Of a DNA stretch of 64,000 nucleotides, positions 1-64,000 are shown in pieces. The translations under genes and the position numbers were made by a program. This DNA comes from Microglena sp. YARC (taxonomy: Eukaryota > Chlorophyta > Chlorophyceae > Chlamydomonadales > Chlamydomonadaceae). The stretch is taken from assembly GCA_022414725.1 (NCBI GenBank), contig JAJSRW010001563.1:147001-211000 (forward strand). Reading direction: 5' to 3'. How positions within the stretch are numbered: position 1 is the first letter of the stretch; every line of letters begins with the position of its first letter. The notes under the pieces were generated by a model. The model saw only the letters and a program-made list of their open reading frames with translations, was not told the origin of the DNA and searched no databases.

Positions 1-11
1 TATCAAAAGAC

Positions 12-63
<52 letters not shown>

Positions 64-160
64 GTTATCAAAAGACACATATATACATATATATATATAT
101 ATGTTATCAAAAGACACATATATACATATATATATATATATACATGTTATCAAAAGACAC

Positions 161-195
<35 letters not shown>

Positions 196-205
196 CAAAA
201 GACAC

Positions 206-246
<41 letters not shown>

Positions 247-256
247 CAAAAGACAC

Positions 257-295
<39 letters not shown>

Positions 296-525
296 CAAAA
301 GACACATATATACATATATATATATATATATATTATGGTACATATATACATATATATATATATTATCAAAAGACACATATATACATATATATATATATAT
401 ATTATCAAAAGACACATATATACATATATATATATATATATTATATTATCAAAAGACACATATATACATATATATATATATATATTACCAAAAGACACAT
501 ATATACATATATGTATATATATATA
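1..525. repeat. AT-rich minisatellite (TATCAAAAGACACATATA family)
   Basis: About a dozen tandem units each contain the core ATCAAAAGACACATATA followed by a variable run of alternating TA. Unit length changes with the TA run. The array is open at the left edge of the window. Long Tyr/Ile-rich reading frames on both strands are a by-product of the repeat and are not called as genes. Confidence 0.95.
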
Positions 526-818
526 AATTCGTTGGTTTTAATTTAATTATTTTGTTGATGGTGGCGTACTTGATTACATTTAAAATTGTATTGCCTTGTC
601 ATTGAAAGACCATTGTTGCCACTTTAATTGTAAACAATTGCTGTGGCAATAGCTTTCTCATCGACAAGCACAATATTTGGCTATCACACTTATGTGTGCC
701 AGCCAAAGTATATGATTATACATGTACTAGTACGGTAGCCCGTGTGGCCGTTGGCCACCTCCCTCCGACCCAGGTCATTGACCCTGGTCTGGGTTACATA
801 ACGGATAACGCCCTTGTA

Positions 819-850
<32 letters not shown>

Positions 851-1788
851 GCCTACCTACATGACCTACATGATACCATACTTCCCCCTAAATATCCCCT
901 AAATATCCCCACACACTGTTTTTCTTCCCCTTGCACACCACACCACCCAGCCATCTCCACCCTCCCTCAACTTTGATTCTCTCCACACCCACCCACATTC
1001 ACATGCCCCCCTCCAAATGCCCCCCCTGCCATTCCCCCTGCGTCATTTACATTCTATTCCGTGCCACTCAAGCTGTTGCAAGTGGAAAACGAAAGTGGCA
1101 AAGAACAGGTTGGAAAGACCTGCCCCTCTGAAAACATTAGACTTGCGCGCGGGGTCAGCCACTTTTCTGCAGCAATTTAACGGATCTCCGCGCACATATA
1201 ATTAGTTGGGCGTGCAAATAATTGCTTTCTTGACTTATTAAAGCAAGCCGTTGACCGGAAAACCGCCCATCCGTCCTCCTCCTATAAAGCGAACTGGCTG
1301 TAGCATCTTATGGGACATGGTTCTCGATGCAAGGGAAACACACTAATGAGATGCGATGATCGGTTGTTAGGCGAATGAGAACTTATCTAGTTATCCTATC
1401 GCAAAGGGCACAAACATATATAGCTAATAAGCTATAGGGTTAGGTTGGGATGTTGGATGCGAGAACTCAGTTGGATACATATGGAGTATCTTCCTGGAGG
1501 CTCGCACCACTCTATATAGCTTAGATGAGTCAGCACAACAGACTGGGCAGTACTACGAGGAAGTACTGCCTAGGTCTAACGGTATGCTTAATGCATAACC
1601 AACTCCGAGGCTCACCGAACCTTGTTCGGGTATGGCTCCGCTCCATTTCCAGGACAATACTCCGCTCCGCGACGTCATCAGTGACTTACTCCGCCGGTAG
1701 AGTCCCTCGCTCCGGCTCAGTAGGGTTCTGACCCGGAGCTCCGGTACGCTAGTATCTGGCAAACAAACCTGCGACGGGAGTTCTCCCA
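526..1788. other. Stretch without a recognised gene
   Basis: No convincing coding region is seen. It contains an uninterrupted run of 29 C at 821-849 and pyrimidine-rich sequence to about 1050. From about 1440 to 1788 the sequence is less repetitive, and short overlapping frames on both strands cannot be assigned. Confidence 0.6.
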
Positions 1789-2142
1789 TTACATCGGTGC
1801 AAGGGTAAGAGGTCGCAGCGGAATCACCATGAAAGTGGCAAGAGAGGGGTGCCTTGCAGCATTAGCAGCACGAGCTTCTGCCTGCGCAGCCTGCCTTGCA
1901 GCATTAGCAGCACGAGCTCCTGCCTGCGAAGCTTGCCCTGCAGTATTGGCTTCAGCATAGGCCTCGCGCCTGGTCGGGTTAGCGGCCAGGTGCTCATTTT
2001 CAGGCATAACAGCTCGAACTAAACGTTGTCGCTGGTTTGCATCGCTCTTGTGCTCATCGTTGTGAAGGGCTCGCCTTCTTCGCTGAGTGGCAGCATTGTT
2101 TCCAGCTCTTCTGCCTTCTGGAATTGGCTGCTGGTGCGCCAT
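1789..2142 (-). CDS. Small alanine/arginine-rich hypothetical protein
   Basis: This 117-residue frame opens with ATG in the favourable context CCATGG. It has an Arg-rich N-terminal half (ATQRRRRALHNDEHK) and a C-terminal half with two imperfect copies of an Ala-rich repeat around ARAANAARQAAQ and ARAANAARHP. The composition suggests a helical, basic protein. Arg-rich leaders of this style occur at the start of some Helitron and other transposon proteins, but no conserved motif is present to prove that. It overlaps open frames on the other strand, so it could be non-coding. No function is assigned. Confidence 0.3.
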   Translation of the reverse strand: MAHQQPIPEGRRAGNNAATQRRRRALHNDEHKSDANQRQRLVRAVMPENEHLAANPTRREAYAEANTAGQASQAGARAANAARQAAQAEARAANAARHPSLATFMVIPLRPLTLAPM

Positions 2143-2584
2143 GGAGGCCTAAAGGAGCAACAAATTGTACACAAAGAGCCAGAGCGCCATGCGTGCTCAA
2201 TTTCGATTGGAGCAAAGAAAGTCGACGAAGAATTGAAACTACTTGAATTTCATTTAAAGCATTATGTGGAAGGAAGAAAGAAAGAAAGAAAGAGAAGGAA
2301 AGGGCACGAGTTTGAAAATTGTGCTGCAAAAAATGAAAAATTGTGGTTGAAGAACTGCTACGAAAATTGAAGCGATACGCGATCATGGCCATGGAGGGTT
2401 AACTCGGTTAATTCGGTTCGTTTTTGGGGCATTACGTAATTTCCCCCCGTGAACTCCATGTAGGCATGCGGTCCGCCGTGTGCGGGTGGTGACACCGCAA
2501 AGAATATGCCGGTCAGGGCCGGTCAATAGCAATATCCCTGTATGTCTAAATATATATAGATATTATATATTCATACTTATCTCC
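2143..2584. other. Stretch without a recognised gene
   Basis: The sequence between the alanine-rich ORF and the tRNA-like element includes a short purine-rich AAAG run near 2270-2300. No gene or repeat family is recognised. Confidence 0.5.
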
Positions 2585-2662
2585 TTTCGACGAATGGCTC
2601 AAAGGTAGAGCTCGTTAGGAACAAGAAGGTGCGGGGTTAGATTCCCTACGGGTGGGCTTTAG
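2585..2662 (+). other. tRNA-like segment with A-box and B-box (possible SINE head or tRNA pseudogene)
   Basis: TGGCTCAAAGG resembles the polymerase III A-box and can form a four-pair D stem (GCTC with GAGC). GGGTTAGATTCCC, about 40 bases later, resembles the B-box and T loop. A proper anticodon stem and acceptor stem could not be folded, so it is more likely a tRNA-derived SINE head or decayed tRNA than a working tRNA gene. Confidence 0.25.
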
Positions 2663-2905
2663 TGTTCTTGGTCGATGACAACCGCCATGTTAGCTTTGTC
2701 AAGATATAGTAGCAGCACGTTCCCTACCGCTGTAAGACGGGGCTCTCTTAATACCCCTAGCAAGTATTATCATTATTTTTATAGTAGTACTCGATATCAT
2801 GTCCTCCGTCATATCCTTAACCAGTTGCTGGGGGCGAGAGGGGGCCAATTCGGTATTGTTACAATAGGGATCATGCATAGTAGCGTATAGTATACTAGTT
2901 TGGTA

Positions 2906-3101
2906 CAGGGTACTACTAAGTGCGCGCGGCCGCGAGGTGCCGCGCGGCTTTTTTGAGCCCCTCTGAGCGTTTCGCGCAGTTTTTTCAAACCCCATGTGGG
3001 CGCAGCGTGCAATTTTTGCGCTTTTTGCACTAAAAAGCGCTGACCAATTTAACGTTTGTGCGCTTTAAGCGCTGACCAATTAGGCAAGAAATAGTATCCT
3101 G
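2906..3101. mobile_element. MITE, CAGGGTA family, copy 1
   Basis: This 196-bp element begins CAGGGTACTACT and ends with the near-complement AATAGTATCCTG, giving terminal inverted repeats of about 12 bp. It is flanked on both sides by the 8-bp direct repeat GTTTGGTA (2898-2905 and 3102-3109), as expected for a hAT-type target-site duplication. The interior is rich in GCGC motifs and matches, in inverted orientation, the element at 58544-58735. It has no coding capacity. Confidence 0.8.
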
Positions 3102-3109
3102 GTTTGGTA

Positions 3110-5065
3110 TAGTTACAATATGAATCATACCTAGTAGCTCAAAGTACACTACTTCGGTGTTGCACTTTAATAAATTAATAGTGGAAAGATAGGGACTACT
3201 TCCATATTGTTTCGAAATCTGCTTCTTGAGCCGTAACAAGTTAAAAAACATATACCTGAGACTGAACAGACCGATACGATTACATCTGCATCTGTGACTA
3301 TCTGTGATCCATATCCTCTAAGATGCAACGAACTTTCCCAAATCAGCATTTGCGATTTGTTTTCTGTCTTTCCGAGATGCAACATATATACCCTCCCCGT
3401 GTTGTGTTTGTGATACAATGGATTCGTTTTGTAGGCAGCTATAGGCGATTTTAGGTAGCTCCTTCAGCCAGCCACTAAGCCACGACTGGAGATTTCAGCA
3501 GTGTTGGGAAGCTGATTATCTGAACTAAAATGTGCACTAGGCTCATTTATAGGTGGGTGCATTTATAGCCAGCCGGAGGAACTACCAAGAAGCTGCTGGA
3601 AATAGTAATACAAGCGCATCTCCTGCCTTAGGCTTGGAATGCATGTGGCTTTCGTATTAGGGAACTCCAACCCGATATCATATGATGCCGGCAGTACGAC
3701 TTGGCCAAAGTACCATTTATATACAATGTTATATATATACTGCAATTTGTATGGTATCAAACTCGCCTTTGGCCAACAACATATGATATACCGGTCCCTA
3801 CTCTTGCTTACTCGGTTGTATAGCCTGCTAGGGGAGCTGCCTTTAAGCTGTTGGTACTAGCTTAACATAACAACTATGGTTGCAAACCCTACAATTTTGT
3901 AAGTATGTGCCCCTTTGGATGGCAAGATGCACAAGACTAGGAGTGATTACATGTTACATCTGCCGTCTTGGTGCTCATCATCTATAGAGATATGGTAACA
4001 TATACAAAAAAAACAAATACCACGACCCCACTATCCTCAGTGCAGAATGCAGGCTGTACGTAGGATGTAGATATAGTATGATTGTTTTCACTGTTGAAGA
4101 CAGTAAGCACGCAAATTGCTGGCTTGAGCAATGTAACTAAGTTAAAGTTCAAGTAGACGTAGTGGTGTAGACACTTTCAGAAGGGCGTAGACACCCTAAT
4201 GGCGCCTCCTCCTAGCCTTTACAGTGATTCCCCTGACATTGACAAGTCTTTAAACTGTGCAATCTACTTGTATGTGGCAGTATGCTCCCTAGTTCCCGTG
4301 AGTCTCACACGGGGGGGCTTAGCGTTGGAAGACGGTGATCAGCCCAGGGTTGACTGAAAAATATGCAACAATACGAGAAAAAAACTGGCTACTGCATTGC
4401 ATGTGTGTCTTGCATGCGTTTGTGCAGATTAAGAGAGAGAGAGAGTGTTCTTCTACATCTAGCGTGCCCCTTTCCCCTTCATGTCAGATGACAACTCAAC
4501 TATGGCCTGTACAAGTACTGCCTACATTGATGTACACATACTAGCTGATGTGTTGTACAAGTACTAACTGATGTGTTGTACACGTACTGGCTGATCTGTT
4601 TCACCCGATGCAGCACACTCACACATTCATTGCCATTGTGGAACAATAATAAACACATAATAACATGTGGAGAGATGCATGGTGGTCAAGAAAGGCTGGT
4701 CACATACTAATATACTATTGATGAGCTAATCCTCATTGTGGAGTGCGATTGATTTCATACTGTTTGATGCCATACCTTGTAAGTAACAAGGAATAACAAG
4801 ACATGCACTCAAGAGTAAACTCCTATGGCTTAAAGAACTGATTCCAAATATACATAATTCTAATTACTAATTCTAGTCAAACATCATGTGAACCGGCGCA
4901 CACTGTTGGTCAGTCAGTCGGACGCACATGCGGACAACAAGTTGAATCAGGGGGCTCCCGCCCAATATCCTAGGAGGGGGCTCCGCCAAAAAATGAGTAC
5001 AACATTGTATACCGGTGATCATACCCATGTGGTGCAAGCTGCATGTTATTTTCAAACTAAACCTG
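3110..5065. other. Stretch without a recognised gene
   Basis: Mostly single-copy sequence with no open frame that looks coding. The flanks of the MITE share some similarity, suggesting an older local duplication. A CCGCC-rich palindromic motif lies near 4950-4985. Nothing further can be assigned. Confidence 0.5.
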
Positions 5066-5070
5066 AATAC

Positions 5071-5130
5071 CGTAATGATAATGATAACACCTGGTGGGGC
5101 GTGGTATTAAGGGACCCCGTTGTACGCGGG
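5071..5130 (-). mobile_element. Extreme 3' end of a LINE (second copy)
   Basis: About 60 bp match the 3' end of the large LINE at 13.24 kb in the same orientation, sharing the core GGGGCGTGGT and the preceding ATGATAAC. Read on the minus strand, it ends in a short ATCATT-type tail. This is what a severely 5'-truncated insertion of the same LINE family leaves behind. Confidence 0.55.
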
Positions 5131-5326
5131 CATGGAACGGTCTACCACCTAGAATGGACAAGCTACCATCGCGGTTGACGACAACCTGCAAAGCTACGTG
5201 ACTGTAGGGGGCATCGAAACCCCTACTTTGTTTAAGCAATTTGGTGTACCACTTGACCAAACGTATCACTGAAACAGGCTATCTAAATACCGTAATAAAT
5301 GCAATTTCCAAGCACATTTCCAAGCA

Positions 5327-5611
5327 GTGGAGGTATGGTCCCCACTTGCACCACGTGAGCAAGAAGCACTTCGACCATATGTCTACAAGACAAGTGGATG
5401 CAAACGCTTCATGCTTATGGAAGGGGCCTTGCTTATGGACTGCCGCCTTGGGCACATGGGGCCATATCATCGTGATGACCATTCATCAACGTGGTCTTCA
5501 TTACATATAGGCCTTCAACAACTCCTTGATCTCGCTCGTCTTTGCCTCGCTATAGGCAGTGCTGCCAAACTGCAGTGCATATCAACATGGCAAGCAATCA
5601 GGAGGTATTGA
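5327..5611 (+). CDS. Unassigned open frame, possible exon or transposon fragment
   Basis: A 94-residue frame of balanced composition in otherwise non-repetitive sequence, containing PLAPREQEALRPYVYKT and a C-terminal helix-like stretch (LQQLLDLARLCLAIGSAAK). No domain is recognised. A second open frame overlaps it on the same strand. It may be a chance ORF or a piece of a mobile element. Confidence 0.2.
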   Translation: MEVWSPLAPREQEALRPYVYKTSGCKRFMLMEGALLMDCRLGHMGPYHRDDHSSTWSSLHIGLQQLLDLARLCLAIGSAAKLQCISTWQAIRRY

Positions 5612-5939
5612 TAACTGTTTTGCCAATGGTCTTGCCAAGCAGATCTATCAAGGCAGTTGTGTATTGATGGGTCAGGGCATGTCAAGGTGATTACGATCCT
5701 CAAATGTAATACATGTACTTGTTGTAACACTTAATCCATGCACTCATACACTAATATATCGCATCTAATGTCGTATTTTGTCCCCACACCTAGTACTATG
5801 CTTATCCCCCCAATTGATATTATACCTACATCACAATCCTTGCAATAGACAAATGCATGGCTGTGTCATAGACATGCCATCCCATAATAATGAGGGGGCA
5901 GTAAAATAGTAAAATAACAACACATATCTACCGGTGCGG

Positions 5940-6541
5940 TTGCTTTTTGCTTTTCGTGTGTGTGTGGGTGGGTATGATATGTGTGTGAGCGTGTGTGTGT
6001 TTGGGGGGGGTGGATATGTCATGGGTGCATGTGTGTGTGTGTGTGGATGAGTATGGTATGTAAGTGTGTTACAACAGTCTGGATGTACACTAGGGGTACG
6101 CTTTTGCACCATACGGAAATATAAGCAACATAAATATTATTTAATTAATTATAGTATAATACTGACTATTTAACATCTCAAAATATTTGGCGGTCATTTT
6201 GAGGGGGGTACCAAGAGGTGTGCATGTATTGGGAAGTGTTGACCGTTGAAGCAATCATGGCCTTTTCTGCACCCCCCCCCCCCCCCCCCCCCCATGCCTT
6301 TAGTATGAGTTGTTTCCAGGTATATCCAACTATTATTTTGAATCATTACACTTTGGAATCTGACAGATTGAAGCACGTATTCCTAGGAACAAGCTGTTTG
6401 ATGTGTTGGTGGTGGTGGTGTGTGTGTGTGTGGCTGGGGGGGGGGGGGGGGGGGGGGGCAATGGGGTAAGTGTATTTGTGTTTGTGTGTGGTTAGGTGGG
6501 GTGGGGGGTCATAGGGGTATGTGTGTGTTTGTGTGTGTGTT

Positions 6542-6599
<58 letters not shown>

Positions 6600-6773
6600 G
6601 CATGGGTGTAAAACAAAAATGGGTGCATGAGTGTAATTGTTTGTGTGTGAGGTGTGTGTGGGGTCTTGGGAGTATGTGTGTATTTGTATTTGTGTGTGTG
6701 GTCGTGGTCGTGAGTGTGTGTGTGTGAGGGGGGGTCAAGTATGGGGGTATGTCCGTAATTGCGTGTGTGTGTG

Positions 6774-6828
<55 letters not shown>

Positions 6829-7089
6829 GGGGGGGGGGTATTAGTGTAATTGTGTGTGTGTGTGTGAAGGGGGGTGGGGTGGGGGTGGGGGGGGGCTTGG
6901 TGTATGTGTGTATTTGTATTTGTGTGTGTGTGAGGGGGGGATAACGGACCAGAATCGTTACATCATCGAGGTGTTCGGCAAAGGAGTTCATATGATGTCC
7001 GAGTACTCATTATGTAGTACATATAACGAGCCATACCGTCCACAACGGGGTGCATGGGGGTATGTGTGTGTGTGTGTGTTAAAGTGTGT

Positions 7090-7120
<31 letters not shown>

Positions 7121-7148
7121 GCATTGGGATATGTGTGTATTTTAGTGT

Positions 7149-7179
<31 letters not shown>

Positions 7180-7190
7180 GGACCCTAGAC
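5940..7190. repeat. Compound (TG)n(G)n microsatellite region
   Basis: Long TG runs alternate with G homopolymers (for example near 6440, 6585, 7105 and 7170), with one C tract near 6274. The block TTTGTGTGTGTGG recurs. A short non-repetitive island at about 6940-7045 could once have been coding but is not recognisable. All open frames here are Val/Cys/Gly low-complexity artefacts. Confidence 0.9.
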
Positions 7191-7758
7191 CCAGTTCAAT
7201 TCAACTCATCAAATTAAATCAAATTGAATTCCATTCAAATAAATTCAATTCAATTGCACCTGGTAACAAATAATTGCAAATTTGAGTTTGGACGCCCCTC
7301 CATGCGCCCTAAATTTGCATATTATAATATGCTTTGATGTTCCACATTCAAATCAAATGTGACAAATGGCACTAAGTTGGTGTGGGCAAACTGCATTTCT
7401 GGTTTTGGTCTACTTTGTTTTTCGTTTCCATATTTTTGTGTTTTTGATGTCGTGCTTTCCGGGGCAAAGTACACTTTTTCATCGCCAAATTAATGTGTGT
7501 ACAAGCATGAGAATTAGCAAATCACACACTGCACAACAAACGTTTGGGTAATATGGCATGTGGACTTGGTCAACATTTTCAATAATTTGAATTACATAGC
7601 ATCAGTGCTCGGCTGTGAATTGGGAAGGTGGTAGAGGTGGAGTCATAACAAGGGAAGGTGGGTGGGTGGGAGGGTGGGGATGGATCATGAGGCAATATAA
7701 TATAAATATAAAGGGCTCACTTGATGTTGTTCCAACACCTGTGACTGACCCAACTCAC
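7191..7758. other. Downstream flank of the ankyrin gene
   Basis: AT-rich sequence with short AATTCAA motifs (7195-7265) and no recognised exon. The last visible ankyrin exon ends at 7759. Any further exons toward the gene's 3' end were not recognised. Confidence 0.5.
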
Positions 7759-7857
7759 TATGCCTTGGGCGGATGGGTCTGCCCCCTGCTCCAACAGTGC
7801 CTTCACACACTCCAAGTGTCCTTCGGTAGCAGCCCACATAAGAGCAGTCCGCCTGTT
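7759..7857 (-). CDS. Ankyrin gene, last recognised single-repeat exon
   Basis: A 99-bp exon between acceptor TTTGGTAG and donor ATA|GTGAGT. It encodes NRRTALMWAATEGHLECVKA, then LLEQGADPSAQGI, a textbook ankyrin repeat. The intron that follows matches that after the exon at 10176-10078. Confidence 0.85.
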
Positions 7858-8372
7858 CTACCAAATGTATTTAAATATGAAGGAATGGGAGGTAAGTGGC
7901 TTTGGAATAGTGGAAACATGAAGAGTGAGGTGTCTATAGTAAGGAGTGCAGAGTATGCGATAGCTTCCGCAACCCACCCATAACAACACATGCCACCATT
8001 TAGTTTATGCAACATCATAATATTTACCAATGTATTGTATGGTCTTACACCTTGGTCACATAGTATGGCATGGGACCAACTTGGTCATAAAGTACATAGT
8101 AGAGAGTGTGAATACCTGAATACACAAATTCAAGTACCATAAGTTTAACCTTGCTTGCATTAAACCCAGAGATTACCAACTGCTGTGAGCATTATTGTTC
8201 AACCCATAACTTTTTTTTTGCAACAAGCAACAAACCATAGGCAACTTTTCTCTCAAAAGTATAGATAAAACCCTTGTCCTAGTAACAAAAATCAAACACA
8301 ATTGATGGATTCAACTCACAAATTATCATAAATATGGTTTAGGTGGTGGTATTGGTGGTGGTGTGTGTGTGT

Positions 8373-8405
<33 letters not shown>

Positions 8406-9741
8406 GGGGGGGGGGGGGATTTGTGCATGCAAGCCTAAGCAAAAGCTGTTTGTGGTGTGTGTTTATTTATTTTCGTGGAGGGGCATGTGAGTAGGCATGC
8501 ATAAGCACAATATGTTTGAGGTGTGTGTGCATGTGGGGGTGGGTGGGTGGGTGGCTGAGGGGGGGGGGGGGGGGGGGGGGAATGCGTGCACGTAGGCGTC
8601 AGCACAATATGTGTTATGTGGTAATGGTGGTGGTGGGTGGGTGGGTACGGTGGAGGGTATGTGCGCACACATGCCTAAGTATAGGCTTGTTCAAAATTGG
8701 ATTTTTCTAAAAAAGAAATCAGGCTAGTAACAGTCTTGAACCACACATGTACTATCCAGTATGAGTGCTTGTGTTGAATTGTTTTATGCATACCCCATCA
8801 TACTGTAAGAAGCCTTGACAAGGAAGATGTAAAGCAGTTGGTGATTTTTTTCATTGGCCTGGTCAAGTAACATGGGTGTTTGGGGCATGCCACAATTCCC
8901 TTATAGTACACAATGCACCCCCTCCCCAAATCACCTATTGCATGCATGGCTGTATCCAAAGATCCAGGCTACTTCACATTGTGTGGTACTCTGATGCTGG
9001 TGTGTGCTATGGGCACACATGCTCATTTTGATGCCTCTAGTCCCTATTTCCTAGCACCCTACATGAGCACTTGGCACCTTGCATGGAACCTCATCCCCGA
9101 GAGGTAGTTCAGATTTGAATTGGTGTATCCTGTGCATGCAACACAAGTCTGGTATACAAACCAAGCGGGAAGCACTTGAATCCCACCATGCTACAACAAT
9201 CTTGCAAGGGCTTTAAAGCGGCAAAATACAAAAAAGACCGAAACCGCGTGGCATATACCAAAAATAAAAGCCTTTCATACTGGACCTGGCTCCGGTAGAA
9301 AGATGAAGTGTAGCGCAGTAAGTTGGCAATGCAAATTCTCCAAATAGCCCATTGTGGAAGTTGACAGGTACGGAAAAGCTTGTTAGCCCAATTAATTTTC
9401 GTCTGCATCGGGACTTTTGAACAAGCCTAGAACAAGCTGCTTGAAGTGGTGGTGGTGGTGGGTGGGAGGGTGGGTGGGTGGGTTGGTGGTTTGGTGTGTG
9501 TGGTTGTGGAAGGGGGGGGATTGGAACATATGTTATGCGTGTGTGTGTGTGTGGGATGGAGGTGGTGGGGTGGTGATGGGGTGGGGTTGGGTTTGTTGTG
9601 TGTGTGAGTGTTATGTTTGTATGTGTGTGTGTGGGGTGGTGGGGGATATGTTATGTTTGTATGTGTGTGTAATGGGTGGGGGGATGGGTTATGGGGGTAA
9701 TCTTATTCGTGCGTCTGTGTGCGAGTGTGTGTGTGTGGTGT

Positions 9742-9772
<31 letters not shown>

Positions 9773-10542
9773 GGGGGTATGTGTGTGTGGGGTATGTTAT
9801 GCGTGTTTGTGTGTGTGGGTGGGGGTGGGTGGGGTGGGAGTGTGGGGGTGGAGATCATTATCGTTACCTGGGGATGTTAAAATAGTAGTGCCACAAATAC
9901 TGAGAGCGGCACGGAAATACAACACCTTATCACATGAAACTCATATCATTGAATTGAAATACAATTAAAGGTGGTTGGGTGGGATGGGACCATGCAATGA
10001 CCCACACCCACATGTGCATATATTCTATACATGGCTCGCATGATGTTGTTCCAATAAATGTGACCGACCCAACTCACAATGTCCTTGGTGCTTGTATTAG
10101 CCCCTTTCTCCAGTATTGCCTTGACACTATCCGCATGGCCTAGACGAGCAGCATTGGAAAGAGCAGTTAAGCCAATCTACAACATGCATTGAAATGAGGG
10201 GTGTGGAGGGGAAGTGAGTTTCAAAATAGTTGACTGGGATTATTGCTTATAATGGTTGTACGGCTCGATAGGCATATAAGGGGAAAACATGTTTTTCTGA
10301 TGATCCAGTATAATAATTGTATTATTGTATTTATACGATGCATTTTAAGACTTTTGTACTGACATTGAACATTATAGGGTTATTATTATTTCAAGGGGGG
10401 GGGGGGGGTCCACAATTAAAATGGGCTCAATGATAGTTGTATGGATTTGTTATTATGCCGTTACACCCAAGGTGTAATTCTTGGGAGTCATGAAAGATAC
10501 CCTAAGGATACTCACCCATACATTTGCAATCAAGCGTGGGGT

Positions 10543-10587
<45 letters not shown>

Positions 10588-12943
10588 ATCCATCCATCCA
10601 TCCCAATCACACACACACACAAGGTAAGGGTGGGAGGGGGTTAGGAGGAAACACTCATAAACATGGCTCACATCATATGATAACATATTTATCCAACCAC
10701 AACTCACATTGATCTTGGCATTTTAGCCAACCCCCTTCTCACGCAGTGCCTCGACACATTCCGCCTCCATGCTCCATTATAAAATGGGCAATTGAATTCA
10801 ATGCCAATATACATTTAATGGGAAGGGGATTAAACTATAACAGGATGTGCCATAAGACAATGCAATGTCGAATATTTGATATACAATGTGCAAGTCTTAA
10901 GTAAGCAAGAAATACACAAATCGCTAGGGAAATACAACATATACCGAATAAATTCCCCAAAATCAACCATACATCTGATTTGTTACATTTTGGGTGCATC
11001 AAATGCTTGCAAATAAAGCCCATTTAATTGAAGTGGGTTCAAGTGGGTCGAAGAGGTTTACGAATACCCTGTTTTCGCTTTTATGTTTTCTTCAAGTTGT
11101 CTTCATAATTGTGAAACGTGATAATAGTATTCAAATTAATAATACTTTAATAACATATGTGTAGGTGTTAGTACAGGTGGATGTGTCCATCTATGTGAGG
11201 GTGTGCATACATAGTATGAATACAGTGTATGCATGTGTGCAATAATGAACAAAGGGAATTGACCAAATGTCCGGCATGAATCATGAGAATAAGCACATGT
11301 CATGCGCTTATAACAAAATGTATAATTAGTTTATTCACAAATCTGGCTAGTTTGTGTTCAAATTTGAGTTGTAGTGATGTGAAACAAATCAGCCACTTAG
11401 CCACTCAACCATTTAGCAATCTAACATTTTCTTTAGGTGGGTCTTGCCTCATACCTATGTACCCATAGGTATGAGGGAACCCTCCAAGCCTTAGGCAACC
11501 CTCAGACCTATGTAACCATATATGGTTATATTTTTGTCCTCTTCGTGCCTATTGGCAGCATCTGATTTCTCTACACACATATTGGTACTCAAGGTGCACA
11601 AAACAATCACACCACATCACGTGAAAACAACTCCCTCAAATTCCATCAACATTGCTTCAAACACGTAAAGTCCTTATGCCTTAAGGTCAGTCGTTATTTT
11701 CCTATATTCCTTCACCATGACCCATCACACAAGGCCCCTCCAGCATACTTCTTGTATTATGCTGGTATTTAATAAATGCATAACACACCATTGGCCGGAA
11801 AACATAAAGGTGAGAAATTTAATTTATATTAATTGATAATGAGTCATTAACTAGTACCGGTATAAACCAACAAACAACAATTAAATATTATTTCATTTAA
11901 ATCAATGATTGAATGCAATGTAATTAAATTATACACATAAGTAAATACAATAACCGGAAGAGATCATGATGGAGAGCTCCTATAAATGGCTTTCCTAATA
12001 TAGTTACACCTTTTCTTGACCCTTCGCACCTTGTCTTGGGCGTCTACACGAGCCCCCTTCTCTAGAAGTGCCTCGACACACTCCACATGGCCAAAAAAGG
12101 CTGTTGCAAGGAGAGCAGTATCACCATCCTAGCACATGCATTAGAATGAGGGGCGTGTGATGTAAGTAAGTTTCAAATATTTTGATGGAAGGGTGCAGTA
12201 TACATGGTAAGGAATATAATTATACGCTAGCTTCAACATTGCAACCACCCACAATGACACGTGACATAAAACAACAACAAGAACAACAGTGGCCACGTAA
12301 AAAAAAACAGATCTGGTATGTTATCAATACTTCAAATACGAAGGAGCGCAATCATATTATTTCCAATCCACTTACCTCGTATCTGGTGTTGACAATGGCT
12401 GCACAAGACTTGACCAGCGTAGCCACGGTGCGGGAGTCACCATTGTTGCATGCATCAATCAACCTTTGATGAAAGGCAGCCTCCTAAACATGGAATCATA
12501 AGTTGGGATTTGCGTTAGGGTTTTGAATGCAACTTGTATATTTGACATCCGATGCACTGCACTGTGTAATATGATGTCCAATCATGAGTTTCCACCATTT
12601 AATTGATTTGGCTTGACTTACAACTCAAGGGGTAAATTAGGTAAGATGTTTTACAAATGTGCGGTTGATGTAAGCATTTGGTGTAAGCATAACAATCATG
12701 TGGTGAAAAGGTTCAATGTATATGCAAAGCATACCATACATTTTCAAGTTGCTTATGTGTGCTTGCTACATGATATAAATAACACTACATGATTATCCAG
12801 TTGGTTCCTTGTTTTATGTATAGATAATATTGCTTACCTGTTCCAGAGGAACGAATTGCTGCAACATTTTTTCGTTGACCTTCTCAGCCAACATGGCGAT
12901 GTCTGTCGGCTCAAAGGGATGCGCCCAGGGGATAGATTGGAAG
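7759..12943 (-). CDS. Ankyrin-repeat protein gene, multi-exon, partial
   Basis: Six exons or exon remnants were placed on the minus strand: 12943-12838, 12483-12376, 12128-12030, a decayed one at about 10807-10708, 10176-10078 and 7857-7759. Three of them are exactly 99 bp and encode one 33-residue ankyrin repeat each, with introns in phase 0 at repeat boundaries. Ankyrin repeats stack helix pairs that bind partner proteins; the partner is unknown. The first placed exon starts in mid-codon, so the true 5' end lies above 12943. No terminal exon was found. Introns contain TG, G and C microsatellites. The decayed exon means the protein may have lost one repeat by exon skipping. Confidence 0.8.
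8360..9860. repeat. Ankyrin-gene intron with (TG)n(G)n arrays
   Basis: Two clusters of TG repeats with G homopolymers lie at about 8360-8660 and 9440-9855, separated by 0.8 kb of non-repetitive sequence in which no exon was recognised. Repeated blocks of ATGTTATG...TGTGTGTG at 9530-9800 indicate a longer tandem unit. Confidence 0.85.
10078..10176 (-). CDS. Ankyrin gene, single-repeat exon
   Basis: A 99-bp exon between acceptor GTTGTAG and donor ATT|GTGAGT. It encodes the repeat IGLTALSNAARLGHADSVKA, then ILEKGANTSTKDI. The first 35 bases of the following intron are nearly identical to the intron after the exon at 7857-7759, so the two exon-intron units arose by tandem duplication. Confidence 0.85.
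10544..10585. repeat. Poly(C) tract of 42 bases
   Basis: An uninterrupted run of 42 C on the plus strand (poly-G in the ankyrin transcript), followed by CATC tetranucleotides and a CA run. It lies in an intron of the ankyrin gene. Confidence 0.95.
10708..10807 (-). pseudogene. Decayed ankyrin exon
   Basis: This segment aligns with the neighbouring single-repeat exons and keeps the donor GTGAGT. The acceptor AG is lost (TATATTG in its place), the frame is shifted, and a TAA interrupts the end of the repeat. Fragments equivalent to ECVEALREKG remain legible. It is probably skipped in the mRNA. Confidence 0.65.
11447..11476. other. Perfect 13-bp hairpin in an ankyrin-gene intron
   Basis: CCTCATACCTATG and its exact reverse complement CATAGGTATGAGG are separated by four bases (TACC). 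No target duplication was seen. It could be a MITE remnant or a structured intronic element. Confidence 0.7.
12030..12128 (-). CDS. Ankyrin gene, single-repeat exon
   Basis: A 99-bp exon encoding one complete ankyrin repeat: DGDTALLATAFFGHVECVEA, then LLEKGARVDAQDK. The acceptor is GTGCTAG and the donor is AAG|GTGCGA. The consensus features T-A-L, G-H, V-x-x-L-L and G-A-x-V-x are all present. Confidence 0.85.
12376..12483 (-). CDS. Ankyrin gene, exon with divergent first repeat
   Basis: A 108-bp exon (36 codons, phase 0 at both ends) between acceptor TGTTTAG and donor GAG|GTAAGT. It encodes EAAFHQRLIDACNNGDSRTV and a following helix, which fits the start of an ankyrin domain: the L-x-x-A-x-x-x-G-D pattern of a first, capping repeat. 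Confidence 0.7.
12838..12943 (-). CDS. Ankyrin gene, upstream exon (N-terminal region)
   Basis: A 106-bp exon with acceptor TTCTACAG before it and donor CAG|GTAAGC after it. It encodes 35 residues beginning FQSIPWAHPFEP and ending MLQQFVPLEQ, after one base belonging to a split codon. The charged helical segment (AMLAEKVNEKML) is not an ankyrin repeat and probably forms the N-terminal cap or linker. Confidence 0.65.
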
Positions 12944-13239
12944 CTGTAGAAAACAAGATTTGAATTTTTGGTTTGTGAATTGATTTGGAAGTTGGATTTT
13001 TATATGGTGAGAGATTGATAAGAAGTGGAACATAACCAGACCAATGGGACATATTGGAAAGGCACATTTGATATGTCAAGTCACATAATCAAAGGTACTT
13101 ATGCCAGAGATATAGACTAGAAGGAGGGTATCCAGGTACAATAAGCCTTTCGAATTATACTCAAAAATGGAAAATATATAATGAAGTTGGAAGTCGTCAG
13201 TTGACAAATAGTGTTGGATCACTTAAATAAAAAAATAAA
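12944..13239. other. Spacer between LINE 3' end and ankyrin gene
   Basis: About 300 bp of AT-rich sequence. Further 5' exons of the ankyrin gene would be expected here or beyond the LINE, but none was recognised. Confidence 0.4.
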
Positions 13240-13628
13240 AAAATGATAACGCCTGGAGGGGCGTGGTGTTAAGGGGACCCTCCCGTACGCCGCAGCTGGG
13301 GAAAGTCACCATGGCAGACATAGTAAGTGTCACCCTCCAGGCGGGAGGGACTCCTTCATGCGACGTGTGGCAAGAATGCTGGTACAGGAGGCGGTAGATT
13401 CTCTGTGCAGCTTAGAGATGAGTTTGTCTACGTGTTCGCGACTGATCCCCAAGGTGGAGAGATTGGTAATAGTTGGGATTGGTATGGTACCAGTCGTACC
13501 TATGGTGAAGACTAGGTAGTGTACAAGGAATCCTTGTTGTTGAAGGATACGTTGGAGCTCCTTATGCTGAACGCTCTTTTCCTTGAATTTGATATGGTGG
13601 TTAGTGTCTGAGCAGTAGCCCAGTTCAA

Positions 13629-14000
13629 CTAGGTAGGCTTTTCTTGGTTTGGATTCGTCGTCAATGAGGAGGAGATCAGGCCTGTATTTATCCCATGTGG
13701 CTTGGGGAAGATCAGGGGTTTGAGGGTGGCTGGGGGTCTTGTGGGAATGTCGGAGGTCGCTTCACAAGTGCCTGCATCCATGTACATGGGGAGAGCCCCC
13801 AGAGCTCCTTTGGCTACTGCCTTTTGGATGAGTTGGACCGCCTTATTATGTCTGTTAATATACATTCGTTTGAAGACAGGGTGGCTGCACCCAGCAAGAA
13901 TATGGCCAGCTCCGTCCTGTGCTTTGCGACAAAGAGGGCAGTTATCATCAGAGGGGGGGCTAGTGCTAGTACCATAGGGGCGTTTGTATCTGTACGCCAA
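13629..14000 (-). pseudogene. LINE C-terminal CCHC zinc knuckle region
   Basis: The frame contains CPLCRKAQDGAGHILAGC, a C-x2-C-x8-H-x4-C knuckle, followed by FKRMYINRHNKAVQLI. This order (RNase H, then knuckle, then a His/Arg-rich tail) is typical of the end of LINE polyproteins. Confidence 0.8.
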
Positions 14001-14185
14001 TTTCCTAGTCCATAAGCGTCCCCACCGAGCCTTGTGGATTTGTATTTTTTTGCCACCATTTCATGTCGGTGGATTGCCAGAAACGATTACTAGCCTGAGG
14101 GAGGAGGAAGGGGTTGGCTTGCTCCCACATGGAGGAGTATATGCCCGTGGTGTTGGCATGCCCGGTGTGCAGGGGGGTGGGGAGG

Positions 14186-14830
14186 TTAGCCTTGATACCC
14201 TTGGTGAGATTGTTGGCCGGGTGCCGGGGGGGGCTGGTCCCCATTAATAGATTTGGGGGGCTGGACAGACGGCCAGTGCATATTGAGGTGCGCATGTTCC
14301 CCTGTTTTAACTGGCCCAATTACATTGTATCCTGTCGTCGCTTCTTTCGCGAGCGTGTCTGCCTCGTCATTCCCTATGATTCCTGAGTGAGATCGGACCT
14401 TAAGCAGGCGCGTGGTAGCAGCAGCGTTGTGTCTGTTGATAATGTGGATGGCGATGTCTTGCAGGAGGTCACGGTGTTTGTTTTCCCGGGTCCTGCTGGG
14501 ATGGTAAATGTGCAGGTTAATAAGCTGCAAGGAACATAAGCTGTCGGAGTAGATGGTGAGTTCTTCATCTATTTCGGAGTGTATGAGTGCTTGTTGGATT
14601 GCCACGAGTTCGGCGCGATTGATGTCGGCAGTGATGCCCTGTCCGCCAGGGTCTATGCGGAGGCAACGTGAAGCGGCCCTGGGGGAGTATACGCCTGCCC
14701 CTAGGCGGAGGACGCCGTCTTTGTCTATGATGGCACTTCCATCTGTGTATAGAGCGAGGCCTGGTGCTTGTAGGATAGCATGTGTGCACGGGAGCACGGG
14801 GGGTGTTATGGGTGTGGGGTCTATCTGCAT
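14186..14830 (-). pseudogene. LINE RNase H domain
   Basis: The catalytic acidic residues are visible in order: LYTDGSAI (first Asp), ADINRAELVAI (Glu), TIYSDSLCSL (second Asp) and SHSGIIGNDEADTLAKEA (His and last Asp). The domain would degrade the RNA strand of the RNA-DNA hybrid during target-primed insertion. The frame stays open for 214 residues and then shifts toward the zinc knuckle. Confidence 0.9.
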
Positions 14831-15398
14831 GGGGGTGGGTTGTTGTCCCAGGTCTTAAGGAGGGAGCTAAGTGCCTTGGGTAGGTGGGTGGTAGGAAGGC
14901 CCAGTTGGGAGGGGGGGGACCTGGTCGTGGGATGGAAGTGGCCCCCATGTCCCTCATGGTTTGGGCCCATGTGGTGGGTGGGTTGTGGAGGTACTTGGCA
15001 TGGCCAGCTGGGTTTGAGATGGCAATGAGTTTGTAGGTTCCTCTGTGTCTCTTGGCAGGGTTGAGTTTTCCCCCCCGTCCAGATTAGGGAGGGGGTGAGG
15101 GGTTTGGCCTTGGGAGGCAGAGTGGCTAGTTCCATAGCCCATGGGTGATTTAGGAGGGCGTTATGGGCATATGTGGGTTTGTGTGGGACTAAGAGAATGG
15201 TGCACGCGGGAATATCAAGGGTGTGAGCATGTATGGCACTGCCTAGTGCCCATCGAACAGCCTTGTGGGCCTCTTCAGGGTTCTGGCTGGTGAGGTGTGT
15301 GGTTCCCCCTTACCAAGGTTGGGTGTAGCAGTGGGGTCCTCAGCCAAACAGTTGGCCAATCGGGGTGGGGGTGTTGCCCATGGGGAGGTGGGGACTCA

Positions 15399-16460
15399 TT
15401 AGGAGGGGTCAAGGTCCGTTGTCATCCCCAGGGTGGACATAGCTTTGTGTATGGCAGGGGAGACATTGGAGATGGTAGTGTCTTTGTGCTGTGATAGGAG
15501 GGTGGCTACGTCTCTAGCGAAGGTTCCTGTGTTGTGGAGGGTCCAGAGGTGGGGAGAGTGTGCCTTGGTGGTATGGTATCTGTGGTGGAGGAGGTGGAGT
15601 TGGGAGAGGGGTATATGACCGACACATTGGCCTGTTGGTGAGTAGATGTAGGTGGTGTCTCCGTTGTTGAGTTGGGAGGGGAGGTGGTGGTACCTGTCAT
15701 TCAGTGTACCAGCCTGTATGTGGTATTTGCCGGGGGGGTGGATATCCCAGTCTGGGTGGTGGTCTGCCGTGTTAATGATGAGTTTTTGCCTGAGTTCGCT
15801 ATACCATTTGGCATCAAACTCTCCTCCCTCCGCCCACTGTCCTTGTTGTTGGAGGTTAGTGAGGTGGAGGTCTTGTCTGGGTGGAATGGAGGGGGAGGGG
15901 GCTTTGGGGGTAGTTTCAGTGTTGTAGGCATGAAGGAGTTCCTGAAATCTGGTGGGGCCAACCAGCAGGGTAATTTGTTCCTCTGTGAGATGGACGGGGG
16001 ACCAAGTGACCACAATGGAGGTGGCAGAGGAGTAGGTGTGGGAATGCACGGGGAGGCCAGCAGATATGTAACAAGGGAGATGGTGGCAGAGAATGGTGCA
16101 TGGGGCTTTCTGGACCCTCCAATATCTGTGATGGGGGGTTTCTCGAGGTTCGTTAGCCTTCCTCTTTTGGGCTCTGAAGCCCAGGAGGTGGGTCAGGCTG
16201 TGTTGGTTTCCATATAGGAGGTGGAGGAGCTTGGCTGGGGTTGGGGGAGCAAGAAGGTCTGGGGTAGAGACAGCATGCACCAGGTCGTCGGGGGAGCTGT
16301 TCTTACGGATGGTGTGGTGTTTATAGTAGTAGGCGTCAGTACATTTGTGGGTGTCATTTCTGATGAATTGCATTCTGGCAGTCCAAGCAATCTTGGGGTC
16401 AGTGCTCCAGGCTTGAGCATACTTGGTGGGGTGAAGATAGGACTCTCTGGCCCACCACAT
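15399..16460 (-). pseudogene. LINE connector region between RT and RNase H
   Basis: A 353-residue open frame rich in His, Thr and Pro, in line with the reverse transcriptase above it and RNase H below it. No separate enzymatic motif was recognised. It is part of the LINE polyprotein rather than an independent gene. Confidence 0.75.
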
Positions 16461-16491
16461 GTGTGCATTGGAGGCAGGGATCTCCTCGGTA

Positions 16492-17964
16492 TTATGCGTG
16501 GGGGGCTGTGTTGTGGTTGGGATAAGGATGCCGGCACTGGGGGGTCAAGGGTCGGGGCAGTATGGGGGCGGTGTCCCAGTTGTTAAGGTGGTGGCTGATA
16601 GTATATGTGGAGAACTTGGTAATGTGCCGTTGGGGAATGCGTAGGTGTATGGGGAGGGTCCTCGATGCCAAGGGCAGGGGGCTGTGGCAGGAGTAGGGTT
16701 GAGGTGGGCTTCCAGGTGGGGGTGGAGAGCACAGGTGTAGGCTGAGTCTGTTGAGGGCAACTTTATGCCTAGTGGAGACTCTGGTGCCATAGGTGTGCGA
16801 GAAGGTATTGGATGGGATGATTGTGGTCCCATCAGGGCTCACAATGTCAGCTAAGGAAGTAATGCCCAAGGGGATGAGGGTTTTGAGAAGGTTAGGGGGA
16901 ATGGTGTGTTGGGGTAAGTCCGGGAGGGAGTCTTGAAGGGGGTTGAGTAGGGTTTCATCCTCCATATGGATTTGGATGGAGGCTCTTTTGAGGATGTGCA
17001 TTTGCCTGGCCAAGGTAAAGTATTGAAGTGTGTGGCTGGGCAAGGTAAGAGGATCCATACCCTGGAGCATAGTAGCTTCTTTGTGGAGGAGGGCTGTAGT
17101 GAGCCTGCCTAGTTTCCCCGTGTCGTTGAGGGACCTAGTGAGGTGGGCTGCTGTAATTTGAGCATAGTCCACCATTAGGGAGGGGACACCCAATTCTGCC
17201 TGTCCCAAGGGGAGGCAGACACTAGCAGTTGGGAATGAGGGGTGTAGGTCACAGCATTTTTTAGCCAGGGTCCATAAGGCCTTGTCTAAGATGCCTATAT
17301 CCGAGTAGCTGTAGGGTGCTACGGTCATAGGGTAGGTGATGGCAGGCTTAATACACGTGGTGATGAGTCTGAGACATTGGAGAGGGGTGGCGCCTTTTGG
17401 TTTGGCAGTGGTGAGGATTTGGTGTCCTTTACTATGTATGAGGGCCAAGGCTTGTTTCATGAGGGGTCTCCAGTTTAGGGTGAGGCTAACCGGCACCCCT
17501 AGATACTTGTATGGTTCATTTGGGGGAAGGTATGTAGCCCATGTGTCGTTAATGAGGATGGTGTTGTGGAGAAGTTTGGTTAGGGCCTTGTGGTTGGTGG
17601 GATCCTTGGGGTGGGAGCCATGCAATATGCCAGTGATCATGCATTTACCCCCGTTAAGAGGAATCCCAGACCAAGTACTGAATTGTTGCACTTTAAGGCA
17701 TTGTACATTGAGGTTGTCTGCTGTGTTAGTGACCACACTAGTGTCATCAGCATATCCTAGGCTACCTGTTTTATCTTGGTCAGTATTGGATGTTGAGGTT
17801 ATGCCTTGCTTGTATCCTCTGCCCCCGGCTTGTAGCCATCTGAGGAGAGGTTCGATGAAGATGATGAAGAGTAGGGGGGAGAGGGTGTCACCTTGGATGG
17901 TGCCTCTTGTGATTTGAATTGGTTTGCCTTGAGTGTTTGAGGTACATGTGGGTAGTAGCCCCAT
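16492..17964 (-). pseudogene. LINE reverse transcriptase, C-terminal part and connector
   Basis: It continues the reverse transcriptase after a frameshift. Motif B is TRGTIQGDTLSPLLFIIF and the catalytic motif C is LGYADDTSVV, so both metal-binding aspartates of motif C are present. About 300 residues of thumb and connector follow. The fragment overlaps the preceding one by about 75 bp, which marks the frameshift near 17.9 kb. Confidence 0.9.
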
Positions 17965-18511
17965 TGTAAATTCCTTTCACTGTTTCAATGACATCTACCG
18001 GGATTCCAAGGTCATACATAGTTTGGAGCAGCTTGTCATGGTCCACCATATTAAAGGCAGATGAGAAGTCAAAGTAGGCAGCAAACAGGTCTCTTTTTGA
18101 GTGGGCCGCATCCTCGATGTCATGTAGGAGGTGGGTGAGCTGTCTATGGGTGCTTCTGTTCTGTCTGAATCCCTCTTGGGAGTCACTGAGGACTTGGTAT
18201 TGGTCCAAGTATTTGGACATCACTGTTGTAACCATGTTAGTCCACAATTTACCCATCGTGTTGTTGAGGCCAATAGGTCTGTAGTGGTTGGCTTGGGTGG
18301 GGTCTCCTTTCTTGTAAAGCATGATGGTGTTGGAGGTCTTCCAGCAAATGGGGGTGTAGCCGGTGATCCACATAAGCCCAAACATTTTATGTATGGTGTG
18401 GTGCCAAGACCAGGGGAGGCAGGTTAGTAGTTCATTGGGGATTCCGTCTGGGCCAGCCTGTTTGCTTTTTGCTACGTGTTGGATGCATGTTTGGTAATTA
18501 GAGAACTCCAT
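17888..18511 (-). pseudogene. LINE reverse transcriptase, N-terminal part (fingers and palm motif A)
   Basis: The frame contains the conserved start of a LINE reverse transcriptase: SKQAGPDGIPNELL, then YKKGDPTQANHYRPIGL, then the motif A region AAYFDFSSAFNMVDHDKL. Upstream in the same frame (to about 18770) is a plausible extension broken by a stop near 18618. The frame is lost after TTHMYLKHS, where the next fragment continues in another frame. Confidence 0.88.
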
Positions 18512-18780
18512 GAGGTAGGGTAGGATGGGGTTGGAGTGTTGGTGGGGTTGGGCCTTGGTTTCTAGGTAGAATGTGTCTAGCAGGGAGGCCCATGGAGGGG
18601 GGGCGGTCTGTCTGTCCTAGGGTAAGTATTTGCCGGTGCACGTGTGGTGAGAAGGGGCCATCAAGTGTCCCATGTGCTCCCCCAAGATGTCCAGGAGGTC
18701 ATTAGTGGACGTTTTGTGTTGGCCAGTGGTGGGGTCTTCGAGGGTCTGGGGTGACGTCGGAATATCAGAGGTCACTTAAG

Positions 18781-20139
18781 CTACTGCAGATTAATGTACT
18801 GCATTGTAGGGGGACATTAGATGAAGTAATGATAAATTAGTTGCATATGGTTTTCAGCCTGGATTTCGTTTACCTTCAATGTTCTTATCTATCAAAAATC
18901 GCACCTGGCGAGTGAGAGTGCCATGGAGGTAGGGGGATATGATCCGGAATGCCAGAGTGGGATGATCAACTTTTTCATCCCCATCGCCATCTTCACCTCA
19001 CTTTTGCACCAGACTGGGAAAATTGCAGGGTGGATCGAGTGTGTAAGTTGGTCAGATGGGTAGAGTGGTAAATATCATGGCAGTCAGTTCCACAATTATA
19101 ACCAAAGCCAGTGATTAGACATTCTAGGGTGGATTGAGTGAGTAAGTTGGTCAGCTGGGTAGAGATGTTAGGTTGGGTCAAAGTGGTCAGTTGTGCACAA
19201 TAATAACCACAGGTGGTGGTAGAGCAAGAAGATTAGTTGGAATGGAAGTTGAGTTCCAGAGTTGCAGGGCCCGTACTTCCAGGACCCTGTCTTCATTGGT
19301 CATACTCACCATGTTGGCACAAGTTTATAAAACATGTGCCCCGACTCCCCTACCACATAATGTGTCAACCCCATCCACCCACCTAACATGTAAAACACAA
19401 CTCGACCCCCACCTACTCAACCCACACACCACAAACTCAACCTACTCAACCCACACACCACAAAGTCAACCTACTCAAACCACTCCCATGCCAAACTACA
19501 ACCCATACCCACTCCAAGCCACCTCCCAACCGCACAACACACTCCCATCCAACCCACTGATACTCATACACATCCCAAACAAAATCCACACAAACCTCAA
19601 ATACAGCACACCCATACAACCATATCAACTCCCATCCACCCACCCCAACCCAACCCAACCAACTCACCACTCAACTTCCACCCTTACCCCCACCCCAACA
19701 CAAGACAAATGTATCAAATACTACAGCCTAATCACAAACACAAGCTCAGATTTCCCAAGACATGGCACCAACCTGAGTCTCCATAGGTTTTGGATATGAC
19801 TGCAACAAGAGCATCGCACTGCTGTACAGCAGTGGAAAGTGAGTTCTCCCAATCATCTCCACCTGAAGTTCAGGTATAGCATAAGTAAGCATGGGGTAAA
19901 ATTCAAATGATTGTATGGAGGATATTGTTTGAAGCAGTATAGGGGATACGATGTATTGGGTTTAGCTGAAGTGATATACATTATAGTGGGGGGGGTGTAG
20001 TATGGGTTAAGTATCATGTGGTAAGAGGAAGGGTGGTTTATGCATACGTGCATTATAGATATTACTTACTTCTCAAGAAAGAAGGGATAAATCCACCCCC
20101 ACCCCACCCTAACCTAAATTACCATCCCATCCTACCATA
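18781..20139. other. Stretch without a recognised gene
   Basis: Two diverged copies of a roughly 110-bp segment lie at about 19020-19130 and 19131-19220, sharing AAGTTGGTCAG. A C/A-rich region follows (19330-19700), whose Thr/Pro/Asn-rich frame is low complexity. No real gene is supported. Confidence 0.55.
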
Positions 20140-23100
20140 ATGCATGTATGCCTTGCCCTGCCCTACCCATATGCCCTACCCTACCCGATCCACATGCCCA
20201 GCCCAACCCATATGCCCTGCTCTATCCTACCCATATGCCCTACCCTACCCGATCCATACGCCCATCCCAACCCATATGCCCTGCTCTGCTCTACCCATAT
20301 GCCATGCCGTTTGACCCGCCCTGCCATATGGCCTTATGTATGTCCTGCCCTATGCCCTGCTGTATGCCCTGTTGAATGCCCTGTCCTGCCATATACCCTG
20401 CCGTATGCCCAGCCTTAAGCCCTGCCTTGCTGTATGCCCTGCTGTATGCCCTATGCCATGTCCTGTCGTAGGCCCTGCCCTGCCATATACCCTGCAGTAT
20501 GCCCTGCCCTGCCATATGCCCTATGCCCTGACCTGCCGCATGCCCTGCCATATGCCCTGACCTGCCTAATAACCCGCGCTATGCCCTGCTGTATGCTCTA
20601 TCCTGCCATAAGCCCTGCCGTATGCCCTGCCATATGCCATATGCCCTGCCTTATGCCCTGCCGTATGCCCTGGCATATACCCTGCAGTATGCCCTGCCGT
20701 ATGCCCTGATGTATGCCCTCCCGTATGCCCTGCCATATGCCTTATGCCCTGCCCCCTGCCCTGCTCTATGCCATAGCATATAGCCAGCAGTATGCCCTGC
20801 CATATGCCTTGATGTATGCACTGCCGTATGCCATGCCGTATTCAGTGCCCTGCCCTATGCCCTGCAATATGCCCTGCTCTATCTGCTGTATGCCCTACCA
20901 TATGACCTGACGTGTGGTCTGCAGTATGCCCTGCTGTATCCCCTGCTCTGCTGTATGCCCTGCCGTATGCCCTGCCATATGCCCTGCCATATGACCTGAT
21001 GTGCTCTGCAATATGCCCTGCCATATGCCCTGCTTGCCGTATGCCCTGCCATATGCCAATACATATGTCATGCCGCTTTCCCTGCCGTATGCCCTGCCCT
21101 GCTGTATGCCCTGCTGTATGCCCTGCCCTGAAGCATGCCCTGCCCTGCAATACGCCCTAACTAATGCCCTGCCGTATGCGCGGCTGTATGCCCTGTCCTG
21201 CTGTATGCCCTGCTGTATGCCCTGCCTTATACCCTGTCATATGCATTGTCCTGCCGTATGCCCTGCCATATGTACTGCCGTATGACCTGTCGTTTGCCCT
21301 GTCCTACCATTTGCCCTGCCCTATGCCCTGCCATATGCCCTGCCATATGACCTGCCATATGACCTGCCATATGACCTGCCATATGCCCTGCCATATGTAC
21401 TGTCGTATGACCTGTCATTTGCCCTGTCCTACCATATGCCCTGCCCTATGCCCTGCCCTGCCGAATGCCCCTCTGAATGCTCTGCCCTGCCGCATGCGCT
21501 ACCATATGCCCTGCCGTGCAGGATGCCCTGCCGTATACCCTGCCCTGCCGTATGCCCTGCAATATGCCCTCCCGTATGTCATGCTGTGTGCCCCACCATA
21601 TGACCTGTCCAGCCTTATGTCCTGCCGTATGCCCCGCTGTATGCACTGCACTCCGTTTGCCCTGCTGTATGTATGCCTTGCCCTGCCGTATGCCCTGCGG
21701 TATACCATCCCGTTTGACCTGACATATGTCCTGCTGTATGCCCTGCCCTGCAGAATACCCTTCCGTATGCACTGCCCTGCCGTTTGCTCTGCTGTATGCC
21801 TTCCCCTGCCGTATGCCCTGCCATATGCCCTCCCGTATGACCTGACATATGCCCTGCCATATGCCCTGCCCTGCAGAATACCCTGCCGTATGAACTGCTC
21901 TGCCGTTTGCTCTCCTGTATGCCTTACCCTGCTGCAGTATGCACTGCCATATGCCCTCCCGTATGACCTGACATATGCACTGCTGTATGCCCTGCCCTGA
22001 ATTATACCCTGCCGTATGCCCTGCCCTGCCGTATGCCCTGCCATATGCCCTGTCCTGCCATATGTCCTGCCGTATGCCCTACCCTATGCCCTGTCCTGCC
22101 GTATGCCCTTCCACATGCGCTACCATATGCCCTGCCCCGCCATGTGCCCTGCCGTAAGCCCTGCCGTATGCCCTGCCCTGCAGGATGCTTTGTTGTATGA
22201 CCTGCCGTATGCCCTGCCGTATGCCCTGCTACGTGCCCTGTTGTATGCCTTGATGTATGCACTGCCATATGCCATGCCGTATTCTGTGCCCTGCCCTATG
22301 CCCTGCCATATGCCCTGCCCTGCCGTATGCCCTGCCGTATGCCCTGCCGTATGACCTAACGTGTGCTCTGCAGTATGCCCTGCCGTATCCCCTACCCAGC
22401 CATATGCCCTGCCAGTTGACCTGACAAATGCTTTGCAGTATGCCCTGCCGTATGCCCAGCATTATGCCCTGACGTATGGCCTGCTGTATACCCTGCCGTA
22501 TGCCCTGATGTATGACCTGATGTATGCCCTGACGTATGCCCTGCAGTATGCCCTGTCCTGCCGTTTGCCCTGAGGTATGCCCTGTCCTGCCATATGCCCT
22601 GCCGTATGCCCTGATGTATGGCCTGCCGTACGTTCTGCACTTCCTTACAATCCTGCCCTGCTATATGCCCCTGCCCTGCAGTATACCCTGCCATGCTGTA
22701 TGCCCTGCCATATGCCCTGCTGTATGACCTGCCGTTCCGTATGCCCTGTTATATACCCTGCCATCTGCCCTGCCGTATGCCCTGCCCTGCAGATTGCCCT
22801 GTCGTCTGCCCTGCTGTATGCCCTGCCGTATGCCCTGGCGTATACCCTGCCCTTCCATATGCCCTGCCCTGCCGAATGCCCTGCGGTATGCCCTGCCCTT
22901 CCGTATGCCCTGCCGTATGCCCCGCCGTATGCCCTGCCCTGCTGTATGACCTGCCTTATGCCTTGCAGTATGCCCTGCCGTATGCCCTGCCGTATATTCT
23001 GCCCTTCCTTATGCCCTGCCCTGCTGTATGCCCCTGCCCTGCCGTATACCCTGCCTTGCCGCATGCCATGCCGTATGACCGGCCCTGCCATATGCCCTGC

Positions 23101-25016
23101 TGTACGCCATGTTGTATGCCATATGCACTGCCATGAGCCCTGCCATATGCCCTGCAGTATGCCCTGTCATATGCCCTGCGGTATGCCCTGCTCTTCCGTA
23201 TGCCCCACCATATGCCCTGCCCTGATGTATGACCTGCCGTATGCCTTGCAGTACGCCCTGCCGTATGCTCTGCCCTTCCTTATGTCCTGCCCTGATGTAC
23301 GCCCATGCCCTGACGTATGCCCTGCCCTGCCGCATGCAATGCTGTATGACCAGCCCTGCCTTATGCCCTGCTGTACGCCATGTCGTATGCCCTACCCTGC
23401 CATATGCCCTGCAGTATGCCCTGTCATATGCCCTGCAGTATGCCCTGCCCTGCGGTATGCCCTGCCTGTTGCCCTGCCATATGCCCTAGCGTATGTCCTG
23501 CCGTATGACGAGCCATATGTCTTGCTGTATGCCCTGCCCATATGTAGGCCCTATACTGTGCCCTGCCATATGCCCCGCCGTATGCCATGCCCTGCTGTAT
23601 GACCTGCCGTATGCCTTGCAGTATGCCCTGCCCTATGTTCTGCCCTTCTGTACGTCCTGCCCTGCCTTATGCCCTTCCATATGCTCTGCTTTATGCCCTT
23701 CCATATGCCCTGCCCTGCCATATGCCCTGCCGTATGCCCTGCCCTGCCATATGCCCTGCTTTATGCCCTGCCATAGGCCCTGCTTTATGCCCTGCCATAT
23801 CCACTGCCCTGCCATATGCCCTGCTGTATGCCCTGCTGTTTCCCCTGCCCAGCATTATGCCCTGCCGTATGCCCTGCCGTATGCCCTACCGTATGCCCTG
23901 CCATATGCCCAGCATTACGCCCTGCCGTTAGCCCTGTCGTATTCCCTGCAATATGCCCTGCCATACGCCCTGCATTATGCCCTGCCGTAAGCCCTGACGT
24001 ATGCCCAGCAGTATGCCCTGCCGTATGCCTTGGTCTGCCATATACCTTGCCATATGCCCTGCCATATACCCTGCAACATGCCCTGACAAAGGCTCTGCCC
24101 TGCTGTATGCCCGCCATATACCCTTATGCATGCCCTACTGTATGCCTTGCCCTATGCCCTGCCTAATGCCTTGCCCTGCCATATACCCTACCATATGCCC
24201 TGCAATATGCCCTGCCCTGCAGCATGCTGCATGCTCTGTGGTATGCCCTGCAATATGTCCTGCCCTGCCGTATGCCCTGCCATATGCTCTGTCTTATGCC
24301 TGCCCTGACATATGCCCTGCCGTATGCTCTGCCGTAGACCTGCGCTGACATATGGCCTGCAGTATGCCTTACAGAATGCCCAGTCACATTCCCTGCCATG
24401 CCGTATGCACTGCCATACGCCCTTCTCTGCCATGTACCCTGCCCTGCCCTGCTGTATGTATGCCCTTCCCAGCCATATGACCTGCCGTATACCATGACAT
24501 ATGCCCTGATGTATGCTCTGCCCTGCTGTACCCCCTTACATATGCCCCCCTATGTATGCCCCCATATGTATACCCTGCCCTGTCATATGCCCTGCCCTGC
24601 TGTATGCCCTGCCGTATGCCCTGCCATATGCCCTTCCGTATGCCCTGCTGTATGCCCTGCCCTGCCGTATGCCCTGCCATATGCCCTGCCCAGCCATATG
24701 CCCTGCCATGTGCCCTGACATATGCCGTGCCGTATGCCCTGACCCACCGTATGCCCTGCTGTATGCCCTGCCATATTCCCTGCAACATGCCCTCTCCTGG
24801 CATATGATCTACCATATGCCGTATGCCCTGCCATATGCCCTACCGTATGACCTGACAAATGCCCTACCGTATGCCCTGCCCTACCGTATGCCCTACCATA
24901 TTCCCTAACGTATGTCCTGCCGTATGCCCATCCATATGCCCTACCCTTTCGTATGACCTGCATCATGCCCTGCCATATGCCCTGCTGTATGCCATATCCA
25001 TAAGCCATGCCCTGCC
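20140..25016. repeat. 4.9-kb minisatellite of a 12-bp unit (TATGCCCTGCCG)
   Basis: Hundreds of tandem units of TATGCCCTGCCG and close variants fill the block, with frequent 5-bp expansions (an extra CCCTG) and point changes. The left flank (20140-20330) has a related CTACCC/CATATGCC form. The unit lacks stop codons in several frames and its length is a multiple of three, so long frames (up to 341 residues) appear on both strands. These have a Met-Pro-Cys or Gly-Arg-Ala pattern and are not considered genes. The array directly follows a TIR-domain exon on the minus strand and probably lies in an intron. Confidence 0.95.
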
Positions 25017-25020
25017 CTAC

Positions 25021-25217
25021 CCTGCCCCATCAACCGATTCGGGGATACTTGAATTCACACCTTCAATTCCTTCCTCATCCAAAAACACCGTCCAACCGAA
25101 CTCCACAAGCTTAGACTTTAGGAGGATGGCGGTTTTGTCACCCGCCCCCAGGCGTCCACAATCATTCTTGCGGTAGCTTAGGAAGATTTGGTGACGCTTG
25201 TTGGTGGATGCTTGAGG
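25021..25217 (-). CDS. TIR-domain protein, one exon
   Basis: The exon starts after the acceptor TTTTTCATGCAG and encodes PQASTNKRHQIFLSYRKND, then KSKLVEFGWTVFLDEEGIEG. These are the first strand with the SYR motif and the second-strand and BB-loop region of a TIR domain, used in innate immune and NAD-cleaving signalling proteins. The catalytic glutamate region of TIR NADases would lie in a later exon, which is not seen. A donor candidate (CAGG|GTAGGG) sits exactly where the 12-bp minisatellite begins; otherwise the frame stops at a TAG two bases later. Upstream exons are uncertain. Confidence 0.7.
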
Positions 25218-25925
25218 CTGCATGAAAAATAATTCAGGCATAAGTATGTGTATCAGCTTTTCATGTAGGCTTGCAACCTATCACTGAAATCTAGTCCAGC
25301 CACCAGTAAGTCGCGTAATAACTATGCTTGGAAATTTTTGTCCTCTTGCACCCAAAAGAATAGCTAGTGAGTGACGCCCAGAGATGACTATACATGAAAG
25401 CCATTTGCATATCACGGCAACAGCATGCTCGCCCAATGTGGCACCCAACTTGGCATTGCCAATGAACACAAGCACAAAAAAAGTGGAGTGGATGAAACTT
25501 ACGTTGCCGATAGTAGTTTCCCGTGCCGGTAAAGATGATGGGCCGCAACCCATTTTGCCACACGCCTGTTAAGCTGTCACACTTGACTGGTAGTGCACCT
25601 TACCTTCCACCTGTTGATAGGGGTGTAATAAATGTGGGGTACACGAATGGAAATAACATATGTGGCAGGTGTGTAGACAGGTATGCTGATAGGTGGGTGT
25701 GAGTGCATGCAAGTGGGTAGGAAGTGAGGTAGCTGTGAAGGTGGGCCACGCCGAAGCAACCACGCCATCGTGTGCATCAAACAAGGAGGGTCCACGCAAT
25801 GCTACCGAAATTAAAGCTCGCCCGGGCGACAACGGCCCAGGCGCAGAAGTTGCACCGGCATGTACTACATCAGGGACCGCGACCATCATCCCATCCCAAA
25901 GGCGCCTACACGCGTGCATTGGATA
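25218..25925 (-). other. Upstream part of the TIR gene, exons uncertain
   Basis: A short piece at 25569-25505 has an acceptor (TTAACAG) and a strong donor (CAAC|GTAAGT). A 116-residue frame at 25919-25569 contains PDVVHAGATSAPGPLSPGRA and codon-like composition. Neither shows a known domain. They are the best candidates for exons preceding the TIR exon. Confidence 0.25.
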
Positions 25926-27720
25926 TTACTTCGATACCACTTCGATACCACTTTGGCAAAAACATAAGCCCACAGCTTTGACAAATCACTGGTGGGTACG
26001 TCCGTACGCGTACGCATGTCACTGACACAGAAAACGACCCAGCCCGCTTGCACCTACTTCGTCTTGTTACAATAGAAAACCCGGCAGTGGACGCAGTCGC
26101 CCGAGGTCAAGCACAAGCAGCTACTATGAGGCTTTGGTACAATGCGACTTAGAGCGGACGAGGAACATTCGGTGTTTCGTGTCTTATAATTGGTCAGGTT
26201 GCAAAGGAAGAAAGTCGGCACGAGGTGGCGCGGGAGATTAAGAAGAAGAAGAAAAATAACTCACCCCGGCGTGGCTTTTCAGCACGGGGTAGGCGTTCTT
26301 TCTTTTATTTATGCAATGCCATCGAGGAATAAGGCTACAGGAATACGATCGAGGTACGCAATCGAGGAATGCGATCGATGGATGTGGCTTAAGGAAAACA
26401 ATCGAGGTAGAATAAGGACCCCGGGCATTCTCGTGGCCAGCATGTAGAGTGACAACCTCTGCCTAACACCACGGCACCGCACCAGCAATACGATTGGTAG
26501 GGCGGGTATTATCATCCCACCAAGCATGCACGCGTGCACGGCATGCACGCACATCCGCCTTTCTCGATTGTTCCATTCGAAGGTGCCAAGACAATTGCTT
26601 TGGGGTCGGCATAAATATGAGGAACATCGTTCAGTCCGATAATGAAGGTCTCTGTACTCCCAAAACGCAGAATGGATGATCAGACCATTCGCGTCTGCTT
26701 CGTCTCGTAGCACTATCCATCCCGGCAGCATAAGCGGCTATTTGGAGGCTTTGGTACCTTGCGAGTTAGGGTGGACAAGGATGACGGTGCAACTTGTCGT
26801 GTAGTTGGTTAGGTTCCAAGAAAGACAAAGACAGGCGGGTATCAACCTCCCAACACGCCAAGTGCGTCATGCACGCACGTCCGCCTTCCTCGATTGATCC
26901 ATTCGACGGTGCCAATACAATTGCTTTGGGGTGGGCAAACATATAAGGAATATCGTTCAGTCCCATATTGGAGGTTTGTGTCCTTCCCAAATGCAGAATG
27001 GATGATCAGACCATTCGATCCCGCTTGGATACCACTTCGATATCACTTCGATCCACTTCGATACCACTTGGCCCAAACCTTCACAAAATCACTGGTGGGT
27101 GAGGGTGCGCATGTCATTGACACAGATAACGGCCCAGCCCACTCGCACCAGCCCACTCGCACCTGACTCGTCGTGTTGCACTAGCCAACCCGGCAGTGGA
27201 CGCAGTCGTCAGAAGGAAACCACAAGAGGCTACTTGGAGGCATTGGTACAGTGCGAGTTAGTGTGGACGAGGAACATTCGGTGCTTCATGTCTTCAAATT
27301 TCAACCAACGGGTTGCAAAGAAACACACCACCAAATTTCCGCTTATACCACGGGTTGCAAATAAAGACAGTTCAACTAACACCACGCGGTGGCGCGGAAG
27401 ATAAAGAAGAAGAAAGAACTCCTACAGGCGTGGCGTGGCTGTTTTGCCCTCCACATTACTGTACCGCACCAGCAATACAACTGGCGGGAAGGCGGGTTGT
27501 TACTCTGTTCACACTTCGTGACTATGTTCACACTTCGCGACTCTGGACCTCTCGGTATTCTACTCTAGGCCGCCCCCAAAGCAACTGTATTGGCACCTTC
27601 GAATGGAAGAATCGAGAAAAACGGATGTGCGTGCATCCTGCACGCGTGCATGCTTGATGGGATGATGATATCCGCCCTAACAATCGTATTGCTGGCGCAG
27701 TGTCGTGGTGTTAGGTGGGG
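25925..27720. repeat. Shuffled repeat module, tandem and inverted copies
   Basis: Three marker blocks recur. A block around CACTTCGATACCACTT and ATCACTGGTGGGT is at 25925-26040 and 27030-27140. A block around CGGCAGTGGACGCAGTCG is at 26080-26190 and 27190-27290, with a divergent copy at 26720-26810. A block around CATCCGCCTT...CCATTCGA is at 26455-26612 and 26866-27000, and is inverted at 27575-27720. No enzyme motif is visible. It may be a non-autonomous transposon or an old LTR. Confidence 0.75.
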
Positions 27721-28689
27721 GGGGTGCGACACTACTTGCTGGCCACAAGAAAGCCCGCGGTCCTTATTGTTGTGAGTGGGGTTGTGACTCATCAGTGCTA
27801 CAGTGCCCGCGTCCCTCTGACGTGTTACGGAACTCTGTGCTACAGTCCGCGTCCCACTGTCGTGGTTTCCTATCCTATCTTGTTCATGCCTATGAATAGG
27901 CTTGACTCCATGTTGCGATACCTTGTACCAGAGATGTAACACCTTCGCTATTCTCCGAGTCAGGTCCCTGCTTCGTCCGCTCCCTCTTACGTTAGACGTT
28001 ACTGTCTATCACTTATTCTACCTCGATTGTTGGTCGGCCCCCTAGGGGGGAAACTCTTTCTCTTCTATTTTCCTCTATTCCATAGCTCATAATAATAATT
28101 ATCTAACCACATGCGCAGTCTGGGCTCAAACCATTGAGGCATGGGGAAGTCATAAGTTCATAACCCAAGATTATGTCCAGGTACCATACCTGCCCTGGGG
28201 TGTAACCCTCGACAATCTTGTCATCCAACGGTGTCGAATTATTTCCATGATTGTGACAAAAGCGCTTTAGTACGACACATACCTGGCAGTTTGTTAAACA
28301 CCCACTGCGTGCAGCGGGCAGTTTTTTAACTTAGTTGATTTCCACTTAACGATACCCGCCCGTGAATTAGCAGCCTCGTAAATAAAAGGCTGTTTTATTC
28401 ATATTGAACGCGTTAGGGAGGATGATGCATGCATAAACTTCGATACCCCCCCCCCCCCCCCCCCCCCTTACACACACACACCACACACACACACCAAGTT
28501 GTAGATGCCCACCCCCCAAGAACAATTGCGGTTGCCTCCCATCCCCCCACCCCCAATATCAGCATCAATTGCGGTTCACTCAATCGTTTTATGTCTTGGT
28601 GACTACTTCTGTACTTCCTTAGAACTATAGGTACAGACAGTAACTCCTTTTCTGTCTGTACTGTGTCAGCTTCCCGTAGACTGTGTCAT
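27721..28689. other. Gene-free stretch with repeat fragments
   Basis: At 28080-28262 lies an inverted single copy of the tandem repeat found at 36.2-38.2 kb. At about 28283-28335 is a partial inverted copy of the CAGGGTA-family MITE interior (shares AAAAAACTGCCCG). A poly-C tract followed by CA repeats lies at about 28446-28495. A weak match to a copia primer-binding site (TTGTACCAGAG) is near 27925, but no LTR pair was found. Confidence 0.5.
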
Positions 28690-30230
28690 CCTTCATGACA
28701 CAGTGACAGTATCCGCAGGTGGAATTCTGATAGTCTCTCTGCAGAAGTGCCTCTGTTGATGAGTCAACTTCGTGATGCAGTGATGCGCCCTGAAGAACGG
28801 GTTGATGAGTTCTTTCGCGAATTCTCCATGCGAGTGCGCGTGCGCGTGCGTGCGAGTGTGTGTGAGAGCGCGTTCTCCCTGTTTTCGCAGGAGTATGCCA
28901 TGGGGATTATCATTGGGGTATCCGGATGGCGCGTTTCGACTCTCTTCGTCTGAAGTTCGGAATGATGCGCCAGCGTGAGATCCCTGTAGATTACTGGTCC
29001 TGTCTGGGTGAGTACCATACCGCAACCTAGACATCCTTAACATAGAGCTCCCCAAGTCGGACTCCAGGCGTCCTGGGTGGTCCCGGGACCCTCCCCACTC
29101 TCCTGCCAATGCTGCTTTTCAGCCTGGGCAGGGATCTGGTTCTCAGGGTTCCGGCTCTGCCAAGCGTGACCCTGGAGTGCACTTGGGGACCCTGCCCCAA
29201 CAAGAAGTCCCACAAGGAGGAGAACTGTTGGACTAAGCATCCGCATCTGCGAAGGTCCAAGTTTGGGTCACAGGGTAAAGCACCCGTGCCCATCAACTTG
29301 GCCCTTCCAGCTACGTTGACTCCCAAACAGTTGTCCTCCCTGCAGGCACAGATTGATGGGTATGCTCTGGATAAGAAGTAGGAGGTAAGCCCTGTCCTTT
29401 TCTCTTTCAACACGAAGTTCTCAAACGTGTGTAGCCCTAGTCTCTTTGAGGGTGTCTGGCATGTTGACTCGGGGGCTGCATTGTCTATTACTGGGGACAT
29501 ATGTCCCTGTTCTTAGTGTATAATAATGCTTCTTCAAATGGCCCAGCTGTTAGATTTGGTGATGGGGTGGTTCAACGGTCAGCAGGCAGTGGATCCATTG
29601 TGTTATGTAGTGATTGGTTACCAACACCAATCACTCTCTCCAATGTTCTTTACATCCCTCACTGTCCGGTGAACCTCCTGTCAATAAATGATGTGGCTCA
29701 TTCCCATCACTGCCAGGTTTCTTTTGATAGTACTAGCTGTACTGCCACACAAGCCTCTTCTGTCTTATGGTCTTTTTCTGCCTCTAGTGATGGTGTGTAT
29801 AAGTTTGCATGTAGGCCTTGTGCTTCTCCCCATGGGTGTTCTGTTCGTAGTGCAGACCCTTATCCTGTTTTTGCACTTGATGTTGATGAGGACGGTGGAG
29901 TTCTTATCCCTACTACCCTTGAATGGCCGTGGCATCGGCGGCTGGGTCACCCTAGCTATGAAGCCATGCGCAGACTTGTCAGAGGTAAGATGGTTAAGAA
30001 CTTGCCCCTCACCATGCATCAAGTGAAGAAACTGGCTAAGATCCTTTGTGATGCTTGTCTGAAGGCTAAGGCCAAACGTTTGCCTTTTCCTAAAGAAAGC
30101 ACCACAAAGATCCGTGCACCTCTACAACGTCTTCACTTAGATATCATGGGACCTGTTCATATTAGGGGCTTGCGTGGGGAGTATTATATCCTGTGTCTCA
30201 CAGATCAATTCTCCGGCTATCGTCGGTAAG
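28690..30230 (+). mobile_element. Ty1/copia retrotransposon fragment (gag, protease, N-terminal integrase)
   Basis: Pieces of a copia polyprotein lie in the right order on the plus strand: a gag-like segment with ERVDEFFREF (28.75-28.95 kb), a knuckle remnant with KSHKEENCWTKHP (29.2 kb), a protease active site HVDSGAALSITGD (29.46 kb), and then the GAG-pre-integrase and start of the integrase core. Frames change several times and the element stops abruptly at about 30230, before the rest of integrase, reverse transcriptase and RNase H. No LTRs were identified. It is a dead, truncated copy. Confidence 0.85.
29501..30229 (+). pseudogene. Copia GAG-pre-integrase and integrase N-terminus
   Basis: The 242-residue frame contains SNVLYIPHCPVNLLSINDVA, the zinc-binding HHCC region (WHRRLGHPSYEAMRRL and CDACLKAKAKRLPFP), and the first part of the DDE core (HLDIMGPVHIRG, then LCLTDQFSGY). 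It ends where a full copia integrase would continue for several hundred residues. Confidence 0.9.
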
Positions 30231-31196
30231 TTTTGCGCCTCTTGTTTCCCCCTCTTAAATAAGCTAAACCTCTTGAAAGCTCTTGTGGCTTGAAACAAGT
30301 CGAATACAAGAGCGGCAAGCAGTGATTGATACACCACTTGTACAAGACATGTCTCCAAGAGCCTCGCAAGAGGATGCGTCATGCAAGCGAATGCTTGTTA
30401 CGTTTTCATTTGTCGCCCTTCGACAGATGGGGCGTTCTCATTTGTCGCCCTTCGACAGATGGGGGGCTTCGAATTCGATTCGAACAAGGCGGGAAATGGT
30501 GGTTCGGACTTGGTTTTAGGACCAAGCATGGAGTACAGCCTCAGGTACTGCCGTGGCCACGATCACGACTTGATTCTGACCTGAGTCGATCATCTTCCAA
30601 AAGCCGCTTTCTTCCATTCCAACAAAGCGTTCTTTCCATTCCATTCAAGCTCCGGCAGCTCTTCATTGTTCCTCGCATTCGTGTTCCCTCTTATTTCGTT
30701 CTCAATTTCACTGTGCGGTTGATACGGCTGCTGCTGTTTACGGTTTTGCGCTGAACCTCACATCACCACTGGCGGGAACTACGAGACTCAAATGTAGGGT
30801 GGTGTTGCGGGTTCTGGTGGTGTTGCGGCGTGGTTGGTTTCACCGGAAGCGTCTCTGGGCAAGCTTATTCTTCTCGCTAGCAGTCAGGCCCAATATTGCT
30901 CTTTCTCATCAGCTAGGTCAGAGAGCATGAAGGCTAGCTATGTCTCCTTGGCTCCGCCTCCAACGACGCATGGTAGGGAGCTTGTCTGCCGTGGTCAATA
31001 GGGGTTGTGGTGAATGTTCGTTTGGTCGAGGATTGGTATCTCCCACCGAACCTAAGTGCGCCTACTTTGCACATTGTAGGAGGAGCAACGCCATTCAAAC
31101 TGAATCCTCTTGTAATGCTGCTCCTATTTATTTGTTGCACAGGATGGCTGAACCTCGCTCATCAGGTCATGCAACAGCTCGCTTTTGGAAGCATGA
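30231..31196. other. Stretch without a recognised gene, includes a dispersed repeat
   Basis: A 29-bp direct repeat (TTTGTCGCCCTTCGACAGAT with flanks) occurs twice at about 30410-30465. At about 30930-31085 lies a dispersed repeat also found at 41225-41400. Open frames on the plus strand at 30280-30750 are of mixed composition and could not be assigned. Confidence 0.5.
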
Positions 31197-31380
31197 CATG
31201 CAGATGGGGGACACCCTTGTGTACAACCGGACACCGTGATGCTAAATCACGTGCATAAGCAGCTTGTCTTCTGTGTGTTGGGCAAGGATGCTGTGCAAGG
31301 TAACTGCCTTGAGGAGAGCAAGCACTTGGTCTTTCAGAAGTTGCAAGCAGGGGCCACGATTACGTATCGCAACGCAAAAG
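31197..31380 (+). CDS. Possible exon of an unrecognised plus-strand gene
   Basis: Open for 61 codons and then followed by a donor-like AAAAG|GTGGGT, exactly where the next tandem repeat begins. The encoded segment (NHVHKQLVFCVLGKDAVQGN, then HLVFQKLQAGATITYRNAKG) is of globular composition. No family was recognised. It may join the segments at 34.4 and 35.06 kb. Confidence 0.3.
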
Positions 31381-31384
31381 GTGG

Positions 31385-31970
31385 GTTTTGTAAGTAGGTT
31401 GGTAGGTTGGTGTGTTAGTAGTCTGGTAGAAAGTTAGATAGGTGGGTGGGTGGGAAAGTAGGTAGTTAGGTTGATAGGTTGTATGTGTGTTAGTAGTCAG
31501 ATAGGAAGTTAGGTAAGTGGGTGGGTATTTAGGTAAGAAGGTAGGTAGGTGGGTACTAGGTAGGTTTGTAGGCCTGCTGGCTGGTAGGTAGGTTGGTGAG
31601 TAGGTTTGTAGGGTTTAGTATGTAGGTAGTTATGTATGGTGGGGTATGCACCTAGGTATGTAATAGGTAAGTGGGTGGGTATTTAGGTAAGTAGGTAGGT
31701 AGGGAGGTACTAGGTAGGTAGGTAGGTAGGTTGTTACTACTAGGTAGGTTGGTAGGCCGGCTGGCTGGTAGGTATGTATGGTGGGGTATGCACCTAGGTA
31801 TGTAATAGGTAAGTGGGTGGGTATTTAGGTAAGTAGGTAGGTAGGGAGGTACTAGGTAGGTAGGTAGGTAGGTTGTTACTACTAGGTAGGTTGGTAGGCC
31901 GGCTGGCTGGTAGGTAGGTTGGTGAGTAGGTTTGTAGGGTTTAGTATGTAATCCAAATGAAATCACCAAA
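31385..31970. repeat. GTAGGTAG tandem repeat with a roughly 140-bp higher-order unit
   Basis: Tetranucleotide (GTAG)n-like sequence. A longer unit containing GGGGTATGCACCTAGG and GGCCGGCTGGCTGG is repeated at about 31632-31768 and 31775-31915, with a diverged third copy at 31500-31620. Confidence 0.9.
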
Positions 31971-32600
31971 AGGCCTAAAATGCCTTAAAACTTATTTGCA
32001 ACTTGATCCTGTGATCCGACACAAAATCACTTAAAGGCCTAAAATTCTTAAAACTTATCACTTAAAGGCCTAAAATGCCTGAAAACTTATTTGTGTACTC
32101 CAAATGAAATCACCAAAAGGCCTATAATGCCTTAAAACTTATCACTTAAAGGCCTAAAATGCCTTAAAACTTATTTGTGTAATCCAAATGAAATCACCAA
32201 AAGGCCTATAATGCCTTAAAACTTATCACTTAAAGGCATAAAATGCCTGAAAACTTATTTGTGTAATCCAAATGAAATCACCAAAAGGCCTAAAATGCCT
32301 TAAAACTTATCACTTAAAGGCCTAAAATGCCTTAAAACTTATTTGTGTAATCCAAATGAAATCACCAAAAGGCCTATAATGCCTTAAAACTTATCACTTA
32401 AAGGCCTAAAATGCCTTCAAACTTATTTGTGTACTCCAAATGAAATCACCAAAAGGCCTATAATGCCTTAAAACTTATCACTTAAAGGCCTAAAATGCCT
32501 GAAAACTTATTTGTGTAATCCAAATGAAATCACCAAAAGGCTTTAATGCCTTAAAACTTATCACTTAAAGGCCTATAATGCCTTAAAACTTATTTCTTAC
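31971..32600. repeat. 84-bp minisatellite (AAAGGCCTAAAATGCC)
   Basis: About seven copies of a roughly 84-bp unit, each made of two related halves carrying AAAGGCCTAAAATGCC or AAAGGCCTATAATGCC followed by TTAAAACTTAT. The halves differ in their flanks (ATCACTTA versus AATGAAATCACC). Confidence 0.95.
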
Positions 32601-32639
32601 TAGATCATGTGATTTGCGGGTAATTAGGTGGGTAGGTAT

Positions 32640-32983
32640 GTTTTTTAGTAGTAGGCAGGTAGGTGATGTAGGCAGGCTGGCCGGCCGGTAGACAAGCAAG
32701 TAGGCATGTAGGATGGTAGGTTGTAGTTGGTACATAGGATACAGGGAAGCAGGTAGTTAGTTATGTAGATAGGCAGGCAGGTATGTAGGTAGGTAGGTAC
32801 GTATGTAGTTGACCATCCATCCATCAATCCATCCATCCATCCATCCATCCATCCATCCATCCATCCATCCATCCATCCACTCAAACCCTGAACCCTAAAC
32901 CCCCACAACCCCCCTCCCTCCCTCCACCCACACCCACACATAGCCCCCCCCCCCCCCCATCCATCCATCCATCCATCCATCCA

Positions 32984-33014
<31 letters not shown>

Positions 33015-34390
33015 GCAAACACAACTCCCTCCCTCCTCCATCCATCCATCCGTCGTCCGTCCGTCCGTCCGTCCATCATCCATCATCCATCCCCCGCCCC
33101 CCCACACACAACTATCTCCCTCCCTTCCCCCTCCATCCATTCATGCCATCATCCTCCCTCAATGTCTCCTACATTTATCCTACACAATCCCTCCATCCAT
33201 CCATCCAAACCATAAACCATAAACCCACAGAACCCCCTCCCTCCCTCCACCCACACCACACATAGCCCCCCCCCCCCGTTCCATCCATCCATCTATCCAT
33301 CCTCCCATCCATCAATCCACACACTCACACAACTCCCTTCCTCCCTCCCCCCCCTCCCCCGTCCCCCCCTCCCTCCCTCCCTCCTCCATCCATCATCCTC
33401 CCTCAATGTCTCACTACATTTATCCTACACAATCCTTTCATCCCTCCATCTATCCATCCATCCATCCCCCCAAACACACAACTCCCTCCCTCCCTCCCCC
33501 TCTCCCTCTCCCACCCTCCCTCCCTCCCTCTCCCTCTCCCTCTCTCCATCATCCCCCTCCATATCTCCCTCAATTTATTACTTTACACACAAACACCTCC
33601 CTCCTCCACCCTTACCCACACATCCCCCCCCCCCCCCCCCCCTCCTTACATCCCTCCCTCCCTTCTTCCTTCCAACCCACACTCACACACACATAACTCA
33701 CCCACACTCCAAACACACAGTACCTCTATCCCTCCTCCCTCCTGCCCTCCTACCTCCTCCCCCCCCTTCACACACACAACTCCTCCCTCCTTCCTCCTTC
33801 CCTTCCATCCATTCATCCATCCATCCATCCGAACCCTAAACCCTAAACCCACACAAACCCCCTCCCTCCCTCCACCCACGCCCACACATAGCCCCCCCCC
33901 CTCCCCCGTCCCCCGCTCCTCGCCCCTCCATCCCTCCATCCATCATCCCTCCTGAATGTCTCCCTAAAATTTATCCTACAACAGTCCCTCCTCCATCCAT
34001 CCATCCCCCCCATACACAAGTCCCTCCCTCCATCCATCCATCCATCCACACACACACAACTCCCTCCTCCTCCCTCCCTCCTCCCTCCTCCCTCCCTCCC
34101 TCCCCCCCCCCCCCCCCCCCCCCTCCCTCCCTCCCTCCCTCCATCATCCTCCCCTCAATGTCTCCCTACATTTATCCTACACTATCCATCCGTCCATCCA
34201 TCCATCCCCCCCCGACACACAACTCCTCCCTCCCTCCTTACCTCCTCCCTCCTCCCTCCCCTCCCCTCGCCCCTTACTCCCTCAATCATCCCCTCTCCAT
34301 GTCTCCCTCAATTTATCCCACACAACCACCTCCCTCCCTCACCCTTATCCACACCTCCCCCCCCCCCCCCCCCCTCCTTACATCCATCCC
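32640..34390. repeat. Pyrimidine-rich (CCAT)n, (CCCT)n and poly-C array
   Basis: Tetranucleotide CCAT runs, CCCT runs and C homopolymers fill the block, with long C tracts around 32943-32958, 32985-33014 and 34103-34122. A higher-order unit including CCCTAAACCC, CCCCCTCCCTCCCTCCACCC and CACACATAGCCC occurs three times (about 32885, 33205 and 33835). It may be an intron of the possible plus-strand gene. Confidence 0.95.
33832..33851. repeat. Interstitial telomere-like motif (CCCTAAA)
   Basis: AACCCTAAACCCTAAACCC contains two and a half units of the plant-type telomere repeat CCCTAAA. Single or mutated units occur at the equivalent place in the other two higher-order copies (about 32886 and 33208). 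Confidence 0.6.
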
Positions 34391-34505
34391 TGGACGCTTC
34401 TTGGCGGACACATGTGGTAATTGCGAGCGAGGGAACACCTTGCGTGTTACCAAGCTCGTGTACCCTGGGCGAATCTACGTCAGCCCCCTGGCTACATGCA
34501 CGGAG
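34385..34505 (+). CDS. Possible exon of an unrecognised plus-strand gene
   Basis: A non-repetitive island between two tandem arrays. One frame reads GRFLADTCGNCERGNTLRVT, then KLVYPGRIYVSPLATCTEL, ending in TGA; the C-x2-C pair is notable. A donor-like ATT|GTAAGT follows at 34519, but in this frame the stop precedes it. No acceptor is obvious. Function unknown. Confidence 0.25.
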
Positions 34506-34509
34506 TTAT

Positions 34510-35040
34510 GAACTTATGATTGTAAGTATATTTATGTTGTTTCATGTTATATGTGCTTTTTATCGTCTTATGTTTATGTTTTATGTTTTATGTTATATGC
34601 TTATGTTATATGTTTATGTTATATGCTTATGTTTAAACTTATGTTTATGCATATGTTATGTGTGTATGCTTATGTTATATGTTATGCTTGTGTTAAATGT
34701 TTATGCATATGTTATATATTTATGCTTATGTTATATGCTTATGTTTATGTTATATGCTTATGTTATATGTTTATGCTTATGTTTATGCTTATGTTATATG
34801 TTTATGCTTGTGTTATATGTTATGCATATGTTATATGTTTATGCTTATGTTATATGTTTATGCTTATGTTTATGTTATATGCTTATGTTATATGCTTATG
34901 TTTATGTTATATGTTTATGCTTATGTTTATGTTATATGCTTATGTTATATGTTTATGCTTATGTTATATGTTTATGTTTATGCAAATGTTATATGTTTAT
35001 GTTTATGCTTTTTATCGTCTTATATTTATGTTTTTAATCT
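34510..35040. repeat. TATGTTATATGCTTATG minisatellite
   Basis: About 530 bp of variants of ATGTTATATGCTTATGTTTA. All reading frames through it are Cys/Leu/Tyr/Met artefacts. It ends just before a good acceptor (ACCATGCAG) at 35063. Confidence 0.95.
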
Positions 35041-35063
35041 GGAATGTTTTGTCAACCATGCAG

Positions 35064-35190
35064 GTGTGGAAAGTTGGCTGTCGAGTACGTCAGGCCGACC
35101 GAGGTGGTACACTGTGCCGTGTACTCCCGCAAGCTAGGGAGCGAGACATTCGGAGCTACCTCTTCCGAGGACTACGCTGACATCTTTTGG
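35064..35190 (+). CDS. Possible exon of an unrecognised plus-strand gene
   Basis: It follows the acceptor AACCATGCAG. The frame reads CGKLAVEYVRPTEVVHCAVY, then SRKLGSETFGATSSEDYADI, a composition typical of a folded protein. The 3' boundary is uncertain. No family was recognised. Confidence 0.35.
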
Positions 35191-36239
35191 GGTGTTTTTA
35201 TGTGTTACGCATATGTTACCAATTTGGTATCATATGATTCAGTCACTTAGTAGACGGTCAGGTCCAAGTTAAGGGGCTAAGCAGTCGTTGCCCTATTAGA
35301 GGTCATGATTGCCCTTACTTGGTTACCATAAAGTTGATAGTCAAAAATCAACCCTGATCCCGAGGTTTTTCCTTGAGTCCTAATAAATTGGTGGTTTGCC
35401 ATAGGGGCTTATCATTGGGATTCAAGGTTTTTTCAAGGTTTTTTCCCTCTCAATAGTTGTAGTCGTGACTGAATTTTGTTCGTGTGTGCTAATTTATTAT
35501 TAGACCCACCCGAGTGAGGTGAATATATTCCATGTTGTCAATATGAAATATAATGGTTTCTTTGACTAGGATCACGTGTGAATATTTTGTTTCAAATTAG
35601 GTTTAAGTTATGCGTTACGGTAGTAAAGACGAACTACGTACAAAGTGACCTTCTGGTCATCAACACACGTCAGTCGGTCCTCCCCGCCCTTAACTTTATT
35701 AAGGGTAGTTAGGGCTAACTTGTCCATCGTTTCTGTTTAGGATTATCTCATAGGTGCTCATTTCCCATTGTAACTAGTCTCGGAATTCAATGTTGCTCTT
35801 GCTTCTCTTTCGTTGTCTCCCTTTCCAAGTACGACAATTTTATTAATCCAACCAGGCAGTGCGTGCTTCCTGTCTCCCAGCCCCCCTCATAAAATTAGAT
35901 TCACGTATGGGGTTAGTAGTAAGTAGAGACTTATGCGGCAGTGGTGTCAATACGAGCCCCATGGCATTTAATTCCCGTTAGCAACCTTTCCCAAAACGCT
36001 AAATGCATTATTCGAACTAGGTGGTCCTTGGTGCCTCCCAGCCCGGCTAAGTAAATTCGTTCATTAGTTTTAATTAATTAGATTCACGTATGGGGTTAGA
36101 GAGTTATGCAGCAGTGGTGTCAATACGAGCCCTATCGGCATTTATTCCCCGTCAACAACCTTTCCAAAACGCTAACAAGTAATTGTAAGCTTTACCAGTT
36201 ACATAATTGAGAGTTAAGAACTATGGTACATTTGCTCTA
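35191..36239. other. Stretch without a gene, with a 170-bp duplication
   Basis: Two copies of a roughly 170-bp segment sharing GATTCACGTATGGGGTTAG and GGCAGTGGTGTCAATACGAG lie at about 35830-36000 and 36015-36190. No coding region is seen. Confidence 0.6.
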
Positions 36240-38225
36240 CCTATACTATAATAAACTTAGAACGTAATCCATGTCCATGGATTCATGGATGGATTGACAA
36301 TACGTGCAACCCCGTTCATTGATTGTCGTTCCATCTGGTGGCTTATGCCAAGAGGAAAAAGAGAAGATAAAGAGTTTGGAAAGAATTTGACACCGTCGAA
36401 TGACAGGATTATTTAGCGTGGGTTTACACTCCTGCTGGGCAGCACCAGGACATAATATTGGGTTATGACTTCCCAAGGCCTCAATGGTTCGATGTCAGAC
36501 TGTGCATGTAGTTAAATAATAATTATTATAAGCTATGGCCAAGATGAAAAGAGAAGAGCAAGAGTTGACAGAAGTCGACACCTGTCGAATGACAGGATTA
36601 TTTAGCATGGGTTCCACCCCTGCTGGGCAGGCACGACGGAGGACATAATCTTGGGTTATGACTTCCCAAGCCTCAATGGTTTGACCTCAGACTGTGCATG
36701 TTGGTTAAATAATAATTATTATGAGATATGGAAAGAGTGCGGAGGTGCCCGTATTGTTCAACCCCAGGACACTGGGTTCCAGAGGGCGAAAGCGAAAAAG
36801 AATAGAGAAAGAGTTGGAAAGAATTAGAAGATAAAGAGTTTGAAAGAATTTGACACCGTCGAATGACAGGATTATTTAGCGTGGGTTACACTCCTGCTGG
36901 GCAGGCACCAGGACATAATATTGGGTTTATGACTTCCAAGCCTCAATGGTTCGATGTCAGACTGTGCATGTAGTTAAATAAAAAAATAAAAATAAAGGAA
37001 AAAGAGAAGATAAAGAGTTTGGAAGAATTTGACACCGTCGAATGACAGGATTATTTTAGCGTGGTTACACTCCTGCTGGGCAGGCACCAGGACAGAATAT
37101 TGGGTTATGACTTCAAGTTCTCAATGGTTCGATATCAGACTGTGCATGTAGTTAAATAATAATTATTATGAGCTATGGCAAGATGAAAAGAGAAGAGCAA
37201 AGTTTGGACAGAAGTCGACACCGTCGAATGACAGGATTATTTAGCATGGGTTTCCACCCTGCTAGGCAGGCACGACGGAGGACATAATCTTGGTTAATGA
37301 CTTCCAGGCCTCAATGGTTTGACTCAGACTGTGCATGTGGTTAAATAATAATTATTATGAGATATGGACAAGAGTGCGGAGGTGCCCGGTATTGTTCAAC
37401 CCCAGGACACTGGGTTCCAGAGGGGGCGAAAGCGAAAAGAATAGAGAAAGAGTTTGGAAAGAATTAGAAGATAAAGAGTTTGGAAAGAATTTGACACCGT
37501 CGAATGACAGGATTATTTAGCGTGGGTTACACTCCTGCTGGGGCAGGCACCAGGACATAATATTGGTTGATGATTCCCAAGCCTCAATGGTTCGATGTCA
37601 GACTGTGCATGTAGTTAAATAATAATTATTATGAGCTATGGCCAAGATGAAAAGAGAAGAGCAAGAGTTTGGACAGAAGTCGACACCGTCGAATGACAGT
37701 ATTATTTAGCATGGGTTCCACCCCTGCTAGGCAGGCACGACGGAGGACATAATCTTGGGTTATGACTTCCCAAGGCCTCAATGGTTTGACCTCAGACTGT
37801 GCATGTGGTTAAATAATAATTATTATGAGATATGGACAAGAGTGCGGAGGTGCCCGGTATTGTTCAACCCCAGGACACTGGGTTCCAGAGGGGGCGAAAG
37901 CGAAAAGAATAGAGAAAGAGTTTGGAAAGAATTAGAAGATAAAGAGTTTGGAAAGAATTTGACACCGTCGAATGACAGGATTATTTAGCGTGGGTTATAC
38001 TCCTGCTGGGCAGGCACCAGGACATAATATTGGGTTATGACTTCCCAAGGCCTCAATGGTTCGATATCAGACTGTGCATGTAGTTAAATAATAATTATTA
38101 TGAGCTATGGCCAAGATGAAAAGAGAAGAGCAAGAGTTTGGACAGAAGTCGACACCGTCGAATGACAGGATTATTTAGCATGGGTTCCACCCCTGCTGGG
38201 CAGGCACGACGGAGGACATAATCTT
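36240..38225 (+). repeat. Higher-order tandem repeat (about 185 + 275 bp units)
   Basis: The motif CACCGTCGAATGACAGGATT recurs nine times with spacings alternating between about 180-190 and 270-290 bp. Two related monomers thus alternate; the longer carries an extra purine-rich insert (GAAAGCGAAAAGAATAGAG). One short monomer is repeated twice in a row near 36.85-37.2 kb. Single-base indels between copies are frequent. A lone inverted copy lies at 28080-28262. Confidence 0.9.
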
Positions 38226-38412
38226 GGGTAGTCGAAGGTTTGAATCGCTGTTGGTCCTTTCTTGCCTGATTTCCTTGCAATCGTTTCCATCCATGACTCA
38301 GACGCCGAACCTCGGCTTCAGCCTCTGCTCGTTGCTGCAACCTGGTCCAACCTCCTTGCTGCCTGCCTGCTTCACACCTGCATGCATGCCTATGTACCTC
38401 CATGATTGACAA
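38226..38412 (-). other. Unassigned non-repetitive island
   Basis: A minus-strand frame (RLQQRAEAEAEVRRLSHGWK) looks like a charged helix, but it runs on into the tandem repeat and has no recognisable partner exon. Probably non-coding. Confidence 0.2.
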
Positions 38413-38479
38413 ATGCCTGCCTGCAGTTTCCCCTGACTAGGCTACACAGTGGCAATATGTTGTTATATAACCAACACAT

Positions 38480-38925
38480 GTGAGTAGATCTGAACCATCT
38501 GTCTTGTATGCTGTACCATATGTCATGTACGCTGCACCATTTGTCTTGTAGGTTGAACCATCTGTCTTGTACGCTGCACCATATGTCGTGTATGCTGCAC
38601 CATTTGGCTTGTATGCAGCATGATTTGCCTTGCTGCACCATGTGTCTCGTATGCTGCACCATGTGTCTATATATGCTGCACCATCTGTCTTGTACGCTGC
38701 ACCGTATGTCTTGTATGCTGCACCATCTGTCTTGTATACTGCACCATCTGTCTTGTATGCTGCACCACGTGTCATGTATGCTGCACCATCTGTCTTGTAC
38801 GCTGCACCATGTGTCTTGTACGCTGCACCATTTGTTTCTTGCACGTTGCACCATATTCTTGTATGCTGCACAATCTGTCTTGTATGCTGCACCATGTGTC
38901 TTATATGCTGCACCATCTATCTGTC
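38480..38925. repeat. 21-bp minisatellite (CTTGTATGCTGCACCATCTG core)
   Basis: About twenty copies of a 21-bp unit with few indels. Because the period is a multiple of three, every frame stays open and gives heptapeptide repeats on both strands (for example GAAYKTD on the minus strand). A coding role cannot be excluded but nothing supports it. Confidence 0.92.
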
Positions 38926-38929
38926 TCAT

Positions 38930-39889
38930 CATCGTAATTGCTACCACGTGAATGCTTGCTCGCTTTCTTGATTGCTGATTCGTTGATTGTCCAACTGGCT
39001 TGTGCTTGGTCAAGCAACTAATAATCTTCTAACTCCACCTCCTTCCTTTCATGCTGCTGCAGTTCCAGCAGGCAGTGACTTCCGCATATTGCGACATGGT
39101 GGAGAAGGAGCAAGTCATCAGCATGCAGGGATGAGTAGACGAACAAGATCAAGAAGCCTTATGAGGACACTGGTCTTGCTGCTGGTCACTGCTGCTGGTC
39201 ACTCATGATATAATAGTAGCTTGGCTAGACTAGCCAGTCGGGGTGGCAGGGGTGGCAGGGGCAGAAGACATACTAGATAGCTAGTCAGAGCTCATCAGTT
39301 TGTCTTCTTAGGAGGTTAGGTTGAAGTTGGGTTTGGTTATTAGGAAGTTGGGTTTGGATGGGTTTGCGTTTATTTGGCTGCTGATCACTTTGCTACTGGT
39401 TGGTTAAATGTAAAAATAAAACTGCCTTCCAAACCCTATATACGCCCCCTAGAAGCAAGTCATCCTGAATCAATGGACAAAAAAATTCACCCTCTTGGTT
39501 CCCCACTTAAATAAGAACGGTTCAAGCAAGCTGCTCTCAAGCAAAATGCCTCTTGGCGCTCGAATTATTTAAGAGCAGCAAGTAATCTTGATTCAAGACA
39601 CATACAAGGCAACCTATTGATTCTACACTGAAACAAGAATTCAACAAGTGACCTTGAACTCAATAGACGTACAAACACCCTCTTGATTAACCTCTTAAAT
39701 AAGAGGATTCAAGAGGGCATTTTTCAAAGCAAATTGCCTCTTGGCGCCCGAATTCTTAAGAGGGGAGAATCAAGAGGTTTTTTTTCTCTTGAAACAAGAA
39801 ATGGTTCAGTACAGCAAAAAAACTTACCGACGGGTAGTGGAAACAGTGCAAGACACAGGAACCGCTGTTACAAACTTTACACGACCAAA
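38930..39889. other. Gene-free stretch with hairpin-rich segment
   Basis: At 39678-39717 the arms CCCTCTTGA/TCAAGAGGG and CCTCTT/AAGAGG can pair into one stem. Related CCTCTTG and CAAGAGG motifs recur from 39490 to 39795. No open frame of interest. Confidence 0.5.
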
Positions 39890-39909
39890 TCATCGCTTTA
39901 AATAATGTA

Positions 39910-40130
39910 ACAATGTAGCCAAGTCTGTAGAACCAGTACGGTAGGCAACACCTTGAGAATGGGTAACTCCACCTATGAAATATGAGTCATCATCTGGTGG
40001 CTGCACTGCTGCTGACCTGGGTACATCATCTGCGACTCCAAAGCCGACAAGGACAAAACCAGGCTGATCATACCCCTCAATCGACACCAACACGGATGGC
40101 GAGGGGGGGGTCTGGTGGAGGAGGCATGGA
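39910..40130 (-). CDS. Possible exon of an unrecognised minus-strand gene
   Basis: The frame reads VLVSIEGYDQPGFVLVGFGV, then PDDDSYFIGGVTHSQGVAYR, which has the look of a folded domain and no low complexity. A possible acceptor (CTCCACCAG) lies near 40114. No family or partner exon was recognised. It is followed downstream by an AT-rich, hairpin-bearing stretch. Confidence 0.35.
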
Positions 40131-41056
40131 GCACTTAGGCGCAGGAGAGGTGGCAGCAAGTCCAGCAGCTATAGGCCCTTCTTCCGCTTCCTCGGCCGGA
40201 CACCTCGGGAAGAACACCCACTGCACGAGATGGGATGAAATTAGAATGTATTCTGTAGCAATGTGATTATGGCTGTACTCGAGAAAGCAAGCTAATTCTC
40301 GCAGCCTTAATTTTAGTACCGAGTCGATGCGATAATCGCGGGCAAACGAGGGACGCTTTCTTAACAGCTCAGGTCAGACAATTTCAGCAGAGCACGAGGC
40401 AGTCAAATTTACTTCTGCTCCAGATGGATGCAATAGCGAGCCTTAGTTCTTTCTTGTTATGGTTGCCGTATCTCGAGGAGCAGGAGCTAGGGGGCAGTGG
40501 CGACGAGGAGGCGAGGGACAGGAGCTAGGGCAGAGAGCAGGTGACACGCCAACCCGACTGCACAAGTGGAATGAAATGGGTAAGAAACTCGAAGTCAGCC
40601 AGAAAGCAAATCAAAAAGTAACTCGCAATTCAACGAGTAAACTCGCAAGTCAGCAATTTAGCTAATTGACTGGTCTAATCACAAGCATCAAACTTACTTT
40701 GTTCCCACACGCTTGGCAATGCAGCGAGAGCAGTGGTGAACTTGCGACAGCAGGAGCGACGAGGAGGCTAGGGCACGAGCTGGGGTAGAGAGAGGACAGA
40801 GGCGAACTGGCGAACTGGCGATGACAGAGATCGAAATGAAAGCAGAATGATGCCATTGAGATTCCGAATTGACTTGACTGAGGCGATTGGACGGTTGCAG
40901 TTCTGTTACAATTCAAATCCACGGTGCAGGTTTGCTGTTACCTTACCAGACCTTACCTTACCTTACCTTACCAGCCACCAGTGCAGTCAATTATTACTCT
41001 GTGAACAGCCTCAATTTTGAAGTCTCACTCACTGAGTGAGTATCACTCTATCTGAT
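40131..41056. other. Stretch without a recognised gene
   Basis: A roughly 70-bp segment around GCGACGAGGAGGC...AGGGCA occurs twice (about 40500 and 40755). A CTTAC pentamer repeat lies at 40942-40972. No gene is supported. Confidence 0.5.
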
Positions 41057-41224
41057 CAGGGGAAAGAGAGAAAGCGCACAAAGCGCACAGTCATAGGAGA
41101 GCGCACAGATAGTCAAAAAACTGCCCGGAGCGCAGAGGGTGTTTAAAAAACTGCCCGTTTAGCGCAGTCGGGCTCCAAAACCCTGCCCGTTTTCGCGCAG
41201 TCGCGCGCGCGATGTACGACCCTG
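41057..41224. mobile_element. MITE, CAGGGTA family, probable diverged copy
   Basis: The right end (TACGACCCTG) and the GCGC-rich interior with AAAAAACTGCCCG resemble the family members at 2.9, 28.3 and 58.5 kb. The left end (CAGGGGAAAG) is a weak match and no target duplication was found. Confidence 0.45.
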
Positions 41225-41405
41225 CTAGTTATGTCTCCTTGGCTCTGCCATTAACGACCATAGCAAGGAGCTTGTCTGCCGTGGTCCATATATGGGGGTA
41301 GTGGCGAATGTTCGTTTGGTCGAGGTTGGTATCTCCCCACCGTTCCCGAAGTGCACCTACTGAACACATGTAGGAGGGAAACGCCATCCGAACTGAATCC
41401 TTCTG
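41225..41405. repeat. Dispersed repeat, second copy (first at 30.93 kb)
   Basis: Over about 170 bp it matches 30930-31085, including ATGTCTCCTTGGCTC, AGGAGCTTGTCTGCCGTGGT and AATGTTCGTTTGGTCGAGG, in the same orientation. Ends and type (LTR, SINE or MITE) could not be defined. Confidence 0.7.
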
Positions 41406-41589
41406 GGTCGCGGTTCAAAATCCCAAATCTCAAATGTCTGGTAGGGTCTGGTTTTCAAAGGGGGGGGGGAACCAGCGCATCTGATGAATCCTAGCCCTAT
41501 CTGACTTAGGAGAAAAGACAGAAGAAGACAGATAAGGACGGACACTACGGGAGCCAGGAACGCCCATTACAACAAAAAACAAGGGCAGC

Positions 41590-41740
41590 AGCACTTTGGT
41601 CTCCAAAGGCAAGTGCGTAGATGTCCTCATATCGCTCGACACAATGTCAATAGGTGTGCTTACTGCCGATCCATCACTCTTCAGGTTTCAAAGACGAGGG
41701 TGTATATTGGGTTGTATCACTCAACACAATGGGCCTCACT
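41590..41740 (-). repeat. Two copies of the end of Lon exon H and 3' UTR
   Basis: At about 41735-41668 and 41650-41595 the segment encoding [11 protein letters not shown] is present again. The nearer copy is degraded; the farther reads VERYEDIYALAFGDQS without the stop at the same place, so it might serve as an alternative C-terminus. Spacing is about 85 bp. Confidence 0.75.
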
Positions 41741-41771
41741 AACCACATTGCTACGGCCAATCCATCACCCT

Positions 41772-41894
41772 TCAAGCTCCAAAGGCAAGTGCGTATATTT
41801 CCTCATATTGCTCCACAAAGTGCACCTGGATGCCCTCCTTGATCTCCTGGCCAAGATCCTCATAGTCCGCCTTGTTGGCCGCAGGGAAAATACA
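41772..41894 (-). CDS. LON1: Lon exon H (C-terminus and stop)
   Basis: A 123-bp exon after acceptor TTGCCGCAG, in phase 0 with exon G. It encodes [20 protein letters not shown], then [20 protein letters not shown], and ends in TGA (41774-41772). This is the normal end of the Lon protease domain. Confidence 0.93.
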   Translation of the reverse strand, partial: CIFPAANKADYEDLGQEIKEGIQVHFVEQYEEIYALAFGA

Positions 41895-42402
41895 CTGCGG
41901 CAATGGGTGGGTGGGTGGGTCAGTAGGTGTGTGTTTGTGTGGGTGGGTGGGTCAGTAGGTGTGCGCGTGTTTAGGCTAGGGCGTAAATTGTGTCATACGG
42001 CTAAACAACGTGTTGGTGCTAGGTGTGTGTGTGTGTGTGAGGTAGACTAGGCACAGTATATTAGGTGTGTGTGTGTGTGTGAGTGTGTGTGTGTGTGTGA
42101 GTGAGTGAGTGTGTGTGTGTGTGTGTGTGAGTGAGTATGTGTGTGTGTGCGTGTGTGTGTGTGTGAGTCAGTAGGGTGTGTGTGTGTGTGTGAGAGAGAG
42201 AGAAAACAAGTGAGCCTCAAATGCCTTCCTTGATCTCCTGCAAAGATCTTCATAGTCGGCCTTGTTGGTATATCTGGTCATATCGCTACACACAATGTGG
42301 GTGCTAGTGTGTGTGTTTGTTGGTGCAAACAAAGTGTGCCTCAATGTGATGTGAGTGGTGAGTGTGAGTGGAATGTACCCCACCCAAATGTACCCACGCA
42401 AA

Positions 42403-42434
<32 letters not shown>

Positions 42435-43899
42435 CCTTCACCAACCCAATTGTCTAGCTTCCACTCACCTTCACCACTCCTCCTCCTTTTCTCATTTCAA
42501 AGACGACCGCGTAGATCCCTAATACTCACTTGCTCGGCAAAATAATATTTTGGTTATACCCCCCCCCCCCCCCCCCCCCCCCCCCCACACACACAACACC
42601 ACACACACACAAATCAAACCACACACACACATTGGAACCACCTTCCACCCACCTTCTTCACACGACTCCCGCTTCCTCCTCCTGCCAGCAGCTTCTCCTT
42701 AACTCCCCCAATGGGTAGCACACGCCCCGTAAGTGTGACCTCCCCGGTCATTGCCAGGTCAGCAACGACAGGCTTGTTTAGGGCCAAGCTCAAAAGAGAG
42801 GTGATGAGGGTGCAGCCTGGAGGGGTAGGAGGGGGCGGGGGCAAGGGGTTGATGTTGATTTTGGAGTTGGTGGGGTGAGGGGTGTGTGGGTGTGAGGCGG
42901 TGTGAAAGGTGAGGATGTGTGGGGGAATGGTTGTGTGGTGTGGGGGGTTGGGTGGGGGGGTTGGTGAGGGGTGGGTGGGCTTTGGTGAGGGTGTGGATGG
43001 GGGATATGGCCGGTGAGGGGGGCGAGGGGAATGGGGGTGGGTTGGGAGTGTGGGTGGTGTGGGTGGGGGAGCAGCCTAGATGGGTGTGGTGGGTGGTGCG
43101 ACCACAGACCCACACATACAAACATATACTCTCACACACAACCCACCCACATATATACATATAAACCAACACACACCTGCACCGGATCTGTCTTTGGGCG
43201 TAGCCCCTGCCAGCACATGGATGTGGTTAGCGCTGGTAGAGATTTGAGTTTCTTCTTTTTACTCGGAAAACATCATTTGACTCCTTCCAACCCCCAACCC
43301 AACACACCCTACCACCCCACTCCAAACTCCAACCACACATATAACCCCACCCACACCCACACCTGCACTGGACTACCATCTTTGTATCATCAAGTAGCCC
43401 CCGCGGGCACATGGGCATGGATGGCGGCTCGTAAATTTATTGTTTGTACGTCGGAAAAAACCCATTTGAACCCCCCCACTTAAAATACACACACACCTCC
43501 CCCCCTCCCCCCCTTCCCCTCCCAACCCGGGTCCCCACACACCTGCACTGGGTCCATCTTAGGGCGTAGCCCCCGCTGGCACATGGACGTGAATAGCGCT
43601 GGTAGAGAAGACGCTTTTTTCATCTCGGAAAAACTCATTTGACTCCCCACGCAACCACTCACACCCCCAACTTCACCTCAACACCCCCACACATATAAAC
43701 CCACACCCACACCTGCACTGGGTCCATCTTTGGGCGTAGCCCCCGCGGGGACATAGACGTGGATGGCGCTGGAAGATAGCTTTTATGTTTTTACCCGGAA
43801 AAACTCATTTGACCCCCCCCCACCCCCCACTCACCACTTATAAACCCACTCACACTTATAAACACATACAAACACACTTACATACACATATGACCCCTC

Positions 43900-43947
<48 letters not shown>

Positions 43948-44546
43948 ACCCCCACACACCTGCACTGGGTCCATCTTTGGGCGTAGCCCCCGCCGGCACA
44001 TGGACGTGAATAGCGCTGGTGGAGAAGAAGGTGTTATTTGAGTCTCGGCTTTGAAGGAAAGCGCGTGCAAAGGTGTGCGCGATGGAAACACTCTCTTTGA
44101 ACACATCACCCAGCTGACCTGTTCGGGATGGGGTGTGTGGTGTGGTGTTGGGGGTGTTGGGGGTGGTTCTGTTTCCTTTTCAAGTTGCAGAAAAGCGCGT
44201 GCAAAGGTGTGCGCGATGGAAACACTCTCTTTGAACACATCAACCAGCTGACCTAACGGGTTGTGCTTATGTTATTTTTGTTATTGGTTTAAACCGTGTG
44301 ATTTGTAGAACTTTGCCTTGACACCCACCCACCCACCCACCACCCACCACCTACACACACAACCCCCTAACCCACCCACCTAGCCACACCTCCACAATCC
44401 AACCCCTGACCCCCCCCCCCCCTCCACACTCAAAACACATACCCCCCCCCCCCCCCCCCCCCCCCCCCCAAACACATACACCTAAAACACACGCACACAT
44501 AATAAACAAAATCAAAAAATTAAACCTTCCACACTCCCACACCTGT

Positions 44547-44581
<35 letters not shown>

Positions 44582-44873
44582 ACCCACCCACCCACCCACA
44601 CACACACACATAATAATAATACAAATACAAAATTAAACACCACACTCCCACACCTGTTGGGTTGAGTCGGGGTTGGGTTGGGATATTTTTGTGTGTTGCA
44701 ATGGACAAACTCTCTTTGAACACATCACCCAGCTGAACCTGTGGGTTTTTTTTTTTTTTTTTTTTTTGATGGTGACTTGTAGAAAAGTGTGTGCGAAGTA
44801 GTTTTGATTGTTTCAGTGTTGGTGAAAAGTTTATTTTTTATTTTTATATGGTGTGACATTTTTTATCTGATGT

Positions 44874-44928
<55 letters not shown>

Positions 44929-47900
44929 GCATACTAATACAACTAAAAAACCCTCCATACCTGTAATGACCAATGACCCCCTTTGCCAATCTCCACTGGG
45001 TGATGTGTTCCCCACTTGGGTTGTGTTGGTTGTGGGTGGTGGGTTAGTGTTAGATTGGGTTGGATTGGGTTGAGTCGGGGTTGGGTTGGGATATTTTTGT
45101 GTTGTTTTCCCCCTTGGATTGGTTTGGTATGGCTTTGTAGGAAATCGCGCGCAAAGGTGTGTGCGATAGAAACGCTCTCTTTGAACACATCACCCAGCTG
45201 ACCTGTTGGGATTGGTCGGGTTGTGTCCTTGTTGTGTTGGTTGGGTGTTGGGTTAGGGTTAGATTGGGTTGGATTGGGTTGCACACCGTACCTGTAATGA
45301 CCAAGGATCCCTTAGCCTCTCCACCCTGAACCTTGGCTGCCTCGATGTACAACGTACTGCCCCCCATGGCGGTCCAAGCCAGACCCATGACAACGCCAGG
45401 TGGCGTGGTCTCGTAGAAATTGTCTTTGGAAAAGGGGGCCTGCCCACAGAAGTCCTTGATGTTGGTGCTGGTGATGATGATAGGCTCACCGTTGTAGGGA
45501 GGGGGCTCAGGCGTTCTGCGTGGTGGTGGTGGTTTGGTTGGTGGTTATTACGGGTACGGAGGTTGGACTGAAAGCCAGGGTGGTGGGTGGGTGTGTTGGT
45601 TGTTGTTGGTGGGTGGTTTTGTTAATGTATAAGGGGGCCTGCACACATAAATCCTGAAAGCAGCCCAGGGGTGGGTGGGTGGGTGTGTTGGTTGTGGTGA
45701 TGATGATGGTGGCGTCACCGTGTAGGGAGGGGTCTCTCAGGCTTCTGTGAAGGGTTCAGGGTTTTTAGGGTTTTAGGCATGGGGTGTGACAGTTTTGGAG
45801 GGGGGCTCAAATTGTTTGTTTTTCTCTCTTCTTTTCTGGATTGATTTGTTGCTCTTGGATATACCGAAGTCCTTGATGGTCTGGTGGCTCTGGTGCTGGT
45901 GGTGGCAGGGCTGCACCAGTGTAGGGAGGGGGGGGGGGGGGGGGGGGGGGGGGCGGTGGGAGGGATCAGGCTTCTGTGTGTTGGTGTTGGTGTTGGTGTT
46001 GTTGTTTGGTGGGTGGTGGTGGTGCTTGTTGCTGTGATGTTGTTGCTGGTGGTGTGGTGGTGTGGTCGTGGTTGTGCTGGCTGTGGTGTGTGCTGTCGTT
46101 GTGTGGTGGTGGTTGTTGCTGGTGTGGTGGTGGTGGTGTTTGTGGTTTGTGGTGATGTATGCTTGGTGGTGGTGGTGGGTGGTGTGGGTTGGTGGTTCCT
46201 GGGTGGAGGTGGTGTGCTCATGTTGGTGTAGGTATAGGTTGTTGCGGGTGATGGTGTTGGTGTGGTTGGTGGTGGTGATGATGTTGGCTTCCAATTTAGG
46301 AAGGGGGCTAGTGGTGGTTAGGTGGTGTGGTCGTTGGTGGTTGTCTGTGGTGTTGGTTGTTGTGGCGTTGTGCTTAGTGTTGTTTTTGTTGATTGGTGGT
46401 GATGGCTGGTGGCGGGCTATGCTTGTGGCGAGGTGGGTTTCTTTCTTTCTGCTCACTCAGTGAAGGGGGGGGGGGAGGGTATATGCAGGCTTCTGTGTGG
46501 TGGTGGTGGATGGTGTTAATTGGGTGGGTGTGGTTGTTTGCTGGTGGTGTTTAGTGTGGTGGTGTTGTGGTGGTGGTGGGTGGTGTGTGGGTGGTGGTGG
46601 TGGTGGGAGGTGTGCTTGTGTGGAGTGAGTGTGGTGGTTAGGTTGTTGTGGTGGTGGTTGGTGACAGAGTTGCTGGATGGTGGGTGGATGTGTTGGTCGT
46701 GATTTTAGTGGTGGTGGTTGTTTGAGCCAGGGTGGTGGTTGGTTGGTGGTGGTCGTGGTGAGTGTGTGGTGGTGTGTGGTTAATGTTGCTAGTTTGGTGA
46801 ATGGTGGTGTGTGTGTCGGTGAGTGTGGTTGTCTGGTGGTGTGGTGGTGGTGAGTTTTGTGTGATGGTGGGTCTGGGTTGGTGTTGGGTGGTCTCAATCC
46901 AGTGAAGGGGGGGGGGGGGAGGGGGATCAGGCTTTCTGTGTGGTGGTGTGGTGGTTTGTGGTTGTTGCTGCTGGTGGTAGGTGTGGTGGTGGTGGTGGTG
47001 GTGGTGGTGGTGGGTGGTGTGTGGTTGGTGGTGGTGGGGTGGTGCTGTCGGTGGTGGTGGTGGGTGGAGTGGGTGGTGGTGGTGGTGTTGTGTGGAGGTT
47101 GTTGATTTGGTTGGTGGTGGTGGGGTGGTGGTCTGTGAAGGGGGGGGGGGGAGGGATGGCTTCCTGTGTCGTGGTGGTGGTGGTGGTGTGGTGTGGTGTG
47201 GGTGGGTGGGCTGGTGATGGTGGTGGCTGTTGTTGGTGTGGAGGGGTGGATGCCACCGCTAAGTTAGAGTGGTGGTGGGTGGTGGTGTGGTGGTGGCGGC
47301 TGGCGGCTCACCCAGTGGTTGGTTGCTAGTTGCGTGGTGGTGAGGTGGTGGTGGCGGGTTGTTTGCTGGTGGTGGGTGGTGGTGGTGGTGATGTTGGTGG
47401 GCTGGTGGTGGAGGTGGTGGTTGCTAGTTTGGGGAGATGGTGGTGGTGGTTGGTGGTGATGGGTGCTTGGTGGATGAAGTCTCTGTGTGGATGGTGGTGT
47501 TGGTTGGTGGTGGTGTTGTGTGGTGCCTGGGTGGTGGTGTGCTGCTTGTGCGGTGGTGATTATTGGTGTGGTGTTGTGGTGGTGGGGTTTGGTGGGTGGT
47601 GCTTAAGTGGTGGCTGGTGGTGGTGGGGTGGTTGTTGCTTGGGTGGTGGCACTACTGTAGTGGGGTGGTGGTGGTTGTGCTATTTGGTTGGGTGGTGGTC
47701 GGTGGTGGGGGTGCGGTTTTTTGCGTATCGTTGTGGTTGGCCTGGGGTGTGGTGGGCGCGCGGGATCGTCCACCTCTAGGGAGGGAGTTATTGGGGGGAG
47801 GATTAATCGCGTGTGTTGTGGTGCGTGGTTGTTGGTGTTGTGGTTGGCTGGGCGTTGGCCTGTTGGGCAGGGGCGTTGCGTGGCGGCTGGTGCGTGGGTG

Positions 47901-50900
47901 GGAGTGGGTGAGTGGGTCCCATTTGTGGGCATTGGTGTGGTGGTTGGTGGTGGTGGTGGTGATGTTGCATGGTTGGCGCTGTGCGGTTGTGTGGTGTGGG
48001 TGCGTGGTGCGGTTGTTGTTGGTGCTGGTGGTGGGTAGGTGATGCTATGTGTTGTGATGTTGTTGTGTGTTGGTGTTGGTGTGGTTTGTGGGTTTGGTGT
48101 GGCGTTGGGTATACGGTGGATGGTGGTTGGTGGTGTGGTGGATGTTGTTGTGTTCTGCTGTGTGTTGGTTGTGTGCGTGGTGGGGTTGGTGACGGCTTGG
48201 TGTTTGTTGGTGGTTTGGTGGGTGCCTGGTGGCGTGGTGGTGTTGGTTGATGTTGGTGCTGGTCTGTTGGCATGTGCTGGTCATATCTGTGTGGAATTGG
48301 GGGTGTGTTTGCATGGTGCCTGAGGATTGTCTGTTTTAGGTTTTTGTGTGGGTTTGTTTGTGTGGTGGAGTGAGCTGGTGGGTGCTCTGTGATGCTGTGT
48401 TGGTGGTGTGGGGGTGTAGTTGGGATGGTGCGTTGTGGTGTTGTGGTTGGATGGTCTGGATGCTGCTGTTGTTTTTGGTGGTGCTGGTGTTGTGTGGGGT
48501 TGTTGTGGCGTTGGTGTGGTGGTGGTGGTGGTGGTGATGTTGTGTTTGTTTGTTGGTGTGGTGGTGGTTGGTCCGCCGTCGGGTTGGATGGTTGTTTGGT
48601 GTTGGTTGGTGGCGTGTTTGTCAGGTGTGTTTGGTGGTGATGTTGCGTGTGGTGTGTTTTGGTGGTTGGTGGTGGTGGTGGTGTTGACTCTGTTGTTGTT
48701 GTTGTTGGGTGGTATTGTGGTGGTGGTGGTTGGTGGTGTTGTGGTGATGGGGGTTTGGTGTTGTTGGTGTTGGTGGCGTGGTGGTGTTGGTCGGTATGTT
48801 GGTGTTGCTTGCGTGTGGGTGGGTGGTGGATGGTGTTGTGGTGTGATGTTGTTGTTTTTGTTGTTGTTGTTTTGTTGTTGTTTTTTGGTTGTTGTTTTGG
48901 TTGTTGTTTGGTTTGTTGGTCGTGAGCGTGGTCGTGGTGCGTAGTGGTGGCTGCCGTCGGTGGTGGTGTCGGTAGTGTTGCAGTGATACCCTCAGTAGTG
49001 GTGGTGCTAGTGGGATGGTGGTGGTGGTGGCGCTTTGGTGGTGGTGGTGGTGCTAGTTGGTGTGGTGGTGGGGCGCTAGTGGGTGGTGGTGGTGGTGCAC
49101 ACTCGTAATGGTCCTGGTGTGGTGGCGCTAGTGGTGGGTGGTGGTGGTGGTGGCGCTAAGTGGTGGGCTGGTGGTGGTGGCGCTAGTGGTGGTGGTGTGT
49201 GTTGGTGCTAGTGGTGGTGGTGGTGGTCCTGGTGTGGTGCTGTGGTGGTGTGGTGGTGATGGTTGGAATGTCCTGGTGGTGGGGGTGACTAGTGGTGGTG
49301 GTGGTGGTGGTCTGTGTGGTGGTGGTCCTGGTGGTGGTGGTTAGTTGCTGTGTGGGGTCCTGGTGCGGTGGGTGGTGCCCCAGTGTGGTGGTGGTGGTGG
49401 TCCTGGTGTGTGGTGGTGCTTAGTGGTGGTGGTGGTGTGGTGGTCCTGTCCTAGGTTGTGGTGCTAGTGGTGGTGGTGGTGTCCTGTGTGTGGTGCATAG
49501 TGGTCGTGGTGGTGTGGTGTGTAATGGGTCCTGGTGCTAGTGGTGGTGTGGGTGTGGTGGTCCTGGTGGTGGTGGTGCTAGTGGTGGTGGTGGTGGTGGA
49601 TCAACATTAGTTTGGCGTGGCTTTGTTTAGGGTAGGACCTACCAGGCTCCACACTCTGAGCAACCCCAGATGGCGTGGCTTTGTCCGCACCAGTGCTAGT
49701 GGTGTGTAGTGGGCTGTGCCGTCGGTGGTGGCGTGTCGGTGGTGGTGTATGCGGTGGCAGTGATACCCTCAGTGGTGTTCCCATCGCTGCTGGTGGTGGT
49801 GGAGCTGTCGATGGGGGGGGTCTCCTGCCTCAGCAGGGTGGCGGGTGTGCGGATCGCGTTATGGCGGTGCTTGTGGTGGTGGCGGCAGGGGTGGTGGCAA
49901 TGACTGGAGTCGGTGGTGGTGTGTAACCTGACTCCACTAGCTTGAAGGCGCACTTCCTGTAAATCTTCTCTAGCTGCTTCTTCAAGTTCCGCACACCCCC
50001 GTGCCTCCCTACACAAGTGGGCGGGTGGGGTGGGTGGTGTGGTTGGTGGTTGGTATCTACTTCTCTCAAGTTTCACCCCTGCCTCCGCTACACAGTGGGC
50101 CGGCGGGTGGTGGGTGGGTTGGGTGGGCTTGTGGTTGTGGGTATACTGTCTTACGTTTCACACACCTGCCTCCCTACACAAGTGGGCGGGTTGGGTGGTG
50201 GGTGGTTGGAACGTGTGGTGGTGGTTGCACTCTATCTACTTCTTCAAGTTTCACACACCTGCCTCCCTACACATAGTGGCGGGTGTGGGTGGTGGGTGGG
50301 GTTGTTCAGTGTGGGCGGGTGGGGTGGGTGGGTGGTGGTAGTGGTGGGGTGGTGAGGTGGGTGGGTGGTGGTTGAACGTTGTGTGGTTCAGCACACCCTG
50401 CCTCCTTACACGCACACACACAAGTGGCGGTGGGTGGTGCTGGGGGTGGTTGAACGTTGTGTGGTTGGTTGGTTGGTTGGTGTTGGTTGGTTGGTCTGGT
50501 TGGTTGGTTGTGTGGTTCAGCACACCTGCCTCCTTACACACAGGTGTTCGGTGTGTGGTGGATGTTTGGGTTAGCTGGGTAGCTGGGGTAGCTGGGTAGC
50601 TGGGTATCTACTTTTCAAGTTTCGCGCACGAGGAGCTGCCTCCCTACACACACAAGTGGGTGGGTTTTGTGGCAAGTTGGGTTGGGTTGGTTTGGTGGTA
50701 AGTGGTTTTGGCGTTGGTTGGGGTTGGGTTGTTAAGGTGGTTGGGTGGATGGTTTGTGTGGTTGGGTGGTTGGTTGAGTGGCGGTTTGTGTATCCTGCCT
50801 CCACTAGCTTGAACACACACTTCCTGTAAATATTCTCAAGCTGCTTCATGTTGGAGCCTAGACCCTGTACTGCCCAAGTAGTTACCTTTCTTAGTCTGCC

Positions 50901-53900
50901 CTGTACCCTGTACTGCCCAAGTAGCTACCTTTCTTAGTCTGCCCTGTACCCTGTACTGCCCAAGTAGCTACCTTTCTTAGTCTGCCCTGTACCCTGTACT
51001 GCCCAAGTAGCTACCTTTCTTAGTCTGCCCTGTACCATGTTACTGCCCAGTAGTCTACCTTTCTTAGTCTGCCCTGTACCCTGTACTGCCCAAGTAGCTA
51101 CCTTTCTTAGTCTGCCCTGTACCCTGTACTGCCCAAGTAGCTACCTTTCTTAGTCAGCCCCCTTGTGGGCTCAGTAATGAAAGAGTCAATTGTAACATGA
51201 AGTAGCTACTTCTCCATCAGCCGCTTTGTCACTGAAGTCCTTATGCCTTCTCGTCGCACCATGTCTTCTGCACCCGGGAGCTTGTTGTGGCTACATTAAT
51301 GGTTCCTCACTGCCGGACATTATCACATATACTGAGGAGGCGGATAGGAGGCTTATACCCGGAGCGATGCACGCCACAAAGGTAGGGAAAGCCTAAGTTA
51401 CTTAATATTAGGCATGGCAAACAAGTTGAATGTCACAGAACATGGCTTTTCTTTTCAGCTACTTCTCCCCAGTCTTACGACTGCTGCAACACTTTAACCA
51501 ACTGCCCGACAACCAACCTGCCAGCCAAGCAACCAACCTGACAAGCAATCTCTCCATAGGTGCAATTAACTAGGGGCAGCCTGCCAGCCAAGCAACCAAC
51601 CTGACAAGTAAACAACCTGCCAGCCTGGCAACCAACCAACCTGGCAACCAGCCAGCCAGCCAAGCAACCAACCTGACAGGCAATCAACCTTCCAGCCTGG
51701 CAACCAACCAACCTGGCAACCAACCTGCCAGCCAAGCAACCAACCTGACAAGCAATCTCTCCATAGGTGCAATTAACTAGGGGCAGACAGCCGTAGGTAC
51801 GGCGGTGGCAGTGCTGCTGTACAAGCTGCCAACCAACCAACCTGCCATCCTACCAACCTGCCAGCCAACCAACCTGTCAACCAACCTCTCAATACGGTTG
51901 CAGTGTACTAGGTGCAGGCAGCCGTAGCCAAGCAATCAACCTTCCAACCAACCAACCAAATAATCAATCCCACCAAACCCAACGAACCTGACAATCCAAT
52001 CTCTCAACAGGTGCCGGTTACTAACTAAGGTATAAGGCAGCTGTAACCAACCAACCAAGCCAAACCAACCAAATAATCAACCAACCAATCCAAACAAACT
52101 GACAAACCAATCTCTCAACAGGTGCGGTTAACTAGGTAAAGGCAGCTGTGACCAACCAACCAACTAACCAAATAATCAACCAGCCAACCAACAAACCTGA
52201 CAACCAATCTCTCAACAGGTGCGGTTAACTAGGTAAAGCCAGCTGTAACCAACCAAACCAAACCAACCATAATCAACAACCAACCAACCAACCTGACAAC
52301 CAACCGGCTCTCAATACGGTGCGGATGTTACCTAGGTGCAGGCCAGCCGTAAACCAACCAACCAACCTGACAACCAACCAACCAACCAACCTGACAACCA
52401 ATCTCTCAATAGGTGCGGTTAACCACGTGCATACAGCCGTAACCAAGCAACCAACCAAATCGAGTTTAGTGGGACACGTTAGGGACCAACGGTGGGCAAC
52501 CAACCACCATCCCCGTAACCTGACAACCAAACCTGCCACAGTCACACACCACCACATGCACACAACATGTGTAACACTTCTCAAAACAGTGCAGTTAAGT
52601 AGATGCAGACAGGCCACTAGGTTTGTACCTGCAACTACTCGCTTGATGTAGGCTTAGGTTCCCTTCACATCACACACACACTCATTCACACACACTCACA
52701 CACGCACACACACGCGACACAATCCCTCACACACACACACACACACACAGTACACACACTCACTCCACACACACGCACGCACACCAACCCACCCCACACG
52801 GTGAGGTTAGTAAGGTGCAAAGACAGGCGTGGTTCGACCTGCAATACTCATAACACAACTCTTCTCACAGCACACGCAACACGCAGTAGGTCACACACAC
52901 CACAACACTTCTACTGACGCACGTCACACTCATGCACAACCACCCATTCAAAAACGGCGTGATAATTAGATCAGACAGGCGTAGGGTTCGTACCTGCAAA
53001 TACTCATACACACACTCTCAGTACATGTTTAAACCTCTCAATAGGTTTACAAAACAAACCCGCACATTCACACACACACACACACAACACACACTCACTA
53101 CACACACAGCACACAACACACAACACACACACAACACACATACTCTCAATAGTTTACACCAACTCTGCAATACACACACACACCACACGAGTGCCAGTGC
53201 GGCGTACACACTCACACATCACACCAACCAACCCGTTCTACCCACCAAACACACACCCATTTCAACAAACGGCATGATTAACTAGATGCACCGACGGCCT
53301 AAGGTTCGTACTGGAGGGTACTGTGGTGATTAAGCCAGCTGTCCATTGCTGAGCTGTCAAGTTGTACTGCTTCCTTGGGAACTCCAGCGTCCACGGACAC
53401 ACTGTGGGGCTTCCAGGTTAACTTGCCGCGCGAATAGATAATTTTGGCATCTGGGATACACAGAAATTAACATAAAGGATGGGGGTGAGGGGTGGGGGCT
53501 GGGAAAGGGTGGGTAGTCGGGGAAGTGGGGTGAGGGTGGGTGGGGTGGGGTGGGGAGGTTGAGGGGAGGTGGCGGGGATGAGGAGGAAGGTGGGGTGAGG
53601 GGTAGGGATTTGGGGTTGGCAAGTAGGGGTGAGAGCTAGTTGTGTGGCTAGGGCCTCATGAAGCAGGCTGCAAGGTCGATGCGTACTTGCGGGCGATAGA
53701 GTCTCTTTCATCTGCGCATACACAGAAAAACACAGGAGACAAGTCCTCAGGTCAGCGAGTAGTCTCTTTTTATTCTGCAACACAGAAAAACACAGGAACA
53801 AGTCCTAGTCGCGATAGAGTCTCTTTTTATCTGGGCAATACACAGAAAAACATCAGGAACATAGATCCTACGTCAAGCGATAGATCCATTTTATCTGGCA

Positions 53901-56900
53901 TTATCACAGAAAACACAGGAACAGCCTAAGTCCAGCGATGATTCTTTTATCTGGCATACAACAGAAAATAGCACGGACAGAGTCCCTACGTCGTCGAAGA
54001 TCTCTTTTTATCTGCATATCAGGCATAGAAAACACAGGAAGCAAGTCGTTTTCTAGTTAGCGATAGATCTCTTTTTATCTGGCATACACAGAAAAACACA
54101 GGAACAAGTCCTAGTCAGCGATAGATCTCTTTTTATCTGGCATACACAGAAAAACTCTTATTGGAACAAAGTCTAGTCTAGCGTCAGCCGTGCGATAGAA
54201 CCTCTTTTTAATAATGAAAAACAGAAAACATAGAAAACATAGAAAAAGAGTATAAGCCCATTGCATCCTAATGATACACACACACATATATCATAATATA
54301 TATAGTTATATGTATACAGGTCATTGACAGCTAACGCTTACGTATATACTACAATATAATATAATAGGTAATATATATAGTTTAGTTTAAGTTAGTTTAG
54401 TTAGTAATAAGCCCATAGACAGCATCCTATATATATACATGTAACTAATAGCTCTACTATCAACTAACTATCAAAACTATAACACGCTACTTTCTACATA
54501 CTAAGAGTACAAGCACTGATTGTGTATTGATTGACCAGCTACTCTTGAATCTATAGTTACAACACATTGTGCCTTATGCACGTAAATAAATACATATGAA
54601 CATTAAGAACTTATTAACAAGGCCGGTAGAGGTTGAGGAGGGCCAGGCCTTGGGCCATCTAAGCCGGAGATGTCGATATAACCAAACAGGTCACACTTGA
54701 ACAGACATCCTGCTACAGTTTAATTTTTTTCGAAACAGTTGTGAAAGTTCATACCCCACCTACCTCCCTGCATACCCAAGACAGCCTGATGACCTCCATT
54801 CGATCCAGCAAGAAGCCCTGGGTGGTACGGCGCAATCACATTGGTGTACGAGACCAAGGAGCACACCCAATTGTTTTTCAAATTCACAAATATTTTACCC
54901 ACTGTAAAAAACAACCTGAACTTGAAAACTGCCCAAATACCAAATACCTCCTCCACACCCACCAACCCACGGGCCATACACAGACCCCAAGCACCACAAC
55001 CAACCCACCAACACACACCCCAACACCACAACACACACACCCACACCAAACCACACCACCCACGTGCCACCACCCACCCACAACACCTACCTCACTGCAA
55101 TATGACCCAAAGACAGCCTGATGACCTCGCATTCGAGTCTAGCAAGGGCCATTGGGATGGTATCCTAATCACATTGGCCGTACACATCAAACATGAACCT
55201 TGGATACATCGATGGGGCCACATCCAGGTAGTGATCCATGAGAGGTCGAGTCTGCTCTGGGTTAGCAGCGTCCAGCAGGGCAAGAGGCTGGGTCGCCTGC
55301 GTAAAATAATTCAATTTGATTTAATTTAATTTTGATTTAATTTAATTTTTTGATTTTAATTAATGGATAATTTAATTTAATTAACCCTTGGATACATCGA
55401 CTGGCGCACATCAGGTAGTGATCCATGAAAGGTCGAGTTTTGCCTCTGGGTTAGCAGTCTTCTTGCAGGGCAAGAGGCTGGTCGGCCTGCGTAAACAATA
55501 ATGTATTTGATTTGCATTTAATTTTGATTTAAATTTAATTTTGAATTTAAATTTAATATAATTTAATTTAACCTTGGACACGTTTTGAATGGGCACATCC
55601 AGGTAGTGATCCCATGAAGGTCGAGTTCTGGGCTGGTCTAGTAGCTCCAGCAGGGGTTCGGAGGCTTGGGCTTGCCTGCAGGTGTGGTCCATTTTGAGTT
55701 AATTTAAATTTGGATTTAATTTTAATAAAAAACCTTCCACACAAACATATTTTGGACACGTGAATGGGAACGTCTAGGTGGTATGATCCATGAAAGGTCG
55801 AGTTCTGCTCTTGTCTAAGTAAACTCTTGGTCTAGACGTCTATGGTCTATGTAACTCCAGCAGCGTGGCAGGAGGCTGGGTCGCCTGGGTGGGATATTAT
55901 ATTTAATATTTTGAATTTAATTAAATTTAATTCTGATTTAATTAATTTTCCTAGAATTTAATTTAATTAAACACTTGGAAGCCGATGGGAGGAGCGATCC
56001 AGGTTATGATGGCCATCTGAAACAATTTCTTACGGCAGGCGGGTCGCGCTGCGTAAAATTTAATTTCATTTGAAATTTAATTTAATGTAATTTATTTGAT
56101 TTAATTTGACTTAATTTTTATGTAATTTAATTGATTTAATTTGATTTAAGAAAACCCTGCACGAACTGGCGAGACACGTGATGGGAACATCGCAAGTAAT
56201 GTCCATGAAGGTCGAGTTCTGCTCTGGGTCCAACAGCTCCAGCAGGGCAGAGGCTAAGTCGCACTGCGTAAAAAATATTTAATTTGTTTTAACTTTTCTA
56301 TCTCTTGGGAGTTTAATTTAATTTCCAATTTTATTAAATTTAATTTAAACCTTGGACCCCGTCGTGTGCACATCCAGGTAGTGATAAATGAAGGTCGAGT
56401 TCTGCTCTGGGTCCAACAGCTCAGCATGGGTGGCGATGCTCGGTTTGGGGGGATGCTGGGTTTGGGGGGATGCGCTGGGTCCAACAGCTCCAGCAGGGTG
56501 GATGCTGGTTGGGTGGGATGCTCGGTTTGGGTGGATGCTGGGTTTGGGGGGGGAGCTGGGTCCCAACAGCTCCCCAGCAGGTGGATGCTGGGTCGCCTGC
56601 GTGTCCATGCAATTCAATTTTATTTTAATTTATTTGAAGGGTGGACGCTGGGTTTGGGGGGATGCTCGGGTTTGGGTGGATGCTGGGGTTTGGGGGGATG
56701 CTGGGTCCAACAGCTCCCAGCAGGCGGATTGCTGGGTCGCCTGAGTGGCAATTAATATTAAAATTGATTTTTTTTGATTTACTTTAAATTAATTTAAGAA
56801 AACACGTTGCAAAGCGAACAGAACCTTGCTCACGTTGATGGGAACATCCATCAACGGTCGAGGTCTGTTCTGGGTCTAGCATGCCCCAGCAGGGCGGAAT

Positions 56901-59900
56901 GCTGGGGTCACCTGCGTGTTCATTTGATTTAATTGTGTGTTGTTTAGCTTTTAGCCATGAAATGGTCCATCAAGATCGAGTTTTATGTTCTGGGTGCTAG
57001 CAGCCCCAGCAGGGCCGATGCTGGTAACCTGGAGGTGGTGGTGTGTGGTGGTGGTGGGGTGGGTGGTGTGTGGGGGTGGGGGTGGGGTCGGGGGGTGGTG
57101 GTGGTGGGCGTGGGTGGTAAGGGGTGGTGGTTGGTGGTGGGTGGGGGACGTGGGTGGTGGGGTGGTGGTGTGGTGGGGTGGGTGGTTGGTGGTGGTGGGG
57201 TGGGTGGGGTGGGGTGGTGGTGGTGGGGTGGTGGTGGTGGGGTGGGTGGTTGGTGGGTGGGGGGTGGGTGGTGGGTGGGTGGGGGTGGTGGTGGGGGGGG
57301 TGGGTGGTGGTGTGGGGGGTGGGGGTGGTGGCGGTGGTAGTGGGCGTCATATAGGCAGTTTGTATAATTTGCATATATATTATGTCGTAGTTTTGTTGTG
57401 TTTTTCCTCCTTGGCCAGGGTCCATGAAGGTCGTGTTCAGTTCTGGTCCTGCAGCTCCAACAGGGCGGACGCTGGGTCAACTGGTGGTTGAGGTGGTGGT
57501 GGTGGGTGTGGGTGGGTGGTGGGTGGGTGGGTGGGTGGGGTGGGTGGTGGTGGTGTGGTGGGACGCTGGGTCGCTGGTGGTCGAGGTGGTGGTGGGGTGG
57601 GTGGTTGGTGGTGGGGGTGGGGGGTGTGGTGGTTGGTGGTGGGTGGGGGTTTGGTGGTGGTGTGGGGGTGGTTGGTGGTGGTGGGGTGGGTTGGTGGTGG
57701 GGGTGGGCGGGGTTGGTTGGTGGTTGAGGTGGTGGTGGTGGGGTGGGTGGTTGTGGTGGTGGTGGTGGGGGGGGTGGTGGGAGGTGGTGGTGGTGGTGGT
57801 GGGTGGTGGGTGGAGGTGGTGGGGGTGGTTGGTTGGTGGGGGTGGGGGTAGGGTGGTGGGGTGGAAATGGGTGACTGGTTGTGTGGTGGGAGGTGGGGGT
57901 GGGGTGGGTTGGTTGGTGGTGGTGGGGGTGGGGGGTGGTGTGGTGGGGGTGGGGGGTGGTGGTTGGGTTGGTGGGTGGTGGGGTGGGTGGTTGGTGGTGG
58001 TGGTGGGGTGGTGGGGTGGATGGTGGTGGGTGGTTTGGTGGTGGGGTGGGTGGTTGGGGGGAGGTGGGGTGGTTGGTTGGTGTGGGGTTCGTGGGTGGTG
58101 GTGTGGGCGTGTTGGTTGGTGGTCTGTGGGTGGGGGTGGTGTGGTGGTGGTGGTAGTGGGGGATGGGTGCGTTGGAGTGGGGTGGTAAGGTGGGGTGGGT
58201 GGTTGGGTGAGGTGGGTGGGTGGGTGTGTGGGGTGGTGGGCAGGTGTGGTGTTGGTGGGTGGGTGTGTGTAGGGTGGTGGTGGTTGGTGGGTGGGTGGTT
58301 GGTGGTTGGTGGGGTGGGGTGGTTGGTGGTGGTGTAGTTGGTGTGGTGGGGTGAGATGGGTGGTTTGGTGGCGGTGGAGTGGTTGGTGTGTGGGATGGTG
58401 GGGTTGCGCATCAGTGGTGGTTGGTGGTGGTGGGTGATGGGGATGTGTTGTGGTGGTAGGTAGTGGTTGTGTATGGGTTGTTTCATATAGCAGTTTGTAT
58501 AATACTGGGCGGACGCTGGGTCACCTGGTGGTGAGGTATACAACAGGGTACTTCAAATGGCCAGATTGGCCAGTGCTTTAGGCGCACTTGAAAACAAAAA
58601 GCGCTTGTAGTGCAAAAAGCGAAAAAATGCTTGCAGCGCGCCACAGGGAGTTGGCAAAAAACTGCGCTTAAAGCGCAGAGGGGGTCAAAAAGTCAGCGCT
58701 CAAAAGCTCAAAAGCGCGCGCTTTGAATTACCCTGGTGGTGAGGTATACAAGTAAATAAGGCATAACATATTTAATGGCACAGCAATCTGCTGCCTAAAT
58801 GAATGATCCCTGGTGCGGACTACTCCATTGTACCTGGCAATGTACACATTGCATGTGGGTGGGGGTGGGAGGGGGGGGGGGGGGCAGGACTTGTCAAGTC
58901 TGCTGCCACTGATGATCCTGGTGCCCTGTACTTGCCATTGTCCTGGCAGTACACACGCGCATGCGTGGGTAGGGGTGGTTTAGGGTGGGGGTGGCATTAA
59001 TGGTGGGGGTGGGGGTGACAGGCACCAAGGCTGACATAAATGGTGGGGGTGGGGTGGGGGGGGCAGGACATGTAGCACATATTTAATGGCACAGCAAATA
59101 GCACACATTTAAAATAGCACACATTACAAGTACACATTTAAAATATCACACATTACAAGTACAATTAAATAGCAAACACTACATTTAAATGTTACCAACC
59201 TAAGTGTGGCAGCGTCCAAGCTTGTTGATTTCATCGATCAGCACCAAAGAATTGCTTGTTCCTGTGCTCTTCTTCTTCTCCTTCTTGTTATTTTTACAAT
59301 TAAATAAAGCACACATTCAAATTAAAAATTGCACACCAACCTAAGTGTGGCCCACGCTCCAAGCTTGTTGATTTCTCATCCGTGGGATATTATTTTCCAC
59401 TACATATAGCGATCGCTAGTTTTTTTGACCCCGTTTTGGAGAAATTATCGGCTATAAACAGGTGTATCAAAAAGTAGAACATATAAATGCAAACCGAACT
59501 CTGTGTGGCACGTCCAAGAGCTTGTCGATTCCATTGCGTCAACACCAAAAAGGATTGATTGTGCCTGTCCTCTTCTTACATATTATTATTATTTTTACAA
59601 TTAAAATCGAGGTGGGGGCAGGAAAAACAATATCCGACCCTAATGTCAGTGATTATTTTTTCAAATTCTGAAATTGGGTTTTCTTCTAGCTTTATGGTTT
59701 TAGGGCTCCTCAGGGACAGTGTTTTTAGTTCTTTCTGTAGCTTTTTGTTTTTTCTTTTTTGCTATTTAGGGGCGATTGAGGGCAAAAATAAACAAAATAC
59801 TTTTTTGTTTTTGCTTTTTTTATATAGCGATATTTTTTGCTAAAACGGGTCATAAACTAGCGATCGCTATGTATAGCGGTTAAATAAAAATCCCTGCCCC

Positions 59901-62900
59901 ATGCCCGCAGATGTGAAGAGCTTGTTGAGAGGGCATGAAGAATCTGGTCTTATTTAATTTATTTGGCCGCAGTAAGAAAAAAATTATGGGCCTCAAAAGT
60001 TGGGGTGGTGGGTGGGTGGTGAGGGAAAAACTGGAATTTAAGAAAAATTAGGTACTTGTCAAACTATTGTTTTTTCATAGCGCACAAAATGACATGTGAT
60101 GGGAGTGGAACTGGGGTGTTCGCAGTATACAGTCCAGTCTTCCATTGGTGGCTATTAGGGTTCCCCCCCCCCCACCCCCACCCACCCACCCACGCACCTA
60201 ACTCCCCCCCCATTCCGCCACTCCTTCAACTCCCCCGCACATGCACTCAGTTGTGCCCCCCCCCACCCCCAACCGCTACCCCCACCCCCTATCCCACACC
60301 GCCCCGCCCCAGCCCCCCCCACTCAACATGCCCTGCCTTCCACGAGCACCACCCCCTAATCCGCCCCCAGGACCCCTACCCCCACCCTCAACCCGCTCAC
60401 CGCTACCAGCCGCCCCCAGACCCCACCCCATCCTTCTCCAACCATGTGGATGCCGCCCTGCTCAACCCCACCCACCCGTGCCCCTATCTCCACCCGGAGC
60501 TGACACAGTAGGGGGTGGTAAGTTCCCCGCACTAGTTTGACGAGGACATGATAGGCTCAGACTGGGCTTCCACTCAGCTCAGCCCCCACCACTCACATCC
60601 CCACCCCAGCCCCCTACTCCCAGACCCACCCTACCAGTCCACACCCTATCGTTCCACGCCCACTCAACACATCACAAAACTCAACCCACCCCACGCTTCC
60701 CACATCGCCCACACCCGCTTCTATTCCTCACCCCCACACTTACCGTACCCCCACAAGCCAACTCACCCCCCAACCCAACAACCCTACCCCCACCTCACGT
60801 CACCTACAGACTCACACCTAGGCTACCCTTCCAGGCTGACACATGTAGATGGTGGTAAGGCACGAGTTGAGGATATGATTGCTCAGACTGTCCGTTCCAT
60901 TCAAACCCCCCCCTACTGCCCCCCCCCCCTACCCCACACCCCATATCCCCACACCCATACCCCCCCCCCCCCCCCCGCCCCCTACCCCCCCCCCCCCCCC
61001 CCCCCCCCCCCACTCAACCTCGCCCCACCCGGCTATACTGTCCTCACCTCACACACCTCACCTCAATATATCACCCCACCCATGACCACTCAACCCCGTC
61101 CCCATTGCTCCCTACCCCCCACCCCAAACTCAACCCCGCCCCCTGCCCCCTAGCCGCCACCACAACCACACCCCACTCACCGCCAAAGCCACTCCGCCCC
61201 CTACCTCCACCCCACCCAATCACACCACACTAGCAAACAATTCAATTTTTAAATATACCAAAACAACTGTGTGGCAAGGGTGTCCAAGCTTGTCATTTCA
61301 TCAATCAGCAACAAAGGATTTTGTGTCTGTGCATCTTCTTCTTCTCCTTATTGTTATTTTTACAATTTCGAAATAAAGCACACACCAGATTCAAATGTAA
61401 ATGCACCAACTAAGTGTGGCCACGTTCCAAGCTAGTTGATTTCATCCAGGGATATTATTTTCCGCTACATATAGCGATCGCTAGTTTTGACCCCGTTTTG
61501 GAGAAATTATCGCTATAAACAGCTATAAAAAAAGTAAAAAAGAAGTTGTTTTCTTCTTTTTGCCCTAAAAAGTAACTAAGGGCTGTAAACAGCTATAGAA
61601 AGCACTAAAACGATGTCCCTGGAGGAGGCCTACAACCATAAAGCTAGGGAAAACCCACTTTCAGATTTGAAAACAAAATCACTGATTTGACAACAAAATC
61701 ACTGATTTCATCAATCAAGACCAGATAATTGCTTGAATTATAATATAATTGCCAATGATATAATATGATGTGCACACTTCCCAAATGTATTGATATATTA
61801 TGATGAATTATAATATAATTGCACACTTCCAAATGTATTATAAAATATGATGAATTATAATATAATTGCACACTTCCAAATGTATTATAAAATATGATGA
61901 ATTATAATATAATTGCACACTTCCAAATGTATTATAAAATATGATGAATTATAATATAATTGCACACTTCCAAATGTATTATAAAAATATGATTTATAAT
62001 ATAATTGCACACTTCCAAAATGTATTATAAAATATGATGAATTATAATATAATTGCACACTTCCAAATGTATTATAATATATGATGAATTATAATATAAT
62101 TGCACACTTCCAAATGTATTATAAAATATGATGAATTATAATATAATTGCACACTTCCAAATGTATTATAAAATATGATGAATTATAATATAATTGCACA
62201 CTTCCAAATGTATTATAAAATATGATGAATTTATAATATTAATTGCACACTTCTAAACTGTATTATAAAATATGAATGAATTATAATATAATTGCACACC
62301 TCCAAATGTATTATAAAATATGATGATTATAAGTATATTGCATTTCATAATAATCATGTATAAAAATATAATTCATAATATAATTGGCACACTTCCAAAT
62401 GTAAACTTGTATCCGCCTGTGTCGAATTTAAAATTAAGCAGACATTATATTAGTAGGCAGACTTTAAGTGAAACATTTTACCAACCTGTGTGGGCCACGT
62501 CCCCCCTCCACCCCACCCCACCCCACCCCAACCACCCCATTACCACCCCAACCCCACCGCCTTTTCGCACCCCACCCGCTACCCCATTTCCACCCACCCC
62601 CACCCCATTCCACCCGCCCCCCACCCATTCCCAACCCTCCCACCCGGATACCCACCCCCCGCCACCCCATCCACCCCCCCACCCCCCATTCCACCCTCCC
62701 CCCCACATTCCCCCCCCCACGCGCCACCAACCCCACCACCCATTCCACCCCAACCCACCCCATTCCACCCAACCCACCCCATTCCCATTACCACCCCATC
62801 CACCACCACCCCACCCACCCCACCCCACCCCTAGCAAACCAATTCAATTTTAAAATTATACCAACCCTGTGTGGCCACGTCCAAGCTTGTCAATTTCATC

Positions 62901-63711
62901 AATCACGCAGTTCACAAAGGATTGCTTGTGCCTGTGCTCTTCTTCTTCTCCTTATTGTTCTTTTTACAATTAAATAAAGCACACATTCAAATTAAAAATT
63001 GCACCAACCTGTGTGGCCTCGTCCAAGCTTGTCAATTTCATCGATCAAGTACCAAAGGAATTGCTTGTGGCCTGTGCTCTTCTTCTTCTCCATTATTGTT
63101 CTTTTTACAATTAAATAAAGCACACAATTCAAATTAAAAATTGCACCAAACCTGTGTGGGTCCTCGTCCAAGGCTTTGTTCAATTTCATCATTCGATCAA
63201 TACCAAAGGATTGCTTGTGCCTGTGCTCTTCATTCTTCTCCTTATTGTTCTTTTTTTAAGATTAATAAAGCACAGGGACATTCAATTAAAAATTGCACCA
63301 ACCTGTGTGGCCTCGTCCAAGCTTGTCAATTTCATCCGGATCAGTACCAAAGGATTGCTTTGTGCTGTGCTTCTCTTCTTTCTTCCATTATTGTTCTTTT
63401 TACAATTAAATAAAGCACACATTCAAATTAAAAATTGCACCAACCTGTGTGGCCTCGTCCAAGCTTGTCAATTTCATCGATCAGTATAAACAAAAGGATT
63501 GCTTGTGCTGTGCTCTTCTTCTTACTCCAGAGCTTATTGTTTCTTTTTACAATTAAATAAAGCACACATTCAAATTAAAAATTGCACCAACCTGTGTGGC
63601 CTCGTCCAAGCTTGTCAATTTCATCGATCAGTACCAAAGGATTTCTTGTGCCTGTGCTCTTCAAGCATTGCACGATCTTTCCATGGCATAGGCTCGACAT
63701 ATAAGTTTCGC
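41772..63711 (-). CDS. LON1: Mitochondrial-type Lon protease, C-terminal part (exons A to H), 5' end outside window
   Basis: Lon is an ATP-driven serine protease that degrades damaged proteins in the mitochondrial matrix (or in peroxisomes). Eight exons on the minus strand give, in order, AMPGKIVQ-like and [14 protein letters not shown] (Walker B), GDPASALL and [10 protein letters not shown] (AAA+ core), a DEK-SIARKY segment, REAGVRNL (sensor-2 region), [29 protein letters not shown] (catalytic Ser), [14 protein letters not shown] (catalytic Lys) and the C-terminus [11 protein letters not shown]. Walker A and the N-domain would lie beyond 64000. Introns are 0.76 to 8.3 kb and consist of tandem repeats plus copies of the exon edges. 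Exons E to H are intact; A to D carry indels, so it is either a pseudogene or affected by assembly error. The gene symbol follows plant usage. Confidence 0.93.
41900..42214. repeat. (GT)n microsatellite in Lon intron G-H
   Basis: GTGTGTGA and GGGTGGGTCAGTAGGTGT units. Val/Cys or His/Thr frames here are artefacts. Confidence 0.9.
42215..42290 (-). repeat. 5'-edge copy of Lon exon H
   Basis: NKADYEDL followed by a frameshifted QEIKEG-like segment. It is directly preceded on the coding strand by a piece resembling VERYDQIY, the distal part of exon H. The order distal-then-proximal marks the junction of a tandem duplication. Confidence 0.75.
42395..42595 (-). repeat. 3'-edge copies of Lon exon G and C tracts
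   Basis: Segments AGGAGGAGTGGTGAAG|GTGAGTGG (about 42470-42490) and GGTTGGTGAAG|GTGG (about 42440) repeat the end of exon G with its donor. Poly-C tracts lie at about 42408-42433 and 42560-42586. A further degraded piece near 42495-42540 resembles the end of exon H. Confidence 0.65.
42653..42816 (-). CDS. LON1: Lon exon G (catalytic lysine)
   Basis: An intact 164-bp exon between acceptor CCTCCAG and donor AAGAAG|GTGGGT. It encodes [20 protein letters not shown], then [20 protein letters not shown], then [14 protein letters not shown]. The lysine in GGVKEK is the second member of the catalytic dyad. The last ten residues are unusual for the family (normally a KRAGV-like helix) and may hide a compensated indel. 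Confidence 0.93.
43177..43780 (-). repeat. Four 3'-edge copies of Lon exon F with donors
   Basis: Copies of [18 protein letters not shown] followed by donor GTGCAG|GTGTG end at 43713, 43543, 43363 and 43177, spaced 170-190 bp apart. Three read cleanly; the 43363 copy has a small deletion at TPKDG, and the 43177 copy reads [16 protein letters not shown]. Each also has an upstream CCAG|CGCTA that could serve as an acceptor, so each could act as a 56-bp mini-exon. The catalytic serine codon is present in most copies. Confidence 0.93.
43960..44118 (-). CDS. LON1: Lon exon F (catalytic serine)
   Basis: An intact 159-bp exon. The acceptor is CGAACAG and the donor is TGCAG|GTGTG, phase 1 at both ends. 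It encodes [20 protein letters not shown], then [20 protein letters not shown], then [12 protein letters not shown]. The serine of PKDGPSAG is the nucleophile of the Ser-Lys dyad. Confidence 0.95.
44160..45202 (-). repeat. Three 5'-edge copies of Lon exon F with acceptors
   Basis: Copies starting at 45202, 44738 and 44252 each have an acceptor (CCAACAG, CCCACAG, CCGTTAG) followed by [23 protein letters not shown] coding sequence. The outer and inner ones are almost complete, reading on to ARDFLQ or ARAFLQ; the middle one is broken after SLSIA. CA repeats, C tracts (about 44440-44470 and 44550-44580) and a 20-base T run (44748-44767) separate them. Confidence 0.9.
44956..44992 (-). repeat. 3'-edge copy of Lon exon E
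   Basis: GGTCATTGGTCATTACAG|GTATGG repeats the end of exon E (TTGGTCATTACAG|GTACGG), including the donor, about 330 bp into the downstream intron. Confidence 0.8.
45292..45515 (-). CDS. LON1: Lon exon E (start of protease domain)
   Basis: An intact 224-bp exon between acceptor CACGCAG and donor ACAG|GTACGG, phase 1 at its 3' end. It encodes 74 residues including [33 protein letters not shown] and [20 protein letters not shown]. The substrate-facing loop and first strands of the Lon protease fold are complete. Confidence 0.93.
45530..49900 (-). repeat. Lon intron D-E: GTGGTGG array with 5'-edge copies of exon E
   Basis: About 4.3 kb dominated by GGT/GTGGT repeats on the plus strand. Copies of the acceptor CACAG followed by AAGCCTGA and CCCTCCCT, the first bases of exon E, lie near 45750, 45975, 46490, 46935 and 47165. 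Longer degenerate matches are at 45610-45715 and 45855-45930. A degraded TPPGVV-like piece occurs at about 49610-49690. Confidence 0.85.
49928..50008 (-). CDS. LON1: Lon exon D (sensor-2 region)
   Basis: After acceptor TTGTGTAG the exon encodes a REAGVRNL segment with two small indels, and then [20 protein letters not shown], the helix that links the AAA+ small domain to the protease domain. The donor is TCAG|GTTACA. Confidence 0.82.
50060..50860 (-). repeat. Array of edge copies of Lon exon D (about 7 copies)
   Basis: Copies of an acceptor (TTGTGTAG or similar) followed by GGAGGCAGGTGTG, read as REAGV, lie near 50090, 50180, 50275, 50405, 50540 and 50645. At 50795-50855 a copy of the exon's second half reads [27 protein letters not shown] repeats separate them. 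Confidence 0.82.
50868..51165. repeat. 44-bp minisatellite in Lon intron C-D
   Basis: Seven nearly identical copies containing TGCCCAAGTAGCTACCTTTC and TTAGTCTGCCCTGTAC. It is not CRISPR-like because units are contiguous without spacers. Confidence 0.95.
51170..51475. other. Non-repetitive part of Lon intron C-D
   Basis: About 300 bp of unique sequence between two tandem arrays. No Lon segment or other coding region was recognised. Confidence 0.5.
51475..53010 (-). repeat. Array of 3'-edge and intron-start copies of Lon exon C
   Basis: The motif GCAG|GTACGAACC followed by CCTGTCTGCATCTA recurs at about 52600, 52815 and 52965. Below 52.5 kb it continues in more degenerate form, with GGTGCGGTTAACTAGGTGCA (plus-strand reading) repeated about nine times between AACCAACC tetranucleotide runs. 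CA-rich sequence with further traces occupies 52.65-53.25 kb. Confidence 0.7.
53313..53450 (-). CDS. LON1: Lon exon C (linker between AAA+ core and small domain)
   Basis: After the acceptor TGTGTATCCCAG the exon encodes a DEK-x-SIARKY-like segment damaged by indels, and then [18 protein letters not shown], which matches the usual stretch before REAGVRNL. The donor is near CTCCA|GTACGA. Confidence 0.65.
53635..54215 (-). repeat. 58-bp array of 5'-edge copies of Lon exon C (about 10 copies)
   Basis: Each unit contains a strong acceptor (TTTTTCTGTGTATGCCAG) followed by about 25 bp of exon (reading D-K-R-S-I-A). The copy at 53711 reads [10 protein letters not shown] in frame. Units differ by indels. 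Confidence 0.88.
54216..54745. other. AT-rich part of Lon intron B-C
   Basis: TATATA-rich sequence with no exon copies recognised, followed by a short non-repetitive stretch (54540-54740). Confidence 0.6.
54765..54860 (-). repeat. 3'-edge copy of Lon exon B
   Basis: Downstream of exon B the segment [11 protein letters not shown] with the donor GGAG|GTAGGT is present again, preceded by a degenerate TNVI region. Confidence 0.8.
55091..55296 (-). CDS. LON1: Lon exon B (AAA+ core)
   Basis: The acceptor TTTTACGCAG precedes GDPASALL. The exon continues through MDHYLDV, a CTANVI-like sensor-1 strand and EVIRLS, and ends at donor GAG|GTAGGT (206 bp). Several one- and two-base indels break the frame, for example near DVP and after CTANVI. 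Neighbouring copies carry the expected bases at some of these places. Confidence 0.8.
55400..58530 (-). repeat. Array of 5'-edge copies of Lon exon B (about 13 copies)
   Basis: Copies of the acceptor plus [20 protein letters not shown] coding sequence, several extending to STFMDHYLDVP, start near 55490, 55675, 55890, 56050, 56265, 56475, 56600, 56745, 56920, 57035, 57480, 57565 and 58525. Many keep the acceptor TTTACGCAG|G. AATTTAATTT-type AT-rich sequence separates the copies below 56.4 kb and G-rich repeats separate those above. Confidence 0.88.
57030..58480. repeat. GGTGGTGGGTGG array in Lon intron A-B
   Basis: About 1.4 kb of G-rich sequence on the plus strand (C/A-rich in the Lon transcript), interrupted at about 57340-57500 by a non-repetitive piece that contains an exon-B edge copy. 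Long Gly/Trp/Val or His/Pro/Thr frames are artefacts. Confidence 0.95.
58544..58735. mobile_element. MITE, CAGGGTA family, copy 2
   Basis: A 192-bp element starting CAGGGTACTTCAAA and ending TTTGAATTACCCTG. It is flanked by the perfect 16-bp direct repeat GTGGTGAGGTATACAA (58528-58543 and 58736-58751). The GCGC-rich interior matches the element at 2906-3101 in the opposite orientation. It inserted into the distal end of the exon-B edge array. Confidence 0.82.
59381..59896. mobile_element. MITE-like element, CAGGGATATT family, copy 1
   Basis: The left end (GGGATATTATTTTCCACTAC, then TAGCGATCGCTAGTTT) is repeated in inverted orientation at the right end (AAACTAGCGATCGCTA, then TAAAAATCCCTG), giving terminal inverted repeats of about 50 bp. 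It sits inside an exon-A edge copy in the Lon intron. It has no coding capacity. Confidence 0.7.
60160..61230. repeat. C-rich region in Lon intron A-B with two copies of a 70-bp segment
   Basis: CCCCACCC-type sequence with long C tracts (about 60959-61010). Two copies of a non-repetitive segment lie at about 60495-60565 and 60833-60900. The second can be read on the plus strand as [20 protein letters not shown], a protein-like sequence of unknown origin. Confidence 0.7.
61447..61621. mobile_element. MITE-like element, CAGGGATATT family, copy 2
   Basis: It begins CAGGGATATTATTTTCC and includes TAGCGATCGCTAGTTTTGAC, as in the copy at 59.38 kb. It is inserted at the same point within an exon-A edge copy (after TTGATTTCATC). 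Its distal part (about 61610-61672) matches, inverted, the interior of copy 1 (59655-59725). Confidence 0.6.
61735..62400. repeat. 47-bp AT-rich minisatellite in Lon intron A-B
   Basis: About thirteen copies of a unit with TTGCACACTTCCAAATGTAT and ATTATAATATAA. Copies differ mainly by single-base indels. Confidence 0.95.
63592..63711 (-). CDS. LON1: Lon exon A (Walker B region)
   Basis: After the acceptor GTTGCAG the exon encodes an RR-x-YV-like start with one frame error, then [15 protein letters not shown] and [14 protein letters not shown]. The Asp-Glu pair is the Walker B site for ATP hydrolysis. The donor ACAG|GTTGGT gives a phase-1 intron that fits exon B. Of the family of copies in this region it is the only one that carries both the 5' and the 3' part. 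Confidence 0.85.
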
Positions 63712-63764
63712 CTGCAACTCGTGTATTTGGGTTTCATAATTTGTTATTTACAATTTCTGATGCT

Positions 63765-64000
63765 CTTGCAAAGAATTGCACACAATCTTCCCTTAGCATG
63801 GTAATAACAACAAACATCCGCCTGCGGGTGTGCTTTGGGTTTTAATTTTTTTTTTAATAACAAACTTTCCAAAACGCTGTTTTGATGTGATTTACGGGTT
63901 AGATGGATTTATTGCAATCATGCCATGCTATTTTTTATTTGTTTAACAGGTTTTGCATTTTTGATCATGCCTGTGCTCTTCACCACGCATTGCACGATGC
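63765..64000 (-). repeat. Copies of the 5' edge of Lon exon A
   Basis: At 63821-63765 a copy has its own acceptor (CACCCGCAG), the RR-like start, and a degenerate GKIV segment. At about 63962-64000 another copy reads IVQC and KSTG and is cut by the window edge. These lie upstream of exon A on the coding strand. Confidence 0.7.

What the first reader, a model, noticed from the sequence alone, without database searches (positions are those of the whole stretch)
41590..64000. Lon gene whose introns are built from copies of exon edges
For at least seven of eight exons, copies of the exon's 5' end with its acceptor lie in the upstream intron, or copies of its 3' end with its donor lie in the downstream intron, and often both. 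Examples: exon F has three acceptor-side and four donor-side copies; exon B about 13 acceptor-side copies and one donor-side copy; exon A about 11 donor-side and at least two acceptor-side copies; exon C about 10 acceptor-side copies. The pattern implies introns growing by recurrent tandem duplication across splice junctions. I know of no described gene with this systematic arrangement, though that is from memory. It would leave each intron with many competing splice sites.
Basis: partly seen in the sequence, partly recalled or inferred. Interest (0 to 1): 0.93.

Follow-up and report, generated by a model that had tools for sequence, protein, structure and literature searches.

The report
Algal introns filled with exon-edge copies
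In this alga the non-coding gaps inside a Lon protease gene, and inside several unrelated genes, hold rows of decaying copies of the neighbouring exon's edge, apparently seeded by duplications across splice junctions that then multiplied.

Summary
The window carries the 3' part of a mitochondrial Lon gene (minus strand). It is not special to Lon: the same genome (568 Mb, unnamed, green lineage) shows it in chaperonin genes on several chromosomes and in a second Lon gene, with cleaner sequence. Of 53 placed junctions in six genes, 24 have copies: 41 acceptor copies all upstream, 49 donor copies all downstream. In 12 of 17 arrays nearly all copies share one exon breakpoint, so these look like one founding duplication, then amplification. 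Copies drift: their AG/GT are neither purged nor kept. Arrays at exon edges exceed random placement (21 of 33 versus 5-11 in five well-modelled genes), but less or not at all by other methods. Best reading: introns grow by amplified junction-crossing duplications, tolerated because half-exons lack a partner splice site. There is no RNA evidence. Lon's contig is insertion-rich, probably unpolished.

The parts
63592..63711 (-). Lon exon A ([30 protein letters not shown]), donor CAG|gttggt after 63592; start placed by eye
   Evidence: translation; donor
59172..63506 (-). 12 donor-side copies of exon A's 3' end; the first five lie in a 142-bp-period array (62842-63662)
55091..55296 (-). Lon exon B ([14 protein letters not shown]... 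to IRLSGYIAV), acceptor cag|GCGACC; frameshifted as assembled; 3' end placed by eye
55385..58527 (-). 12 acceptor-side copies of exon B's 5' part upstream of it
   Evidence: self-comparison
53693..54208 (-). 9 acceptor-side copies of exon C, period about 58
53300..53466 (-). Lon exon C (..[20 protein letters not shown]..); noisy, limits approximate
51539..52991 (-). 11 copies of the sequence around exon C's 3' end, downstream of it
49905..50020 (-). Lon exon [30 protein letters not shown] (limits approximate), with a related copy at 50847-50709
45292..45442 (-). Lon exon [24 protein letters not shown]...GSLVITG, donor CAG|gtacgg; start approximate
44185..45214 (-). 3 acceptor-side copies of exon F (45214-45135, 44747-44691, 44262-44185)
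43960..44118 (-). Lon exon F ([20 protein letters not shown]...GPSA)
43157..43752 (-). 4 donor-side copies of exon F's 3' end
42653..42816 (-). Lon exon (G)[17 protein letters not shown]...SRVKK
41772..41894 (-). Last Lon exon ([14 protein letters not shown]...ALAFGA) with stop codon 41774-41772
41594..41731 (-). 2 copies of the last exon's 3' end beyond the stop codon
41973..42297 (-). Copies of last-exon pieces upstream of it (42297-42259, 42268-42208, 42012-41973), including 3'-end pieces on the upstream side

Best explanation
The introns grow by local tandem duplication. A founding event copies a stretch of roughly 60-300 bp that crosses an exon-intron junction (up to about 180 bp of exon plus adjoining intron). 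That unit is then amplified head to tail, away from the exon, by slippage or unequal exchange. The intact exon stays at the end of the array: the last copy for an acceptor, the first for a donor. The other copies become intron and decay. They are tolerated because a half-exon usually carries only one splice site, so exon-definition splicing (short exons, long introns) pairs the two sites flanking the real exon and passes over the rest. Shown: the copies, their side, one common exon breakpoint in 12 of 17 arrays, drift without purging or keeping of splice sites, presence in several genes and chromosomes. Inferred: the amplification mechanism, exon definition, and that the real exon's sites are the ones used.
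For: Side rule: 41 of 41 acceptor copies upstream and 49 of 49 donor copies downstream over 53 junctions (27 acceptors, 26 donors; 13 and 11 of them have copies; reversed control 2 hits). Common breakpoints: of 17 arrays with two or more copies, 12 have at least three quarters of their copies ending within 6 bp of one exon point, e.g. 12 of 13 in the C6 Lon gene (59-65 bp), 5 of 6 at 112 bp, 4 of 4 at 29-30 bp, 4 of 5 at 43-45 bp; six of the 12 rest on two copies only. Drift: copy-copy differences 0.203/0.129/0.212 by codon position against 0.199 on the intron side; splice dinucleotides kept 0.76 (acceptor, rank 9 of 39) and 0.72 (donor, rank 21 of 39) in the chaperonin genes. Whole-exon copies 0 of 25 chaperonin exons. 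Clean second Lon gene on C6. Arrays denser in gene spans (83 in 82 kb) than in their flanks (25 in 60 kb) (my sums over its 11 genes). Copies beyond the Lon stop codon suggest that a border of coding constraint is enough.
Against: Exon definition is not tested; no RNA data. Four of 17 arrays have mixed overhangs (36-73 bp at G2 4379, 17-71 at G2 9800, 87 and 180 at G2 12084, 33-64 at G3 3053) and one spreads over 54-70 bp, so one event per array is not universal. A short Lon exon occurs nine times whole, and last-exon pieces break the side rule. Of the 25 chaperonin exons tested for whole copies, 22 are longer than the median unit (137 bp), so their lack of whole copies says little about purging. 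The excess at exon edges depends on method: 21 or 19 of 33 against 4.9-10.8 expected, but 11 of 33 against 4.3-9.8 with Tandem Repeats Finder (P 0.002 to 0.39), and 6 of 46 against 5.1 in six poorly modelled genes (P 0.41; with 30-bp slack 12 of 46 against 6.2, P 0.009). Genes G7, G8 and G11 have no exon copies and G1 has them at 1 of 5 segments. Window 29000-41000, outside Lon, also has 7 arrays in 12 kb.
Confidence: 0.66

Rival explanations
1. Plain neutral repeat growth with no preference for exon edges: tandem arrays arise everywhere in unconstrained DNA, and those that happen to cross a junction are merely tolerated.
For: Junctions are covered less than intron interiors (35% against 57%, exon interior 13%; 94 approximate junctions). 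TRF arrays show little excess. The six poorly modelled genes show none without slack. Copies also lie beyond the stop codon. Window 29000-41000 has 7 arrays in 12 kb.
Against: 21 of 33 arrays contain a junction against 5.1-10.8 expected, still 6.6-11.5 expected with introns shrunk to one unit per array (P at most 3e-4); all 11 genes 24 of 81 against 14.6 (P 0.003). Arrays are sparser in gene flanks and in window 1-29000.
Confidence: 0.32
2. Assembly or sequencing artefact: noisy long reads or misassembled repeats made false copies.
For: Lon copies are insertion-rich (59 to 11 on the exon side), and Lon sits on a 224-kb contig.
Against: Chaperonin copies lack that signature and differ mainly by substitutions (exon side 468 substitutions, 38 deletions, 14 insertions); second-Lon copies are clean by eye; these lie on scaffolds of 18.6-195 Mb. 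Identities of chaperonin copies to their exon run from 63 to 93%, unlike read errors.
Confidence: 0.05
3. The copies are working alternative or mutually exclusive exons, or spare splice sites kept by selection.
For: Most copies keep AG (34 of 41) or GT (40 of 49). At least six C6 Lon copies match the exon's protein pattern without a stop. A short Lon exon occurs nine times whole.
Against: Retention is ordinary among neighbouring dinucleotides in the chaperonin genes. Copy-copy differences lack a third-position excess over first positions. Most copies are half-exons.
Confidence: 0.07

Closest known systems
Potato RdRp gene: tandem duplication across an intron-exon boundary (PMC4974935; text part 1 of 5 and passages read)
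   Same: A tandem duplication crosses an intron-exon boundary; most splice signals are inherited from the parental junction.
   Different: One event in one gene that made a new intron, shown by RNA reads; here many arrays in several genes lengthen existing introns, without RNA proof.
Intron gain by tandem duplication of an AGGT exon segment (Rogers 1989; Hellsten 2011, both as cited in PMC4974935)
   Same: Tandem duplication supplies splice sites inside a gene.
   Different: There the new intron is made from exon sequence; here the intron already exists and grows from units of intron plus exon edge.
Tandem exon duplication with mutually exclusive splicing (PMC9013439, start of abstract in search listing only)
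   Same: Exon sequence in tandem copies.
   Different: Whole exons of which one is chosen there; mostly drifting half-exons here.
Introners (PMC9860276, start of abstract in search listing only)
   Same: Many introns of one genome carry repeated sequence.
   Different: Elements that copy themselves into many genes; here each array found comes from its own neighbouring exon.

Membership tests
Mitochondrial Lon protease (LONP1-type) | Lon proteolytic domain matching mitochondrial Lon | tested here: met
   204-residue spliced C-terminal part matches mitochondrial Lon structures at about E 1e-70 and green-lineage Lons best (named hits 60-67% identity); PF05362 is listed on the hits. N-terminal part not examined by search.
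Tandem duplication across splice junctions | Head-to-tail copies containing the junction, on the side predicted (acceptor upstream, donor downstream) | tested here: met
   90 of 90 copies on the predicted side; spacing and overhang. Exception outside that set: last Lon exon.
Intron gain by AGGT duplication | Intron sequence itself derived from an exon, absent in relatives | not testable with these tools
   No relatives of this genome are held; the units here contain pre-existing intron sequence.
Mutually exclusive exons | Whole exon copies with both splice sites under coding constraint | tested here: not met
   0 of 25 chaperonin exons have whole copies, and copy-copy differences look neutral. 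One short Lon exon has whole copies; constraint not tested there.
Introners or other mobile introns | The same element in many unrelated introns | tested here: inconclusive
   Junction copies were sought only within 6 kb of their own exon and found there. A 1.5-kb Lon query gave 171 matches in the genome, itself included; these were not sorted.
Exon-definition splicing | Splice sites paired across short exons | not testable with these tools
   Architecture fits (curated chaperonin exons about 90-480 bp, introns 494-3366 bp) but no RNA or splicing assay.

The most novel reading that the evidence does not exclude
Exon-intron borders in this genome are preferred seeding sites for satellite-like amplification inside transcribed genes, so that introns are literally manufactured from their own exon edges by a gene-coupled duplication process, and the splicing machinery has come to ignore large numbers of intact decoy splice sites.
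Probability: 0.33. Interest if true: 0.88.

Novelty: new variant of a known kind. Interest (0 to 1): 0.74.

Why it matters
How introns become long is usually ascribed to transposons and simple repeats (recalled). Here a genome seems to lengthen introns by amplifying units that straddle splice junctions, which leaves many near-intact splice sites next to real ones. That is a natural experiment on how the spliceosome picks the right site among local copies, and on what makes exon borders prone to duplication. It also warns gene predictors, which may call the copies as exons.

Tried and rejected
Tried without result: identifying the species (reverse-transcriptase search, best hit 47% identity; genome-size paper search, 0 papers); relatives in viral contigs (none confirmed); a hairpin between GT-rich donor ends and AC-rich acceptor ends (own pairs better than the mean of others in 12 of 24 introns; energies -86.5 against -85.1 for shuffled), not supported. 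Considered and rejected: selection keeping or purging decoy sites; a gradient of identity with distance from the exon (none seen by eye). Of ten paper searches, eight bore on the pattern; their listed titles and abstract starts showed no report of exon-edge arrays in several genes of one genome. One paper was opened. Most subscription papers are not in that library.

Limits of my tests: junctions were placed by eye from profile-hit edges in five chaperonin genes (G2-G6) plus four acceptors and four donors of Lon; junctions that I could not place were left out, and only clean Lon junctions were used. Six other chaperonin genes (G1, G7-G11) were left out because their exon models were poor; they are. 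The 11 genes use 52 of the 64 profile matches. Three exon limits in the anchoring tests (G3 exon 2 end, G5 exon 3 and exon 5 starts) are guesses. G4 enters with two exons.

Full report
What the sequence is. The minus strand from about 63711 down to 41772 encodes the 3' part of a mitochondrial Lon protease. The clean C-terminal exons joined (204 residues) match mitochondrial Lon structures at about E 1e-70 and, among named proteins, green-lineage Lons best (67% over 93% to Haematococcus lacustris, about 60-63% to land plants, which listed the best 120 of 8000). The window is C10:147001-211000 of a 568,105,699-base genome in 2390 contigs, with C1 to C6 of 195, 95, 63, 58, 46 and 18.6 Mb and C10 of 224 kb. 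A search with the C-terminal part found one full set of these exons, on C10, a second, more distant Lon on C6, two short partial matches on C4 and three weak ones elsewhere. No tool names the organism; 'green lineage' is inferred.

The observation. Self-comparison and Tandem Repeats Finder show arrays throughout 41-64 kb. Profile searches seeded from seven exon edges recover 12, 12, 9, 11, 3, 4 and 4 copies besides the exon, with no hit on reversed sequence. The gene continues upstream of the window: in C10:211001-221000 further Lon exons in arrays are seen by eye; one of about 67 nt occurs nine times with both ends.

Not only Lon. Chaperonin (Cpn60/TCP-1) exons were located with PF00118 (64 matches) and 11 genes fetched. 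Of 52 profile-hit segments, 25 have copies nearby (one of the 52 is itself a copy). Genes on C1, C2, C3 and C5 show it; G7, G8 and G11 show none and G1 one of five. In the second Lon gene (C6) an exon beginning GGGCTGCGACATGCC is preceded by copies that mostly keep CAG (seven occurrences, the exon included, by a protein pattern; 13 copies by BLAST).

The side rule. In five chaperonin genes with good exon models plus Lon, 27 acceptors and 26 donors were placed. An 80-bp probe over each junction was compared with 6 kb on either side. 13 of 27 acceptors and 11 of 26 donors have copies; 41 acceptor copies are all upstream, 49 donor copies all downstream; the reversed control gave 2 hits, both at one GT-rich Lon donor. 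This is what tandem duplication across one junction must give; it would be broken by whole-exon duplication, which 0 of 25 chaperonin exons show. Lon's last exon, not in this set, has two 3'-end pieces upstream.

Founding events. With probes reaching 250 bp into the exon, 17 junctions have two or more copies (G2-G6 and one C6 Lon junction). In 12 of the 17, at least three quarters of the copies end within 6 bp of one exon point: 12 of 13 at 59-65 bp (C6), 5 of 6 at 112 bp, 4 of 4 at 29-30 bp, 4 of 5 at 43-45 bp, 3 of 4 at 47-48 bp, 3 of 3 at 101-106 bp, and six arrays with just two agreeing copies. One array spreads over 54-70 bp and four are mixed (36-73; 17-71; 87 and 180; 33-64 bp). Local alignments can end early, which blurs this. 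Independent duplications would end at different places, so most arrays look like one founding event plus amplification, with exceptions. Spacings between neighbouring copies run from 45 to 500 bp, most between 60 and 300. Overhangs of whole arrays run from 1 to 180 bp.

The copies drift. Exon-copy differences by codon position are 0.129, 0.088, 0.196, as expected if the exon is constrained and the copy is not; copy-copy differences are 0.203, 0.129, 0.212 with 0.199 on the intron side. The low second position is unexplained, perhaps composition; weak constraint is not excluded. AG is present in 34 of 41 acceptor copies and GT in 40 of 49 donor copies. In the chaperonin genes this is ordinary among dinucleotides around the junction (rank 9 and 21 of 39); in Lon, with 9 and 14 copies, it ranks 5 and 7 of 39. 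So decoy splice sites are not removed, and not clearly kept. Copies and pairs are not independent, so I give no P values here.

Are exon edges preferred? Junctions are covered by copies less often than intron interiors (35% against 57%; 94 approximate junctions in 12 genes), but much intronic array sequence belongs to arrays that start at exons. In five well-modelled genes 21 of 33 arrays contain a junction (79% of array bases) against 5.1-10.8 by random placement; with stricter scoring 19 of 33 against 4.9-10.5 (P at most 3e-4 in both; an earlier version with an entropy filter 21 of 29 against 8.9). Shrinking introns to one unit per array still leaves 6.6-11.5 expected. With other choices the excess weakens: TRF 11 of 33 (P 0.002-0.39); six poorly modelled genes 6 of 46 against 5.1 (P 0.41) or 12 of 46 against 6.2 with 30-bp slack (P 0.009); all 11 genes 24 of 81 against 14.6 (P 0.003) or 36 of 81 against 17.5 with slack. 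Missing small exons would hide anchoring in those genes. I take a preference as likely, not proved. Arrays are denser in gene spans than in their flanks (83 in 82 kb against 25 in 60 kb) and than in window 1-29000 (3 arrays, half of one part masked), but window 29000-41000 has 7 in 12 kb and stretches on C6 and C4 have up to 15 per 10 kb (one C6 stretch, largely N, has none). Flanks may include unmodelled exons.

Sequence quality. In Lon the copies carry many single-base insertions (exon side 59 insertions, 11 deletions in 1084 columns; chaperonins 14 and 38 in 3442), and the exon B copy that joins the downstream coding sequence is frameshifted as assembled. The C-terminal exons are clean. The likely cause is unpolished long reads in repeats on this contig (inference). 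Exact Lon copy numbers and frames should not be trusted; the pattern does not rest on them.

How it likely works. A duplication of about 60-300 bp across a junction leaves the coding exon intact and adds one half-exon to the intron. Repeats then expand and shrink by slippage or unequal exchange. Selection sees little, provided splicing still pairs the two sites around the real exon. With short exons and long introns that is what exon definition does, since a half-exon has no partner site at exon distance. This last step rests on established knowledge of splicing (recalled), not on data here. The copies beyond the Lon stop codon suggest that the border of constraint, rather than the splice site as such, is what matters, which favours tolerance over a splicing-driven mechanism; the excess in genes and at edges points the other way. 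Slippage itself was not tested (no microhomology analysis).

Known ground. A tandem duplication across an intron-exon boundary is described for one potato gene (PMC4974935, part 1 of 5 and passages read), and tandem exon duplications are well known (listings). Eight paper searches on the pattern listed no report of a genome where many introns are lengthened by arrays of their own exon edges; I saw titles and abstract starts only, in an open-access library.

Noticed in passing
L027 5357-5552 and L028 4834-5029 (C4 at 4.10 Mb and 14.0 Mb): Two loci 9.9 Mb apart share a 1.87-kb stretch at 98.6% identity that contains a Lon exon F-like piece (71% at protein level) with a second, weaker piece beside it; Lon exon sequence seems to have been carried elsewhere.
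   Followed up: partly
window introns and L031-L039: Introns tend to be G+T-rich at the donor end and C+A-rich at the acceptor end (mean 0.59 falling to 0.38 by deciles over 24 introns).
   Followed up: partly
L033/L034 (gene G3), donor of exon 4: An apparent GC-AG intron (CAG|gcaagt) in a chaperonin gene, placed by eye.
   Followed up: no
window 16492-18616 (-): Reverse-transcriptase-like ORFs of a LINE-like element; relatives of the 16492-17976 ORF carry PF00078 and include Gonium (35%) and Parachlorella (44%) proteins. An ORF at 14186-14854 may belong to it; not searched.
   Followed up: partly
window 29468-30229 (+): ORF that looks Copia-like by recalled motifs; no search was made.
   Followed up: no
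window 21000-24900: Long repetitive stretch read as CPAVCPALPYALPYA-type frames on one strand and QGIRQGRAYGRA-type on the other.
   Followed up: no
L040, L041 and L046/L047 (genes G7, G8, G11): Chaperonin genes on C4 and C2 with no exon-edge copies at their known segments; why they are spared is unknown.
   Followed up: no
G000:C1:60765490-60765865: An MCM-family exon is followed 26 bp downstream by a second match to the same profile part (15-94 then 56-92), perhaps another donor-side copy; letters were not available.
   Followed up: no
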